IMG/VR virus record: IMGVR_UViG_3300021178_000021
Coordinates: 1-43,255 of that record
Length of the DNA: 43,255 nucleotides
DNA from: a virus
Strand: one strand, 5' to 3'
The position numbers were made by a program, and so were the translations under genes. The notes under the pieces are model-generated. The model did no database searches, had not been told where the DNA came from, and saw only the letters and a list, made by a program, of their open reading frames with translations. Below, piece after piece: positions 1 to 43,255 of this stretch; the first letter of the stretch is position 1; each line of letters opens with the position of its first letter.

Positions 1-306
1 TCCCCCTCCTCCCCCACCCCCATTCCGCCTTCGGCGGCGCGCAACGGCGCGCGCTCGAATGAGGTTGACCAAAAAACCGATCTGTTCCGCCGAGGTCGTG
101 AAGTTCTCGGCAAGGAGGCAGGCGGCTTGCTTGCCAAGCTTCTGCGCAGCCTCGGTGCTGAGGACGATCCGAAGGTTCTCTGCAAGGCCCGCGCCCGGAT
201 TGAAGAAGCAGCTACCAAGGGAAGCCCGCGGGAATGGCTGAGCAAAACAATCCTGCCGAAGAACGGCGAGTTCCGATGGAACAGCGGCATTGAGGGAGTG
301 ATTTAG
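1..306 (+). CDS. Putative replication initiator, C-terminal part (cut by left edge)
   Basis: Open from base 1 for 101 codons to a TAG that overlaps the GTG start of the helicase by one base. It begins with a Pro/Ser-rich stretch, then a conserved-looking basic helical block containing LFRRGREVLGKEAGG and ARARIEEAATKGSPREWL. As I recall them, such C-terminal blocks occur in rhizobial phage proteins located just before a replicative helicase; that family link is memory, not a search. The matching N-terminal half appears to be the ORF running off the right edge (43057 onward), so this is probably one gene cut by linearisation of a circular genome. Confidence 0.8.
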   Translation, partial: SPSSPTPIPPSAARNGARSNEVDQKTDLFRRGREVLGKEAGGLLAKLLRSLGAEDDPKVLCKARARIEEAATKGSPREWLSKTILPKNGEFRWNSGIEGVI

Positions 307-1184
307 TGAAGAACGTGATTGGCTTCGAAGAAGGGATCGAAAATCTCAATGCCCGCGATGGCCTCTTGCCCAAGCGACCCGCGCCGCGGCCACGCGGCAT
401 CTACGCGCTTGCCGACCTACCGCAGCGCGAGAGCATTGCCGAGCATGCGCTCGGCACCGGCTGGTGGGAGCTCGACCAGATTTGGAAAATATATCCCGGC
501 CAGTTCGTGGTGGTCACCGGCATCGCCGGGCACGGCAAGTCGACGTTCCTGCTCAACGTGATTGCCAACATGGCGATCGTGCACGGCACCCGGTCGTTCC
601 TGTTCGTGCCGGAGAACGAGCAGAGCATTTTTTCCAAGCTGAAAGCGATCTGGGGTGACCGGCCATGCTTCGAATATTTTGCCCGTGAGCAATGCATCGT
701 GCAGTCGGCGGTGGCCGATTATTTCGGCGAGGATGAGCCGATTGATCTGCGCAGCGTGCTCGACCGCGCCGTGGCTTGCATCGAGCGCGACAATCTTGAC
801 GTCCTGATGATCGATCCGTGGAACGAGTTGGAGCATCTCAAGCCCGAGCGCCAACTGATGACGGACTACATCCGCGAGGCGCTGATGTACCTCAAGCGCA
901 TATGCCGGCAGCATTCGGTGACCGTGATCCTGGTGGCGCATCCGACCAAGGCGGTGACCGAGAACGGCGGCCGCCTGCCGAATCTTTCTGATATCGAAGG
1001 CTCGATGAACTGGTACAACAAATGCGATAATGGCTTGGTCGTGCATCGCGATTTCGAGCACAAGTCGTCCAAGGTGATCAGTGCCAAGGTGCGTGAGCAC
1101 GGTGCGGGCAAGATCGGTTCTTGCCATTTCTTTGTTGATGAGCAAACAGGACTGTTCACACCAATGCATGGAGCGGTGACGTGA
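306..1184 (+). CDS. Replicative DNA helicase, Twinkle/T7 gp4-like RecA fold
   Basis: A 292-residue single-domain RecA-type ATPase. Visible motifs are Walker A GIAGHGKST (residues 72-80), the helicase motif FVPENE (about 100-105), Walker B LDVLMIDPWNEL (about 164-175), a sensor-like VAHPTK (210-215), and EGSMNWYNKCDNGLVVHR (231-248), which matches the arginine-finger region of Twinkle/gp4 and DnaB-family helicases. No primase (TOPRIM or zinc) domain is present, so it would unwind the fork but depend on another primase, presumably host DnaG. It starts at GTG, overlapping the preceding stop by one base, and its TGA lies in the GTGA start of the next gene. Confidence 0.9.
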   Translation: MKNVIGFEEGIENLNARDGLLPKRPAPRPRGIYALADLPQRESIAEHALGTGWWELDQIWKIYPGQFVVVTGIAGHGKSTFLLNVIANMAIVHGTRSFLFVPENEQSIFSKLKAIWGDRPCFEYFAREQCIVQSAVADYFGEDEPIDLRSVLDRAVACIERDNLDVLMIDPWNELEHLKPERQLMTDYIREALMYLKRICRQHSVTVILVAHPTKAVTENGGRLPNLSDIEGSMNWYNKCDNGLVVHRDFEHKSSKVISAKVREHGAGKIGSCHFFVDEQTGLFTPMHGAVT

Positions 1185-1315
1185 AAACCTCAAAGTTTGC
1201 AATCTGCGTCGAGAAGCTCGACGACGGAATTCGCGAGTACAAGCGCGAGGCCGCGGAATTTGAACGCTTCAATGCCGAGATGACGGTGAAGTATGCGCCG
1301 CGCCCCGCCGCGTAG
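1181..1315 (+). CDS. Hypothetical 44-residue protein
   Basis: The GTG start overlaps the helicase stop (GTGA), the usual sign of translational coupling in this genome. The 44-codon product is charged, with an acidic/basic helix (LDDGIREYKREAAEFERF) and a short Pro/Arg tail. No family is recognised. The coupling and the good fit between neighbours are the only evidence that it is expressed. Confidence 0.55.
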   Translation: MKTSKFAICVEKLDDGIREYKREAAEFERFNAEMTVKYAPRPAA

Positions 1316-1341
1316 CACGCCGGCCGCCCCCAGGAGGATGC

Positions 1342-1563
1342 ATGAAATCATTCTGGAACTCGCCGTGGGATGCGGCCGTGTTCAACCGCGACTACACGCG
1401 CCTGCTGGTGCTCGCGCTGGTGGTTCACGTGTTTTATCAGGATTGGGGCATGGCCGGCGCCTTCGGCGTGCCCGTTGCGTGCTTTGCCTTCGCCATGTGG
1501 GAGGGATACGTGAGATTTTCAGATGCACGGGCGAAGCCGCCCCAGGAGGATGCCGTATCATGA
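1342..1563 (+). CDS. Small membrane protein, two predicted spans
   Basis: A 73-residue product with a strong AGGAGG site five bases before the ATG. Two hydrophobic stretches (about residues 20-32, LLVLALVVHVF, and 36-53, GAFGVPVACFAFAMW) suggest a two-pass inner-membrane protein with a charged C-terminal tail. The stop overlaps the next start (ATGA). No family is recognised; the location inside the replication operon argues against a structural role. Confidence 0.7.
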   Translation: MKSFWNSPWDAAVFNRDYTRLLVLALVVHVFYQDWGMAGAFGVPVACFAFAMWEGYVRFSDARAKPPQEDAVS

Positions 1564-1787
1564 GCGATCTCAGGTCAAGCATGCGTGCGCCGGAGAAGAC
1601 GCATCCCGACAACAACGAGGCCGACGACCTGCTGGCGCTCATCGAGCGGGAGCAGCTGGTGGTTGACCCGATCGTCGGCTCGGTCAACGGGGTGATCGGC
1701 TGGGACATCATCAGCGAGACATGGCAGGTGAATGCCCCCACATTGCGGGAGGCGCTGCGCCTGGCCGCCGAGCGGGTGCGGGCATGA
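1560..1787 (+). CDS. Hypothetical 75-residue acidic protein
   Basis: The ATG overlaps the previous stop by four bases and has AGGAGG about ten bases upstream. The product is acidic and soluble, with a central segment (GVIGWDIISETWQVNAPTL) followed by a basic helix. No recognised domain. It ends in an ATGA overlap with the next gene, so it belongs to the same operon. Confidence 0.6.
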   Translation: MSDLRSSMRAPEKTHPDNNEADDLLALIEREQLVVDPIVGSVNGVIGWDIISETWQVNAPTLREALRLAAERVRA

Positions 1788-2035
1788 TCATGATCGAGAA
1801 GGCGGCGCGGGCGGCCTCCGCTGCGCTCGGGGATCCGATCGGCGGCCAGTGGGACGGCCTGACCGAAGGCGAGGCAACGGCTGTCGTGCGCGCGGTACTG
1901 CTGGCGATCCGCGATCCGAGTGAGGCGATGGTCAACGCGGGGATCGCCGCGTACGAGAACGATGAGGCGGCTTTGTCGGTCGCGGCCATGTGGCCAGCGA
2001 TGCTCGATGCCATCCGCGCGGAGAAGACGCCATGA
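1784..2035 (+). CDS. Hypothetical 83-residue Ala-rich helical protein
   Basis: The ATG overlaps the preceding stop. A second ATG two codons later could also serve. The product is alanine-rich and largely helical, with a conserved-looking core (AIRDPSEAMVNAGIAAYEND, AAMWPAMLDAIR). I associate this pattern with small phage proteins of rhizobia but know no function. ATGA overlap with the NrdR-like gene downstream. Confidence 0.6.
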   Translation: MIMIEKAARAASAALGDPIGGQWDGLTEGEATAVVRAVLLAIRDPSEAMVNAGIAAYENDEAALSVAAMWPAMLDAIRAEKTP

Positions 2036-2298
2036 GCCCGAAGATCCGCAGCGTAAATTTCCCGTGCCCGGACTGCGGGGCGCGGATGGCAGTCGTCGAT
2101 TCGAGGCCCACGCATTTCCACGGCCAGGATGCGATCCGGCGCCGGCGGCGGTGCACCCGCGACGGAAAGCACCGCATCACCACGATGGAGGTCATCGACG
2201 ACGGGCGCACCGACCTCGAGGAGCTCGCCGCCGCAGCCGTCATGGTGCAGGCCGCGCTGGGCGACTTTGCCGCCAAGGTCAGGAACGGAAAATCATGA
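2032..2298 (+). CDS. NrdR-like zinc-ribbon protein lacking the ATP cone
   Basis: An 88-residue protein. Residues about 11-50 contain CPDCG, then VVDSRP, then AIRRRRRC, then ITTMEV, in the same order and spacing as the DNA-binding zinc ribbon of the ribonucleotide-reductase repressor NrdR. The fourth usual Cys is replaced (RDGKHR), so zinc binding may be altered. The ATP-cone domain, which forms the rest of NrdR and senses dATP, is absent; only a short Ala-rich helix follows. It is coupled to the GcrA-like gene by ATGA. Inferred role: a DNA-binding regulator, possibly acting on host nrd promoters. A distant alternative is an Ogr/Delta-type finger. Confidence 0.75.
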   Translation: MSPKIRSVNFPCPDCGARMAVVDSRPTHFHGQDAIRRRRRCTRDGKHRITTMEVIDDGRTDLEELAAAAVMVQAALGDFAAKVRNGKS

Positions 2299-2792
2299 AC
2301 CCGCGCCCCAACGTCTGGACGCCCGAGCGGGTGGCGGCGCTGCCGCAACTGATCGCCGATGGGCTGTCGCTCAGCCAGATCGCTGCGCAATTCGGCCACG
2401 GATTCAACCGCAACATGGTCGGCGGCAAGATCGACCGCATGGGCCTCGCCGACGGTCGCCCGCTCAAGATCAAGGTGCTAAAGCCGGCCGACCCCAAGCA
2501 GCGCCAGCGCGACACCGCGCGGGCGGCCGGCGTGGCCGGCAGGATTGCGGCACGCCAGGAGGCTGGCCGCCCTCCGCGGCGCCCGCCAAGCCCCGCAGAG
2601 GCACCGCCCATGCGTCGGGAGGGCTGGAGCTTCCTGACGGCGTTCGCCGATCTCCAGCGCAACCAGTGCCGTGCGCCGGACCCGGCGATCAGCGATCCGC
2701 CTTCGGCCTATCGGTACTGCGGTCGGCCGACGGCGGATGGGACGAGCTATTGTCCGGCGTGCTCGGATGTTATGTTTCAGCGAAAATATTAA
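2295..2792 (+). CDS. gcrA: GcrA-family transcription regulator
   Basis: A 165-residue protein. The N-terminal helix-turn-helix (residues about 8-45, WTPERVAALPQLIADGLS then SQIAAQFGHGFNRNMVGGKI then DRMGL) matches GcrA, the alphaproteobacterial cell-cycle regulator that binds sigma-70 holoenzyme and GANTC-methylated DNA. A basic Pro/Arg linker follows, and the C-terminus keeps the GcrA pattern of paired cysteines (NQCRAP, YRYCGRP, YCPAC). It is the last gene of the rightward replication operon, ahead of a dyad and a terminator. That is the position of late-gene activators in lambdoid phages, so a role as late regulator is a reasonable inference. Confidence 0.9.
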   Translation: MNPRPNVWTPERVAALPQLIADGLSLSQIAAQFGHGFNRNMVGGKIDRMGLADGRPLKIKVLKPADPKQRQRDTARAAGVAGRIAARQEAGRPPRRPPSPAEAPPMRREGWSFLTAFADLQRNQCRAPDPAISDPPSAYRYCGRPTADGTSYCPACSDVMFQRKY

Positions 2793-2824
2793 TTCACGTT
2801 GGTAATTTCCCGTGAAATATTATT
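2785..2824. promoter_or_regulatory. Inverted repeat, operator-like, after the GcrA gene
   Basis: Arms AATATTAATTCACG (2785-2798) and CGTGAAATATTATT (2811-2824) match as an inverted repeat at 12 of 14 positions with a 12-base spacer. The core TTCACG/CGTGAA is perfect. It is AT-rich in a GC-rich genome and starts inside the GcrA stop codon. The symmetry and spacing suggest a dimeric DNA-binding protein site; no clear promoter elements accompany it. Confidence 0.5.
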
Positions 2825-2867
2825 ACGCAATTTGACCGATCGGCCCAAATCGGGCACGGTCGCGCTC

Positions 2868-3080
2868 ATGAAACGGCCCAAGCGCGCCAAATCGGCGCTG
2901 CGCCACCACACCTCGGCAGACCGCGCATTCGCGAAGGCGGTTGTGCGCAAGGCCGTCGCTGCCAAGATCAAGCCGAAACGAAAACCACGAATCCGCAGGC
3001 GCCTCCTCCCGCGGACCGCTCCCGGCCTGGTGCGGGCGGCGCTCGCCCCCATCGCGGCGTCAGGCCGGGAGCTTTTTTGA
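2868..3080 (+). CDS. Doubtful 70-residue highly basic ORF over a terminator
   Basis: An ATG opens a 70-codon frame that is very rich in Arg and Lys (MKRPKRAKSALRHH, KIKPKRKPRIRRRLL). Its last 20 codons run through a terminator-like hairpin and its T-run, which is unusual for a real gene, and no good ribosome site precedes it. It could be a small nucleic-acid-binding protein, or the stretch could be a structured untranslated RNA or leader. Kept at low confidence. Confidence 0.3.
   Translation: MKRPKRAKSALRHHTSADRAFAKAVVRKAVAAKIKPKRKPRIRRRLLPRTAPGLVRAALAPIAASGRELF
3018..3078 (+). terminator. Strong rho-independent-type terminator hairpin
   Basis: A perfect 12-bp stem (GCTCCCGGCCTG at 3018-3029 and CAGGCCGGGAGC at 3061-3072) is followed at once by six T. 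The 31-base loop contains a smaller GGGCG/CGCCC hairpin. It lies after the GcrA gene and two bases before the next start, so it separates the replication operon from the genes leading to the terminase. The GGGAG of its right arm may also serve as ribosome site for the next gene. Confidence 0.75.
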
Positions 3081-3301
3081 TGAAGTACAAATTCAAACTC
3101 GAAACGGTTGAGATGCTGACCGCCGCCGAAATTGGCATTCCTGTCGGCATCACCATGGCGTGTGGAAATTGGCGATTGCCACGGCGCTCGTCGCGAGAGA
3201 TAGAGGTTGATGCTTCGACCGAAGATGAGGCTTGGAATAAGGCATTCCCAATCGCGGACGCACTCCCGTTCCGTGTACGCAGCGTACGGCTGCTCAAATG
3301 A
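3080..3301 (+). CDS. Hypothetical 73-residue protein
   Basis: ATG start eight bases after GGGAG; a TTG one codon earlier is less likely. The product (MKYKFKLETVEML, then SREIEVDASTEDEAWNKAF, then VRSVRLL) resembles small alpha/beta proteins of phages and has no recognised domain. Its start sits directly behind a terminator hairpin, so translation may depend on whether that hairpin forms. ATGA overlap with the next gene. Confidence 0.65.
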   Translation: MKYKFKLETVEMLTAAEIGIPVGITMACGNWRLPRRSSREIEVDASTEDEAWNKAFPIADALPFRVRSVRLLK

Positions 3302-3987
3302 GCACCGGTCACCTGCGCGGCGAGCGCAAGACCGTCCGCGACCTCTACGAGATGCTCGGCGAGGGCGACACCCCGCGTCTCTACGCCAAGCCGGTCGAGC
3401 TCGATACCAGCCACGACATTCCCTACGCCGGCGGCATCAGCGTCGACGGCCGCACCGTCCATATCGACCACACGCTCTATGCCGAGGTGATGAACGGCGC
3501 GGTCAGGGTGCGCGGCATGACGCCGAAACAGCTTGTGCGCGCCTGGATCGAGCACGAGCACACCGAAAAGTCGCTCTCCGACGGGGACAACCCGGTCGAC
3601 GTCTATCAGGCTGCGCACGGCTTCGCGACCGCGAAGGAGGAGGAGTTCGTGCGTCTCCTCGGCCGCGACCCGGCGGCCTACGAGGAAGCGATCCGGCCCG
3701 CGCTCGAGCGCTGTCTCGCCCGCGACCCCAGGAACCCGCCGCGTGACCTGTGGTGCGGTCCGTATCTCGACGAGCCGGACGCGCGGGATCTGGTGATCCT
3801 GCGCATCTTCCGCGCCAAGGGCGTGGTCGACGCGCACAAGGTCTCAAAGATATCGGTGCGTTACGGCATCGGCGGGGATGAATGCAGGAAGTGCAGGCAC
3901 TTCGGCGGCGGGCTCATCGCGCCGTGCGAGATCGTGTGCGGGCTGGTGCGCGCCAACCGGCAATGTGACAAATTCGCGGAAAAATGA
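3298..3987 (+). CDS. Conserved hypothetical with C-terminal Cys cluster
   Basis: A 229-residue protein starting in an ATGA overlap. The central part carries an acidic helix with WIEHEHTEKSLSDG, and the last 35 residues hold five cysteines (CRKCRHFGGG, PCEIVCGLV, NRQCDKF). That pattern resembles the Cys-rich tails of some phage hypothetical proteins called HiPIP-like, but a metal site is only inferred. It precedes a run of small genes leading to the terminase. Function unknown. Confidence 0.75.
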   Translation: MSTGHLRGERKTVRDLYEMLGEGDTPRLYAKPVELDTSHDIPYAGGISVDGRTVHIDHTLYAEVMNGAVRVRGMTPKQLVRAWIEHEHTEKSLSDGDNPVDVYQAAHGFATAKEEEFVRLLGRDPAAYEEAIRPALERCLARDPRNPPRDLWCGPYLDEPDARDLVILRIFRAKGVVDAHKVSKISVRYGIGGDECRKCRHFGGGLIAPCEIVCGLVRANRQCDKFAEK

Positions 3988-4221
3988 ATGTCGCTCGAGC
4001 GCGCCCAGCAATTGATGAAGCGGGGTCTGATCTCGCCCGCAGCCGCTCGCAAGCACCTCGGCAACCCCCACCATGACGCGCGCGGCCGGTTCGCCAGCGG
4101 CGGCAGCGCCAAGCCGGAGAACTTCGGCTGGTTCTACTCGCGCGGTGGTAAGCAGCGTGGGCAGGAATTCAGCAAGCCCAAGATCGCCAACCGTTACCGT
4201 CCGGGATACAAGCCGAAGTGA
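3988..4221 (+). CDS. Hypothetical 77-residue basic protein with LMxRGLIS N-terminus
   Basis: The ATG follows the preceding stop directly. The N-terminus (QQLMKRGLISPAAARKHLG) shares LM[K/R]RGLIS with the protein starting at 4816. The middle carries HDARGRFASGG, a motif I associate with phage head-morphogenesis and scaffold-type proteins, and the rest is basic and Gly/Lys-rich, probably disordered. Function unknown; packaging or virion association is a guess from the position. Confidence 0.65.
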   Translation: MSLERAQQLMKRGLISPAAARKHLGNPHHDARGRFASGGSAKPENFGWFYSRGGKQRGQEFSKPKIANRYRPGYKPK

Positions 4222-4273
4222 CACACCGCCCGACATGGGCTAATCTGTGACCGCAGCTGCAGGAGGAGCCACG

Positions 4274-4819
4274 ATGCCCGATCGCGAGAAGACCCCGCTG
4301 GAACTCAAGGACGAGCAAGAGGCCAACGTGTCGATGATCGACCGTTTCGGCCGCCTCGTGGTCGAGGCCGAAACCCGCATGCACGCCGGCTCGGCGCCCA
4401 CCCCGGCATTCGTGGCCGAGCTGCGTGCGATCTACGAGGAGACCGGCGGCATTGCCAGGCCGGGCCCCGACGATCCGCCGGAGGCGCATGCGGCCTATCA
4501 TGCCGACCTTGCCCGCCTCGGCGGCGCGCCGCCGATGTCGCCCGACGCCGCCAAGGCGCTCCTCGCCCAGCACGCTGCCGACGAGCTCGCCAAGGCCACC
4601 GCCGCAAAGTCGGTCAAGGACGCCAAGGCCGTGCTCGCGCTCAAGGCTGAGCAGGATGCGGCAGCCGCCGAGCATGCCGGCGTGACCACGCGGCCACGAC
4701 CCAAGCTCGAGGAGGGATATTACGAGCCCGCCAGACTGCGCACCGACGCCGAGATCGCCGCCCACAATCAGGCCGCGATGAATCCCCCGCCGCCCGCGCC
4801 GCCCCCGGTGCCGCTGTGA
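4274..4819 (+). CDS. Hypothetical 181-residue Ala-rich protein
   Basis: The start is chosen at the ATG eight bases after AGGAGG; an in-frame GTG 27 bases upstream lies before that site. The product is alanine-rich, with acidic helices (DEQEANVSMIDRFGRLVVEA), a coiled-coil-like segment around residues 98-135 and a proline-rich tail (NPPPPAPPPVPL). No recognised domain. It ends in a GTGA overlap with the next gene. Confidence 0.7.
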   Translation: MPDREKTPLELKDEQEANVSMIDRFGRLVVEAETRMHAGSAPTPAFVAELRAIYEETGGIARPGPDDPPEAHAAYHADLARLGGAPPMSPDAAKALLAQHAADELAKATAAKSVKDAKAVLALKAEQDAAAAEHAGVTTRPRPKLEEGYYEPARLRTDAEIAAHNQAAMNPPPPAPPPVPL

Positions 4820-5232
4820 GCGAGTCCGCCTCCAGCCTCATGCGCCGCGGGCTGATCAGCACCAAGGCGATGAATGCCACGCTCGCCAAGACCAAGCCGC
4901 AGAACGCCAAGATGGCCAAGTTCGCCGGCAAGCGGAAGGACGAGGGCGAGGCCTCCGAGAACCGCGCCGTCAGCGGCACCAAGGGCAAGCACCTCGACGG
5001 CGAGCGCCAGGCGCAGACCGCCCCCGGCATCACCAAGGTGACCAAAGGCGGCGGCGCGCAGGGTGGGACGCTGCCCATCGGCGGGCCAGATCACATCCCC
5101 GGCGCGGCCAAGTTTCCCCGCGGCGGCAAGATGTCCACCGCCGGCAAGAAGGCCGTCGGCGTGCGCGGCGGCGTCAACCCGCAGTCGTCAGGCCCGCAGT
5201 ATGGCGGCCCGAGCTCGAGGGCAAACGGATGA
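4816..5232 (+). CDS. Hypothetical 138-residue Lys/Gly-rich protein with LMxRGLIS N-terminus
   Basis: GTG start in a GTGA overlap. The N-terminus (SSLMRRGLISTKAMNATLA) repeats the LM[K/R]RGLIS motif of the 3988 gene. The rest is low-complexity, rich in Lys, Gly and Pro (GKRKDEGEASENR, GGVNPQSSGPQYGGPSS), and is probably disordered. It could be a virion-internal or DNA-associated protein, but nothing proves this. ATGA overlap with the next gene. Confidence 0.65.
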   Translation: MSESASSLMRRGLISTKAMNATLAKTKPQNAKMAKFAGKRKDEGEASENRAVSGTKGKHLDGERQAQTAPGITKVTKGGGAQGGTLPIGGPDHIPGAAKFPRGGKMSTAGKKAVGVRGGVNPQSSGPQYGGPSSRANG

Positions 5233-5711
5233 GCGACGACCAGCACGAGTTCACGCGCGAGGTCAGCGCACCAAAACGGACGCTCGTGCATGCGACTGTA
5301 ACCGGGGAGTGGACCGTTGAAGAATTGGCGAAGCTGCGAAAGAGCGGCCCGTCGATCGTCACGCAGCAGGCGCAGCAAAACCAGGCGGCCTACAACGATT
5401 ATGCCGCTCAGGCCGTGAGCGATATTCGCTTCGGCATCGAGTTCGACCCGCGCGAGCCGGAGGAGAAGGCGGCGCATGCCAACGATGGTGTCGTGGCCCT
5501 CAAAGTCGGAGGCTCGCGCGCGGAAACCGGTCGCATGCAGTTCGGCAACGACTGGCCCGGCGTTTTCATCCGGGGCGATGAAGCGCTCAACTACGCGCGC
5601 ACTATGCGCTATCTCGCCGAGCAGATAGGCGCTCAAGACACGTCGCTGATGATGGGTCTGGTGAGGCTGCTGGAGTCGTGCAGGGTTGCCGCGCGAAGCG
5701 AGGGCCGCTAA
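5229..5711 (+). CDS. Hypothetical 160-residue protein
   Basis: ATG in an ATGA overlap; last gene before a 124-base spacer with a promoter. The N-terminal part (TGEWTVEELAKLRKSGPSIV) is helical. A middle segment has alternating hydrophobics (DGVVALKVGG, GNDWPGVFIRGDEALNYARTM), and the protein ends in a helix (SLMMGLVRLLESCRVA). No recognised family. Confidence 0.7.
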   Translation: MSDDQHEFTREVSAPKRTLVHATVTGEWTVEELAKLRKSGPSIVTQQAQQNQAAYNDYAAQAVSDIRFGIEFDPREPEEKAAHANDGVVALKVGGSRAETGRMQFGNDWPGVFIRGDEALNYARTMRYLAEQIGAQDTSLMMGLVRLLESCRVAARSEGR

Positions 5712-5747
5712 ACCTCAACGTCATACCACATCTGACCCGTAGGAAGT

Positions 5748-5774
5748 AAAATACGCAAGATTATTGTGTATTTT
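5748..5774. promoter_or_regulatory. Operator-like dyad upstream of the 5780 promoter
   Basis: Arms AAAATACGCA (5748-5757) and TGTGTATTTT (5765-5774) form an inverted repeat matching at 9 of 10 positions with a 7-base spacer. The dyad ends five bases before a TTGACA box, a typical position for an activator or repressor site controlling that promoter. Confidence 0.55.
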
Positions 5775-5779
5775 CTCTG

Positions 5780-5808
5780 TTGACATGTAGCATCTACGCA
5801 TGTAGTGT
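5780..5808 (+). promoter_or_regulatory. Sigma-70-type promoter candidate for the packaging genes
   Basis: A perfect -35 TTGACA (5780-5785), a 17-base spacer and a -10-like TAGTGT (5803-5808). A direct repeat CATGTAG occurs at 5784-5790 and 5799-5805. The site lies in the only sizeable spacer between the GcrA gene and the terminase and would drive the genes from 5836 onward. Confidence 0.6.
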
Positions 5809-5835
5809 TTACATATCGAAACGGGGAGAACGCAG

Positions 5836-6054
5836 ATGGAAACGATCATGCAGGCGAACGCCGGAACCTTCACGGTCCTGCTCAATGCGCGCGATCAGTA
5901 CAACGATTACAGCGTGGCTTACGATTATACCGTCCGCGTGATCAACACCGCCGATGGCTCGCGCCGATCGTACGATGTCGGCAGCAACAAGAACTTCGCC
6001 GTCGTGGCCTATAATCGCGCGCTCAACAGCGTGCGCAAGTCGCTGGCGGCCTGA
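5836..6054 (+). CDS. Hypothetical 72-residue protein
   Basis: The first gene after the 5780 promoter, with GGGGAG eight bases before the ATG. The product contains many Tyr, Asn and Asp (NARDQYNDYSVAYDYTVRV), a likely small beta-rich fold, and ends in a basic helix (AYNRALNSVRKSLAA). No recognised family. Confidence 0.65.
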   Translation: METIMQANAGTFTVLLNARDQYNDYSVAYDYTVRVINTADGSRRSYDVGSNKNFAVVAYNRALNSVRKSLAA

Positions 6055-6055
6055 A

Positions 6056-6139
6056 ATGCGCAAGCCCCGCACAGTTTCAACGCGCCGCTGGAACCGTCTT
6101 TCCTGGTGGAAACGGTTCTGCCTCTGGGCAAAACAATAA
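6056..6139 (+). CDS. Possible 27-residue basic, Trp-rich peptide
   Basis: A 27-codon ORF (MRKPRTVSTRRWNRLSWWKR at the N-terminus) begins two bases after the previous stop and ends in a TAATG overlap with the next gene. It is basic and has four Trp, an amphipathic composition like membrane-active peptides. Its sequence also contains GAACCGT/ACGGTTC, which can form a hairpin, so it may instead be a regulatory leader. Confidence 0.35.
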   Translation: MRKPRTVSTRRWNRLSWWKRFCLWAKQ

Positions 6140-6315
6140 TGGGTGCTGACATGGGCTACGACCACTGGAAGTCCACCGAGCCCGATGACGGCGCCGAGCA
6201 GCCTGAGGACGATCGCAGCGAGCCCGAGCCTTGCCCTGAGTGCGCTCGCCGTCGTAAGCTCAAGGCTGAAGCGCAGCAACGCTGGCGCAAGAAACGTGCC
6301 AACTCAATCACTTGA
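6139..6315 (+). CDS. Hypothetical 58-residue protein with CPEC motif
   Basis: The start overlaps the previous stop (TAATG); the ATG at 6151 is an alternative. The first half is acidic (DDGAEQPEDDRSEPEP), then CPEC is followed by a basic helix (ARRRKLKAEAQQRWRKKRA). The single CxxC could bind zinc only with other ligands or as a dimer. It lies next to the small terminase; a DNA-binding accessory role is possible but unproven. Confidence 0.5.
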   Translation: MGADMGYDHWKSTEPDDGAEQPEDDRSEPEPCPECARRRKLKAEAQQRWRKKRANSIT

Positions 6316-6329
6316 TTGGTAAAATACTC

Positions 6330-6617
6330 GTGGCTCGACCGATTGGCGCACAGAACAAGGATAAGCCGTTTCGCGACGCGCTCAGAATGGAGGCTGTCGC
6401 CGGCGAGGACGACACTCCATTGCCGAAACGATCTCTCCGCGCGCTTGCCCGCAAGCTGCTCGACGAAGGTGCCAACGGCGATATCTCAGCGATCCGAGAG
6501 GTTGCTGATCGTCTCGATGGTAAGGTTCCTCAGGCCGTGGCGACGATCGACGAGGATGAAAACCTCGTGCCGCTCGTTCCGATCATCAATCTCAGCGGCA
6601 AGCCGCAAGAGTCGTGA
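6330..6617 (+). CDS. Putative small terminase subunit-like protein
   Basis: A 95-residue product read from GTG (ARPIGAQNKDKPFRDALRME). A TTG six codons earlier is an alternative, and neither has a clear ribosome site. The sequence (SLRALARKLLDEGANGDISA, IREVADRLDGKVPQAV) resembles the DUF5681-like proteins found directly before large terminases in rhizobial prophages. It is coupled by GTGA to the large subunit, which is the main reason to suggest a role in DNA recognition for packaging. Confidence 0.65.
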   Translation: MARPIGAQNKDKPFRDALRMEAVAGEDDTPLPKRSLRALARKLLDEGANGDISAIREVADRLDGKVPQAVATIDEDENLVPLVPIINLSGKPQES

Positions 6618-8116
6618 AGCTCCAGCGCCGCGCTGATCAGGCGATCAATCTGCATCTGCATCCGAAGCAGTGGGTTGCGTTTCTCTCCCGCGCGACGGAA
6701 ATCCTCTACGGTGGCGCTGCTGGTGGCGGCAAATCGCATCTGATGAGGATCGCGGCGATTGTCTGGGCGAGCTCCATTCCAGGGCTGCAGGTGTATCTGT
6801 TCCGACGCATCTCGGGCGATCTGATCAAGAACCACATGGAGGGACCGAAGGGATTCCGTGCGATCCTGGCCGGCTGGTGCGCGGCGGGCTGGTGCTCGAT
6901 CGTCGAGGGCGAGATACGGTTTTGGAATGGCAGCAAAATCTATCTGTGCCATTGCGAGTATGAGAACGACGTCTACAAATATCAGGGAGCGGAAATCCAT
7001 GTTCTTATCATCGATGAACTTACGCACTTCACCGATACGATGTACCGGTTTCTCCGCAATCGCGTTCGCATGGTTGGCATCGTGCTGCCCGAGCAATACG
7101 TCGGATGCTTCCCGCGCATCTTGTGCGGCGCCAATCCCGGCAACATTGGTCACCTCTGGGTGAAGGCGGCATTCGTGAGTGCACGTGTAGCGCTCGACAT
7201 CGCGCGCATGGACGCGCACGAAGGCGGCATGCTGCGCCAGTACATTCCGGCGCGGCTCGACGACAACCCGAGCATGAGCGAGGACGACCCAGGCTATGAG
7301 CAGCGCCTGGAGGGGCTCGGCAGCGAGGCGCTCGTGCGCGCTATGCGCTGGGGCGACTGGGACATCATCGAAGGCGCGTTCTTTGACTGCTGGGACATCC
7401 GCCGGCATGTGATCGAGCCACGCGAAATCCCTGAGACGTGGCTGCGCTTTCGCTCCGGCGACTGGGGCTCGGCCAAGCCGTTCAGCTTCGGCTGGTGGGC
7501 GGTCGTGCAGGAGCCGACCAAGTGCGGCAAGCTGTGGCTCCCGCGTGGGGCAATTGTGCGCTACCGTGAATGGTACGGCTGCCAGCCAGGCAAGCCCAAC
7601 ACCGGGCTGAAGTTGCACGCTGAAGAGGTCGGCAAGCGGCTGTGGGAGAAAGAGCGCGATGACAAGCCCCTGTCTTACGGCGTACTCGACCCAGCCGCGT
7701 TTGCCGAGGACGGCGGGCCATCGATCTCCGAACGGATCACGACCGGTGCTGGTGGTAAATTGCATTTCCGAGCTGCCGACAATGCGCGTGTGCCACGAAG
7801 AGGAGCCCTTGGCGGATGGGATCAAATGCGAGGTCGTTTCGTGGGAGATGATGAGGGCCGACCTCTGATCGCGTGCTTCTCGACGTGCCTCGACTCGATC
7901 CGCACCATTCCGGCGCTGCAGCACGATCCGGACAAGCCGGAGGATGTGCAGACCGATGGCGAGGATCATGCCGGCGACGAATGGCGCTACGCCTGCATGT
8001 CGCGGCCGTGGATCAGGAAGCCGATCGAGCCCGAGGCCAAGCCGTTCGACGACTACATCGAGCGCGACGAGAGGGAGAGCTATGGCGGAGACTCAGACAG
8101 CTTCAAGACCTTGTAA
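6614..8116 (+). CDS. terL: Terminase large subunit
   Basis: A 500-residue packaging motor. The ATPase domain shows Walker A GGAAGGGKS (residues 33-41), a coupling-type region, and Walker B VLIIDE (130-135). The nuclease domain begins around residue 280 with FRSGDWGSAKPFSFGWW, where D283 is a likely metal-binding acid of the RNase H-like fold, and continues with YGVLDPAAF. Length is typical for the Terminase_3/6 group. GTG start in a GTGA overlap with the small terminase candidate. It would pump DNA into the prohead through the portal encoded downstream. Confidence 0.95.
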   Translation: MKLQRRADQAINLHLHPKQWVAFLSRATEILYGGAAGGGKSHLMRIAAIVWASSIPGLQVYLFRRISGDLIKNHMEGPKGFRAILAGWCAAGWCSIVEGEIRFWNGSKIYLCHCEYENDVYKYQGAEIHVLIIDELTHFTDTMYRFLRNRVRMVGIVLPEQYVGCFPRILCGANPGNIGHLWVKAAFVSARVALDIARMDAHEGGMLRQYIPARLDDNPSMSEDDPGYEQRLEGLGSEALVRAMRWGDWDIIEGAFFDCWDIRRHVIEPREIPETWLRFRSGDWGSAKPFSFGWWAVVQEPTKCGKLWLPRGAIVRYREWYGCQPGKPNTGLKLHAEEVGKRLWEKERDDKPLSYGVLDPAAFAEDGGPSISERITTGAGGKLHFRAADNARVPRRGALGGWDQMRGRFVGDDEGRPLIACFSTCLDSIRTIPALQHDPDKPEDVQTDGEDHAGDEWRYACMSRPWIRKPIEPEAKPFDDYIERDERESYGGDSDSFKTL

Positions 8117-8294
8117 GCCTCCAGGCCTGGGGGTCATGGGAGACGTATTCGATTCGCTCGCCGGCCTTGGTGGATCGCTGCTCATGGTCGAGGCCTATCG
8201 CTTGAGCCCAACACTGGCGCTGATGGGAATTGGCTGGTTCATGGGTGTTGTCGCGATGCGCATGACGCGCGGATACTTCAAGCGCGATGGCTGA
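8082..8294 (+). CDS. Small membrane protein overlapping the terminase end
   Basis: A 70-residue ORF starting 35 bases inside the terminase gene, with AGGGAG just upstream; an ATG at 8136 would give 52 residues. It carries hydrophobic segments (GGSLLMVEAY and ALMGIGWFMGVVAMRM) and a basic end (TRGYFKRDG), so it is probably membrane-anchored. Function unknown. Eight-base overlap with the next gene. Confidence 0.55.
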   Translation: MAETQTASRPCKPPGLGVMGDVFDSLAGLGGSLLMVEAYRLSPTLALMGIGWFMGVVAMRMTRGYFKRDG

Positions 8295-8754
8295 CTTCCC
8301 CCGCCATGAGCCGCCATCCGCCGACCAAGTCGAGCTCGCCCGCGCGGTGAACGAGCGGCTCGGCATGGCCGGCAAGGTGTCGCTGTTCCAAGTTATCCAC
8401 AGCGATTTTCACGAGTACGGGGTTGTCCTGCAGCACGGCAGCCGCCGCCGGACCATCACGCGATCGCATCCGTTCGAGGCGGATGACCTTGTGGCGGCCG
8501 TCCTGGCGATGGGCAGCCGCCCAACGGCGAGGTATTCCTACGAAGAGCCGGACGAGGATTTTGGCTGACGGCTGATTTTTTCCGCCGGCGCGCATGAATT
8601 CATCGATCAGACGGTCTGCCTCGGAGCGTTGCTCCAGTTTCGGCGGCCGAACCACGCGCGGCCGATTTGCCGTGATTCCCGTGATTTCTGCCTCGGTCAA
8701 TTCGCGCTCGATCGGCTTGCGTGGCGCGGCACGATCCCAATTCAGTTTTGCCAT
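8278..8754 (-). CDS. Leftward ORF, plausible for its first ~65 residues
   Basis: The first 65 or so residues read like a real protein (MAKLNWDRAAPRKPIERELT, EAEITGITANRPRVVRPPKL, EADRLIDEFMRAGGKNQPSA). From there the frame runs antisense through the whole rightward gene at 8287-8568 and becomes Arg/His-rich noise, so the true C-terminus may have been lost or replaced. AAAGGAAG directly precedes the ATG. It is the last of three leftward ORFs. Function unknown. Confidence 0.4.
   Translation of the reverse strand: MAKLNWDRAAPRKPIERELTEAEITGITANRPRVVRPPKLEQRSEADRLIDEFMRAGGKNQPSAKILVRLFVGIPRRWAAAHRQDGRHKVIRLERMRSRDGPAAAAVLQDNPVLVKIAVDNLEQRHLAGHAEPLVHRAGELDLVGGWRLMAGEVSHRA
8287..8568 (+). CDS. Hypothetical 93-residue protein
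   Basis: ATG start overlapping the previous stop by eight bases. The product reads like a folded small protein (VELARAVNERLGMAGKVSLF, QVIHSDFHEYGVVLQHGSRR, PFEADDLVAAVLAMG) with no recognised domain. It is followed by a weak hairpin and a T-run. An antisense frame is open across the whole gene as the tail of the leftward ORF at 8754, but that translation looks like noise here. Confidence 0.65.
   Translation: MADFPRHEPPSADQVELARAVNERLGMAGKVSLFQVIHSDFHEYGVVLQHGSRRRTITRSHPFEADDLVAAVLAMGSRPTARYSYEEPDEDFG
8546..8581 (+). terminator. Weak terminator-like hairpin
   Basis: AGCCG (8546-8550) pairs with CGGCT (8569-8573) around an 18-base loop and is followed, after GA, by six T (8576-8581). The stem is short. 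The position, at the end of the terminase cluster and facing a leftward mini-cassette, fits a terminator. Confidence 0.4.
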
Positions 8755-8760
8755 CTTCCT

Positions 8761-8889
8761 TTACTTTCTTCTCTTGAATGCCCTCTTGCTGGAAAAGCAT
8801 ACCCAGCCCGGCCAGAGGTCGAGTTCGCGCGGTCCAGGGGCTTCGCAGCTCTTGCTGGAGGCGTTCGCTACGGCTCCCTCATCGGGCAT
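8761..8889 (-). CDS. Leftward 42-residue ORF
   Basis: Starts at an ATG that overlaps the stop of the ORF before it and ends at a TAA six bases before the ATG at 8754. The product contains CEAPGPRELDLWPGWVCFSS and a basic end (KRAFKRRK). About 70% of third codon positions are G or C, as expected for a gene here. No family is known; the tight spacing with both neighbours is the main support. Confidence 0.4.
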   Translation of the reverse strand: MPDEGAVANASSKSCEAPGPRELDLWPGWVCFSSKRAFKRRK

Positions 8890-9025
8890 CCTGCCTGACG
8901 GGAGCTATACTGCGACGAGCGGCCAGAAAGACTTTTTCCCTGCAGCAGGGGCAACCCTTGGGCACTTCCTTCGCACACCCGCAGAATCGGCGCTTGGGTT
9001 GCTTCCCAGCCTCGCGCCATTGCAC
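8879..9025 (-). CDS. Leftward 48-residue Cys-rich ORF (zinc-ribbon-like)
   Basis: GTG start with AGGA four bases upstream. The product contains KRRFCGCAKEVPKGCPCCRE, five Cys in 11 residues arranged like a knuckle-type zinc site. It is the first of three overlapping leftward ORFs in a spacer between rightward genes. Another frame of similar length is also open here, so the reading frame is not certain. Confidence 0.35.
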   Translation of the reverse strand: MQWREAGKQPKRRFCGCAKEVPKGCPCCREKVFLAARRSIAPVRQDAR

Positions 9026-9088
9026 GCATCCTGCCGGCCCGGTCTCCGGTCGCAGGGCGCCGCCAAGGGCTGATTTTCTCGGGAGGGG

Positions 9089-9118
9089 TTGAACGGGGAT
9101 GTAAATAGTCTATACATC
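9089..9118 (+). promoter_or_regulatory. Promoter candidate with dyad, between leftward and rightward genes
   Basis: TTGAAC (9089-9094), a 16-base spacer and TATACA (9111-9116) form a plausible sigma-70 promoter pointing at the portal operon. The perfect inverted repeat GATGTA (9098-9103) / TACATC (9113-9118) overlaps the -10, so a regulator could bind there. The rest of 9026-9255 shows no convincing gene. Confidence 0.5.
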
Positions 9119-9255
9119 AGGCCGTTCTACGGTCTCGCGAGCACGAGATCAGCGCCGGCGGGTGGCAATCTGACCGGCGCAACTTTTTTGCCCCTTCCCG
9201 CCGAGAAATGCAAGCCCGTTTGCCCCCGGCCCCGAAATGCGGCATGTTCCGGGGC

Positions 9256-9744
9256 ATGTCTGACCCCGCCCGCATCCGCCTGACCGACCTCCAGCGCGCC
9301 ATGCGCATCGTCGACGGCATCATCAGCGAGAGCGCGGCCGGCGGGCTGCATGCGGACCCGGCATTCAGCGAGCGGCTGGCCGAGGCGATGGCCAGGTGGC
9401 GGGTGGGTGAGGCGCGCGATATGACGGATGCCGAGATTGCCGCCCATGACGCCTATGTGGCGGCGTCACGGACGCAATTTGCGGAGGACGAGGCCGAAAT
9501 TTTCAATTCGGTGATGGCCGAGCGGCCAGCGCCACAGGATGTGGATATTCCGAGCGCTCAGCCCCGACCGCTTGTTCCGCTCGGACGATCGTCCATTTCC
9601 GACCCAAGCCCGTTCCTGACGCTCGCGACGACTGCGGGGCCTGTGCTTTTCGCCGCATCGGTCACGGAACCCCCGTGGGCTGGCGATAGTGGGTCGGGAG
9701 GCAGCTTTGGCGGGGGCGGCGCGAGCGGGGATTTCAATGGGTGA
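9256..9744 (+). CDS. Hypothetical protein with Gly-rich tail
   Basis: The start is set at the ATG after CCGGGGC, giving 162 residues; ATGs at 9208 and 9244 are alternatives. The N-terminal half is helical (RIRLTDLQRAMRIVDGIISE, FSERLAEAMARWRVGEARDM). The C-terminus ends in a glycine/serine-rich stretch (GDSGSGGSFGGGGASGDF), which is probably disordered. First gene after the 9089 promoter. No recognised family. Confidence 0.65.
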   Translation: MSDPARIRLTDLQRAMRIVDGIISESAAGGLHADPAFSERLAEAMARWRVGEARDMTDAEIAAHDAYVAASRTQFAEDEAEIFNSVMAERPAPQDVDIPSAQPRPLVPLGRSSISDPSPFLTLATTAGPVLFAASVTEPPWAGDSGSGGSFGGGGASGDFNG

Positions 9745-10015
9745 GGCCAAGCGGCGCCGCGAGGCTGGCGAAATCTCCGGCGACCGGCTGCTTTTGGCCA
9801 CGCGCGCTCGGCCCGTCACGTTCGCCGAAATGCCCGAGATGACGTTCGAGATCGTCGAATCCCCAAGCTTGGAATATCCGTTCCGCATCAAGCGGACTGA
9901 GGCAAATGGTCGCAGTGTGTATTTCCAGTGCAGAACGGCCGACGAGGCACACGCCAAGCTGCGGGCGATCAACACGGTGCTGCGCGAGCAGGGCCATCCG
10001 GTGGAGGTCGTGTAA
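9737..10015 (+). CDS. Hypothetical 92-residue protein
   Basis: ATG overlapping the previous gene by eight bases. It starts with the basic motif MGEAKRRREAGE and continues as a small alpha/beta sequence (VTFAEMPEMTFEIVESPSL, YPFRIKRTEANGRSVYFQ, DEAHAKLRAINTVLREQG). N-terminal MGEAKRR motifs are frequent in small phage proteins. Lies directly before the portal gene. Function unknown. Confidence 0.65.
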   Translation: MGEAKRRREAGEISGDRLLLATRARPVTFAEMPEMTFEIVESPSLEYPFRIKRTEANGRSVYFQCRTADEAHAKLRAINTVLREQGHPVEVV

Positions 10016-10018
10016 TCG

Positions 10019-12025
10019 ATGCCGGCGCTCAACCCCAGCATGGCGCCGTCGGCGAGCACCGCGCTCCTGACTGGCGCGCGTGTGAAGAGCGGCGCTGCCT
10101 CATGGACCAACACGCCGGAGGAAGAGGACGAGCAGGGGTTTTACGAGGTCTCGCGGCTCAAGCAGCAATACCTCGATTATCTCGGCATCAAGGTTCAGGA
10201 ATACGAGGAGCAGAAGCAGGCGCGGCACTACTATCACGGTGCGCAATGGACGCCGGAGGAGATAAAAATCCTCCGCCAGCGCCGGCAGCCGATCGTCACG
10301 TTCAACCGCGTCTCGCGCAAGGTCGACTCGATCGTATCGCTGGCGCAGAGACTGAGGCAGGAGCCCAAAGCCTATCCGCGCACCCCGCAGGGCGATGGCG
10401 GCGCCGAGATCGCCACGCAGGGCATCCGCACGGTGCTCGACGGAAACCAGTGGCGCAATCTCGATTTCATGTCGTGCCGGCAGGCAGCGGTTGACGGTGT
10501 CGGCGGCATCGAGCTCAAACTGGTCGACGGCGACCACGATGATCCCGACGTCGCCATGGACATCGTGTTCGGCGATGACTTCTTCTACGATCCACGCAGC
10601 TACAAGCCAGACTTCTCCGATGCGCGCTATATGGGCATTGCGAAATGGCTCGACGTCGAGGCCGCGGTAGAGCTGTTCCCCGATTTCGAGGACACGCTGC
10701 GCGATCTGGTCGACTGGGGCTTCGACCTCACGACGCACAGTGACCGGGAATTCCGCTGGATCAACACGCATGAGAAGCGGCTGCGCCTGGTCGAGCACTG
10801 GTATCGGCACAACAACAAATGGTTCTGGGCGTTCTACATCGGCGACGTGCTGCTCGACGAAGGCGTGTCGCCGTTCCGTGATGAGCGCAACAAGCCGATG
10901 TGCCGGTTCATCATGTTCTCGGCCGCGGTTGACCACGATGGCGACCGCTACGGCTTCGTGCGCAACTTGAAGGGTCCGCAGGACGAGGTGAATCAGCGCC
11001 GGTCCAAGGCGCTGCACATCTCGAACGTGACACGCGTGACTATCGGCAAGGGCGCGGTCGACGACATCGAGACGTTCCGGCGGGAGAGCGTGCGGCCGGA
11101 CGGTGTGCGCGAGATCAATCCCGGATTTTTCGATCAGGTGAAGGACGAGGACAAGCAGGCCGACCTGAAAGCGCAACTCGACCTGATGCAGGATGCCAGA
11201 CAGGAGATCGACAGCTTTGCCAACATCAACCCCGCGCTCATGGCACAATCTGACACACCCGACGACCATTCTGGGGTTGCGATTAACCTCCTACAAAAGG
11301 CTGGTATCGCTGAAATTGGGTCGTTTTTGCTTGCTTATCGTGATTGGAAAATCAGAGTCTACCGCGCAATATGGAACATCATCACGCGCGAGTGGAAGTC
11401 CGAGCGCTGGATCAGGGTCACCGACGACCAGGGATTGACCAGCTTTTTGCAGATCAACGGCACCGGCGTCGATCAGTACGGGCTACCGATCGTGATCAAC
11501 AATATCGGCCAACTAGATGTCGACGTGATCCTCGACGAAGGGCCGGACGAGATCAACATGATGCACGACTCGCTGATGACGCTCAACGCGCTCGGTCCGC
11601 AGTTTGCCCAGCAGTTCCCCGAGATTGTGCTCGAGCTGTCGCCGATCCAGGGCAGCGTGAAGCGGCAGATGCTCGACAAGATCAAGGCCGCGAAGGCGCA
11701 GCCGCCGCCGCCCGATCCGAAGCTTCAGCAAGAGATGCAGATTGCGCAAATGAAGGGGCAGCAGCAGGCGCAGGCAGGGCAACAGCAGCAAGCAATTGCG
11801 CAAGTCCGCGGTCAAGCCGAGGTCGCCAAGGCGCAGCAGGATCAGCAGCAATCCCAGGTCGAGGCGGGGATCGAGCAGGAGCGGGCGCGCGCCGAGATGG
11901 TCAAGCTCCACATGGAGGCGGTGTACAGGGAGCGGGAACACGGCTATAAGATGGCCGAGCTTGCGGCGCAGGCGCGGCACCGCAATGCACAACGATCTGA
12001 TCAGCGCAAGAAGGCGGCGGCATGA
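10019..12025 (+). CDS. Portal protein, P22 gp1-like
   Basis: A 668-residue protein forming the ring through which DNA enters the head. The N-terminal and central parts resemble the P22-type portal family (RQPIVTFNRVSRKVDSIVSL near the start of the core, then FGDDFFYDPRSYKPDFSDAR, then QDEVNQRRSKALHISNVTRV). The last 120 residues are Gln/Ala-rich and helical (QQEMQIAQMKGQQQAQAG, IEQERARAEMVKLHMEAVY), as in the barrel extension of long podovirus portals. Length is close to P22 gp1 (about 725). It follows the terminase and precedes the scaffold, the P22 order. Confidence 0.92.
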   Translation: MPALNPSMAPSASTALLTGARVKSGAASWTNTPEEEDEQGFYEVSRLKQQYLDYLGIKVQEYEEQKQARHYYHGAQWTPEEIKILRQRRQPIVTFNRVSRKVDSIVSLAQRLRQEPKAYPRTPQGDGGAEIATQGIRTVLDGNQWRNLDFMSCRQAAVDGVGGIELKLVDGDHDDPDVAMDIVFGDDFFYDPRSYKPDFSDARYMGIAKWLDVEAAVELFPDFEDTLRDLVDWGFDLTTHSDREFRWINTHEKRLRLVEHWYRHNNKWFWAFYIGDVLLDEGVSPFRDERNKPMCRFIMFSAAVDHDGDRYGFVRNLKGPQDEVNQRRSKALHISNVTRVTIGKGAVDDIETFRRESVRPDGVREINPGFFDQVKDEDKQADLKAQLDLMQDARQEIDSFANINPALMAQSDTPDDHSGVAINLLQKAGIAEIGSFLLAYRDWKIRVYRAIWNIITREWKSERWIRVTDDQGLTSFLQINGTGVDQYGLPIVINNIGQLDVDVILDEGPDEINMMHDSLMTLNALGPQFAQQFPEIVLELSPIQGSVKRQMLDKIKAAKAQPPPPDPKLQQEMQIAQMKGQQQAQAGQQQQAIAQVRGQAEVAKAQQDQQQSQVEAGIEQERARAEMVKLHMEAVYREREHGYKMAELAAQARHRNAQRSDQRKKAAA

Positions 12026-12081
12026 GCGATCCGACGAATTTCCGGCAGGAGCGCATCGAGAAGCTTCTGCAGGGGCGATAA
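12022..12081 (+). CDS. Possible 19-residue peptide
   Basis: An ATGA overlap with the portal stop opens 19 codons (MSDPTNFRQERIEKLLQGR) that end three bases before the next ATG. It may be translated by coupling, or may only carry ribosomes to the signal-peptide protein that follows; its last codons (CAGGGGCGA) lie where that gene's ribosome site would be. Confidence 0.35.
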   Translation: MSDPTNFRQERIEKLLQGR

Positions 12082-12084
12082 ACG

Positions 12085-12555
12085 ATGAAGCGCCTTTCCG
12101 CCCTCCTCCTCGCCATTCTGCCTGCGCTCGCGCTGCTGTGGTGCCAGCCCGCGCACGCGCAGGCGCCGCTCATCCCGGGCGACAACGTCGGCGGTCGCAT
12201 CACGGTGTCCAACTCGGCGAGCGGCACGACCGCGGCCGTGGTGGCAACGCTGCCGGCGCTCGCCGGGCGCTCGACCTACCTCTGCGGCTTCAGCTATCAG
12301 GGCTCCGACGCCACGGCCGGACAGGTCGGCGTGGTCGCGGTGACCAACGTCACCGGCGGCACGATGAATTTCGCCTACCCGACGCTGGCGCTGGGCGCGA
12401 CGGTTCCGCAGCCTGGTCCGCTGACGGTGACGTTCACGCCATGCCTTGCGGCGACGGCGCAGAACACGACGATTGTGGTCACGGGTCCAGCGCTCGGCGC
12501 CGGCGCGACGGTCGCGACCGTGAACGCCTGGGGCTACCAGTACAGCCAATTCTGA
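12085..12555 (+). CDS. Signal-peptide protein with beta-rich mature part
   Basis: A 156-residue protein. The N-terminus is a clear Sec signal (MKRLSALLLAILPALALL) with an AHA cleavage site after residue 25. The mature part is Thr/Ala/Gly-rich with alternating hydrophobics and two Cys (STYLCGFSYQG, TVTFTPCLAAT), as in small beta-sandwich proteins. It lies between portal and scaffold, where virion genes would be expected, yet it seems destined for export. Possible roles are a surface decoration or a secreted or periplasmic exclusion factor; neither is shown. Confidence 0.75.
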   Translation: MKRLSALLLAILPALALLWCQPAHAQAPLIPGDNVGGRITVSNSASGTTAAVVATLPALAGRSTYLCGFSYQGSDATAGQVGVVAVTNVTGGTMNFAYPTLALGATVPQPGPLTVTFTPCLAATAQNTTIVVTGPALGAGATVATVNAWGYQYSQF

Positions 12556-12563
12556 GTTCGCGT

Positions 12564-12641
12564 GCCGAAGTAGTTTAACTGGATAGAATACCCCGACACG
12601 TACGCGGGGAGATGTGGGTTCGAATCCCACCGTAGGCACCA
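12564..12641 (+). tRNA. Degenerate tRNA, Arg-like, with enlarged anticodon loop
   Basis: The T arm is perfect (GTGGG TTCGAAT CCCAC), CCA is encoded at 12639-12641, and positions 8-26 fit a tRNA (TA, D stem GTTT/GAAT). The acceptor stem GCCGAAG/CGTAGGC has two mismatches. The anticodon stem CCCCG/CGGGG encloses nine bases (ACACGTACG) rather than seven; forcing a 7-base loop gives anticodon ACG with a mismatched stem. The body resembles phage tRNA-Arg genes. It may be a decaying pseudo-tRNA or an unusual loop variant. Confidence 0.7.
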
Positions 12642-12756
12642 AGGTTCGTCCGGCCCACGTCACGGGCCCCGTCTGATCCCACGTCATCGGATCGAAGGCG
12701 CTGCCGGCCTCAACCGGGCACCGTGGCTACGACGTTACCGTGGCGAAGGGACGTAG
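12642..12756. repeat. Spacer with short direct repeats and a hairpin
   Basis: This 115-base stretch between the tRNA and the scaffold gene holds two copies of CCCACGTCA (12654-12662, 12678-12686), two of ACCGTGGC (12720-12727, 12737-12744) and a GGCCC/GGGCC hairpin (12652-12668). No promoter is evident. The pattern could be processing or regulatory sites near the tRNA end. Confidence 0.35.
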
Positions 12757-13695
12757 ATGGCACGCGAAGACGAACTGAGCGAGCAGGATCTCAAGGACGC
12801 GATGGCCGCGACCGAACAGGAGATTGCGGACGAAGCGTTCAACGACGAACCCCTCGAAAATGATGGCGATCGTTCTCTGGAGGAAATGGAGGACGAAACC
12901 GAAGGCGAAGAGCCCCAAGAGGGCGACGAGCCGGAGGAAGCCGAGGCCGAGGGGGACGAAGAAGGTGGCGAGGACGATGCCGACGACGAAGCTGAGGAAC
13001 TGCCGCAGGCGGCAGAACCTCCCGCAAGAGACCCGCGCACGGTTGCGCTCCGCGAGGAGCGGGGTCGCCGGCAGGCGCTCGAGCGGCAGCTGGCCGAGCT
13101 ACAGGGCAGGCTGGCGGAACGTCAGGCGATTGACCAGCCAAAGCCTCAGGCAACCGAGAAGCCTGCAAAGCCCGATATGTTCGCCGACCCGGAGGGATGG
13201 GAAAAAGCCACTCGGGCGGAAATCCTGGCCGAGGCCAACAAGCTCATCAACGATCAGCGCACGGCGGTCGTGGACGAGAGCATGGCCGAGGCCAAGGCGA
13301 AACACGGCGATGTGTTCGATGCCGCGTATCAGGCCCTCATCGACGGCAAGAACGACCCCGCCACGTTTGCGGCCGGTCGGCGTATCCTTGCCTCTCGCGA
13401 TCCGGGGGAGGCCCTGATGAAGTGGCATCAGCAGCAGCAGGTCGTGCGCGACATCGGGAATGACCCGCTCGCCTATCGTGAGAAGCTCAAGCAGGAAATC
13501 ATGGCCGAGCTGAACGTACGGCCCGGCCGAGCGCGTGCCAGCGCAGAACGTCCGCAAAACGTCATTCAACCGGCGCGGCGAATGCCGAGCCTGAACGGAA
13601 CGGCGGGCGGTTCATCCCATCGCGGTGCGAGGGACCCGAATGGCCTCGACGATTCCCAGGAAGCATTCAACGCGTTCGCATTTGGAGATCGCTAG
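12757..13695 (+). CDS. Scaffolding protein
   Basis: A 312-residue protein with the make-up of a phage scaffold. It has a strongly acidic N-terminal third (residues about 20-80, nearly all Glu/Asp/Gly), then a coiled coil (LREERGRRQALERQLAEL), a helical core (EKATRAEILAEANKLINDQR, ALMKWHQQQQVVRDIG), and a basic C-terminus (RPGRARASAERP) of the type that binds coat protein. It lies immediately before the capsid gene and has AAGGG seven bases before its ATG. It would direct prohead assembly and then leave the head. Confidence 0.85.
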   Translation: MAREDELSEQDLKDAMAATEQEIADEAFNDEPLENDGDRSLEEMEDETEGEEPQEGDEPEEAEAEGDEEGGEDDADDEAEELPQAAEPPARDPRTVALREERGRRQALERQLAELQGRLAERQAIDQPKPQATEKPAKPDMFADPEGWEKATRAEILAEANKLINDQRTAVVDESMAEAKAKHGDVFDAAYQALIDGKNDPATFAAGRRILASRDPGEALMKWHQQQQVVRDIGNDPLAYREKLKQEIMAELNVRPGRARASAERPQNVIQPARRMPSLNGTAGGSSHRGARDPNGLDDSQEAFNAFAFGDR

Positions 13696-13748
13696 TTTCA
13701 TCTCAGCGCCGCAGTTGAGATTAGCCGCGACCAGAAAGGGTCACGGCT

Positions 13749-14894
13749 ATGGCCGTTACGACAGTCCAAGCCCAAAATAAACTGATCGTTTTCCGGAAGG
13801 AAGTCTATCGGGAATACGTCCGCCAGAATCTGTTCGCGCCCTATGTCGGGACCGAGCTGACGGCGGTCATTCGCGTCATCAATGATCTCAAGAAGGGCGG
13901 CGAGCAGATCAACATTCCGCTCATCGCCCGGCTGAAGGATCAGGCGATCTCGACCGGCCCGCTGGTCGGCAACGAAGAGGCGATCGACAACTTCGGCGAT
14001 CGCATGTGGATCGATTGGGCGCGCAACGCCGTCATCATCCAGAAGTCGGAAGAGCAGCGTTCGTCCATCGACCTGTTCGGGCAGGCGCGGCCGCTGCTGG
14101 AAGACTGGGGCAAAGAGCTTCAGCGCAACGAGATCGTGGACGCGTTCTACGCGATCCCGCTCAACAACACGGCACCCGTCGGCCTTTCGTCCACCTTCGG
14201 CCAGCGCGTCAACGGCGCCCTGTTCGATGCCGCGACGGCCGCTCAGCGCAACACGTGGATGGCGGATCAGTCTGACCGTGTTCTGGTCGGCGGAGCCACC
14301 GCGCTCTACTCGGCGACGTTCGCCACCGCGATGGGCAACATCACGGCCGGCATGACGTTCTCGGCTGCCATGGCAAACAAGGCAAAGCGTCTCGCCAAGC
14401 TCGCCAACCCGCGCATCCGGCCCTACAAGCTCAAGAACGGCCGCGAGTACTTCATCGTCTTCCTCAACTCGCTGCACTTCCGCGACCTGCAGGCCGATCC
14501 GACCATCATAAACGCCAACACGCAGGCGCGTGCTCGCGAGGGTGACGGGCTCGACAAGAACCCGCTCTTTCAGGACGGCGATCTGGTATACAACGGCATG
14601 ATCTTCCGGGAAATCCCGGAACTGACCATCCGTCTGCCGGTCACCTACACGACGGCGGGCTCGGGCTCGATCCAGGTCGCGCCGGCGTTCTTCTGCGGCC
14701 AGGGCGCTATGGCCTGGGCGTGGGGAAGGATGCCGCGGCCGACGTTTCGCAAGGAGGACGACTATCAGTTCATCCGCGGCGTCGGCATCGAGATGGCGTA
14801 CGGCATGAAGAAGATCGCCAAGCTCAACCCCAGTGGTAACTATAGGGAGTGGGGAATTTTCACCATCTTCGCAGCGGCGCAGGCCGACACCTAA
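13749..14894 (+). CDS. Major capsid protein, DUF4043/N4 gp56-like
   Basis: A 381-residue protein that follows the scaffold gene and has AGAAAGGG upstream. Sequence features such as VYREYVRQNLFAPYVGTEL, EQINIPLIARLKDQAI, DRMWIDWARNAVIIQKSEEQ and a C-terminal FFCGQGAMAWAWG resemble the DUF4043/N4-gp56 capsid group of the HK97 fold. The assignment rests on these and on position. It would be the most abundant virion protein, and a terminator-like hairpin follows it. Confidence 0.85.
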   Translation: MAVTTVQAQNKLIVFRKEVYREYVRQNLFAPYVGTELTAVIRVINDLKKGGEQINIPLIARLKDQAISTGPLVGNEEAIDNFGDRMWIDWARNAVIIQKSEEQRSSIDLFGQARPLLEDWGKELQRNEIVDAFYAIPLNNTAPVGLSSTFGQRVNGALFDAATAAQRNTWMADQSDRVLVGGATALYSATFATAMGNITAGMTFSAAMANKAKRLAKLANPRIRPYKLKNGREYFIVFLNSLHFRDLQADPTIINANTQARAREGDGLDKNPLFQDGDLVYNGMIFREIPELTIRLPVTYTTAGSGSIQVAPAFFCGQGAMAWAWGRMPRPTFRKEDDYQFIRGVGIEMAYGMKKIAKLNPSGNYREWGIFTIFAAAQADT

Positions 14895-14909
14895 CAGCGG
14901 TGCAAGCTG

Positions 14910-14937
14910 ATGGGGCGCCAATGCCCCATCTTCTTCC
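14910..14937 (+). terminator. Hairpin after the capsid gene
   Basis: A perfect 7-bp stem (ATGGGGC/GCCCCAT, arms 14910-14916 and 14923-14929) with a 6-base loop is followed by the T-rich CTTCTT. Such partial terminators often follow capsid genes and lower expression of downstream genes. Confidence 0.5.
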
Positions 14938-14961
14938 CCCTCAACAGAAAGGACATCTCTC

Positions 14962-15540
14962 ATGCGCAAGTTCTGGCGCAATCTTCCGGGGGCCTTGGCT
15001 GCCGGTCTCTTCCTGCTCGCCGCGCTATCGCCCGGCATTGTGCAGGCACAGGCGCCGACCACGACGCAGTTCGCGCCGCGGCAGTTCGGCACCCAGCAGA
15101 CGCACTACATCCGGTTCGGCTTCCAGCTTACGTCATGCACGATCGTCTCCAACACGTGCGTGGTGAAGGTCGGCGCCGTTCCCTACAACTCGGTGATCTG
15201 GCGTATCTCGGTGTCGACCAACACCGCGTTCAACTCGGTGACCAACGATCTGATATCGTTCGGCACCAACACGACCGGCACCAACATCGTGGCCGCCGGT
15301 TGCGTGATGCACGCGCAGGGCCTCACGGCCTGCACCGTGCTGGCGACCGCATCGAGTGTCACCGGCAACGGTGCGACGCAGACCGGCCTCGACGGCGGCT
15401 TCGACATCTTCATGGTGTACGTGTCGTCAGGCGGCGCGGCCACGACCGGCAATGCCACCATCCTGATCGAGTATTCGCCCGCCAACGATGGCGCAACGTG
15501 CGCCAATGTGCCGTTCGGCTCGACCGCAGTGGGCTGCTGA
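14962..15540 (+). CDS. Signal-peptide protein with beta-rich mature part
   Basis: A 192-residue protein directly after the capsid gene, with AAAGGA upstream. The N-terminus is basic then hydrophobic (MRKFWRNLPGALAAGLFLLA) with a VQA cleavage site after residue 29. The mature part is Thr/Asn/Gly-rich with six Cys (SCTIVSNTCVVKV, AAGCVMHAQGLTACTV, further Cys near the end), suggesting disulfides and so an extracytoplasmic location. In this position one expects a head decoration protein, so the export signal is odd. Function unknown. Confidence 0.75.
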   Translation: MRKFWRNLPGALAAGLFLLAALSPGIVQAQAPTTTQFAPRQFGTQQTHYIRFGFQLTSCTIVSNTCVVKVGAVPYNSVIWRISVSTNTAFNSVTNDLISFGTNTTGTNIVAAGCVMHAQGLTACTVLATASSVTGNGATQTGLDGGFDIFMVYVSSGGAATTGNATILIEYSPANDGATCANVPFGSTAVGC

Positions 15541-15637
15541 GCTACTCGGCGCGAGTGCTGCTCAACGCCGAGTTGATGTGCCGGGGCGGGGGTTATAGCC
15601 GCTCAACCGCTCCGGCACTGACCAGAAGGGACAAACG

Positions 15638-16042
15638 ATGACGCAAGCCAGAAACTATGCCTGCCTGCAGACCTTCGGGTTTCTCGGTATGGCGCAGACC
15701 GATAATCTGTCGGCGCTCAACGCCGCTTCGCAGACTACGGCAACGCGCCTCAACAGCAAGATTTGCCGGGTGGTGACGTCGGTTTCGACCGGATCGGTGA
15801 TTCTGCCCCAGCAGTTGACCGGAGAGAATGGGCCGGCGCCCGTGATCGTGATCAACGACAGTCCGAACTCGATCAACCTGTATCCGGCCGCTGGCGAGAC
15901 AATCAACGCACTGTCGGCCAACACGGCGTTCGCCGTGCCCTCATTGCAGACGGCGGTGTGCATCCCCAACGATGTCCCGCCTCCGCATGGCGGCGTGGCG
16001 ACCGGCAGCAACCTGAATTGGGGCGTTGCCAATATTCCGTGA
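15638..16042 (+). CDS. Putative decoration-like beta-rich protein
   Basis: A 134-residue protein without a signal peptide; GAAGGG lies upstream. The sequence (VIVINDSPNSINLYPAAGET then INALSANTAFAVPSLQTAVC) resembles small beta proteins often encoded next to phage capsid genes, where a repeated pattern about N-x-L-Y-P-A-G occurs. Virion decoration is the likely role, by position and composition only. Confidence 0.65.
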   Translation: MTQARNYACLQTFGFLGMAQTDNLSALNAASQTTATRLNSKICRVVTSVSTGSVILPQQLTGENGPAPVIVINDSPNSINLYPAAGETINALSANTAFAVPSLQTAVCIPNDVPPPHGGVATGSNLNWGVANIP

Positions 16043-16064
16043 CTTCAACGAAGGAGCAGCAGCA

Positions 16065-16472
16065 ATGACGAAAATCACCTACGTGCCCCAGGACGAGGAC
16101 GACAAGAACGTTTGCGAGATGTGGGGAGACCCCGAACGGCGCATTCCGCCGATCCGGTTTCTGGCAAATGTCCCGGTCGAGGTCGACGACGCCCGGTCGG
16201 TCGAGGTCGAGGAATCCAAGCGCTCGATCGCCGATGACGGCTCATTCCGCCTCGTGCCGATCAGGAAGCGCATTCCGATCAAGGTGCTTGCCGAGGGCAA
16301 TCCGCAGTTCCATGTCGAGGGCGGTGCGCCGAAGAAACGCGGCCCCGGCCGCCCGCGCAAGGCGCTCACCGCCGGCGAGGAGCTCGGCGTCGATGTGCCG
16401 GTCGGCGATCTCGACAAGTATGAGCAGTCGCTCGATCCGTCCGACGACAATTACTCGCCTGAGGCCGCGTGA
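16065..16472 (+). CDS. Hypothetical protein with AT-hook-like motif
   Basis: A 135-residue acidic protein with AAGGAG nine bases before the ATG. Near residues 88-98 it carries KKRGPGRPRKA, which has the GRPRK core of an AT-hook that binds the minor groove of AT-rich DNA. The rest shows no domain. It sits between capsid-region and head-completion genes, so it could contact packaged DNA. GTGA overlap with the next gene. Confidence 0.65.
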   Translation: MTKITYVPQDEDDKNVCEMWGDPERRIPPIRFLANVPVEVDDARSVEVEESKRSIADDGSFRLVPIRKRIPIKVLAEGNPQFHVEGGAPKKRGPGRPRKALTAGEELGVDVPVGDLDKYEQSLDPSDDNYSPEAA

Positions 16473-16849
16473 GCCAATACCGCACCAGCGCCGACCTGAT
16501 AAACGAGGCGCTAGCAAACCTCGGGGTGCTGTCGGCGGGTCAGATCACGGACCCCGAGGATTACAACTACGTTCTGGAGAAGCTTGACGCCATCATGCGC
16601 AAGCTCTCCGCGCTCGACATCGTCAACGTGTCGGATGTGAACAACATCCCCGGCGCGTGGTTCTCTGATCTGGCCGACATCGTGGCGGGAGAATGCGCCA
16701 CCAAATTTGGCGCCACGCCCGACGACGTGACCAAGCTGGTCGGACGCGGGCTCGGCGATCCACCCGGCACCGGGTCTGCCGCCAAGTCGCTGAAGCAGCA
16801 GCTCCGCGGCAAGCCGACATTCGAGCGCCTCCGCGTCGAGTATTTCTGA
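16469..16849 (+). CDS. Head-to-tail adaptor, P22 gp4-like
   Basis: A 126-residue helical protein. The N-terminus (TSADLINEALANLGVLSAG then DAIMRKLSALDI) resembles the P22 tail accessory factor gp4, which binds under the portal. Position fits: it directly precedes a gp10-like gene, as in P22. GTG start in a GTGA overlap; the stop overlaps the next ATG (TGATG). Confidence 0.75.
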   Translation: MSQYRTSADLINEALANLGVLSAGQITDPEDYNYVLEKLDAIMRKLSALDIVNVSDVNNIPGAWFSDLADIVAGECATKFGATPDDVTKLVGRGLGDPPGTGSAAKSLKQQLRGKPTFERLRVEYF

Positions 16850-18588
16850 TGCCGACCCGCGGGCCACTTCCCATCCCATTCCCCCTGAGCTCGTTTCCGG
16901 GCGCCTCGGCACATCCGGGATCGAACAATCAGGAGGGGGCGGGGCGCCTTGTCAATTGCTATGCCGAGCCCTTGGGCGAAGCGACCACGCCGACCGGGCC
17001 ATCCAAGCAGGTGTGGCGGCGCTCGCCGGGCCTCTCGCAGCACAACAATGCGCCGACCGGACAGAGCGGCTACCGCGGCGGACTGATCGTCAACAACCTC
17101 AGCTATGAGTGCTGGTCGGGCAATGCCTCGACGCTCGATGTGGCCGGCAATTATGTGAGTCTTGGCGCATTCCCCGGCACCAAGAAGGTGTCGATCGCGC
17201 GCAATCAGGCGGCAAGCCCGAACGTGGTGGCGGTCGATCCTGACAACGGCGCCTACGTGCTCTCGGGCGGCGGGGCACCGGCATTTTACAACGGCGGCGG
17301 CAACCTCCCACAGCCGAACAGCGTGTGCTTTCAGGACGGATACTTCTTCTACACGATCGGCGACAACCGATGTTTTGCCTCGCCGCTCAACTCGGTCGGC
17401 ACGATCAACACACAGACCTTCATCACCGCGCAGGCGAAGTCCGACGTGAACCTGTTGCGCGGCATCGCCTATGGCGGCCTCCTCTGGCTGTTCACGACCG
17501 GTCATTGCGAAATCTGGCAGGACACCGCGGTAGCCGCACCAGCATTCCCCTACACGCGGCTGCTCGTGATCGAGTACGGCCTTGTCCAGCAGGCGGCGAT
17601 TGCCGGGTGGGAGACGGGATTCAGCGAATTGCTCTGGGCCGCGCAGGATTTCGGCGTTTACTGGGCCACGCCGGGATCGTTCCAGCCGATCAAGGTCTCG
17701 AGCCCGGACATCGAGAAGCTCATCGAGCAGCAGGTGCGCGCCGGCAACACGCTGGAGGCATCGGTCTACGCCTTCGCGGGCAAGAAATTCTGGGTGCTGT
17801 CCTCGCCGGCATGGACCTGGGAATTCAACATCTCGACGAAGAAGTGGAACGAGCGGTCGAGCCTTGCGGGTGGCGCGTACGGCCGCTGGCGGGCGACCGG
17901 CGGCCATCCGGCGTTCAACAAGTGGCTGATGGGCGACACGCAGACCGGCAACCTGTTTTGGTTGGACAACTCGAATTATACGGAGAACGGCGCGCCGCAG
18001 CTTTTCCGTATCGAGAGCGGGCCGGTACGCGACTTTCCCAACTCGATCAGGATTGCGCGCGCCGATTTTGACTTCGTGATGGGCGTCGGCACCAACGTGG
18101 CCAATACGATCACAACCGTGCTCGGCGCTGCGGCCAATCCCGGCGGCCTCATCCGGCTGCAGGTCGCCAACACGGCGCAGATGTCGGCCAATGACACCGT
18201 CAACGTGGTGAATGTGCTCGGCACCACCGAGGCGAATGGCGCGTGGCAGATCACCGTGGTTGACCCGACGCACATCGACTTGCAGGCGACCGTGTTTGCG
18301 CATGCCTACGTGTCGGGTGGCCAGGTGACCGACGTGACGGCGCCGAGCGGCCAGGTCGCGCCGACGGTCGCGATCTCGTGCAGCAAGGACGGCGGCTACA
18401 CGTGGGGCAATCCGCTGCTGCGCCAGCTCGGCCAGCAGGGCAAGACCAAGCGCAACCGCGTGAGCGTCAAGAATATGGGCATGTCATCGCCGCTGGGCGA
18501 CCGCTGGCGGCTCGATGTGACAGATCCCGTCTACACGGCCATTCTGGGCGGCACGCAGTCGAGCAATCCGGCCGAGGTGGGTGCCTGA
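16849..18588 (+). CDS. DNA stabilisation protein, P22 gp10-like, with inserted beta domain
   Basis: A 579-residue beta-propeller-like tail hub protein. Family marks are the N-terminal NCYAEPLGE and WRRSPGLSQHNN, repeats such as VCFQDGYFFYTIGDNRCFAS, and GLVQQAAIAGWETGFSELL followed by WAAQDFGVYWA, as in Phage_stabilise proteins that close the head after packaging. Residues about 420-494 (LIRLQVANTAQMSANDTVNV, GAWQITVVDPTHIDLQA) look like an inserted E1_FCCH-type beta domain found in many phage tail proteins. Start in a TGATG overlap. Confidence 0.82.
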   Translation: MPTRGPLPIPFPLSSFPGASAHPGSNNQEGAGRLVNCYAEPLGEATTPTGPSKQVWRRSPGLSQHNNAPTGQSGYRGGLIVNNLSYECWSGNASTLDVAGNYVSLGAFPGTKKVSIARNQAASPNVVAVDPDNGAYVLSGGGAPAFYNGGGNLPQPNSVCFQDGYFFYTIGDNRCFASPLNSVGTINTQTFITAQAKSDVNLLRGIAYGGLLWLFTTGHCEIWQDTAVAAPAFPYTRLLVIEYGLVQQAAIAGWETGFSELLWAAQDFGVYWATPGSFQPIKVSSPDIEKLIEQQVRAGNTLEASVYAFAGKKFWVLSSPAWTWEFNISTKKWNERSSLAGGAYGRWRATGGHPAFNKWLMGDTQTGNLFWLDNSNYTENGAPQLFRIESGPVRDFPNSIRIARADFDFVMGVGTNVANTITTVLGAAANPGGLIRLQVANTAQMSANDTVNVVNVLGTTEANGAWQITVVDPTHIDLQATVFAHAYVSGGQVTDVTAPSGQVAPTVAISCSKDGGYTWGNPLLRQLGQQGKTKRNRVSVKNMGMSSPLGDRWRLDVTDPVYTAILGGTQSSNPAEVGA

Positions 18589-19082
18589 TGGCTAACGCCC
18601 CTATCCTCGCTCCGCTGCCGCCGCCGAATGTCGCGATCACCGGCGCGGGCGGGGCGACATCGCAGCAGCATGCGCAGTACCTCTCGTCGCTTGACGCATT
18701 CCTGCGCGGGGGCAATTTTCCTGCGGTATCGGTCAACGGCAATGCAGTACTCACGGTGGCGGCCAAGCAAACGCTGCTCGCCGGCTTCAACGAGACGGTG
18801 TTTCCGTTCGGCACGGGCAGCGGCACAATCACGCCGAATCCGTCCTCAAGCCTGAAGCAGAGCGTGACCAACAACGGTGCGTTCACCATTGCGGCTACGG
18901 CCGAGGTGGGCGACGTCGAGCTTTTCGTCTCGAATGGCGCCTCGGCCGGCGCGATTGCGTTCAGCGGATTCACCAAGCAGTGGGCCGGCGATGCGTTGGA
19001 TACGGTGAACGGGCACGCGTTCGTGATCTTCATCTACGGATTCGGCGGCAACAGCGCCTATCTGGTCAAGGCGATGCAGTGA
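18588..19082 (+). CDS. Hypothetical virion-region protein
   Basis: A 164-residue product coupled on both sides by TGATG. Gly/Asn/Thr-rich with alternating hydrophobics (VSVNGNAVLTVAAKQTLLAG, GAFTIAATAEVGDVELFVS), probably beta-structured. It lies between the gp10-like and ejection genes, where P22 has its needle gene, but no needle-like coiled coil is seen. Likely a tail component; not recognised. Confidence 0.65.
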   Translation: MANAPILAPLPPPNVAITGAGGATSQQHAQYLSSLDAFLRGGNFPAVSVNGNAVLTVAAKQTLLAGFNETVFPFGTGSGTITPNPSSSLKQSVTNNGAFTIAATAEVGDVELFVSNGASAGAIAFSGFTKQWAGDALDTVNGHAFVIFIYGFGGNSAYLVKAMQ

Positions 19083-19717
19083 TGGCATTCGGCGCACCAT
19101 TCCCCGGTGGCAATGCGGCGCTGACGCAGGTGTTCACCGGCAATGCCGGCACGACGTCGGCCACCGGGTCGTTCACCGCCTCCGGCATATCGTTCGGTGC
19201 GGCGGCGCCCAATCGCTCGATGGCATGCTTCGTTTCGACCATCAGCGGCGTCGGCAATATCCCGACCTCGGTGACGATCGGCGGCGTGGCGGCCACCGAG
19301 GTGGTGGCAGTCCTCAACGGCAACGACCGCATCGGCCTGTGGATGGCCTCGGTGCCGACCGGGGCAACCGGCAACGTGGTGGTGAGCGTCGCCGGCTCGT
19401 TCTCCTGCCGAATCATGCTCTATGCGATCTACGGCCTCTCGTCGCTTACACCGGCGCAGACCGCGAGCTCGACGGCGACGCCGCTTACCGATAGCGTGAC
19501 GGTCAACGGGGGCGGCGTGGTGATCGCCGGGGCGGTGTCGCAGGCGGGCGCCAGCGCGGCCTGGACCGGGCTTACCCAGGACGTTTTCGCCACATCGGGC
19601 GTTGTGGCCTATACCTCGGCGAGCCTGACGGCCGCCTTGTCGCAAACCGTGCCGATCTCGTGTACCTTCAGCGTCGCAACGTTGCCCGCGATGGTTGCGG
19701 CAGGGTTTAACCCATAA
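19082..19717 (+). CDS. Hypothetical beta-rich virion-region protein
   Basis: A 211-residue product starting in a TGATG overlap. Rich in Gly, Ala, Ser, Thr and Val (TSATGSFTASGISFGAAAPN, TSVTIGGVAATEVVAVLNG), with the look of a beta-sandwich tail or decoration protein. No signal peptide and no recognised family. Confidence 0.65.
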   Translation: MAFGAPFPGGNAALTQVFTGNAGTTSATGSFTASGISFGAAAPNRSMACFVSTISGVGNIPTSVTIGGVAATEVVAVLNGNDRIGLWMASVPTGATGNVVVSVAGSFSCRIMLYAIYGLSSLTPAQTASSTATPLTDSVTVNGGGVVIAGAVSQAGASAAWTGLTQDVFATSGVVAYTSASLTAALSQTVPISCTFSVATLPAMVAAGFNP

Positions 19718-19730
19718 AAGGTACTATGGT

Positions 19731-20393
19731 ATGGGTTTATTCGACATATTTGGCACAGGCGACCAGCAGGCCGCCGCGGCCGCGCAGACCCAGGGCATCA
19801 ACCAGGGCTATGGGCAGCTCTCCAGCCTGTTCAATCAGGGCCAGCAGCAGCTCCAGCAGAATTATACGCAGGGGCTCCAGCCGTTCCAGCAGAACTATCA
19901 GCAGGCTGCCGGCGGCACGCAGCAGCTCGGCAATGCGCTCGGGCTCAACGGCGCGGCCGGCAACGCACAGGCTGTGCAGGGATTCCAGAACAATCCCGGC
20001 TATCAGTTCCAGTTGCAGCAGGGCAACGCCAACATTCTGGCCAACCAGGCGGCGACCGGGCAGTTGAACTCGGGCAAGACCAACCTCGACCTGCAGACCT
20101 ACGGACAGGGCCTCGCCAATCAGGGCTGGAACCAATACGTGCAGAATTTGCAGCCCTACATGGGCGCGGCGAACTCGGCGGCGGGCGGCATCGGTACGCT
20201 GAGCGCCGGCCTCGGCAATCAGTTGAACGCCAACAGTATGGGCCAGGGCAACGCGGCGTACGGTGCGCAGACGAGCATCGGCAACGCAAATGCCAATGCT
20301 GACCTTGCCGGACTGAATGCGTCGGCGAACTCGCTCAACGCGCTCAAGAGCGTCGGCAGTCTCGGCGCCAACCTGTTCGGGATGTTTCGCTGA
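19731..20393 (+). CDS. DNA ejection protein, P22 gp7-like
   Basis: A 220-residue Gln/Asn/Gly-rich protein. The central segment (NNPGYQFQLQQGNANILANQ then TGQLNSGKTNLDLQTYGQGL) matches the pattern of podovirus DNA-transfer proteins that leave the virion with the genome. It is the first of three consecutive ejection-type genes, corresponding to P22 genes 7, 20 and 16. The name is based on composition, motif and order. Confidence 0.75.
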   Translation: MGLFDIFGTGDQQAAAAAQTQGINQGYGQLSSLFNQGQQQLQQNYTQGLQPFQQNYQQAAGGTQQLGNALGLNGAAGNAQAVQGFQNNPGYQFQLQQGNANILANQAATGQLNSGKTNLDLQTYGQGLANQGWNQYVQNLQPYMGAANSAAGGIGTLSAGLGNQLNANSMGQGNAAYGAQTSIGNANANADLAGLNASANSLNALKSVGSLGANLFGMFR

Positions 20394-22003
20394 TGGCCGG
20401 CGCATCTGATTACATGGTCGGCAATGCTCCGGGTGGCGTCTCCTACGCCGCGCCGCTCATGGATTTTTCGTCAATCGGAAATCTCGGCAAGGACTATCAG
20501 CAGGGCCAGCAGTACCAACGCACGCGCGCGCTGCAGACCGCCTTTCAGGATGGTTTGCCGCGCGACCAGAGTGGCAATATCGATATCGGCGCGATGGCCG
20601 ACAAGCTGGCCAAGATCGGTGGTGCCGACGCGGCGCAGAGCCTCATCCCGCAACTGATCAATCAGCAGATCGGGCAGGGCAACGCCAACGTCATCTCGGG
20701 CAATGCGCCGCAGCCGCAGCAGCCCGGCGCGTCGGCACAACCTGCGCCGCAACAGGGGGTCGGTGCACAGCCGCAGCCCGGCCCGGTTGCGCCGCCGATG
20801 CAGCCCTCGTCCAACGAGGCGACCAACCCGACGACGCTGGCGAACGTGGTGCAATCTCAGATCCAGGACCCGGCGGTTGCCGGCCGCGTGATGACCGCGC
20901 TGGCGAGCAAGCTCGGCATCGACCCTGGCAAGCCGGTCGACCCGAACGATCCGACCGTGCAGGCATACATCCGCTCGGCCAATGGTGGTGTCATCCCAAA
21001 CGGGCAGACGGCCGGTGTGCCACCGCAGCAGCAGGCGCAAGCCGCCCCGCAACAGCCCGGCGGCCCGTCGCTCGGCTCGGCCTCCGCGCTCGTGCCGCCG
21101 CAGTATCGCAGCAACCCGCAGGGTTATGTCGACGCGGTCGCCGCGCGTGCGACCCAGGTGGGGCAACTGAATCCCAAGGCTGCCGAGCTTATGATGCAGC
21201 GCATCAAGCCGGTGATGGATGCGATTGCCAAGGACAATGAATTGACGCCGGAGGGCAAGAACGCTCGCGACCCGGCGGTGCTCGGCTTCGAAGCCCAGAA
21301 GGGCATGCAGGCGTCCGACATCAAGCATTCGGAGGCGCTGTTCTCCGGCATCCAATCGCTCGGCAATTCGAGCGCGGGCATGGCCGACAATGTGAAGCTG
21401 CAGAAGGATTTGACCAACAATCCGGATTTCTATTCGGGGCCGGCCGACAAGGCGGCACTGTTCTTGAAGCGCACGGTGCCGTCGCTCGCGGGCTCCGCGG
21501 CGCCGATGGAGCTCTACGCCAAGGTGCTCAACGCCAACATGCTGCACATGGTCGACAATATGAAGGCGGCCGCGCAGGAGATGGGAAGCTCGTCCTCGCG
21601 CATCTTCACGGCGCAAATTCAGCAGATCGAGAAGGCGTCCGGTACGCTCGACAACTCGCCGACGGGGCTGCGCTCGCTTGCCGAGCTGAACGACCGCAGC
21701 CTGAAGCGCAACGTCCAGATCGCCGACTTCGCGACATCCTACAAACAAGGGAAAATGCAGGGGTTGCCACCTGAATTTACCCAGGGCGGTCCGCCCGCAC
21801 GGCCGGGAATGCTTGACGACAATTTCGAGAAGGGTTTGCGCGATTGGATGTCGACCCATCCTGTCCTGACGCCGCAGGAGAGCGCCGACCCGCGCGTGCT
21901 CGGCGCACCGACATTTAAGACACCGCAGGAGGCACACGCCGCTGGGCTGAAGAAAGGCGACCCGGTGCGCACGCCGGACGGAAGGATCGTCTATGCCCCC
22001 TGA
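20393..22003 (+). CDS. Internal virion / ejection protein, gp20-like by position
   Basis: A 536-residue protein starting in a TGATG overlap. The N-terminal third is Gln/Pro/Ala-rich and disordered. The rest is helical (GYVDAVAARATQVGQLNPKA, NMLHMVDNMKAAAQEMG, GLRSLAELNDRSLKRNVQI). It lies between the gp7-like and the 716-residue protein and is probably injected with the DNA. No enzymatic motif is seen. Confidence 0.7.
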   Translation: MAGASDYMVGNAPGGVSYAAPLMDFSSIGNLGKDYQQGQQYQRTRALQTAFQDGLPRDQSGNIDIGAMADKLAKIGGADAAQSLIPQLINQQIGQGNANVISGNAPQPQQPGASAQPAPQQGVGAQPQPGPVAPPMQPSSNEATNPTTLANVVQSQIQDPAVAGRVMTALASKLGIDPGKPVDPNDPTVQAYIRSANGGVIPNGQTAGVPPQQQAQAAPQQPGGPSLGSASALVPPQYRSNPQGYVDAVAARATQVGQLNPKAAELMMQRIKPVMDAIAKDNELTPEGKNARDPAVLGFEAQKGMQASDIKHSEALFSGIQSLGNSSAGMADNVKLQKDLTNNPDFYSGPADKAALFLKRTVPSLAGSAAPMELYAKVLNANMLHMVDNMKAAAQEMGSSSSRIFTAQIQQIEKASGTLDNSPTGLRSLAELNDRSLKRNVQIADFATSYKQGKMQGLPPEFTQGGPPARPGMLDDNFEKGLRDWMSTHPVLTPQESADPRVLGAPTFKTPQEAHAAGLKKGDPVRTPDGRIVYAP

Positions 22004-24143
22004 CGCTGCAACCATCGCGTACGGGACCGGCAATGAGCCGGGGCTACCGCCGATCGACCTGCCGAAGGTCAATTGGGGGCCGCAGCGGCCGACCACGATC
22101 GTCCACCCGTCCGGCTACACGGACAAGCCAACGCCGCCGGCCGACCCGTGGGACGCGGCCGGGTTCACCACCGCGCCGCCGCACGGCACGACCACGCCGG
22201 CCACCGACACGGCGGGCGATCCGTGGTCGGCGGCCGGCTTCACGGCCGAACACCCCGACATGACGCCGGAGCATCCGGTGTCGACCGCGCATGCGGCACT
22301 GACCGGCGCGCTACAGGGGATGACGTTCGGGCTCGCGCCGGCGCTCTCAGGGGCCGCCGATGCGTCCGGGCTGCCTGCCAGCGCCGACATCGTTCCGGGG
22401 CTGCGGCCAATCGTCGGGGCGGCGCGGCTCGCCATGGGCAGCGAGGGCGCCAAGCCGGCCTACGAGAAGGAGCGCGCCGCCGCGCAGGCCGATCTCGAGG
22501 AGGGGCGCGCGCAGCATCCGGTAGCCTCGACCGTCGGCGAGCTGGGCGGCGCCATGATGGTACCCCTGCCAGGCGGCATGGCGGGATCGCTGGGCGCGCG
22601 CATCGCCAAGGGCATTGGCGCGGGGGCGCTAGGCGGCGGCGCCTACGGGGCCGGCTCGGCGATCAGCGAGGGACAGGACGCGTCCGGGGTGGCTACGGCA
22701 GCCGCCGGCGGGGCTGCGCTGGGTGGCGCGGTAGGCGGCCCGCTGGCCGCGGCGCTGGGTCGGGCTCCCGCTGCCGGCCTGACGCGCGGCCAGCGGGCGG
22801 CTGCGACGGCGGAGGGGCTCGAGGCGCCCATCCCGCGCGGGCTCGCGAGCGACAACGCGGCCGTGAACGCCACGACGGCGAAGTCAGCCTCGCTGCCGGT
22901 GCTCGGTTCGCGCATCTCAAGCGCGGTGCAGCGCACCCAGGAGGCGGCGGGCCGGTCGGTCGAGGATATTGCAGCGCAAACCGGCGGCACCGGCGGCCGC
23001 GCGGTGCAGGACGTCATGGCCCGGCACGGGCTGCAGGGCGTCATCGACGCCAACCGGCAGGCGATCGACGCCGGCTATAACGCGCTGCGGGGTCAATTGC
23101 AGGGACGCCACTACACCATGCCGGCGACCGATGCCGCCCTGACCGCAATCATGCAGGCGCGCCACGCCGCCGGCCACGTCAACCCGGCGGCCGGGCTCGA
23201 GCAATTCCGCAACGTGGCAGCAGGAGCAACGTTCAATGGCGCTCATCGGGCTCGTGTCGATGCTCGCGAGGCTGGCAACGTGCTGGTTCCTCATCCTGGC
23301 TATAATGCGGCTGATTTCAACCGGCTGACGCGGGCGATGACGACCGACCTGCGACAGATTGTGCAGCGCGATGCGCGCGGGTCACCGCGGCAGGCATTGA
23401 ATGCCTTCGATCGCGCCGAGGAGAATTTCGGACGCCTGGCGGACCAGAATCTGGATCTGCACCGGTTGGTGAATGCCCGCGGCGAAGGTGCGATTGCGAC
23501 GCTCCTGAATGCCGGCAAGGAGCGCGGCGGCAACCTCCGGCTGCTCGCCCAACTGCGCAATTCCATGCCGCCGGCGCAATTCAAGCAGATCGGCGGGGCG
23601 TTGCTGGCCGAGCTCGGCCACGCTCCGGCGACCGGGGAATTCAGCCTCGCGCGTTTTGTGACCGGGTGGAACAAGCTCTCCCCGCAGGCGCGCGCCGTGA
23701 TGTTCTCGCCGGCCCATCTCGCCCACCTCGACGACATCGTGAGCATGGGTACGCACATCAAATCGGCGCTGAGCGAGCGCAATACCTCGCATACGGCCGG
23801 CGTGCTGGTCATGCTCGATCTGGCGCAGGATGCGCTCAATCTCGGCATGGCAGCAGCGGCCGGCACGATTGGCGGAGCGACCGGAGTGGGGATGGCGGGT
23901 GCGGCAGCCGGAGGCCTATTCGTCCGCTGGCTCGCAAGCCCAGCTCGAGCGGCCGCCATCTCGAATTGGACCCGCGCCTATCGGGCCGTCACGCTCGGGT
24001 CGCCGACGCCGGCCAGGATCGCGGCGTTCCGCATCGCGACCCGCAACCTCTCGTCCAATCTGGGCATTCCGATGGACAAAATCGCCAAGGCCATCCAAGG
24101 TCCGGTAGCAGGCCGCGCCGACCAGCAGGATCAGCAGCAATGA
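21993..24143 (+). CDS. Internal virion / ejection protein, gp16-like by position
   Basis: A 716-residue protein overlapping the previous gene by 11 bases. The N-terminus has proline-rich repeats with a duplicated DPW[D/S]AAGFT motif. Residues about 185-250 are a glycine-rich hydrophobic stretch (GGMAGSLGARIAKGIGAGAL then GGGAYGAGSAIS) that could insert in a membrane. The rest is long helices, with another hydrophobic segment near residue 620. This fits a protein that forms a channel across the host envelope during DNA entry. Confidence 0.72.
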   Translation: MPPDAATIAYGTGNEPGLPPIDLPKVNWGPQRPTTIVHPSGYTDKPTPPADPWDAAGFTTAPPHGTTTPATDTAGDPWSAAGFTAEHPDMTPEHPVSTAHAALTGALQGMTFGLAPALSGAADASGLPASADIVPGLRPIVGAARLAMGSEGAKPAYEKERAAAQADLEEGRAQHPVASTVGELGGAMMVPLPGGMAGSLGARIAKGIGAGALGGGAYGAGSAISEGQDASGVATAAAGGAALGGAVGGPLAAALGRAPAAGLTRGQRAAATAEGLEAPIPRGLASDNAAVNATTAKSASLPVLGSRISSAVQRTQEAAGRSVEDIAAQTGGTGGRAVQDVMARHGLQGVIDANRQAIDAGYNALRGQLQGRHYTMPATDAALTAIMQARHAAGHVNPAAGLEQFRNVAAGATFNGAHRARVDAREAGNVLVPHPGYNAADFNRLTRAMTTDLRQIVQRDARGSPRQALNAFDRAEENFGRLADQNLDLHRLVNARGEGAIATLLNAGKERGGNLRLLAQLRNSMPPAQFKQIGGALLAELGHAPATGEFSLARFVTGWNKLSPQARAVMFSPAHLAHLDDIVSMGTHIKSALSERNTSHTAGVLVMLDLAQDALNLGMAAAAGTIGGATGVGMAGAAAGGLFVRWLASPARAAAISNWTRAYRAVTLGSPTPARIAAFRIATRNLSSNLGIPMDKIAKAIQGPVAGRADQQDQQQ

Positions 24144-25225
24144 CCAGGGGTATTCAACGCATGTCCAGATGGCGAGCGCGCATAGCAGCAGCGGCATTGG
24201 CTCTCCTGTCATCGCCCGCTCTCGCGGCCGGAACACTCCCTCTCGCACTGCAACAACAATTCAGCTTTACCAACTGTCAGACCGGCTCGAACGCGTGCGG
24301 CGTGCCGCTGATCGGCGGCCTGCTCTATTTCTATCAGGCTGGCACGGTCGCGACGAGACAGGACAGCTTTCAGGACACCGCGCTCTCGATCGCCAACCCC
24401 TGGCCGCTGCCGCTCGACGCCAATGCGCGCGTGCCAATTTTCTATCTCGCCGACGGCAGTATTCACGTCCGCCTGACCGACTCGGGTGGCGTGGTCCAGT
24501 ACGATGCCACCGTGCTGGTGATCGGCCCGAGCTCTGGCGGCGGCAGCGGGGCGGTGGTCGACCCGACCACAATTGCGGCAACCGGCGATGTGAAATTCCG
24601 GCCGACGTCGGAAGTCCTGACCGGATGGGTTAAGCTCAACGGCCTGACCATCGGCTCAGCCACTTCCGGCGCGACTGGGCGGGCGAATGCCGACACGCAG
24701 GCGCTCTTCATTTATCTGTGGACAAGCTGCGATAATACGCATTGTCACGTACCCGGCGGGCGCGGGGCGACCGGCCTCGCTGATTTCACCGCCAACAAGC
24801 AATTGTCGCTGCCGGACTGGCGTGGCCGCATCGCGGTTGGCCTCGACGACATGGGCGCCGGAGCGGCTACGCGGCTGTCACAGGCGACCTTCAGTGGCGC
24901 TGACACATCGACCACGCCGGGCGGCAATGGCGGCGAGAGCGGGCACTTTCAGAATCAGGGGCAGTTGCCGGCGATCAATCTCAGCTCGGCATTCCTGACA
25001 GCGTCGACCGCCATCATCGGGCAGGCCGGGACGGGGGTCGTGACCAATCCGAGCAACTTCACGGTGGCGGGCGGCGGCGTTCCGATCACTGCCGGGGCCA
25101 CCTCAGGACAATGGGTGACGCTGTCGGCCACAACAGGCATTGGCGGCATCATCCCGCTCGGCTCGGGTCAGGCGTTCAATGTGATGAATCCCTTTACCCT
25201 CGGTAGCTGGTACGAAAAACTCTGA
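24140..25225 (+). CDS. Tail fibre / collar-domain protein with signal peptide
   Basis: A 361-residue protein in an ATGA overlap; an ATG seven codons later is possible. The N-terminus looks like a Sec signal (RWRARIAAAALALLSSPALA, cleavage after residue 29). A neck domain follows (GGLLYFYQAGTVATRQDSFQ, typical of phage fibres), then a phage tail collar domain about residues 155-240 (GWVKLNGLTIGSATSGATGR and LSLPDWRGRIAVGLDDMGAG). It probably contributes to host recognition; the export signal on a tail protein is unusual. Confidence 0.82.
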   Translation: MTRGIQRMSRWRARIAAAALALLSSPALAAGTLPLALQQQFSFTNCQTGSNACGVPLIGGLLYFYQAGTVATRQDSFQDTALSIANPWPLPLDANARVPIFYLADGSIHVRLTDSGGVVQYDATVLVIGPSSGGGSGAVVDPTTIAATGDVKFRPTSEVLTGWVKLNGLTIGSATSGATGRANADTQALFIYLWTSCDNTHCHVPGGRGATGLADFTANKQLSLPDWRGRIAVGLDDMGAGAATRLSQATFSGADTSTTPGGNGGESGHFQNQGQLPAINLSSAFLTASTAIIGQAGTGVVTNPSNFTVAGGGVPITAGATSGQWVTLSATTGIGGIIPLGSGQAFNVMNPFTLGSWYEKL

Positions 25226-25935
25226 TGTATCAGAATCCCGTTCTCCTCCCGCAGCAGTCCAACCGCGAGGATTTCATCCTCACGGTGGCGATCTGTGATG
25301 ACGACTCGGCGGGGCCGGGACAATCGCCCACCACGATCAACATTGACGGCACGTCGCGCGCCGCGCCGGGGCCGTTCACGTCGGCGGCGTGGACCGTGGT
25401 GGACGGACAGATCACGACAACGTCGGCAACATCGATCACCATTCCGGATTACCCCATCGGGTCGCAGCTCTCCGCGCTTGCCCTGACGGTCGGCGTCGGC
25501 CTCAATATCCAGCCTGGCGATTTTGTCGTTATCTCCGACACCGGCACCGGCCTCAACACGATGACCGGCTACGTGCAGAGCTACGGCGCCAACTCGGGCG
25601 CGCTGGTCGTGCAGATCGGTTTCACGTTCCAGTTCGAGATCAGGCGCGGACCACCGCACAACAACAGCGACTATCTGTCGTTCTACGACTGGGGCGGCAT
25701 CGGCGATGATAGTCCGATTCTATCCGTCTCGCTCGGGGCCGGTATCACGCATATCGGCGTCGGCGTGATCCAGATTTTCATCACGGAGGCGACGTTCAAG
25801 ACGATATCCAACGGCATGCGGCGACAGCCCGGCGTCGGAACGTTCAACGTTGGTCTCACCATGACGGACACCCAGAACACGCGGCAATTGTTCATCGGCA
25901 CGCTTCCAGTGTTCTTCGGCAATGTGAGCAACTAA
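25225..25935 (+). CDS. Hypothetical tail-region beta protein
   Basis: A 236-residue product starting in a TGATG overlap. Beta-rich, Thr/Gly/Ile-rich (SATSITIPDYPIGSQLSALA, NIQPGDFVVISDTGTGLNT, ALVVQIGFTFQFEIRRGPP). It lies between two fibre-like genes and is likely a tail or fibre accessory. No recognised family and no signal peptide. Confidence 0.65.
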   Translation: MYQNPVLLPQQSNREDFILTVAICDDDSAGPGQSPTTINIDGTSRAAPGPFTSAAWTVVDGQITTTSATSITIPDYPIGSQLSALALTVGVGLNIQPGDFVVISDTGTGLNTMTGYVQSYGANSGALVVQIGFTFQFEIRRGPPHNNSDYLSFYDWGGIGDDSPILSVSLGAGITHIGVGVIQIFITEATFKTISNGMRRQPGVGTFNVGLTMTDTQNTRQLFIGTLPVFFGNVSN

Positions 25936-25936
25936 A

Positions 25937-26482
25937 ATGGCCCTTCCCGTCGCCTTGCGCGTGATGCCTCAGGTCCCGTTCCCGGCGCTCGTCACCGGCT
26001 CAGGGCCTGTGCGTGTCGGCAAGTCGGCGACCGGAGTGTGGACGATCTCATTCGACATCGTCGATCTAGGATTGCAGATCCCGTCTCCTGGCAACTACGC
26101 CAACGAGTACGTCATCGTTTACGACGCGGTGGCCAAGAACTTCTTCCGGCTTAGCCTTGCGACGATTGCCAGCCTGGGTGGGGGGGCGAAGTCTCAGCGA
26201 TCCGTGACGGCATCCCCCATCGTGATTGCCGCGACAGACATACAGTTGAACGTCAACATATCGACCGGGTCGCCGACCTGCGCCATTCCGCTCGCTGCAT
26301 CGCGCAATGGCGTGCCGCTCACGTTCAAGGATGTCGGCGGCCAGTTCAGCGCGCACAACCTGACGCTCACCTTCACCGACACGATTGAGGGAGGGGCCGG
26401 GCCGCTCGTGCTCGGCGCCAACCGGCAGGAACTAACAATCACGCCGTTCAACGACGGCGTCAATTCAGGATGGTTCATCTGA
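25937..26482 (+). CDS. Hypothetical tail-region beta protein
   Basis: A 181-residue product two bases after the previous stop. It contains GVWTISFDIVDLGLQIPSPG and YVIVYDAVAKNFFRLSLA, then a Thr/Asn-rich beta half (LTFTDTIEGGAGPLVLGANR). Such arrangements are seen in phage fibre accessory proteins, but no family is certain. TGATG overlap with the large fibre gene. Confidence 0.65.
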   Translation: MALPVALRVMPQVPFPALVTGSGPVRVGKSATGVWTISFDIVDLGLQIPSPGNYANEYVIVYDAVAKNFFRLSLATIASLGGGAKSQRSVTASPIVIAATDIQLNVNISTGSPTCAIPLAASRNGVPLTFKDVGGQFSAHNLTLTFTDTIEGGAGPLVLGANRQELTITPFNDGVNSGWFI

Positions 26483-29160
26483 TGCGCAAATACCTCATTG
26501 CCCTGCTGGCTCTGCTGGCAGTCTATTTCCCGGCGCTGGCGCAGACCTATCCACCGGTTGTGGCATCGCAGGTGTTTGGTGGCACTGGTCCGACGTCGAC
26601 CCTCACCCTGGGGAGCACGACCTTCGCCTCCAACATCAGCAACACGGACGGGATCAACGTTCTCACCTCGAACGGCCTGACCATCAACCTGAACACGACG
26701 ACAGGTGTGGGCGGTAATCCGTGGGAGTTTTTGGGGGTCAACACCAAGCTGGATACATGGGGACATATATTTGTTACGGGAGGATCAGCACAGACGTCGC
26801 CGGACGGATTTGGTTGCAACAATCCATACGGTACGCCCAATCAGCCGGCTACGACCGCGATTATCAGCAGCCTGTGCGCCACTGAGAACGGCAAGACCGC
26901 AAATGTAACGTTCACCAATGGCTCGCCAGTGATTGCGTGGGTTGGTAATGGAGCTTCAGCCGGAACCCTGGTGTCTTTTTACACCACGGGAACGCTACCA
27001 TCTGGATTTAGTGTCGGTGCGTCATATTGCGTTATTGCGACTGGTCTCGGAGCAAATCAGGTAGAGGTTAGTGCCACCTGCGGCGGTGGTGCGATCACAG
27101 CCGGCAGCGCCGGCACTGGCACGCAATCGATCGCCGCCAATATTTCCGGCGTGACGCAGTACAGCAATGAGCTATCGGTACAGGACTTCGTTTTGGTTCC
27201 TGGCCTTGACATTAATGCAGGGGCGTTCACCACAAGCTCCTATGTCGATGGCTCCGGCGGCTCGGGCGTCATCGGCGTTGGTCACGCGTGGCGAGCAAAT
27301 GCGGTGGCATATGGCGCTGAGATCGCCGCCAACTGCCACACGGGCGGCATTCCGTGTACGCAGAACATCGCGTTGCAGCTTGAATGCGGCGGCGACACCA
27401 CATCGCAATGCACCGCCTACCTCAACATGTTTTCCGGTGCCGCGGGAGACAGTCCGCTGCACGCCATCCGATTCGGGTACGGTCCGACGACCAACCCTGT
27501 GCAGGGTCTCGGCACAGGTTCTACGCTTATCGACGTCGCCGGTTCATGGGTTCAGGCGGACTACGGCATCCATCTGGTTGGCATGACCCTGGGGATCAAT
27601 GCTTACGATAGTCCGGGTTTTTCCGTTTCGGCGGCCGGCGTAGGCGCATTCGGCAACCCTACTGCAGGGCAGCAGGGCAAGATATTCCTGCTCGGCGCCA
27701 CCAGTGGAACGGCAACGCTTGCGGCGTCGGCGACCGGCGGCTTTCTCGGACTCAATGATCTCGCGGCCGACAGCCTACTGACCGTCAACGCCAACACAGG
27801 CTCTACGGTCGCGCCACGCACCGGAACAAATTTGCATGTTACCGGGGCAGATACCGCTACCAATACTCTGTCTTTGGATAGTTTCGGTGGGCTGAACGCC
27901 ATTTCATCCCGGCGGTCAGACGGCACGCGTGCAAGCAAGACGGCGCTCGCCACCAGCGATGCTCTCGCATCGTTTACGGGTGAAGGCTACGACGGCACGG
28001 CGTACACGTCGGGCGGAGCGGTTGCAATCAACTTCACCGCGTCTCAGACGTGGACGAATGCCGCGCACGGCACATACATCAATATGTTCACCGTGCCGAA
28101 CGGCACGACGACGCTGACCGAGGCGATGCGCATCCAAAACAGCGGCGGCGTCAGTATCGGCACGACAACCGATCCTGGCATTGGAAATTTGTTGGCGAAC
28201 GTCGCGGTGCAATCGCCAAAACTGACGCTGATTGGATCGGGCAGCGGGACGGTGTCTCTCACGCCATCGGCGACGGGAGGCCTTTTGGGCGTCAACGACA
28301 CTGCGCCGGATTCCTTGCTGACCGTGAATGCCAACAGCGGAACTACTGTCGCCCCCGTGGCCGGCACCAATCTCCATGTCACGGGGGCGGACAGCGCGGT
28401 GAACAACGTCCTGCTGGACGCGTTCGGAACGGCAGGCACAAACTTCAATCAGATTTCCTGCCGCTATGCCGGAGGCACGCGCGCCAGCAAAACCGCTGCC
28501 GCCAACGGTGCAACGATCTGTTCGTTTCAGATGTACGGATGGGATGGGTCAACGTACGCTTCTCAGGGTATCGTCAATTTCAACACGTCTCAGCTATGGG
28601 CGCCTGGGGCGCATGGTCTCACATCCATATTCTACACCACACCGAACGGAACGACCTCGCCGGCCATTTCCCTGCAACTGCAGAACAGCGGCGGCGTGAC
28701 GATCGGGGCAAGCGGTACCGATCCAGGCATCGGCGGCCTGCAGGTAGGAACGCAGGTCTTTGTCCCCAACATCACGACGACGTCCGTGGCGCAGACCGGT
28801 ACCGTCTGCTGGACCACTGGCACCGGCAAGTTCACGGTGGACACCACGGTGGCGTGTCTTGCTTCGTCGGAGCGGTTCAAGAATGTCATCGGGGCGGTCA
28901 GTCCGCAGGAGGCGCTCGACATCACGTCGAAGCTGCGCCCGGTGCGGTTCACCCGCAAGGCAGAGTTCGGCGGCGATGCCGACCCATCGGAGCAGTTTGG
29001 CCTGTCAGCCGAGCAGGCGGCGTCGGTCGATGAGCGGCTGATTGCCCGGGACGATAGCGGGCTGCCGAAGGGGGTGCGATACATGGAGTTCACGTCGGTT
29101 CTCGCGGGCGCCATCCAGGCGCTCAAGGGTGAGATCGACGAACTGAAGAGGACCAAATGA
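26482..29160 (+). CDS. Tail fibre/spike with signal peptide and S74 chaperone domain
   Basis: An 892-residue fibre. The N-terminus is a signal peptide (MRKYLIALLALLAVYFPALA, cleavage after residue 20). A long Gly/Thr/Asn-rich beta region follows, with two related units of about 175 residues (about 404-575 and 581-755), each containing ADSLLTVNAN or PDSLLTVNAN, GTNLHVTGAD and TRASKTA. The last 100 residues are an intramolecular chaperone of the Peptidase_S74 type: SSERFKNVI at 795-803 with the Ser/Lys pair (S795 or S796 and K800), then LRPVRF and FGLSAEQ. The chaperone would trim itself off after trimerisation. Confidence 0.88.
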   Translation: MRKYLIALLALLAVYFPALAQTYPPVVASQVFGGTGPTSTLTLGSTTFASNISNTDGINVLTSNGLTINLNTTTGVGGNPWEFLGVNTKLDTWGHIFVTGGSAQTSPDGFGCNNPYGTPNQPATTAIISSLCATENGKTANVTFTNGSPVIAWVGNGASAGTLVSFYTTGTLPSGFSVGASYCVIATGLGANQVEVSATCGGGAITAGSAGTGTQSIAANISGVTQYSNELSVQDFVLVPGLDINAGAFTTSSYVDGSGGSGVIGVGHAWRANAVAYGAEIAANCHTGGIPCTQNIALQLECGGDTTSQCTAYLNMFSGAAGDSPLHAIRFGYGPTTNPVQGLGTGSTLIDVAGSWVQADYGIHLVGMTLGINAYDSPGFSVSAAGVGAFGNPTAGQQGKIFLLGATSGTATLAASATGGFLGLNDLAADSLLTVNANTGSTVAPRTGTNLHVTGADTATNTLSLDSFGGLNAISSRRSDGTRASKTALATSDALASFTGEGYDGTAYTSGGAVAINFTASQTWTNAAHGTYINMFTVPNGTTTLTEAMRIQNSGGVSIGTTTDPGIGNLLANVAVQSPKLTLIGSGSGTVSLTPSATGGLLGVNDTAPDSLLTVNANSGTTVAPVAGTNLHVTGADSAVNNVLLDAFGTAGTNFNQISCRYAGGTRASKTAAANGATICSFQMYGWDGSTYASQGIVNFNTSQLWAPGAHGLTSIFYTTPNGTTSPAISLQLQNSGGVTIGASGTDPGIGGLQVGTQVFVPNITTTSVAQTGTVCWTTGTGKFTVDTTVACLASSERFKNVIGAVSPQEALDITSKLRPVRFTRKAEFGGDADPSEQFGLSAEQAASVDERLIARDDSGLPKGVRYMEFTSVLAGAIQALKGEIDELKRTK

Positions 29161-29390
29161 TCCGCACCTTCGTCATTGGCTTTCTGCTAGGCATGTGTGG
29201 CCCCGCGAGCGCGCAGGTCGCGCAACCCGAGCAATCCCCCCAGGTTCAGGCCATGTCGGCAGAGCTTCTGCAGCAGATCGGCGCCAAGCTAGTGTGCAGC
29301 GGCAACCTGATCGCCGTGCAGAAGGAGCTCGCCGCCGCACAGGCGCAGATCAAGACGCTGACGCCCCCGCCCGCCGAGCCGGCCAAATGA
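29157..29390 (+). CDS. Small exported protein with coiled-coil-like C-terminus
   Basis: A 77-residue protein in an ATGA overlap. Signal peptide MIRTFVIGFLLGMCGPASA with cleavage likely after residue 19; the Cys is not in a proper lipobox. The mature part has one Cys (LVCSGN) and a helix (LIAVQKELAAAQAQIKTL). Placed between the fibre and the endolysin, it might be a spanin-like or periplasmic lysis factor, but this is a guess. Confidence 0.65.
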   Translation: MIRTFVIGFLLGMCGPASAQVAQPEQSPQVQAMSAELLQQIGAKLVCSGNLIAVQKELAAAQAQIKTLTPPPAEPAK

Positions 29391-29391
29391 G

Positions 29392-30393
29392 ATGACGCTC
29401 CACACCTTCCACGACACATGGGACACCCGATACCGGCAGGTGTGGGATGCGTGCCACGTCGTCAAGGTGGCGGAGGCGACGGCGGCGGCCGGACGGATTT
29501 CGGCGCCAGCAGCGCGCGCCGCCCTGGAACACGTTCAGAAGCTCACCGCCGTGCCTTGGACCATGGTTGGCTGCGTCCTACTGCGTGAGAGCAATCTGAA
29601 TTTCGGCACCTACCTCGGCAACGGTCAGCCGCTCAATCAGCGCACCACGATCGTTCCAATCGACCGGGGACCGTTTCTTGGCCCGAATGCCTTCTATGAC
29701 GGCTGCGTGGATGCCCTGACCCTGGAGGGTATCACCGGGTTCGATCCGGCCAACTGGACGATCGATCGCGTCCTTTATTGGTTGGAGCGGCTCAACGGGC
29801 AGGGCTACTACCCGAATCCGAGCCCCTATCTGTGGGCGGGAACCGACCGCTACACGAAGGGTAAATACGTCAAGGATCACGTCTACGACCCCAACGTGGT
29901 CGATACACAGCTCGGCTGTGCGGCCGTCCTCAAGATCCTCGAGGCGCAAGGCATCGTGACATTCCCCAGGGAGGCGGTCCCGGCCGCCGTCCCGCAACCC
30001 CAGAAGGCACCCACCGTGGCTACCGCTCCCGTTCCGATCACTGCCGCCGCCATCAAAGCCGGCACACCCGCCACCGCAACGCAATTTTTCGCTGAGGCCG
30101 AGGCAGCGGTCGCCCTGGTGCAGAAATACGTCGGTATGCTCTCCAGGCTCATCCCCGAGCCGTGGCGGTCGATCGTCACCGGCGCGCTGCCGGTGCTTGA
30201 CGATGCCCTGAAGATCGTGCCCGAGATCCAGGCCGCGCACGCCGCGGGCGGGTCGGTGCTGAACGTCGTCGGCGCGCACCTCCAGGCGATCGGCGCCCAG
30301 TTGCAGGCACTCTCGCCGGCAGCCGCGACCGTGACGGTATCCAGCACGGCCGCCGGCATGGTGGTCAACCCCCCTCCCCAGACGCCGGGGTGA
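29392..30393 (+). CDS. Endolysin (lysozyme-type) with long Ala-rich C-terminal extension
   Basis: A 333-residue protein. Residues 1-195 show the pattern of a rhizobial lysozyme/endolysin family (MVGCVLLRESNLNFGTYLGN with a likely catalytic Glu in RESN; WLERLNGQGYY; SPYLWAGTDRYTKGKYV; DPNVVDTQLG). It would cleave peptidoglycan at the end of infection. Residues 210-333 form an Ala/Val/Pro-rich extension with amphipathic helices (EAAVALVQKYVGMLSRLIP) that may contact the membrane or oligomerise. No signal peptide, so a holin is expected to release it. Confidence 0.82.
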   Translation: MTLHTFHDTWDTRYRQVWDACHVVKVAEATAAAGRISAPAARAALEHVQKLTAVPWTMVGCVLLRESNLNFGTYLGNGQPLNQRTTIVPIDRGPFLGPNAFYDGCVDALTLEGITGFDPANWTIDRVLYWLERLNGQGYYPNPSPYLWAGTDRYTKGKYVKDHVYDPNVVDTQLGCAAVLKILEAQGIVTFPREAVPAAVPQPQKAPTVATAPVPITAAAIKAGTPATATQFFAEAEAAVALVQKYVGMLSRLIPEPWRSIVTGALPVLDDALKIVPEIQAAHAAGGSVLNVVGAHLQAIGAQLQALSPAAATVTVSSTAAGMVVNPPPQTPG

Positions 30394-30456
30394 CCCAGGA
30401 AGACCCTTTAGACCGCGCCGGCCGGCAGCCGGCAATCCCGCAGAGGAAGAACGACC

Positions 30457-30762
30457 ATGGCAAGAGACGAACAGGCGATCGAGAAAGAAATCCAGGAGAA
30501 GGGCTTGAATGCTCCCCGGCTGACACCGGCCCTGATCGATGCGACGATCGTAGGGGAAGCATACTACGTGTTTCCCGGCACGACGCTGACCGTATGCGCG
30601 CTGACGCTCAAGAACGGCTTCCAGGTGGTGGGCGAGAGCGCGGCGGCCTCCCCGGCGAACTTCAATGCCGAGCTGGGCCAGAAGATCGCCCGAGACAATG
30701 CCCGCAACAAGATTTGGGCGCTGGAGGGGTACCTCCTCCGGTCCAAGCTGGCGGCTCAGTAA
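30457..30762 (+). CDS. Gp49/Sf6 gp66-like family protein
   Basis: A 101-residue protein with GAGGAAG before its ATG. The sequence (APRLTPALIDATIVGEAYYV, GTTLTVCALTLKNGFQVVG, IARDNARNKIWALEGYLLRS) matches the Phage_gp49_66 (N4 gp49 / Sf6 gene 66) family, which is often found near lysis genes and has no established function. TAATG overlap with the next gene. Confidence 0.8.
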   Translation: MARDEQAIEKEIQEKGLNAPRLTPALIDATIVGEAYYVFPGTTLTVCALTLKNGFQVVGESAAASPANFNAELGQKIARDNARNKIWALEGYLLRSKLAAQ

Positions 30763-31103
30763 TGTCCCCGACCGCTGTGATGCCGCCTGAGCGCGGCCCG
30801 CTGCCCTACCAGGACCAAGCGTTCAGCGCGGCCCGCACGGTCATCACGGCGGTCGCGGCCTACGGCGCCGGCCGGGGATGGCTCGGCCAGGACACCGTCG
30901 CGCTGATCGGCACGCTGGCCCCCATCCTGATCCCGCTCGTCTGGGGCATGCTCGGCCACACCGAGGCCGCAAAGCTCAAGGCCGTCGAGGAGCTCCCCGG
31001 CGTGACCAAGATTCTCGTGCATCCCGATGTCGCGCCCGATACCGCGCTGATGGCTGCAGCCGTCGACACAAGCCGGCCAAAAGTCGAGCTTGCCAAAGTG
31101 TGA
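30762..31103 (+). CDS. Holin-like membrane protein
   Basis: A 113-residue protein in a TAATG overlap. Two hydrophobic segments (TVITAVAAYGAGRGWLG and VALIGTLAPILIPLVWGML) precede a soluble tail (LKAVEELPGVTKILVHPDVA) of a type seen in rhizobial phage holin-like proteins. Its position after the endolysin supports a role in permeabilising the inner membrane to release it. Confidence 0.65.
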   Translation: MSPTAVMPPERGPLPYQDQAFSAARTVITAVAAYGAGRGWLGQDTVALIGTLAPILIPLVWGMLGHTEAAKLKAVEELPGVTKILVHPDVAPDTALMAAAVDTSRPKVELAKV

Positions 31104-31150
31104 AATGTAGTTCGTAGCGTTATCAGAAACTCGCGTCATAAGGGAACGCT

Positions 31151-31414
31151 ATGGTGGTGGACGGAAGACACCGCGACAACGACGACGGCGAGCAATACCG
31201 TGTTCATCCACCCGTGATGGACTATGATGATATAGACTGGGTGCACGATGAGCGGGCTCGCCAGCGCATCGAGGCGATGCAGGCGGAAGAACGTGAGAAG
31301 GAAGCCGCGCGCGTGTCGCGCATCAGGACGACATGGGTAACGATCCTCGGAACAGTTACCGGCATAGCTTTTGCATTTCTGAACTGGTGGAAGGGCGGAG
31401 GACATTCACCGTGA
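31151..31414 (+). CDS. Small tail-anchored membrane protein, lysis region
   Basis: An 87-residue protein with AAGGGA before the ATG. The first 55 residues are charged and helical (HDERARQRIEAMQAEEREKE). One hydrophobic span lies at the C-terminal end (TWVTILGTVTGIAFAFLNWW). Possible holin, antiholin or spanin-type factor; not recognised. The inverted repeat AGCGTT/AACGCT (31116-31121, 31145-31150) flanks its ribosome site. Confidence 0.65.
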   Translation: MVVDGRHRDNDDGEQYRVHPPVMDYDDIDWVHDERARQRIEAMQAEEREKEAARVSRIRTTWVTILGTVTGIAFAFLNWWKGGGHSP

Positions 31415-31878
31415 AGGATTTCCACTGGGGTTGGCTTGCCGCCGCATGTGCTGCAATTCCCTTGGCGCTGTGGGCGGCGCTGCCCGACAAATCAGATCCG
31501 CTGCGCGTCGACAAGATGTGGATTGTCCCGAACGCCGCCAAGGCCGGCGAGAGCGTCAAGGTCTATGTCAAGGGCGAGTGGTTCGCGCCGGTCGTGAAGG
31601 CCGTGCAATTCGAGCAGACAACTTGCGACGGCACCAATCAGGCGTTGCCGGTGGCGCAGCACGACATCGCCTTCAAGCGCGTCGGTCGGCTCGACAAGTC
31701 GGAGATTGATCCCGTGACCCGGCAGGATTCGGGGCGCCCCTACGTAATCCCGCCGTGCGTGAAGCCAGGCCCGTTCCGCGTGACCACCAGGATCATCATG
31801 ACGCGATCGTGGCTGTTCGGCACCTATGATACAGAGCAGCCCGGCGGCACATTTACAGGCGAAGTCCTGCCGCCCTGA
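31411..31878 (+). CDS. Membrane-anchored periplasmic-type protein, lysis region
   Basis: A 155-residue protein from GTG, in a GTGA overlap with GCGGAGG nine bases upstream. One N-terminal hydrophobic span (WGWLAAACAAIPLALWAAL) works as signal anchor. A soluble domain with four Cys follows (VKVYVKGEWFAPVVKAVQFE, QTTCDGTNQ, IPPCVKPGPF), probably periplasmic. Its place between two small membrane proteins fits an envelope-disruption or exclusion role, but no family is recognised. Confidence 0.65.
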   Translation: MKDFHWGWLAAACAAIPLALWAALPDKSDPLRVDKMWIVPNAAKAGESVKVYVKGEWFAPVVKAVQFEQTTCDGTNQALPVAQHDIAFKRVGRLDKSEIDPVTRQDSGRPYVIPPCVKPGPFRVTTRIIMTRSWLFGTYDTEQPGGTFTGEVLPP

Positions 31879-32336
31879 TGGTCATGCAGCCGGCGGGTGG
31901 GCTGATAATCTCGCTCAAGGAGCACTTCGAGGCATTGCTGGCCGAGGCCGAGAAGCGCAACGGGCAGCGCTTCGACGCGCAGCAGGAGGCCGTCACGACC
32001 GCGCTCAACGCGGCGAAAGAAGCGGTGACGGCCGCGATGAGCGCCGCCGAGAAGGCAGTCGCCAAAGCCGAGACCGCAGCCGACAAGCGGCTCGATGGCC
32101 TCAATGAGTTGCGGCAGATGGCGCTCGACTGGAAGACAGAATTTGCCCGGCAGACGACGGTCGATCTGCAGATCAAAAACGTGTCAGATCGGCTCTCTAC
32201 GTTGGAGAATGCGCGCCAGGAAACATCCGGGAAAAGCACGGGCCAGGCCCAGGTCGGCGAGTGGGTGCGCAATCTGGTGATCATCGCCATCGGTATAGGT
32301 GCGATCGTCATTCCGCTGCTTGTTCATCGGCCGTGA
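31878..32336 (+). CDS. Coiled-coil protein with C-terminal membrane anchor
   Basis: A 152-residue protein in a TGATG overlap. A long helix or coiled coil rich in Ala/Glu/Lys spans residues 12-120 (EHFEALLAEAEKRNGQRFDA, AMSAAEKAVAKAETAADKRL), followed by one membrane span at the end (LVIIAIGIGAIVIPLLV). The topology is that of a tail-anchored protein. It is the last gene of the lysis block and converges with the leftward operon. Confidence 0.7.
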   Translation: MVMQPAGGLIISLKEHFEALLAEAEKRNGQRFDAQQEAVTTALNAAKEAVTAAMSAAEKAVAKAETAADKRLDGLNELRQMALDWKTEFARQTTVDLQIKNVSDRLSTLENARQETSGKSTGQAQVGEWVRNLVIIAIGIGAIVIPLLVHRP

Positions 32337-32550
32337 TCCTCGGCCGCAGCCCCGTCGCCGGATCGGACAGCCGGAGCGCGATCAGCGCGGACAGATAATC
32401 GTCCAGGCTCAATTCGCCGCGCTTTATCTTGGCGAGCAGTGTGGTCCGTATGCGCATGTCCCGCGCCCGCTGCGCTCTGGGCACCGGCCGCAGCCCGGCG
32501 CACTGCTGCTCGAATATCCGCATGTTGCGGCGCGTCTGGTCGATGTTCAT
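32308..32550 (-). CDS. Hypothetical 80-residue protein, last of the leftward operon
   Basis: ATG with AAGGGA upstream, in an ATGA overlap with the gene before it. The product is basic and helical (DQTRRNMRIFEQQCAGLRP, LLAKIKRGELSLDDYLSALI). Its last nine codons overlap the end of the convergent lysis gene. No recognised family. Confidence 0.65.
   Translation of the reverse strand: MNIDQTRRNMRIFEQQCAGLRPVPRAQRARDMRIRTTLLAKIKRGELSLDDYLSALIALRLSDPATGLRPRITADEQAAE
32328..32346. terminator. Hairpin at the convergent gene junction
   Basis: CGGCCG (32328-32333) and CGGCCG (32341-32346) form a 6-bp stem with a 7-base loop that contains the stop codon of the rightward gene. It sits where the rightward lysis genes meet the leftward operon. 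There is no T-run, so termination is only suggested by position. Confidence 0.35.
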
Positions 32551-32729
32551 GGGATTCCCTTCTTGTGGAAGCGGCTCAGTGCCACGGCCAAGGCCAGGGC
32601 TGGACCGAACGCAATGATTGCCCACAACTGGGCAAACCTCACCGGCTCCTTGCGGTCGCTGTTCACGAAATCGACGATGGCATAGATGCCGCAAGCAACC
32701 CATGCGGCTATGGTAATAGATTCAATCAT
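32547..32729 (-). CDS. Small membrane protein, two spans
   Basis: A 60-residue product with AGGAGGAAGG before its ATG. Hydrophobic segments ITIAAWVACGIYAIVDF and FAQLWAIIAFGPALALAVAL are separated by a charged loop (VNSDRKEPVR), giving a two-pass membrane protein. ATGA overlaps on both sides. Function unknown. Confidence 0.65.
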   Translation of the reverse strand: MIESITIAAWVACGIYAIVDFVNSDRKEPVRFAQLWAIIAFGPALALAVALSRFHKKGIP

Positions 32730-33037
32730 CCCTTCCTCCTCACGGCTGCGGCGGCTTCCAGAGCGGCACGGGCATCGGCCCAATAGCCCCATGCCTTGAG
32801 GCCGCAGAGATCAAGGTCATCCTTCGGTTCCCCGGCAAGTTTCTGTAGCGCTAGCGCCGCTGCCTCTACCTCCGCGTCGGAGACCGGGGTCTGTTGCCGT
32901 CCAGGGCAATCAGGCGTGCAGTCTGGATAGCAGCAGCCACCGTGCACCGGATTGAACGGGCACTTTGCTGCGATAGCTGCTCGTTCGCGCCACGGCTCGG
33001 CCGGCTGATAATGCATCATTCCACAGTTTGGGCACAT
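32726..33037 (-). CDS. Cys-rich zinc-binding-type protein
   Basis: A 103-residue product with AGGAGA before its ATG. The N-terminal half has CPNCG, then KCPFNPVHGGCCYPDCTPDC, a cluster of at least six Cys that probably binds zinc. The C-terminal half is helical (DAEVEAAALALQKLAGEPKD, DARAALEAAAAV). Regulatory or nucleic-acid-binding role inferred only from the zinc motif. Confidence 0.65.
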   Translation of the reverse strand: MCPNCGMMHYQPAEPWRERAAIAAKCPFNPVHGGCCYPDCTPDCPGRQQTPVSDAEVEAAALALQKLAGEPKDDLDLCGLKAWGYWADARAALEAAAAVRRKG

Positions 33038-33243
33038 GCTTTTCTCTCCTCTGGTTTGCACTCCGGCGTCTTCCCGCCGGCCACGACGAGCGCATTGTCT
33101 CTGCCGCGCTCATACGTCACGAACGGCCAGTCGCCCTCGTGATGGGTGATTTTCGTCAGGCCGCACCGCATGCAACCCCGAAATGTTTGGTACTCGGTGC
33201 GCACGGGTGCGGCCCATTGGTGGCGCTTAAGGGCGAAAGTCAT
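33016..33243 (-). CDS. Hypothetical 75-residue protein with CxxC
   Basis: ATG at 33243, overlapping its upstream neighbour by 17 bases and its downstream neighbour by 22. The product contains TFRGCMRCGLTKITHHEGDW, a CxxC with nearby His that could bind zinc, and FVTYERGRDNALVVAG. No recognised family. Confidence 0.55.
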   Translation of the reverse strand: MTFALKRHQWAAPVRTEYQTFRGCMRCGLTKITHHEGDWPFVTYERGRDNALVVAGGKTPECKPEERKACAQTVE

Positions 33244-33850
33244 CGAGGTCGCCGACCGGCGGATTCATCTCGTCAAACCCGCCGTTGGCCGGCTGCTTCG
33301 GTTGCTCGCACACAACCGTGTCGAAGTCGGCAACTCGTGCACGGTCCACCCAACTTCTGAGCACGAAGGTCGGCTCATAGTTGGTGCCGTACGCGCCGTT
33401 GATCGGCTTGACGCCGGTGCAGGCATAGACGGGCACTTTGCCGGCATTGGCCGCCATGCCGGCCTCGTACTCGGCGTGCATGCGCAGGATTGCCGAGATG
33501 ACGTTGCCGGCGGTCGAGGAGAACTCGCGCAACCCAACCTTGCTCTGTGAGCCGGGCACGATGGCGTTACCGATCACCATGACCTCGAAGCCGCGCTTCC
33601 ACTTCTGCGGGCCGGCGGGGCGGGGCGCCATTTGGGTGGGTGACGGGTCCCATACCTTTTGCGGGCCGGCGCCCTCCTGATAGAACAGCCATCCGGTGCG
33701 GATGTGCTCCATGTCGAATGCGAGCAGCGGATTGATGATCTCGACCTCTTCGGTCGCGCCTTCGGCCTTGACGTACCAGCGTCCGGCCTTGGCATTGTAT
33801 TTGATGAAGGGCGTGAAATCGCCATCACCGACTGTCAGATTGAGCGGCAT
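33227..33850 (-). CDS. Conserved phage protein, possibly ssDNA-binding
   Basis: A 207-residue protein beginning MPLNLTVGDGDFTPFIKYNA, then KAGRWYVK, GWLFYQEGAGPQKVWDPSPT, KWKRGFEVMVIGNAIVPG and an acidic C-terminal tail (GFDEMNPPVGDLDDF). I have seen this arrangement in rhizobial prophage proteins without assigned function. The beta-rich core and acidic, aromatic-ending tail recall single-stranded-DNA-binding proteins, a hypothesis only. It is one of the largest genes of the leftward operon. Confidence 0.7.
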   Translation of the reverse strand: MPLNLTVGDGDFTPFIKYNAKAGRWYVKAEGATEEVEIINPLLAFDMEHIRTGWLFYQEGAGPQKVWDPSPTQMAPRPAGPQKWKRGFEVMVIGNAIVPGSQSKVGLREFSSTAGNVISAILRMHAEYEAGMAANAGKVPVYACTGVKPINGAYGTNYEPTFVLRSWVDRARVADFDTVVCEQPKQPANGGFDEMNPPVGDLDDFRP

Positions 33851-34052
33851 TACCGTTGTCCTTTGCGTTTGCGTTACCGTTGGACTTGTGAGAGTCGTCA
33901 GGCGAGTTTCTTGTTGGTTGATCCAGACTCAGCAGCCGCGCCGTTTCCTTCAGATCGGGAAACGCCGGCGGGAATGGCGGTATGGGTCGGCACGCGCACA
34001 GGATGCGCCCGCATGCCGGGCAGCGGTGGATCGTGATGCCGGGGCGGGTCAT
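33825..34052 (-). CDS. Hypothetical protein with N-terminal zinc knuckle
   Basis: A 75-residue product. The N-terminus has IHRCPACGRILCACRP, four Cys that probably bind zinc, then a proline run (PIPPFPPAFP) and an Asn/Asp/Ser-rich disordered tail. It overlaps the preceding start by ATGA and the following start by 26 bases. No recognised family. Confidence 0.6.
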   Translation of the reverse strand: MTRPGITIHRCPACGRILCACRPIPPFPPAFPDLKETARLLSLDQPTRNSPDDSHKSNGNANAKDNGNAAQSDSR

Positions 34053-34330
34053 GCGATGATCCTCCCGTGCTTAAGGATGCTGTCGATCATCCATTCGTAC
34101 CCACAAAACCGATTGGTCGGTTTCTCGCGCGGGGCTGGCTCTCGAACGGTCACGGCAGCCGTCCATCCGTCACCAAAATTGTAGGTGTAGTAACGGCTAG
34201 CCAGCGCAGCGAGCCTTGTCGCGGACAGCCTTCTGGCGACCGTATACACTGCGCCTTCTCCGCTCCACTTGCCGTTCCATGCATTGTTGGACGGCATCGA
34301 AAGCTGAAAGATCATTCTTTTCTCACTCAT
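34049..34330 (-). CDS. Hypothetical 93-residue protein
   Basis: ATG in an ATGA overlap with the DnaA-domain gene. Contains MPSNNAWNGKWSGEGAVYTV, ASRYYTYNFGDGWTAAVTVR and NRFCGYEWMIDSILKHG, aromatic-rich and probably a compact alpha/beta fold. I recall similar small proteins in rhizobial phages but no function. Confidence 0.6.
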   Translation of the reverse strand: MSEKRMIFQLSMPSNNAWNGKWSGEGAVYTVARRLSATRLAALASRYYTYNFGDGWTAAVTVREPAPREKPTNRFCGYEWMIDSILKHGRIIA

Positions 34331-34794
34331 CCAAGTTGCTCCATGAGTTGCGCCACGTCGTCGGCGACCGGATGGCCTTCGGCGATCATGCGGCCGATCT
34401 TGTGCCATGCGTGGAGCACGGTCGTGTGATCCCGCTTGTTGAAATGAAACCCTATCCGCGGCATCGAGGACAGCGTCAGCTTCCTCGCGAGGTACATCGC
34501 GACATGCCGCGGCAGCACGACATCCTTGGTGCGCCGAGACGACCGGATATCCAGCACGCTGATTTGGAAATGGATCGACACGGCGATCTGAATGTCGACC
34601 ACGGACGGCGGCGTGCGGTCGATCGCAATCTCGGTCACCTGTGGCGGCCACCAGAACGCCCGCGTGACCTCCGGCAGCACCTCAACGACCGGCTCCGGCT
34701 TGCGCCGCAGGTCGATGCCGCGATCCGGCACCGCGTTCGGCGGGTTGCGCAGGCGGGCGCGCACCTCGCGGTAGTGGGTGTGGGCGAGGATCAT
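34327..34794 (-). CDS. DnaA domain IV-like DNA-binding protein
   Basis: A 155-residue protein. Residues about 66-135 match DnaA domain IV: ISVLDIRSSRRTKDVVLP, RHVAMYLARKL and the DnaA-box-reading loop KRDHTTVLHAWHKI (120-133). In bacterial DnaA the Asp-His-Thr triplet and nearby Arg contact TTATCCACA boxes. The AAA+ ATPase (domain III) and helicase-loading domain I are absent; instead there is a 60-residue Arg/Pro-rich N-terminus (ARLRNPPNAVPDRG). It could mark a phage origin, or occupy host DnaA boxes and block chromosomal initiation. Confidence 0.88.
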   Translation of the reverse strand: MILAHTHYREVRARLRNPPNAVPDRGIDLRRKPEPVVEVLPEVTRAFWWPPQVTEIAIDRTPPSVVDIQIAVSIHFQISVLDIRSSRRTKDVVLPRHVAMYLARKLTLSSMPRIGFHFNKRDHTTVLHAWHKIGRMIAEGHPVADDVAQLMEQLG

Positions 34795-34985
34795 GTCAGC
34801 CTGCGCAACACGCGAGCATCGCCCGCAAGCGGACCGTTGATGGTAAGAGGCTGGCCGACAGTATCGACAAGCTCGGGAATGCGGCCGTCCGCTTTCCACT
34901 CTTCGAGCATTTTCGGGTCGGTATACTCGACGACCGATGCGGCGCGAATGATGCCTTCCTTGTTCCTGCAGACCCACGCAATCAT
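34791..34985 (-). CDS. Hypothetical 64-residue protein
   Basis: ATG in an ATGA overlap; its stop overlaps the start of the DnaA-domain gene. The product (VCRNKEGIIRAASVVEYTDP, KMLEEWKADGRIPELVDTVG) is a small soluble alpha/beta-like sequence. No recognised family. Confidence 0.6.
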   Translation of the reverse strand: MIAWVCRNKEGIIRAASVVEYTDPKMLEEWKADGRIPELVDTVGQPLTINGPLAGDARVLRRLT

Positions 34986-35293
34986 GCTATTCCCCCGGTG
35001 AGTTGTCGGATGCTGTCGGCCGCTTCACGGGCGCCGGCGAGCTTGGCCTCAAGGTCGCCGATGCGTGCGTTCGCTTTGCCCAGCTCGGCCACCAGCGCCT
35101 CGTTCTCGCGCGTCAGTAGCGCAATTCCCGCGTCTCGAGCGGCGACGTCGGCCTGGTATCCTCTCGCCAGTCGGGCAAGGTGCTCGCCCACTGTTGCTGC
35201 CGTTTCAGCCCAAAGTTTCTCGACGCGCTGAGCTTCGGCCGCCGTGGCGTTGCTGAATGCGTCGGCGACGGCTTGCGCAAACTTCTCCGCCAC
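34982..35293 (-). CDS. Coiled-coil protein, possibly continuation of the 35850 membrane gene
   Basis: 103 residues from GTG at 35293, the only start codon found in this frame near the coding-like part; no ribosome site precedes it. The product is a strong coiled coil (AEAQRVEKLWAETAATVGEH, ALLTRENEALVAELGKANAR, IGDLEAKLAGAREAADSI). The first 181 bases overlap the end of the membrane-protein frame. A -1 shift near 35293 would fuse the second membrane span to this coiled coil, so it may not be a separate gene. Confidence 0.55.
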   Translation of the reverse strand: MAEKFAQAVADAFSNATAAEAQRVEKLWAETAATVGEHLARLARGYQADVAARDAGIALLTRENEALVAELGKANARIGDLEAKLAGAREAADSIRQLTGGIA

Positions 35294-35850
35294 GCCAGCG
35301 CCAGGGCAAACAGGATCATCGCCGTCACCGCGGCCAGAATGATAAGCGCGGTCGAATGCGTCGGTGCCGGCGTCGGGGGAGCCTCCGCCCGGAAGTCCTG
35401 CGCGGCCTGCATCGAGGTCCCGCGGTCCACCGCCATCTGCAAGAGCGCTACGGCCAGTTGTGGTGGCGGCGAGGGCTCGTAGCTCGGCGGTGAGAATGTC
35501 GTCTGGATCTGGGGAGGATTGGATGTCGGAATTGGCGGCATTGGCAGCGGCGACCGTGGCGGCGTTGTCGCCGATCGTGCTGCGAAGCGGGCGGACGTCG
35601 CGTGATGTCGGGCTAAATGCCGGCGCGAGGTCGAGCGGCCCGCGTGCCGGCGCGTGTGTGTCCTGTGGATGCTGCGGCGGGAATGCCGCGTCGTCTCCGA
35701 GGTGACCGTAGCCGGTCGCTCGACGATCGTCACCGCTCCGGTTTGTAGCCATGGTCCGTGGTCCTTGTTGGCTGGCGCTGCCGAGCAAACTGTCGTGCAC
35801 GCGAGCGCGAGTATTCCCGTTGTGATGATGATGGCGGTGCGGCATGTCAC
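35113..35850 (-). CDS. Exported/membrane protein with Pro-rich middle and second span
   Basis: 245 residues from GTG, in a GTGA overlap with the gene before it. It has a signal peptide or first span (TAIIITTGILALACTTVCSA), a His/Arg/Ser-rich then proline-rich segment (PLPMPPIPTSNPPQIQ), and a second span at about 167-187 (ALIILAAVTAMILFALALAW). The C-terminal 55 residues after this span are Arg/Ser/Pro/Thr-rich and look like out-of-frame translation, while the overlapping -1 frame encodes a good coiled coil. Function unknown. Confidence 0.55.
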   Translation of the reverse strand: MTCRTAIIITTGILALACTTVCSAAPANKDHGPWLQTGAVTIVERPATVTSETTRHSRRSIHRTHTRRHAGRSTSRRHLARHHATSARFAARSATTPPRSPLPMPPIPTSNPPQIQTTFSPPSYEPSPPPQLAVALLQMAVDRGTSMQAAQDFRAEAPPTPAPTHSTALIILAAVTAMILFALALAWRRSLRKPSPTHSATPRRPKLSASRNFGLKRQQQWASTLPDWREDTRPTSPLETRELRY

Positions 35851-36077
35851 GACACGGCCTCCGGTTCTTTGGTGACTATTGAAGCCGGCCAATAGACTTT
35901 GCGGGTTTGTGCGAGAAGGTCATCGATATGATGGCGTAAATCGTATGCAGGATACGACGTTGAGAGTGGCGACTTATCGAGCTGCTCGCGGAGCTTCTCC
36001 CAATGGTCTGCCTTCATCGTCACCGTCAGGGTGAATTCGATATCGCCGGGCCTTTCGACTTTCAGTTGGCAATCCAT
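35847..36077 (-). CDS. Hypothetical 76-residue protein
   Basis: ATG preceded by GAGAGGAC. The product (VERPGDIEFTLTVTMKADHW, EKLREQLDKSPLS, LRHHIDDLLAQTRKVYWPA) looks like a small beta-alpha protein. Starts three bases after the stop of the upstream zinc protein and is coupled by GTGA to the next gene. No family recognised. Confidence 0.65.
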   Translation of the reverse strand: MDCQLKVERPGDIEFTLTVTMKADHWEKLREQLDKSPLSTSYPAYDLRHHIDDLLAQTRKVYWPASIVTKEPEAVS

Positions 36078-36079
36078 GA

Positions 36080-36499
36080 TCAGTCCTCTCCTCCATCGTC
36101 CCAACCACCGATATCTCTGTCCCACGCGGCGTCATCGATCGCGCGTTGCCGCTCCTCGTCCGGGTCCCGGCGGCCGTGCACCGGACACCACGGGTCCAGG
36201 ATCATCTCCGGCGGGTCGATCATCGCGCTGTGCACGGATTCTAGCCGGCAGGTGCAGCGGGGATCGTCGTCGTCATCGGGATCTGGCGGCTCGACATAGG
36301 CGCCGGGCTTACAGGTCTCCCATCCGCCGTCATGATGATCGCGCTGGCAATTGTCGCACCATGCGCGATTGCCCTCGCACTTCGGGCATTGGTGCAGGTT
36401 CATACGGTTGCCAGGGCCGAGTGCAGCGACATCGGCATCGCCGCGCAGAAAGCCGGCACACGGTTGCTCGCCAGTCGTGAAGCGTTGCATTGCTTTCAT
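36080..36499 (-). CDS. Zinc-finger-type acidic protein
   Basis: 139 residues from the ATG one base after the stop of the 38-codon gene; an internal ATG at 36403 would give 107 residues. The middle part has QCPKCEGNRAWCDNCQRDHH (a CxxC...CxxC zinc ribbon), later PRCTCRLES and WCPVHG, and many Asp (PPDPDDDDDP). Probably binds zinc and perhaps nucleic acid or protein. Function unknown. Confidence 0.6.
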   Translation of the reverse strand: MKAMQRFTTGEQPCAGFLRGDADVAALGPGNRMNLHQCPKCEGNRAWCDNCQRDHHDGGWETCKPGAYVEPPDPDDDDDPRCTCRLESVHSAMIDPPEMILDPWCPVHGRRDPDEERQRAIDDAAWDRDIGGWDDGGED

Positions 36500-36500
36500 C

Positions 36501-36617
36501 TCAGCACCACACGATGTATTTGTTGCTGTAGACCCACATGCTCGATCCGTAGCTCGGCCATTCGGCGCAGATGAACCGCGCGTGGAAGGCGAGCATGACG
36601 TGCCAGTGGTCGGTCAT
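36501..36617 (-). CDS. 38-residue aromatic-rich micro-protein
   Basis: The ATG lies in an ATGA overlap with the gene before it, and the stop lies one base before the next ATG. The product (MTDHWHVMLAFHARFICAEW, then PSYGSSMWVYSNKYIVWC) has four Trp, four Tyr and three His in 38 residues. The precise fit into the chain of coupled genes is the main evidence. No function can be given. Confidence 0.5.
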   Translation of the reverse strand: MTDHWHVMLAFHARFICAEWPSYGSSMWVYSNKYIVWC

Positions 36618-36955
36618 GACGAGCGCCCCTCAGCTTTGGCGATGGCGGCCGCAATTATATCGTTCAGCGCGTCGTCAAAACACGATGCAAAAAATGGCTG
36701 CTGAATGGCATTCAGCGCCGCGAGCATGTCCGCGTTGACCGCGCGCAGTTTGCCGAGCGCGAGCCCCATTGCCTGCTCGTCCGTATGGGCCGGCACGAAC
36801 TGGCAACCGCCACATTCCTCACACCAATCCGGATCGTGGCCGTCGGTGCCGAACCCGTGATGATAGCCCTTGCCGTTGCATTTCTGGCACGGCTTCGTTT
36901 CGTTGCACGCGTTCTGAAACACGAGCAATGCAGCGGCGGCGTCCGGATCACTCAT
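36614..36955 (-). CDS. Zinc-ribbon protein, DnaJ-type CxxCxG motif
   Basis: 113 residues. The middle has PCQKCNGKGYHHGFG and DWCEECGGCQF, two CxxCxG-like knuckles as in the DnaJ zinc centre, so one zinc is likely bound. Helical flanks (AAAALLVFQNACNETK; LGKLRAVNADMLAALNAIQQ). ATGA overlaps with small genes on both sides. Function unknown; possibly a regulator or an adaptor to host proteins. Confidence 0.65.
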   Translation of the reverse strand: MSDPDAAAALLVFQNACNETKPCQKCNGKGYHHGFGTDGHDPDWCEECGGCQFVPAHTDEQAMGLALGKLRAVNADMLAALNAIQQPFFASCFDDALNDIIAAAIAKAEGRSS

Positions 36956-37047
36956 GCCGCCCTCCCGAGCGCGCGGCCGATCCAGTAGCAGGGCGGCACG
37001 GATTTCAGAATGGCCACGATCAGGCCGAGGGGGAGAAGGATGGTCAT
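36952..37047 (-). CDS. 31-residue membrane micro-protein
   Basis: A 31-codon ORF (MTILLPLGLIVAILKSVPPC, then YWIGRALGRAA) with ATGA overlaps at both its start and its stop. The first half is a short hydrophobic span and the end is basic, so it probably inserts in the inner membrane. The double coupling argues strongly that it is a real gene. Function unknown. Confidence 0.5.
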   Translation of the reverse strand: MTILLPLGLIVAILKSVPPCYWIGRALGRAA

Positions 37048-37301
37048 CTTTTCACCTTGACGCAAAGGGCGAGCGCTTCGGCAAGCGTCATCTTCATCGA
37101 GGCATCGCCGGCAGTACTGATCATCTTGTCGAGTATCGTGTCACAGGCAGAGACGTAATGGAGGATGACGGGTGTTCCGCTGGCGATATGGGCCAGCTGA
37201 TTAAGAGGGGTAGAATGTCCCTGATCAATAAGGCGCTGATCATCGAAAAGTAGCGACCAATCCTCGACATCGATAACCGTTAATGTTCTGGTTCCACTCA
37301 T
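37044..37301 (-). CDS. Hypothetical 85-residue protein
   Basis: ATG in an ATGA overlap. The product (TLTVIDVEDWSLLFDDQRLI, DQGHSTPLNQLAHIASGTPV, TLAEALALCVKVKR) is a soluble alpha/beta-like sequence. No recognised family. Confidence 0.65.
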   Translation of the reverse strand: MSGTRTLTVIDVEDWSLLFDDQRLIDQGHSTPLNQLAHIASGTPVILHYVSACDTILDKMISTAGDASMKMTLAEALALCVKVKR

Positions 37302-37477
37302 AGCGACCCCTCCCCGTTCCTGATTTGCTCGCGCTCGTGGTCGGCCTGGTCATCGCGAACCCGGCGGGATTGCTGCTTGTCCGGATCGAGGTCGTCGATG
37401 TCGATGCGCGTGACCACGCCTGCGCGGCCGTTGGCTGCGATCTGCCGTAGGAGCACGTCGAGGATGCTGTTGGTCAT
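37298..37477 (-). CDS. Hypothetical 59-residue protein
   Basis: ATG in an ATGA overlap. A helical N-terminus (NSILDVLLRQIAANGRAG) is followed by VVTRIDIDDLDPDKQQSRRV and a charged tail. No recognised family. Confidence 0.6.
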   Translation of the reverse strand: MTNSILDVLLRQIAANGRAGVVTRIDIDDLDPDKQQSRRVRDDQADHEREQIRNGEGSL

Positions 37478-37632
37478 GGCACCTGATTCCATCCAACGTG
37501 GAAGAGAGCGCCGGCCGCTAGGATCATTCCTACCCAAGCGCAGACGCAGGCAGACAGAACGACGAGCCAGCCAATCAGACGTCCGAACTGAAAGGCAACC
37601 TTGCCGACTGCTGCTGGAATTCTGCTGCTCAT
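37474..37632 (-). CDS. Small membrane protein, 52 residues
   Basis: ATG in an ATGA overlap with the gene before it. It has a basic N-terminus (SSRIPAAVGKVAFQFGR) and then a long hydrophobic stretch (LIGWLVVLSACVCAWVGMIL, AAGALF) that could span the membrane once or as a hairpin. Function unknown. Confidence 0.6.
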   Translation of the reverse strand: MSSRIPAAVGKVAFQFGRLIGWLVVLSACVCAWVGMILAAGALFHVGWNQVP

Positions 37633-37859
37633 GACAGCGTCACCGGCGCGATGGAGGCGAGCAGCTCGCGGGCGGCCTGCAGGTCGGTGTGAAGTGAGCA
37701 CTTTTTGGCCGGCCGGCCCATCGAGATATCTTGATGAATGTGGCAACAGCAACGGTCGTCCTCGGGGCCGCGGCAGCAGCCGCACGAGATCATCTCGCCC
37801 CGTTCGAAGATCGTTACTTTCGCGCGCTTGGCGCCGGCGGTCTTGGACTGCTTGGTCAT
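37629..37859 (-). CDS. Cys-rich 76-residue protein
   Basis: ATG with AGGAGC upstream. Basic N-terminus (TKQSKTAGAKRAKVTIFERG), then ISCGCCRGPEDDRCCCHIHQ and KKCSLH, seven Cys and several His that probably bind zinc. Helical end (TDLQAARELLASIAP). ATGA overlap with the next gene. Function unknown. Confidence 0.65.
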   Translation of the reverse strand: MTKQSKTAGAKRAKVTIFERGEMISCGCCRGPEDDRCCCHIHQDISMGRPAKKCSLHTDLQAARELLASIAPVTLS

Positions 37860-37896
37860 GGCGTGCTCCTGGGGTTGCTGCTGCGACTGGGCGCTG

Positions 37897-37992
37897 TCAA
37901 TGCCAGAAATGGGAGATCGTGAGAGCGATGAACCCGACGATAAAAACAATCGCCTCCAGCCATTCCTGGAGTGATGCTTGGCGTTTCGTCAT
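37897..37992 (-). CDS. 31-residue membrane micro-protein, first of the leftward operon
   Basis: A 31-codon ORF with CGGAG about eight bases before its ATG (MTKRQASLQEWLEAIVFIVG, then FIALTISHFWH). A charged N-terminus is followed by one membrane span. It is the first coding sequence after the leftward promoter, so it would be made earliest. Function unknown. Confidence 0.5.
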   Translation of the reverse strand: MTKRQASLQEWLEAIVFIVGFIALTISHFWH

Positions 37993-38021
37993 CTGCGTGC
38001 TCCGGGTGGTCCGTTGATCTG

Positions 38022-38047
38022 GTATGGCCACCATACGCTATACGCTA
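38022..38047. promoter_or_regulatory. Operator-like elements between the divergent operons
   Basis: The inverted repeat GTATGG (38022-38027) / CCATAC (38031-38036) with a 3-base spacer is followed by a tandem repeat TACGCTA TACGCTA (38034-38047). The elements lie over and just downstream of the leftward -10 box, a natural binding place for the HTH protein encoded 65 bases away. Confidence 0.5.
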
Positions 38048-38064
38048 GCAGAAATTGGTGTCAA
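38037..38064 (-). promoter_or_regulatory. Leftward early promoter
   Basis: On the minus strand, a perfect -35 TTGACA (38064-38059), a 16-base spacer and -10 TATAGC (38042-38037). The first leftward gene starts 45 bases downstream. This is the only strong promoter seen ahead of the 21-gene leftward operon. Confidence 0.65.
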
Positions 38065-38111
38065 GCAGAAAATGGTTGACTGGAAAAAAAATATCTGCCA
38101 CACCATCGGAC

Positions 38112-38300
38112 ATGAAAATCACAGCCACCCTTATCCGCCGCGCCCGCGAAGCTCGCGGGGAGAGCCAGGCCGAGTTCGGCAAGCGCTTCGGTGTTGGTCA
38201 AACCACTGTTTCAAATTGGGAAATGGATGGGCCGCCGGATCGAGGCGCGGCTCGGGTGGCGATTGAGCGGGTCCTGGCTGACCTGAGGATTGCGTCATGA
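38112..38300 (+). CDS. Cro/CI-type HTH regulator (XRE family)
   Basis: A 62-residue single-domain DNA-binding protein. Helix-turn-helix: ITATLIRRAREARGESQAEF then GKRFGVGQTTVSNWEMDGP, a standard XRE fold at minimal, Cro-like length. It is transcribed away from the leftward operon, with operator-like repeats in between, and is followed by ATGA coupling to the replication operon. It probably sets early transcription. No second, CI-length repressor or integrase was found. Confidence 0.85.
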   Translation: MKITATLIRRAREARGESQAEFGKRFGVGQTTVSNWEMDGPPDRGAARVAIERVLADLRIAS

Positions 38301-38494
38301 CCGCCTATGCCGCAGGAACCAAGGTCGGCATCGATCAGACCCGATCCGAGATCGAGAAGACGTTGACGCGGTTTGGCGCCGACCGCTTTGCCTATTTCGG
38401 CGAGAAGGCGCGCGCCATCATCGTGTTTGAGGCACATGGGCGCGCCGCATCCGATTCAACATCCCGCTCGGCGAAGGCGACGACGAGCGCGTGA
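38297..38494 (+). CDS. Conserved phage protein, N-terminal part (frameshifted)
   Basis: ATGA start. The first 49 residues (GTKVGIDQTRSEIEKTLTRF, GADRFAYFGEKARAIIVFEA) match the N-terminal half of a conserved phage/rhizobial hypothetical family. After HGR the frame turns to Ser/Thr-rich noise and ends at a TGA. In the neighbouring frame RIRFNIPLGEGDDERVKKKN follows directly, as the family continues, so an extra GC dinucleotide near 38442-38446 (GGGCGCGCCGC) appears to have broken the gene. Confidence 0.6.
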   Translation: MTAYAAGTKVGIDQTRSEIEKTLTRFGADRFAYFGEKARAIIVFEAHGRAASDSTSRSAKATTSA

Positions 38495-38715
38495 AGAAGA
38501 AAAACCGCGAGGCATGGCGCGCACTGTTGCTCTGCATCAAGGCCAAGCTCGTGTCGGTCGAGAGCAAGATCGAGACATTCGAAGAGGCATTTTTGGCCCA
38601 CGTGGTCATGCCGGATGGCAAGACGGCCTACGAGCACACGCGCCCACGCATCGCTGCGATGTACAAGGGCGGCGAGATACAGGCGCTCCTGCCCGCGCCC
38701 ACGAGGCCGCAATGA
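38491..38715 (+). CDS. Conserved phage protein, C-terminal part (frameshifted)
   Basis: 74 residues from a GTG that overlaps the stop of the first part (GTGA). The sequence (REAWRALLLCIKAKLVSVES, FEEAFLAHVVMPDGKTAYEH, PRIAAMYKGGEIQALLPAP) is the C-terminal half of the same family. It could still be made by coupled re-initiation, so the gene may act as two polypeptides, by programmed frameshift, or not at all. ATGA-type end. Confidence 0.6.
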   Translation: MKKKNREAWRALLLCIKAKLVSVESKIETFEEAFLAHVVMPDGKTAYEHTRPRIAAMYKGGEIQALLPAPTRPQ

Positions 38716-38719
38716 CCAT

Positions 38720-38872
38720 CTGCTACGCGCGCTCTACGACCCACTCAAAAAAGCCATCTGGGCGCCGTCGATCCGGGTGAACCGCCGCAGCCCGATCAAA
38801 TGGAAACGATTCCGCAGCTATGGCTGGCATGTGCGGCGCGTGCGCGTCACTCCGCTCCGGGGGAAAGCATGA
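38720..38872 (+). CDS. Basic ORF without a canonical start
   Basis: The frame encodes LLRALYDPLKKAIWAPSIRV, then NRRSPIKWKRFRSYGWHVRR and VRVTPLRGKA, a plausible basic protein that ends in an ATGA overlap with the resolvase gene. No ATG, GTG or TTG lies at its beginning; CTG at 38720 is one option. The ATG at 38712, coupled to the preceding stop, is in another frame and gives only 22 residues. A second frameshift or a non-standard start is likely. Confidence 0.4.
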   Translation: MLRALYDPLKKAIWAPSIRVNRRSPIKWKRFRSYGWHVRRVRVTPLRGKA

Positions 38873-39297
38873 CCATTGACCCGACGCACGCCCAGTTCCT
38901 CCCGCCGGACGAGCCAACGGTGCCGCGGGATATCGTGCTGACCATTAGCGCGCCACCGAGCGTGAACAGAACGCGCAAAGTCGACTGGCGCGGCAACAAG
39001 AAGCTCAAGGCGTGGCACGCGATGGCCGACCTGGAAATCATGGCGGCCGGCGGACGCTCCTGGGTCAAGCTCGGAATGATACGTGTCCCGGTGATGGATT
39101 GTTTCGCGCTGCACATCGAGGTGCCCGAGCAGGGATGCGACCTCGACAACCTCAAGGCAATTGCGGATTACCTCAAACGCATCGAGCTCGTCACCGACGA
39201 CGCGCGGCGCAACATGCGCGAGCTGCACGTGGTCGTGGTCAAGGACGTGCCGGCCGGCATGGTGCGGGTCCGGCTGCAGCCGATATCAGGAGGATGA
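38869..39297 (+). CDS. rusA: RusA-like Holliday junction resolvase
   Basis: 142 residues in an ATGA overlap. Shows the RusA pattern: ISAPPSVNRTRK near residue 27, then the metal site CDLDNLKAIADYLKRIEL (D91, D93, N94) followed by TDDARRN (D110/D111). RusA cuts Holliday junctions as a dimer and in phages resolves branched DNA before packaging. Length is close to E. coli RusA (120) with an N-terminal extension. Confidence 0.85.
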   Translation: MTIDPTHAQFLPPDEPTVPRDIVLTISAPPSVNRTRKVDWRGNKKLKAWHAMADLEIMAAGGRSWVKLGMIRVPVMDCFALHIEVPEQGCDLDNLKAIADYLKRIELVTDDARRNMRELHVVVVKDVPAGMVRVRLQPISGG

Positions 39298-39298
39298 A

Positions 39299-39613
39299 AT
39301 GGATAGCGATGAGTTGGCGCTGCGGTTGCGGAAGTTTCAGGAAAATCCACGAAAGTCGTTCGTCGACGACCTCGTGAGGGATGTGCTCCGGCATGTTTCC
39401 GGTCTGGAGGTGCAGATCGAGGAATGCAAAAACGAGATCGAGGGGCTTGAGGCTCGGATGAAAGAGATGGACGGAGAGATCGCTGACGCCGTTCACCCCG
39501 TCCTCGATCTGGTCGAGCGGCCGTGCGGCACACTGCATGCCTCGCTCCCGCCCTCGCCGGCAGCCGAGCGCGCGCTGATTGCTCTGCATAATGCGGTTGG
39601 GAGGCGGCTATGA
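39299..39613 (+). CDS. Hypothetical 104-residue coiled-coil protein
   Basis: ATG with AGGAGG about seven bases upstream. The central region is a coiled coil (VSGLEVQIEECKNEIEGLEA, RMKEMDGEIADAVHPVLDLV). The C-terminus (AAERALIALHNAVG) is helical. No recognised family. ATGA overlap with the HNH remnant. Confidence 0.65.
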   Translation: MDSDELALRLRKFQENPRKSFVDDLVRDVLRHVSGLEVQIEECKNEIEGLEARMKEMDGEIADAVHPVLDLVERPCGTLHASLPPSPAAERALIALHNAVGRRL

Positions 39614-39738
39614 AAAGAATAACCGCCTATCGTGTCATATTTTTGTTTGATTATAACCCCAACACAGGAAGTCTAATTTGGAAAAATCGTCCCAATCGCC
39701 GAATAGTGATTGGATCAATCGCCGGATGGGCGTCATGA
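39610..39738 (+). pseudogene. HNH endonuclease remnant (42 codons)
   Basis: The ATG overlaps the previous stop and the TGA overlaps the clamp start (ATGA at both ends). The product contains FLFDYNPNTGSLIWKNR and GSIAGW, the N-terminal signature of phage HNH endonucleases (L-x-Y-D-P-x-T-G-x-L-x-W...AG), but it stops before the GY segment and the whole catalytic HNH core. The stretch is clearly more AT-rich than its neighbours, as expected for a selfish homing endonuclease that has been deleted. It may still be translated as a coupling peptide. Confidence 0.6.
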
Positions 39739-40829
39739 AGATTGTAGCAGAACGCGATGCCCTGCTCGCCGCTCTTGCGGCAACACGTCGGACGGTCGTC
39801 AAAACCGTCATCCCGATCATGAGCAATGCGCGGCTGGAGGCGTCGGCCGGCGAGCTATCGGTCCTCACCCACGCCTTTGATCAGTGCATGCAAGCCGTGA
39901 TCGACGTCGAGACCGAAAAGCCCGGCGCCTGCACCGCGCCGGCCGAGATGCTGCACAACATCGTGCGTGGCATGCCGGCCGGATCGCACCTGACGATTTC
40001 TGTGGACAAGGCGCAATTGCTGATCGTGTGCGGCAAATCACGCTACCGGCTGCCCGTCCTTCCAGCGATCGATTTTCCCTCCGCGCTGGTCGCGGGCAAG
40101 ACGATCGGCGAATGTAAGTTCACGCCTGAGGATGCCGCGCGGCTGTTCAAGCAGCCGATGATGGCGGCTGAGACTGCGGAATCGCGATTCTATCTCAAGG
40201 GTGCCTACCTGCATTCGATCGGCGGCAAGCTCGGCACCTGCGTCACGGACGGCCATCGGCTGCTGCGGCCCGAGACGGAGATCCCGTTCACGGGCGATGG
40301 CGTCATTGTGCCGACCGTGGCCTGCCAGGAGATCGCGCGGCTCGGCGCAGACGTCGACCTGACGTGGTCCGACCGGATCATCGAGGCGCGCTGCGGCAAC
40401 CTCACCTACGCCAGCAAGCTGGTCGACGGCACATTCCCGGACTACCATCGGGCCATCCTGCCGAACTATGCCGGCTGGATCGAGCTCGACCGCGCCGAGC
40501 TCGCGGCGGCGGTCGATCGCCTGGTGGCGTTGGGCGCAATCCACATGGTCCTGACCTGGGGTGATGACCCGACCTCGGTCACGCTGTCGATCACGGGCGC
40601 AGAGGCGGGCCAGGAGGAGGTCGATTGCTCGGCCGAGCAGATGGGCGCCGGTCACTTTGGCGTCTCCCCGCGCCAATTGCAGGACATGGTGGGCGTGTTC
40701 ACCGGCGAGACGGTGCGGCTGCACTGGATCGACAAGTCAAGCCCGTGCAAATTCTCCGACCCGGCCGACCCGGGGCTGCTGGCGATCCAGATGCCACGCT
40801 ATTCTCCGGCGCAGGAGGCCGCCGCATGA
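39735..40829 (+). CDS. dnaN: DNA polymerase III beta sliding clamp
   Basis: 364 residues, close to the 366-375 of bacterial DnaN. Start at the ATG in the ATGA overlap (MKIVAERDALLAALAAT); an upstream TTG in frame is unlikely. Three-domain clamp signature: KTVIPIMSNARLEASAGELS (domain I), VCGKSRYRLPVLPAIDFP, then KLGTCVTDGHRLLRPETEIP, VDGTFPDYHRAILPNYAG, and the C-terminal LLAIQMPRYSP replacing the usual M-P-x-R-L end. It would encircle DNA and tether host Pol III. No phage polymerase is visible. Confidence 0.93.
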   Translation: MKIVAERDALLAALAATRRTVVKTVIPIMSNARLEASAGELSVLTHAFDQCMQAVIDVETEKPGACTAPAEMLHNIVRGMPAGSHLTISVDKAQLLIVCGKSRYRLPVLPAIDFPSALVAGKTIGECKFTPEDAARLFKQPMMAAETAESRFYLKGAYLHSIGGKLGTCVTDGHRLLRPETEIPFTGDGVIVPTVACQEIARLGADVDLTWSDRIIEARCGNLTYASKLVDGTFPDYHRAILPNYAGWIELDRAELAAAVDRLVALGAIHMVLTWGDDPTSVTLSITGAEAGQEEVDCSAEQMGAGHFGVSPRQLQDMVGVFTGETVRLHWIDKSSPCKFSDPADPGLLAIQMPRYSPAQEAAA

Positions 40830-40885
40830 AAATGCAATCATTGCAATCACCGGGCCGCGCGCCGGAGCGGGAGGGGACAGCATGA
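40826..40885 (+). CDS. Possible 19-residue peptide
   Basis: A short ORF (MKMQSLQSPGRAPEREGTA) with ATGA overlaps at both ends, between the clamp and the next zinc-type protein. It carries the GAGGGG ribosome site of the next gene. It may be a real micro-peptide or only a translational bridge. Confidence 0.35.
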   Translation: MKMQSLQSPGRAPEREGTA

Positions 40886-41181
40886 CGATCCTGAGCGACA
40901 AGGTGCGCACGGCCCGACACAAGACGCGACGCTGCGATCAGTGCGGCAGCCGCATCAATCTCGGCGAGCGCTACCGCGAGCAGGTGCACACCTACGACGA
41001 TTTCGTGGTCTACCGCGCGCACGAGGATTGCGACCGGGCGGCTGCTCTACGCACATCCAATGCTGATGAACCGTGCAACTTGCTCACCGACATCGATACC
41101 GAGGATTTCCCCTGGCTGCTGGCCGAGTTCCCGGCGGTCACCGCTCGATTGGGCATCACGGACAGGACGATATCGGCATGA
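40882..41181 (+). CDS. Zinc-binding-type hypothetical protein
   Basis: 99 residues with GGGAGGGG upstream. The N-terminal part has RRCDQCGSRINLGERYREQV followed by YRAHEDCDRA, a CxxC plus HxxC arrangement that fits one zinc ion. The remainder is soluble (DTEDFPWLLAEFPAVTARLG). Seen in small phage proteins; function unknown. ATGA overlap with the next gene. Confidence 0.7.
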   Translation: MTILSDKVRTARHKTRRCDQCGSRINLGERYREQVHTYDDFVVYRAHEDCDRAAALRTSNADEPCNLLTDIDTEDFPWLLAEFPAVTARLGITDRTISA

Positions 41182-41483
41182 GCACGCTGCAGGAGCGGTT
41201 GCGCAAAGAGGCGGTGCGAGGTGTCGGTGATGACGGCTCCGAATGCTGCTACGCGCCGAAGTGGACGTGTTGCGATCCTGCCGTGCTCCGTGAGACCGCC
41301 GACCGGATCGACCAGCTCGAGGCGATTGGACGTCGCATCCTGGCTGAAAAGTTCGATCGGTTCGGCCCTCGGAAGCTCGGCATCGAGGCCGATGACGGCG
41401 AGAAATGCTGGATTGTCCACAGCGATCTTATTGCCGCGCTTGAAGCCGCGCTCGCCGGGGCCGAGCCGGAGGCCTCCGCATGA
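41178..41483 (+). CDS. Hypothetical 101-residue protein
   Basis: ATG in an ATGA overlap. Contains SECCYAPKWTCCDPAVLRET, two CC pairs, then helices (ADRIDQLEAIGRRILAEKFD; LIAALEAALAG). Probably a small helical protein that may bind metal. No recognised family. ATGA overlap with the PAPS-reductase-like gene. Confidence 0.65.
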   Translation: MSTLQERLRKEAVRGVGDDGSECCYAPKWTCCDPAVLRETADRIDQLEAIGRRILAEKFDRFGPRKLGIEADDGEKCWIVHSDLIAALEAALAGAEPEASA

Positions 41484-42226
41484 CCCGCACAATTGTATGG
41501 TGGTCGAGTGGCGCTGCAAGCGCAGTAGCGGCAGCTTTGGTCCTGCGCGATACCCCCACCGCCATCATTGCCCGGTGCGAGACTGGAAACGAAGACCCTG
41601 ACAACTATCGGTTTGAAGCGGACGTCATGCGGCATCTTCACTGCTCGGTTACAATCCTGCAGTCCGACGAATATTCCGATGTTTGGGACGTTTGGCAGCG
41701 TCGGCGATACATGGCAGGAATCAACGGAGCGCCGTGCACCGTCGAGATGAAGGTGAAGCCCCGGCTTGCATTTCAGCATCCGACCGATCACCACATATTT
41801 GGCTATACAGCCGATGCCGCCGATGTGAAGCGCTTTGAATTGCTTCGCGAGACGTATCCCGAACTGACCATGCGCGCTCCGCTGATCGAGCGCGGAATCG
41901 ACAAGTCGGCATCGCTCGCCATCGTGTCAGGCTGGGGTATCGATCTGCCGCGCTCCTACGCAATGGGCTTTCCAAACGCTAATTGTCTCGGAACGGGATG
42001 CGTGAAGGCCACGAGCCCCGCCTATTGGTCACTCTATCGGCATCACTTTCCTGATCGGTTTGCCCGCACGGCATCCTATGCGCGTGAGATTGGTTGCCGG
42101 CTTACGCGAATCAGGGGAGAACGAGCGTTCATCGACGACATCCCGGCCGACTGGCCGATGACGCAACCAATCGTTCCGGCGTGCGATTTCCTTTGCCACC
42201 TTGCCACCCAGGAGCCCTCTGTATGA
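41480..42226 (+). CDS. PAPS reductase-like (PP-loop) protein
   Basis: 248 residues. N-terminal ATP-pyrophosphatase loop VWWSSGAASAVAAALVL (residues 6-22), then ARCETGNEDPDNYRFEADVM, as in the phosphoadenosine phosphosulfate reductase/adenine-nucleotide alpha-hydrolase group. Conserved-looking Cys at 86, 169, 173 (NANCLGTGC), 235 and 239 could bind an iron-sulfur cluster or carry sulfur, as in thiolation enzymes. It may modify DNA, RNA or a nucleotide; sulfate assimilation is unlikely in a phage replication operon. The substrate is unknown. Confidence 0.8.
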   Translation: MTRTIVWWSSGAASAVAAALVLRDTPTAIIARCETGNEDPDNYRFEADVMRHLHCSVTILQSDEYSDVWDVWQRRRYMAGINGAPCTVEMKVKPRLAFQHPTDHHIFGYTADAADVKRFELLRETYPELTMRAPLIERGIDKSASLAIVSGWGIDLPRSYAMGFPNANCLGTGCVKATSPAYWSLYRHHFPDRFARTASYAREIGCRLTRIRGERAFIDDIPADWPMTQPIVPACDFLCHLATQEPSV

Positions 42227-42234
42227 CCCCCGCC

Positions 42235-42270
42235 ATGCCCCCCCTTGCGCCGCCCGCGCCCGCGGGGCAT
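42235..42270 (+). promoter_or_regulatory. Leader hairpin 1
   Basis: ATGCCCC (42235-42241) pairs with GGGGCAT (42264-42270) over a GC-rich loop, in the stretch between the PAPS-reductase-like gene and the strong ribosome site at 42360. Together with hairpin 2 it may form a structured leader for the 42373 gene. Confidence 0.4.
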
Positions 42271-42322
42271 AGTGCGTGCGCTCGCCGGCCAGCGAGTAGA
42301 GAAACGGAGCGCGCGAGTGGAG

Positions 42323-42365
42323 GGGTGCATCCTCCCTCGCCCTCCAGCCTGATGCACCCAGGAGA
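42323..42365 (+). promoter_or_regulatory. Leader hairpin 2 next to a ribosome binding site
   Basis: GGGTGCATC (42323-42331) and GATGCACCC (42351-42359) make a perfect 9-bp stem with a 19-base pyrimidine-rich loop (CTCCCTCGCCCTCCAGCCT). AGGAGA (42360-42365) follows at once and lies seven bases before GTG 42373. The CCTCC in the loop is complementary to GGAGG-type sites, so folding could control translation. Confidence 0.5.
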
Positions 42366-42372
42366 CGCCCAC

Positions 42373-42612
42373 GTGGCGAACGATATCCACACCCAAATCA
42401 CGGCCGCGGCAGTCGCCGAAGCGATCCGCATCGAGCGCGATCGCGCGACCAAGGATCTGCGCGACTGGTTCGCCGGCCTGGCGATGCAGGCGCTCGTCAG
42501 CGGCGATGCTCATCGCGACGAGCCAATCACATGCGAGGTAGATGCACGGGTCGCCTACCTCATGGCCGACGCCATGCTTGCAGCGCGCGCCGCCGGGCGG
42601 GAGGCGGAGTGA
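42373..42612 (+). CDS. Hypothetical 79-residue helical protein
   Basis: The start is chosen at the GTG with AGGAGA seven bases upstream. An ATG at 42223, coupled to the previous gene, is in frame and would add 50 Pro/Ser/Arg-rich residues of low quality over two hairpins. The product (NDIHTQITAAAVAEAIRIER, KDLRDWFAGLAMQALVSGD, VAYLMADAMLAARAAG) is helical. No family is known. Confidence 0.6.
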   Translation: MANDIHTQITAAAVAEAIRIERDRATKDLRDWFAGLAMQALVSGDAHRDEPITCEVDARVAYLMADAMLAARAAGREAE

Positions 42613-42782
42613 TGGCTTACGAGTTCGCAGCGAGTGCCCTGGACCGGTCGCGCTCACGGTTGGAACCAGATAGCCATGGACTCGCTACAGCCCAAAAGTC
42701 TGGGAAAATAGCACTAGGCACTCCGCAAGTCGCCGCGACGGGCTGCGATCCTTTCGCCGCGCGGGACGGGGCGGCAGAATGA
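42612..42782 (+). CDS. Hypothetical 56-residue protein
   Basis: ATG in a TGATG overlap. Mixed composition (MAYEFAASALDRSRSRLEPD, SGKIALGTPQVAATGCDPFA) with no recognised domain. ATGA overlap with a 20-codon ORF downstream. The coupling is the main support. Confidence 0.5.
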   Translation: MAYEFAASALDRSRSRLEPDSHGLATAQKSGKIALGTPQVAATGCDPFAARDGAAE

Positions 42783-42841
42783 GCGGGCGCTACACACGAA
42801 AAACGCTTGACGTAAGCAGCATCCGCCATCATGGTGAATAA
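42779..42841 (+). CDS. Possible 20-residue peptide
   Basis: A 20-codon ORF (MSGRYTRKTLDVSSIRHHGE) in an ATGA overlap, ending directly before the ATG of the next gene (TAAATG). As with the other 19-20 codon ORFs in this genome, it may be a micro-peptide or just keep ribosomes moving between genes. Confidence 0.3.
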   Translation: MSGRYTRKTLDVSSIRHHGE

Positions 42842-43060
42842 ATGACAGATTTGCGCACCAAGCCGCTCGGCTCCCGCAACTGGCGCGCCCACCTCACCCC
42901 CGAGGAGCGGGCCGAGATGGTCGAGCTCGACCGCGCCATCGCGCACGCCAAGAAGATGGCCCAGCTACCGCGGGAGCGCCGCGAGCGCATTCAGAACCGG
43001 GCGACGCAGCGGGCCATCCCACGGTCGCCTCAACGAGACGGCAGCGGGGCGGATGCGTGA
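42842..43060 (+). CDS. Hypothetical 72-residue basic protein
   Basis: ATG directly after the preceding TAA. A helical, charged product (HLTPEERAEMVELDRAIAHA, LPRERRERIQNRATQRAIP). No recognised family. Its stop overlaps the GTG of the initiator gene (GTGA). Confidence 0.6.
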   Translation: MTDLRTKPLGSRNWRAHLTPEERAEMVELDRAIAHAKKMAQLPRERRERIQNRATQRAIPRSPQRDGSGADA

Positions 43061-43255
43061 TCAGCATTGCCACCTTGCGCGCGGCCGGAATGTCGGCTGA
43101 GCAGATCGTAAAAATCCTCGAGACCGAGGAGAAAGAGCGCATCGCGCGGCGGCGAGAACAGAACAGAATTAATCAGAAAAATCAACGTTCGCGTAATCAA
43201 AAACGTGCTGACGTTGCTGACGCGGATGACTGTGCTGACGCTGCTGACCCCCCTC
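43057..43255 (+). CDS. Putative replication initiator, N-terminal part (cut by right edge)
   Basis: GTG start in a GTGA overlap; open for 66 codons to the window end. It begins ISIATLRAAGMSAEQIVKIL, a helix-turn-helix-like start, followed by a charged helix (ETEEKERIARRREQNRINQK) typical of the N-terminus of phage O-like initiators in rhizobia, then an Asp/Ala repeat and prolines. The C-terminal half would be the partial gene at the left edge, ahead of the helicase. The DNA here carries five 9-bp repeats and may hold the origin. Confidence 0.75.
   Translation, partial: MISIATLRAAGMSAEQIVKILETEEKERIARRREQNRINQKNQRSRNQKRADVADADDCADAADPP
43207..43248. repeat. Iteron-like 9-bp repeats in the initiator gene (possible origin)
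   Basis: Five copies at a strict 9-base period: GCTGAC (43207), GCTGAC (43216), GATGAC (43225), GCTGAC (43234), GCTGAC (43243), separated by variable triplets. An AT-rich stretch (about 43157-43204) precedes them and a C/T-rich tract follows across the window ends. In lambda, the origin iterons likewise lie inside the initiator gene O. Confidence 0.5.

Follow-up and report, generated by a model that had tools for sequence, protein, structure and literature searches.

The short-tailed phage of a soil-type lineage analysed here encodes five proteins with convincing candidate Sec/signal-peptidase-I leaders, and the best explanation of these leaders, which we consider fairly probable, is that outer virion proteins reach the periplasm by export, fold and become oxidised there, and dock onto cytoplasm-built particles at lysis. 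With slightly less assurance, we lean towards the broader reading that this is a two-compartment assembly, in which Sec-exported cement and adsorption fibres, once oxidised, self-assemble at or after lysis, and which originated with the ancestor of a single clade of phages that infect Alphaproteobacteria. Tailed phages are taught as assembling entirely in the cytoplasm, and Sec-routed cement and fibres would, if true, amount to a new assembly route. The window (the whole stretch of DNA analysed, a 43,255-base IMG/VR virus record) contains a P22-like late module as well as genes for a DnaB-like helicase and a sliding clamp, and the late module has the following landmarks:

6614, terminase
10019, portal (phrog_156)
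12757, scaffold
13749..14894 (+), major capsid protein (MCP), no signal peptide (PF13252, E 6e-43; phrog_334), the landmark for the clade tree
16469, adaptor
16849, head closure (phrog_578)
19731-24143, ejection proteins, after which the fibres come
29392, putative endolysin, adjoining the 29157 product

The original prediction placed Sec-type leaders on five open reading frames of this region, and all five are present, each with an ATG start codon and each with a basic start, a hydrophobic core and an A-x-A site, in leaders of 19-29 residues (a slash marks the predicted cleavage site):

12085..12162 (+), signal peptide of SP1, MKRLSALLLAILPALALLWCQPAHA/Q, 26 aa, AHA/Q, score 8.4
14962..15048 (+), signal peptide of the cement protein, MRKFWRNLPGALAAGLFLLAALSPGIVQA/Q, 29 aa, VQA/Q, score 7.7
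24140..24226 (+), signal peptide of the collar/tailspike-type fibre, MTRGIQRMSRWRARIAAAALALLSSPALA/A, 29 aa, ALA/A, score 8.9
26482..26541 (+), signal peptide of the S74 fibre, MRKYLIALLALLAVYFPALA/Q, 20 aa, ALA/Q, score 9.1
29157..29213 (+), signal peptide of SP5, MIRTFVIGFLLGMCGPASA/Q, 19 aa, ASA/Q, score 6.9, the weakest of the five

Leaders were scored with a self-written scorer of n-, h- and c-regions calibrated on 24 exported E. coli controls (5.5-8.8), and the five scores, 6.9-9.1, fall within or slightly over the range of these controls. Among the 305 listed open reading frames of the window, four of these five rank with the highest scorers, the leader of the S74 fibre coming first; the gene at 24140, with its score of 8.9, starts within a longer reading frame. 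A few other reading frames of the window reach equally high scores. At SP1 the scorer's own top choice was residue 16, and AHA/Q is preferred since the alignment fits it. Neither a lipobox nor a twin-arginine motif is found in the five leaders. When whole proteins were shuffled, 0-2 of 2000 shuffles matched the leader score, or 11 of 2000 for the 29157 product.

The leaders recur at the same slots in relatives, for which we used about 90 contigs fetched by scans with the MCP and the collar protein (scans of viral contigs for close relatives with the 12085, 14962 or 26482 protein alone gave no matches). Counting a leader as present in an orthologue at a score of at least 6.3, we found one in 33 of 36 orthologues of the cement (14962), 15 of 16 of SP1 (12085) and 10 of 15 of the collar fibre (24140), or 58 of 67 for the three families together, as against 0 of 336 orthologues in 13 other late-module families. 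A recount on gene models gave a leader in 1 of 234 core genes, and this one is probably a fragment in L014, marked MCP(53), that was mislabelled. Chance resemblance or wrong gene starts might be proposed instead, since Ala/Leu-rich, GC-rich genes may mimic leaders and a few other frames of the window score equally high; the contrast between control and leader-bearing families, the shuffles and the conservation across the MCP clade leave this idea hardly credible. Between portal and MCP, the relatives have predicted leaders in 25 of 63 other genes, compared with 4 of 100 upstream of the portal, and among the extra leader genes lying between portal and scaffold are one for an SGNH esterase (L094) and one for a pectate-lyase-type spike (L041). 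The fibre-cassette genes g25225 and g25937 of the window have no leader. Leaders are found only on proteins expected on the outer surface, and never on inner or neck proteins.

What these proteins are bears directly on what export could be for, and the clearest case is the gene at 14962, listed here with its neighbour:

15049..15537 (+), mature capsid cement, Ig/jelly-roll type, 163 aa, 6 Cys (AlphaFold2 model and Foldseek)
15638..16042 (+), leaderless small protein adjoining the cement (0 of 25 orthologues with a leader; AlphaFold2 pLDDT 86)

On its modelled fold, the 14962 product is predicted to be a capsid cement protein of the Pam1 type. With an AlphaFold2 model of the mature product (pLDDT 80), the best four Foldseek matches in the PDB are the cements of Pam1, GP4, KHP30 and KHP40 (7eel_H, E 7.5e-4; 8h89_J; 7dn2; 7dou; all with probability 1.00), which have a fold of the Ig/jelly-roll type and match with moderate TM-scores of about 0.5. 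A search of the PDB by sequence with the cement profile gave noise only; it was the structure search that gave the identity. The order in the window is portal-scaffold-MCP-14962, and the slot directly 3' of the MCP gene is the one that the annotated cement occupies in Pam1 and Pam5. The Pam1 and Pam5 cements lack a signal peptide, whereas in the window the cement bears a Sec leader as well as six cysteines. The 14962-type reading frame is the sole cement-like one in each of 50 loci, with the whole window included, and because there is no other cement gene in these loci the exported copy is the only cement supply seen. A PHROG match of the 14962 product to an Rz-like spanin (E 0.06) was dropped given the structure result, and the 15638 product was rejected as a replacement cement, as it is not cement-like and its model has no significant match in the PDB.

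The fibres and SP1 have the following mature parts:

24227..25222 (+), mature collar fibre, 332 aa, 4 Cys (phrog_8763, tail protein, E 2e-31)
about 24263-24500 (+), tailspike head-binding domain of the collar fibre (profile match to 7eeq)
26542..29157 (+), mature S74 fibre, 872 aa, 12 Cys (full product 892 residues)
28864-29028 (+), C-terminal S74 intramolecular chaperone (PF13884, residues 795-849)
12163..12552 (+), mature SP1, 130 aa, 2 Cys, of a family between portal and scaffold (alignment A4)

Profile matches identify the 24140 product as a head-binding fibre, the predicted part for virion attachment: hmmsearch with the collar profile (A3) hit 7eeq, the head-binding domain of the Pam1 tailspike, at E 8.4e-12 and 9vyg at E 1e-11. 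The cleavage site is directly followed by the head-binding domain and then by a collar-type part, and the Pam1-type tailspike (7eeq) and the Pam5 tail fibre likewise combine a head-binding domain with a collar-type C-terminal part; unlike the Pam1-type tailspike, the 24140 product has its head-binding domain behind a signal peptide and carries an extra C-x6-C loop. The 26482 product is likely to be a virion fibre, its PF13884 match (E 1e-4) reaching 22.7 bits against a curated cut-off of 22; the S74 chaperone acts without ATP. SP1, which has no Pfam or PHROG match, is a probable virion-surface or periplasmic protein; weak profile matches to TolB and others were set aside. The ATG at 24140 overlaps the stop of the gene before it (an ATGA overlap), and the ATG at 29157 and the S74 stop codon likewise overlap. 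Each of 24140, 26482 and 29157 overlaps an upstream late gene, which indicates expression together with the virion operon.

These identities also bear on the possibility that the exported proteins serve the producing cell, by coating the periplasm or surface, by blocking receptors against rival phages or by processing exopolysaccharide, which we regard as unlikely. Export itself would suit such a role, as would the fibres, the SGNH esterase and the pectate-lyase-type spike among the extra leader genes, and phage-encoded exclusion proteins are often exported. However, a capsid cement and a head-binding domain have no evident use on a cell, the capsid has no second cement gene to draw on, the genes at 24140, 26482 and 29157 each overlap a late virion gene, and a search of the record, which may be incomplete, gave no match to a tyrosine or serine integrase, weakening a role in the lysogen. 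A periplasmic coat against rival phages, one of the two functions offered in the original prediction, gained no positive evidence and does not fit a capsid cement.

The cysteines of the mature proteins are consistent with an oxidising destination. Their number is even in 61 of the 62 Cys-containing leader-bearing proteins, and in 20 of 20 such orthologues of SP1; the parity exceptions are the collar of L095 and the cement of G001, with 3 Cys each. In the first set of leaderless cements, six have no Cys, six have one and one has two, and one truncated row has 4. The rows are related, so these counts are not independent and counts made on the tree are the safer form: the exported cement shows 6 changes in Cys count and 0 changes in parity, and the corresponding numbers are 10 and 7 for the leaderless cement, 13 and 7 for MCP, 12 and 10 for Ad3, 12 and 6 for head closure and 13 and 7 for portal. 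This suggests that cysteines came and went two at a time, as would be expected if they form disulfides.

In a tree of 86 capsid proteins (MCP), the leader-bearing cements form one clade of 40 rows (SH-aLRT 99), and the cement leader requires a minimum of three changes, a history readable as about one gain and two losses. In one of the two loss cases (L058/G003) cement and collar are both without a leader, in the other (L008) the slot gene is absent from its contig, and L006/G001 has a leaderless collar within the clade. The sister lineages without a leader comprise prophages found in Rhizobiales and other Alphaproteobacteria together with Rhizobium phage RHph_Y1_10, and 12 further cements of prophages from the Bradyrhizobium family are all leaderless, with 0-1 Cys. 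Related phages thrive with leaderless cement and collar. Homologues lacking the segment, which had been named as grounds for refutation, do exist (L096-L105, RHph_Y1_10, Pam1, Pam5), but nearly all lie outside the clade and their cements have 0-2 Cys, a distribution that favours export inside the clade. Searching the phage collection with the MCP and with the cement gave no cultured isolate of the clade; the cultured Bradyrhizobium sp. YR681 carries a member (L094), and the clade trait is therefore testable.

Leaderless orthologues start where the leader ends: those of the collar (L006, L098) begin M-AGT and M-AGS at the cleavage site of the window (SPALA/AGT), and the starts of leaderless cements lie no more than a few residues from the predicted site, so that the leader appears to be a bolt-on. 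This boundary, the cysteine parity and the occurrence of a basic start, hydrophobic core and A-x-A site in unrelated proteins make it improbable that the hydrophobic N-terminus stays uncleaved and serves as an arm that docks on the capsid or touches the membrane, even though N-terminal arms touch the capsid in some cements (Pam1, KHP30; PMC9698820). We also doubt, if less strongly, that supply is dual, with a fraction that escapes export, whether because Sec targets it slowly or weakly or because a second start lies near the cleavage site, reaching the virion in the cytoplasm and the exported pool being a by-product or having a second role. Some orthologues do have an in-frame GTG or TTG near the site, and any start codon is found there in 23 of 37 cements, but an ATG is near the site in only 4 of 37 cements, 1 of 11 collars and 1 of 21 SP1 proteins, and the 12085, 24140 and 29157 genes of the window have no start codon near it. 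Moreover, paired cysteines suggest an oxidising compartment for the mature form, and the leaders score as strongly as the E. coli controls. Paired cysteines, bolt-on boundary and clade-wide conservation together make the leaders look functional.

Assembly with export of the outer parts would proceed as follows. Portal, scaffold, capsid, neck and ejection proteins would be made and assembled in the cytoplasm as usual; the cement, the head-binding collar fibre, the S74 fibre and probably SP1 would be synthesised with Sec signal peptides and exported. Signal peptidase I would cleave the leaders, the mature proteins would fold and form disulfides in the periplasm, and lysis would mix the compartments, allowing the exported parts to dock onto DNA-filled particles. 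Export of the leader-bearing proteins is strongly supported by the sequence patterns; we infer that cleavage and disulfide formation take place, that the products are incorporated into virions and that this follows lysis. Attachment to virions only after lysis had been offered in the original prediction and is the best-supported of its options, in that cement and head-binding fibre carry leaders, its timing belonging to what we infer. It would, if true, account for the phage's use of disulfide-stabilised outer parts, and it suggests a way in which such phages could exchange coats and fibres among particles co-released into a lysate.

The P22 tailspike is likewise added last, also in vitro. Phage L Dec and T4 Soc and Hoc are late-added decoration proteins that attach to the outside of the completed capsid, in vitro as well, and the binding of Dec to finished P22 capsids in vitro makes late docking physically plausible (PMC6449081, PMC7602432); unlike the proposed route for the cement of the window, these proteins are made in the cytoplasm. 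Cleavable Sec leaders also occur on T4 RI and signal-peptide endolysins (PMC8385771, PMC8951688), but the targets of these proteins lie in the envelope and they form no part of the virion. The open-access literature searched yielded no phage paper tying a signal peptide to a virion cement protein and no such assembly route; the words signal, secret- and periplasm are all absent from a review of decoration proteins, and a gene-transfer-agent paper examined for exported parts does not mention them. Cement and head-binding fibres belong to known families, and the leader is the new part. For annotation, late-gene signal peptides should be treated with caution, as they are not necessarily lysogenic-conversion cargo.

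The fifth leader belongs to a gene at the edge of the lysis region:

29214..29387 (+), mature SP5, 58 aa, short and coiled-coil/proline-rich, between the S74 fibre and the putative endolysin

The assignment of all five products to a virion module in the original prediction holds for the cement and the head-binding fibre, is likely for the S74 fibre, is unproven for SP1 and probably fails for SP5. That prediction had not recognised the 14962 product as a cement, the leader as a clade trait with leaderless sisters, or the 29157 product as a probable lysis-region protein. SP5 would also be exported, but action in lysis is more likely for it: it is probably a small, spanin-like, lysis-related protein of the periplasm and probably not a virion protein. 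The lipobox of Rz1-type o-spanins (cysteine at +1) is absent around its leader cysteine (FLLGMCGPASAQ). Small leader-bearing proteins of like make-up occupy the SP5 slot in two relatives, L002 and L006.

In relatives of the virus, the interval between the portal and scaffold genes (seen at L041:6693-8852 and in L043, L015 and L021-L030) is a variable cargo bay that encodes exported proteins, which reach lengths of up to ~1080 aa and include spike-like ones. At the loci L041-L043, the genes of the fibre cassette that correspond to g25225 and g25937 of the window are also located in this interval. In the late module of the window itself, a tRNA-Thr (CGT) gene lies at 12564-12641, flanked on one side by the gene for SP1, the product with a Sec-type leader that starts at 12085, and on the other by the scaffold gene.

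Exported proteins of other kinds are found within the clade defined by leader-bearing cements in the tree of major capsid proteins (MCPs). The late module of the member in Bradyrhizobium sp. YR681 encodes an exported SGNH esterase (phrog_8480; L094:6647-8227) that has distant homologues in phages of Mesorhizobium and Rhizobium. At positions 5565-6347 of L138 (the reverse complement of G003:1-20000), Sec-type fibre genes surround a gene whose exported product begins with a leader of Tat-like type (MIVTRRKLLRIAAPALILPKTALA); this phage is the one without leaders on its cement and collar.

The cement loci L145-L154, from the Bradyrhizobium family, represent a second, distant capsid lineage (MCP identity 22-26% where scored), in which the cement belongs to the same family, is without a leader and is followed downstream by a gene of 208-213 aa. 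Finally, we note that the phage encodes a homologue of the DNA polymerase III beta clamp (window 39678-40829).
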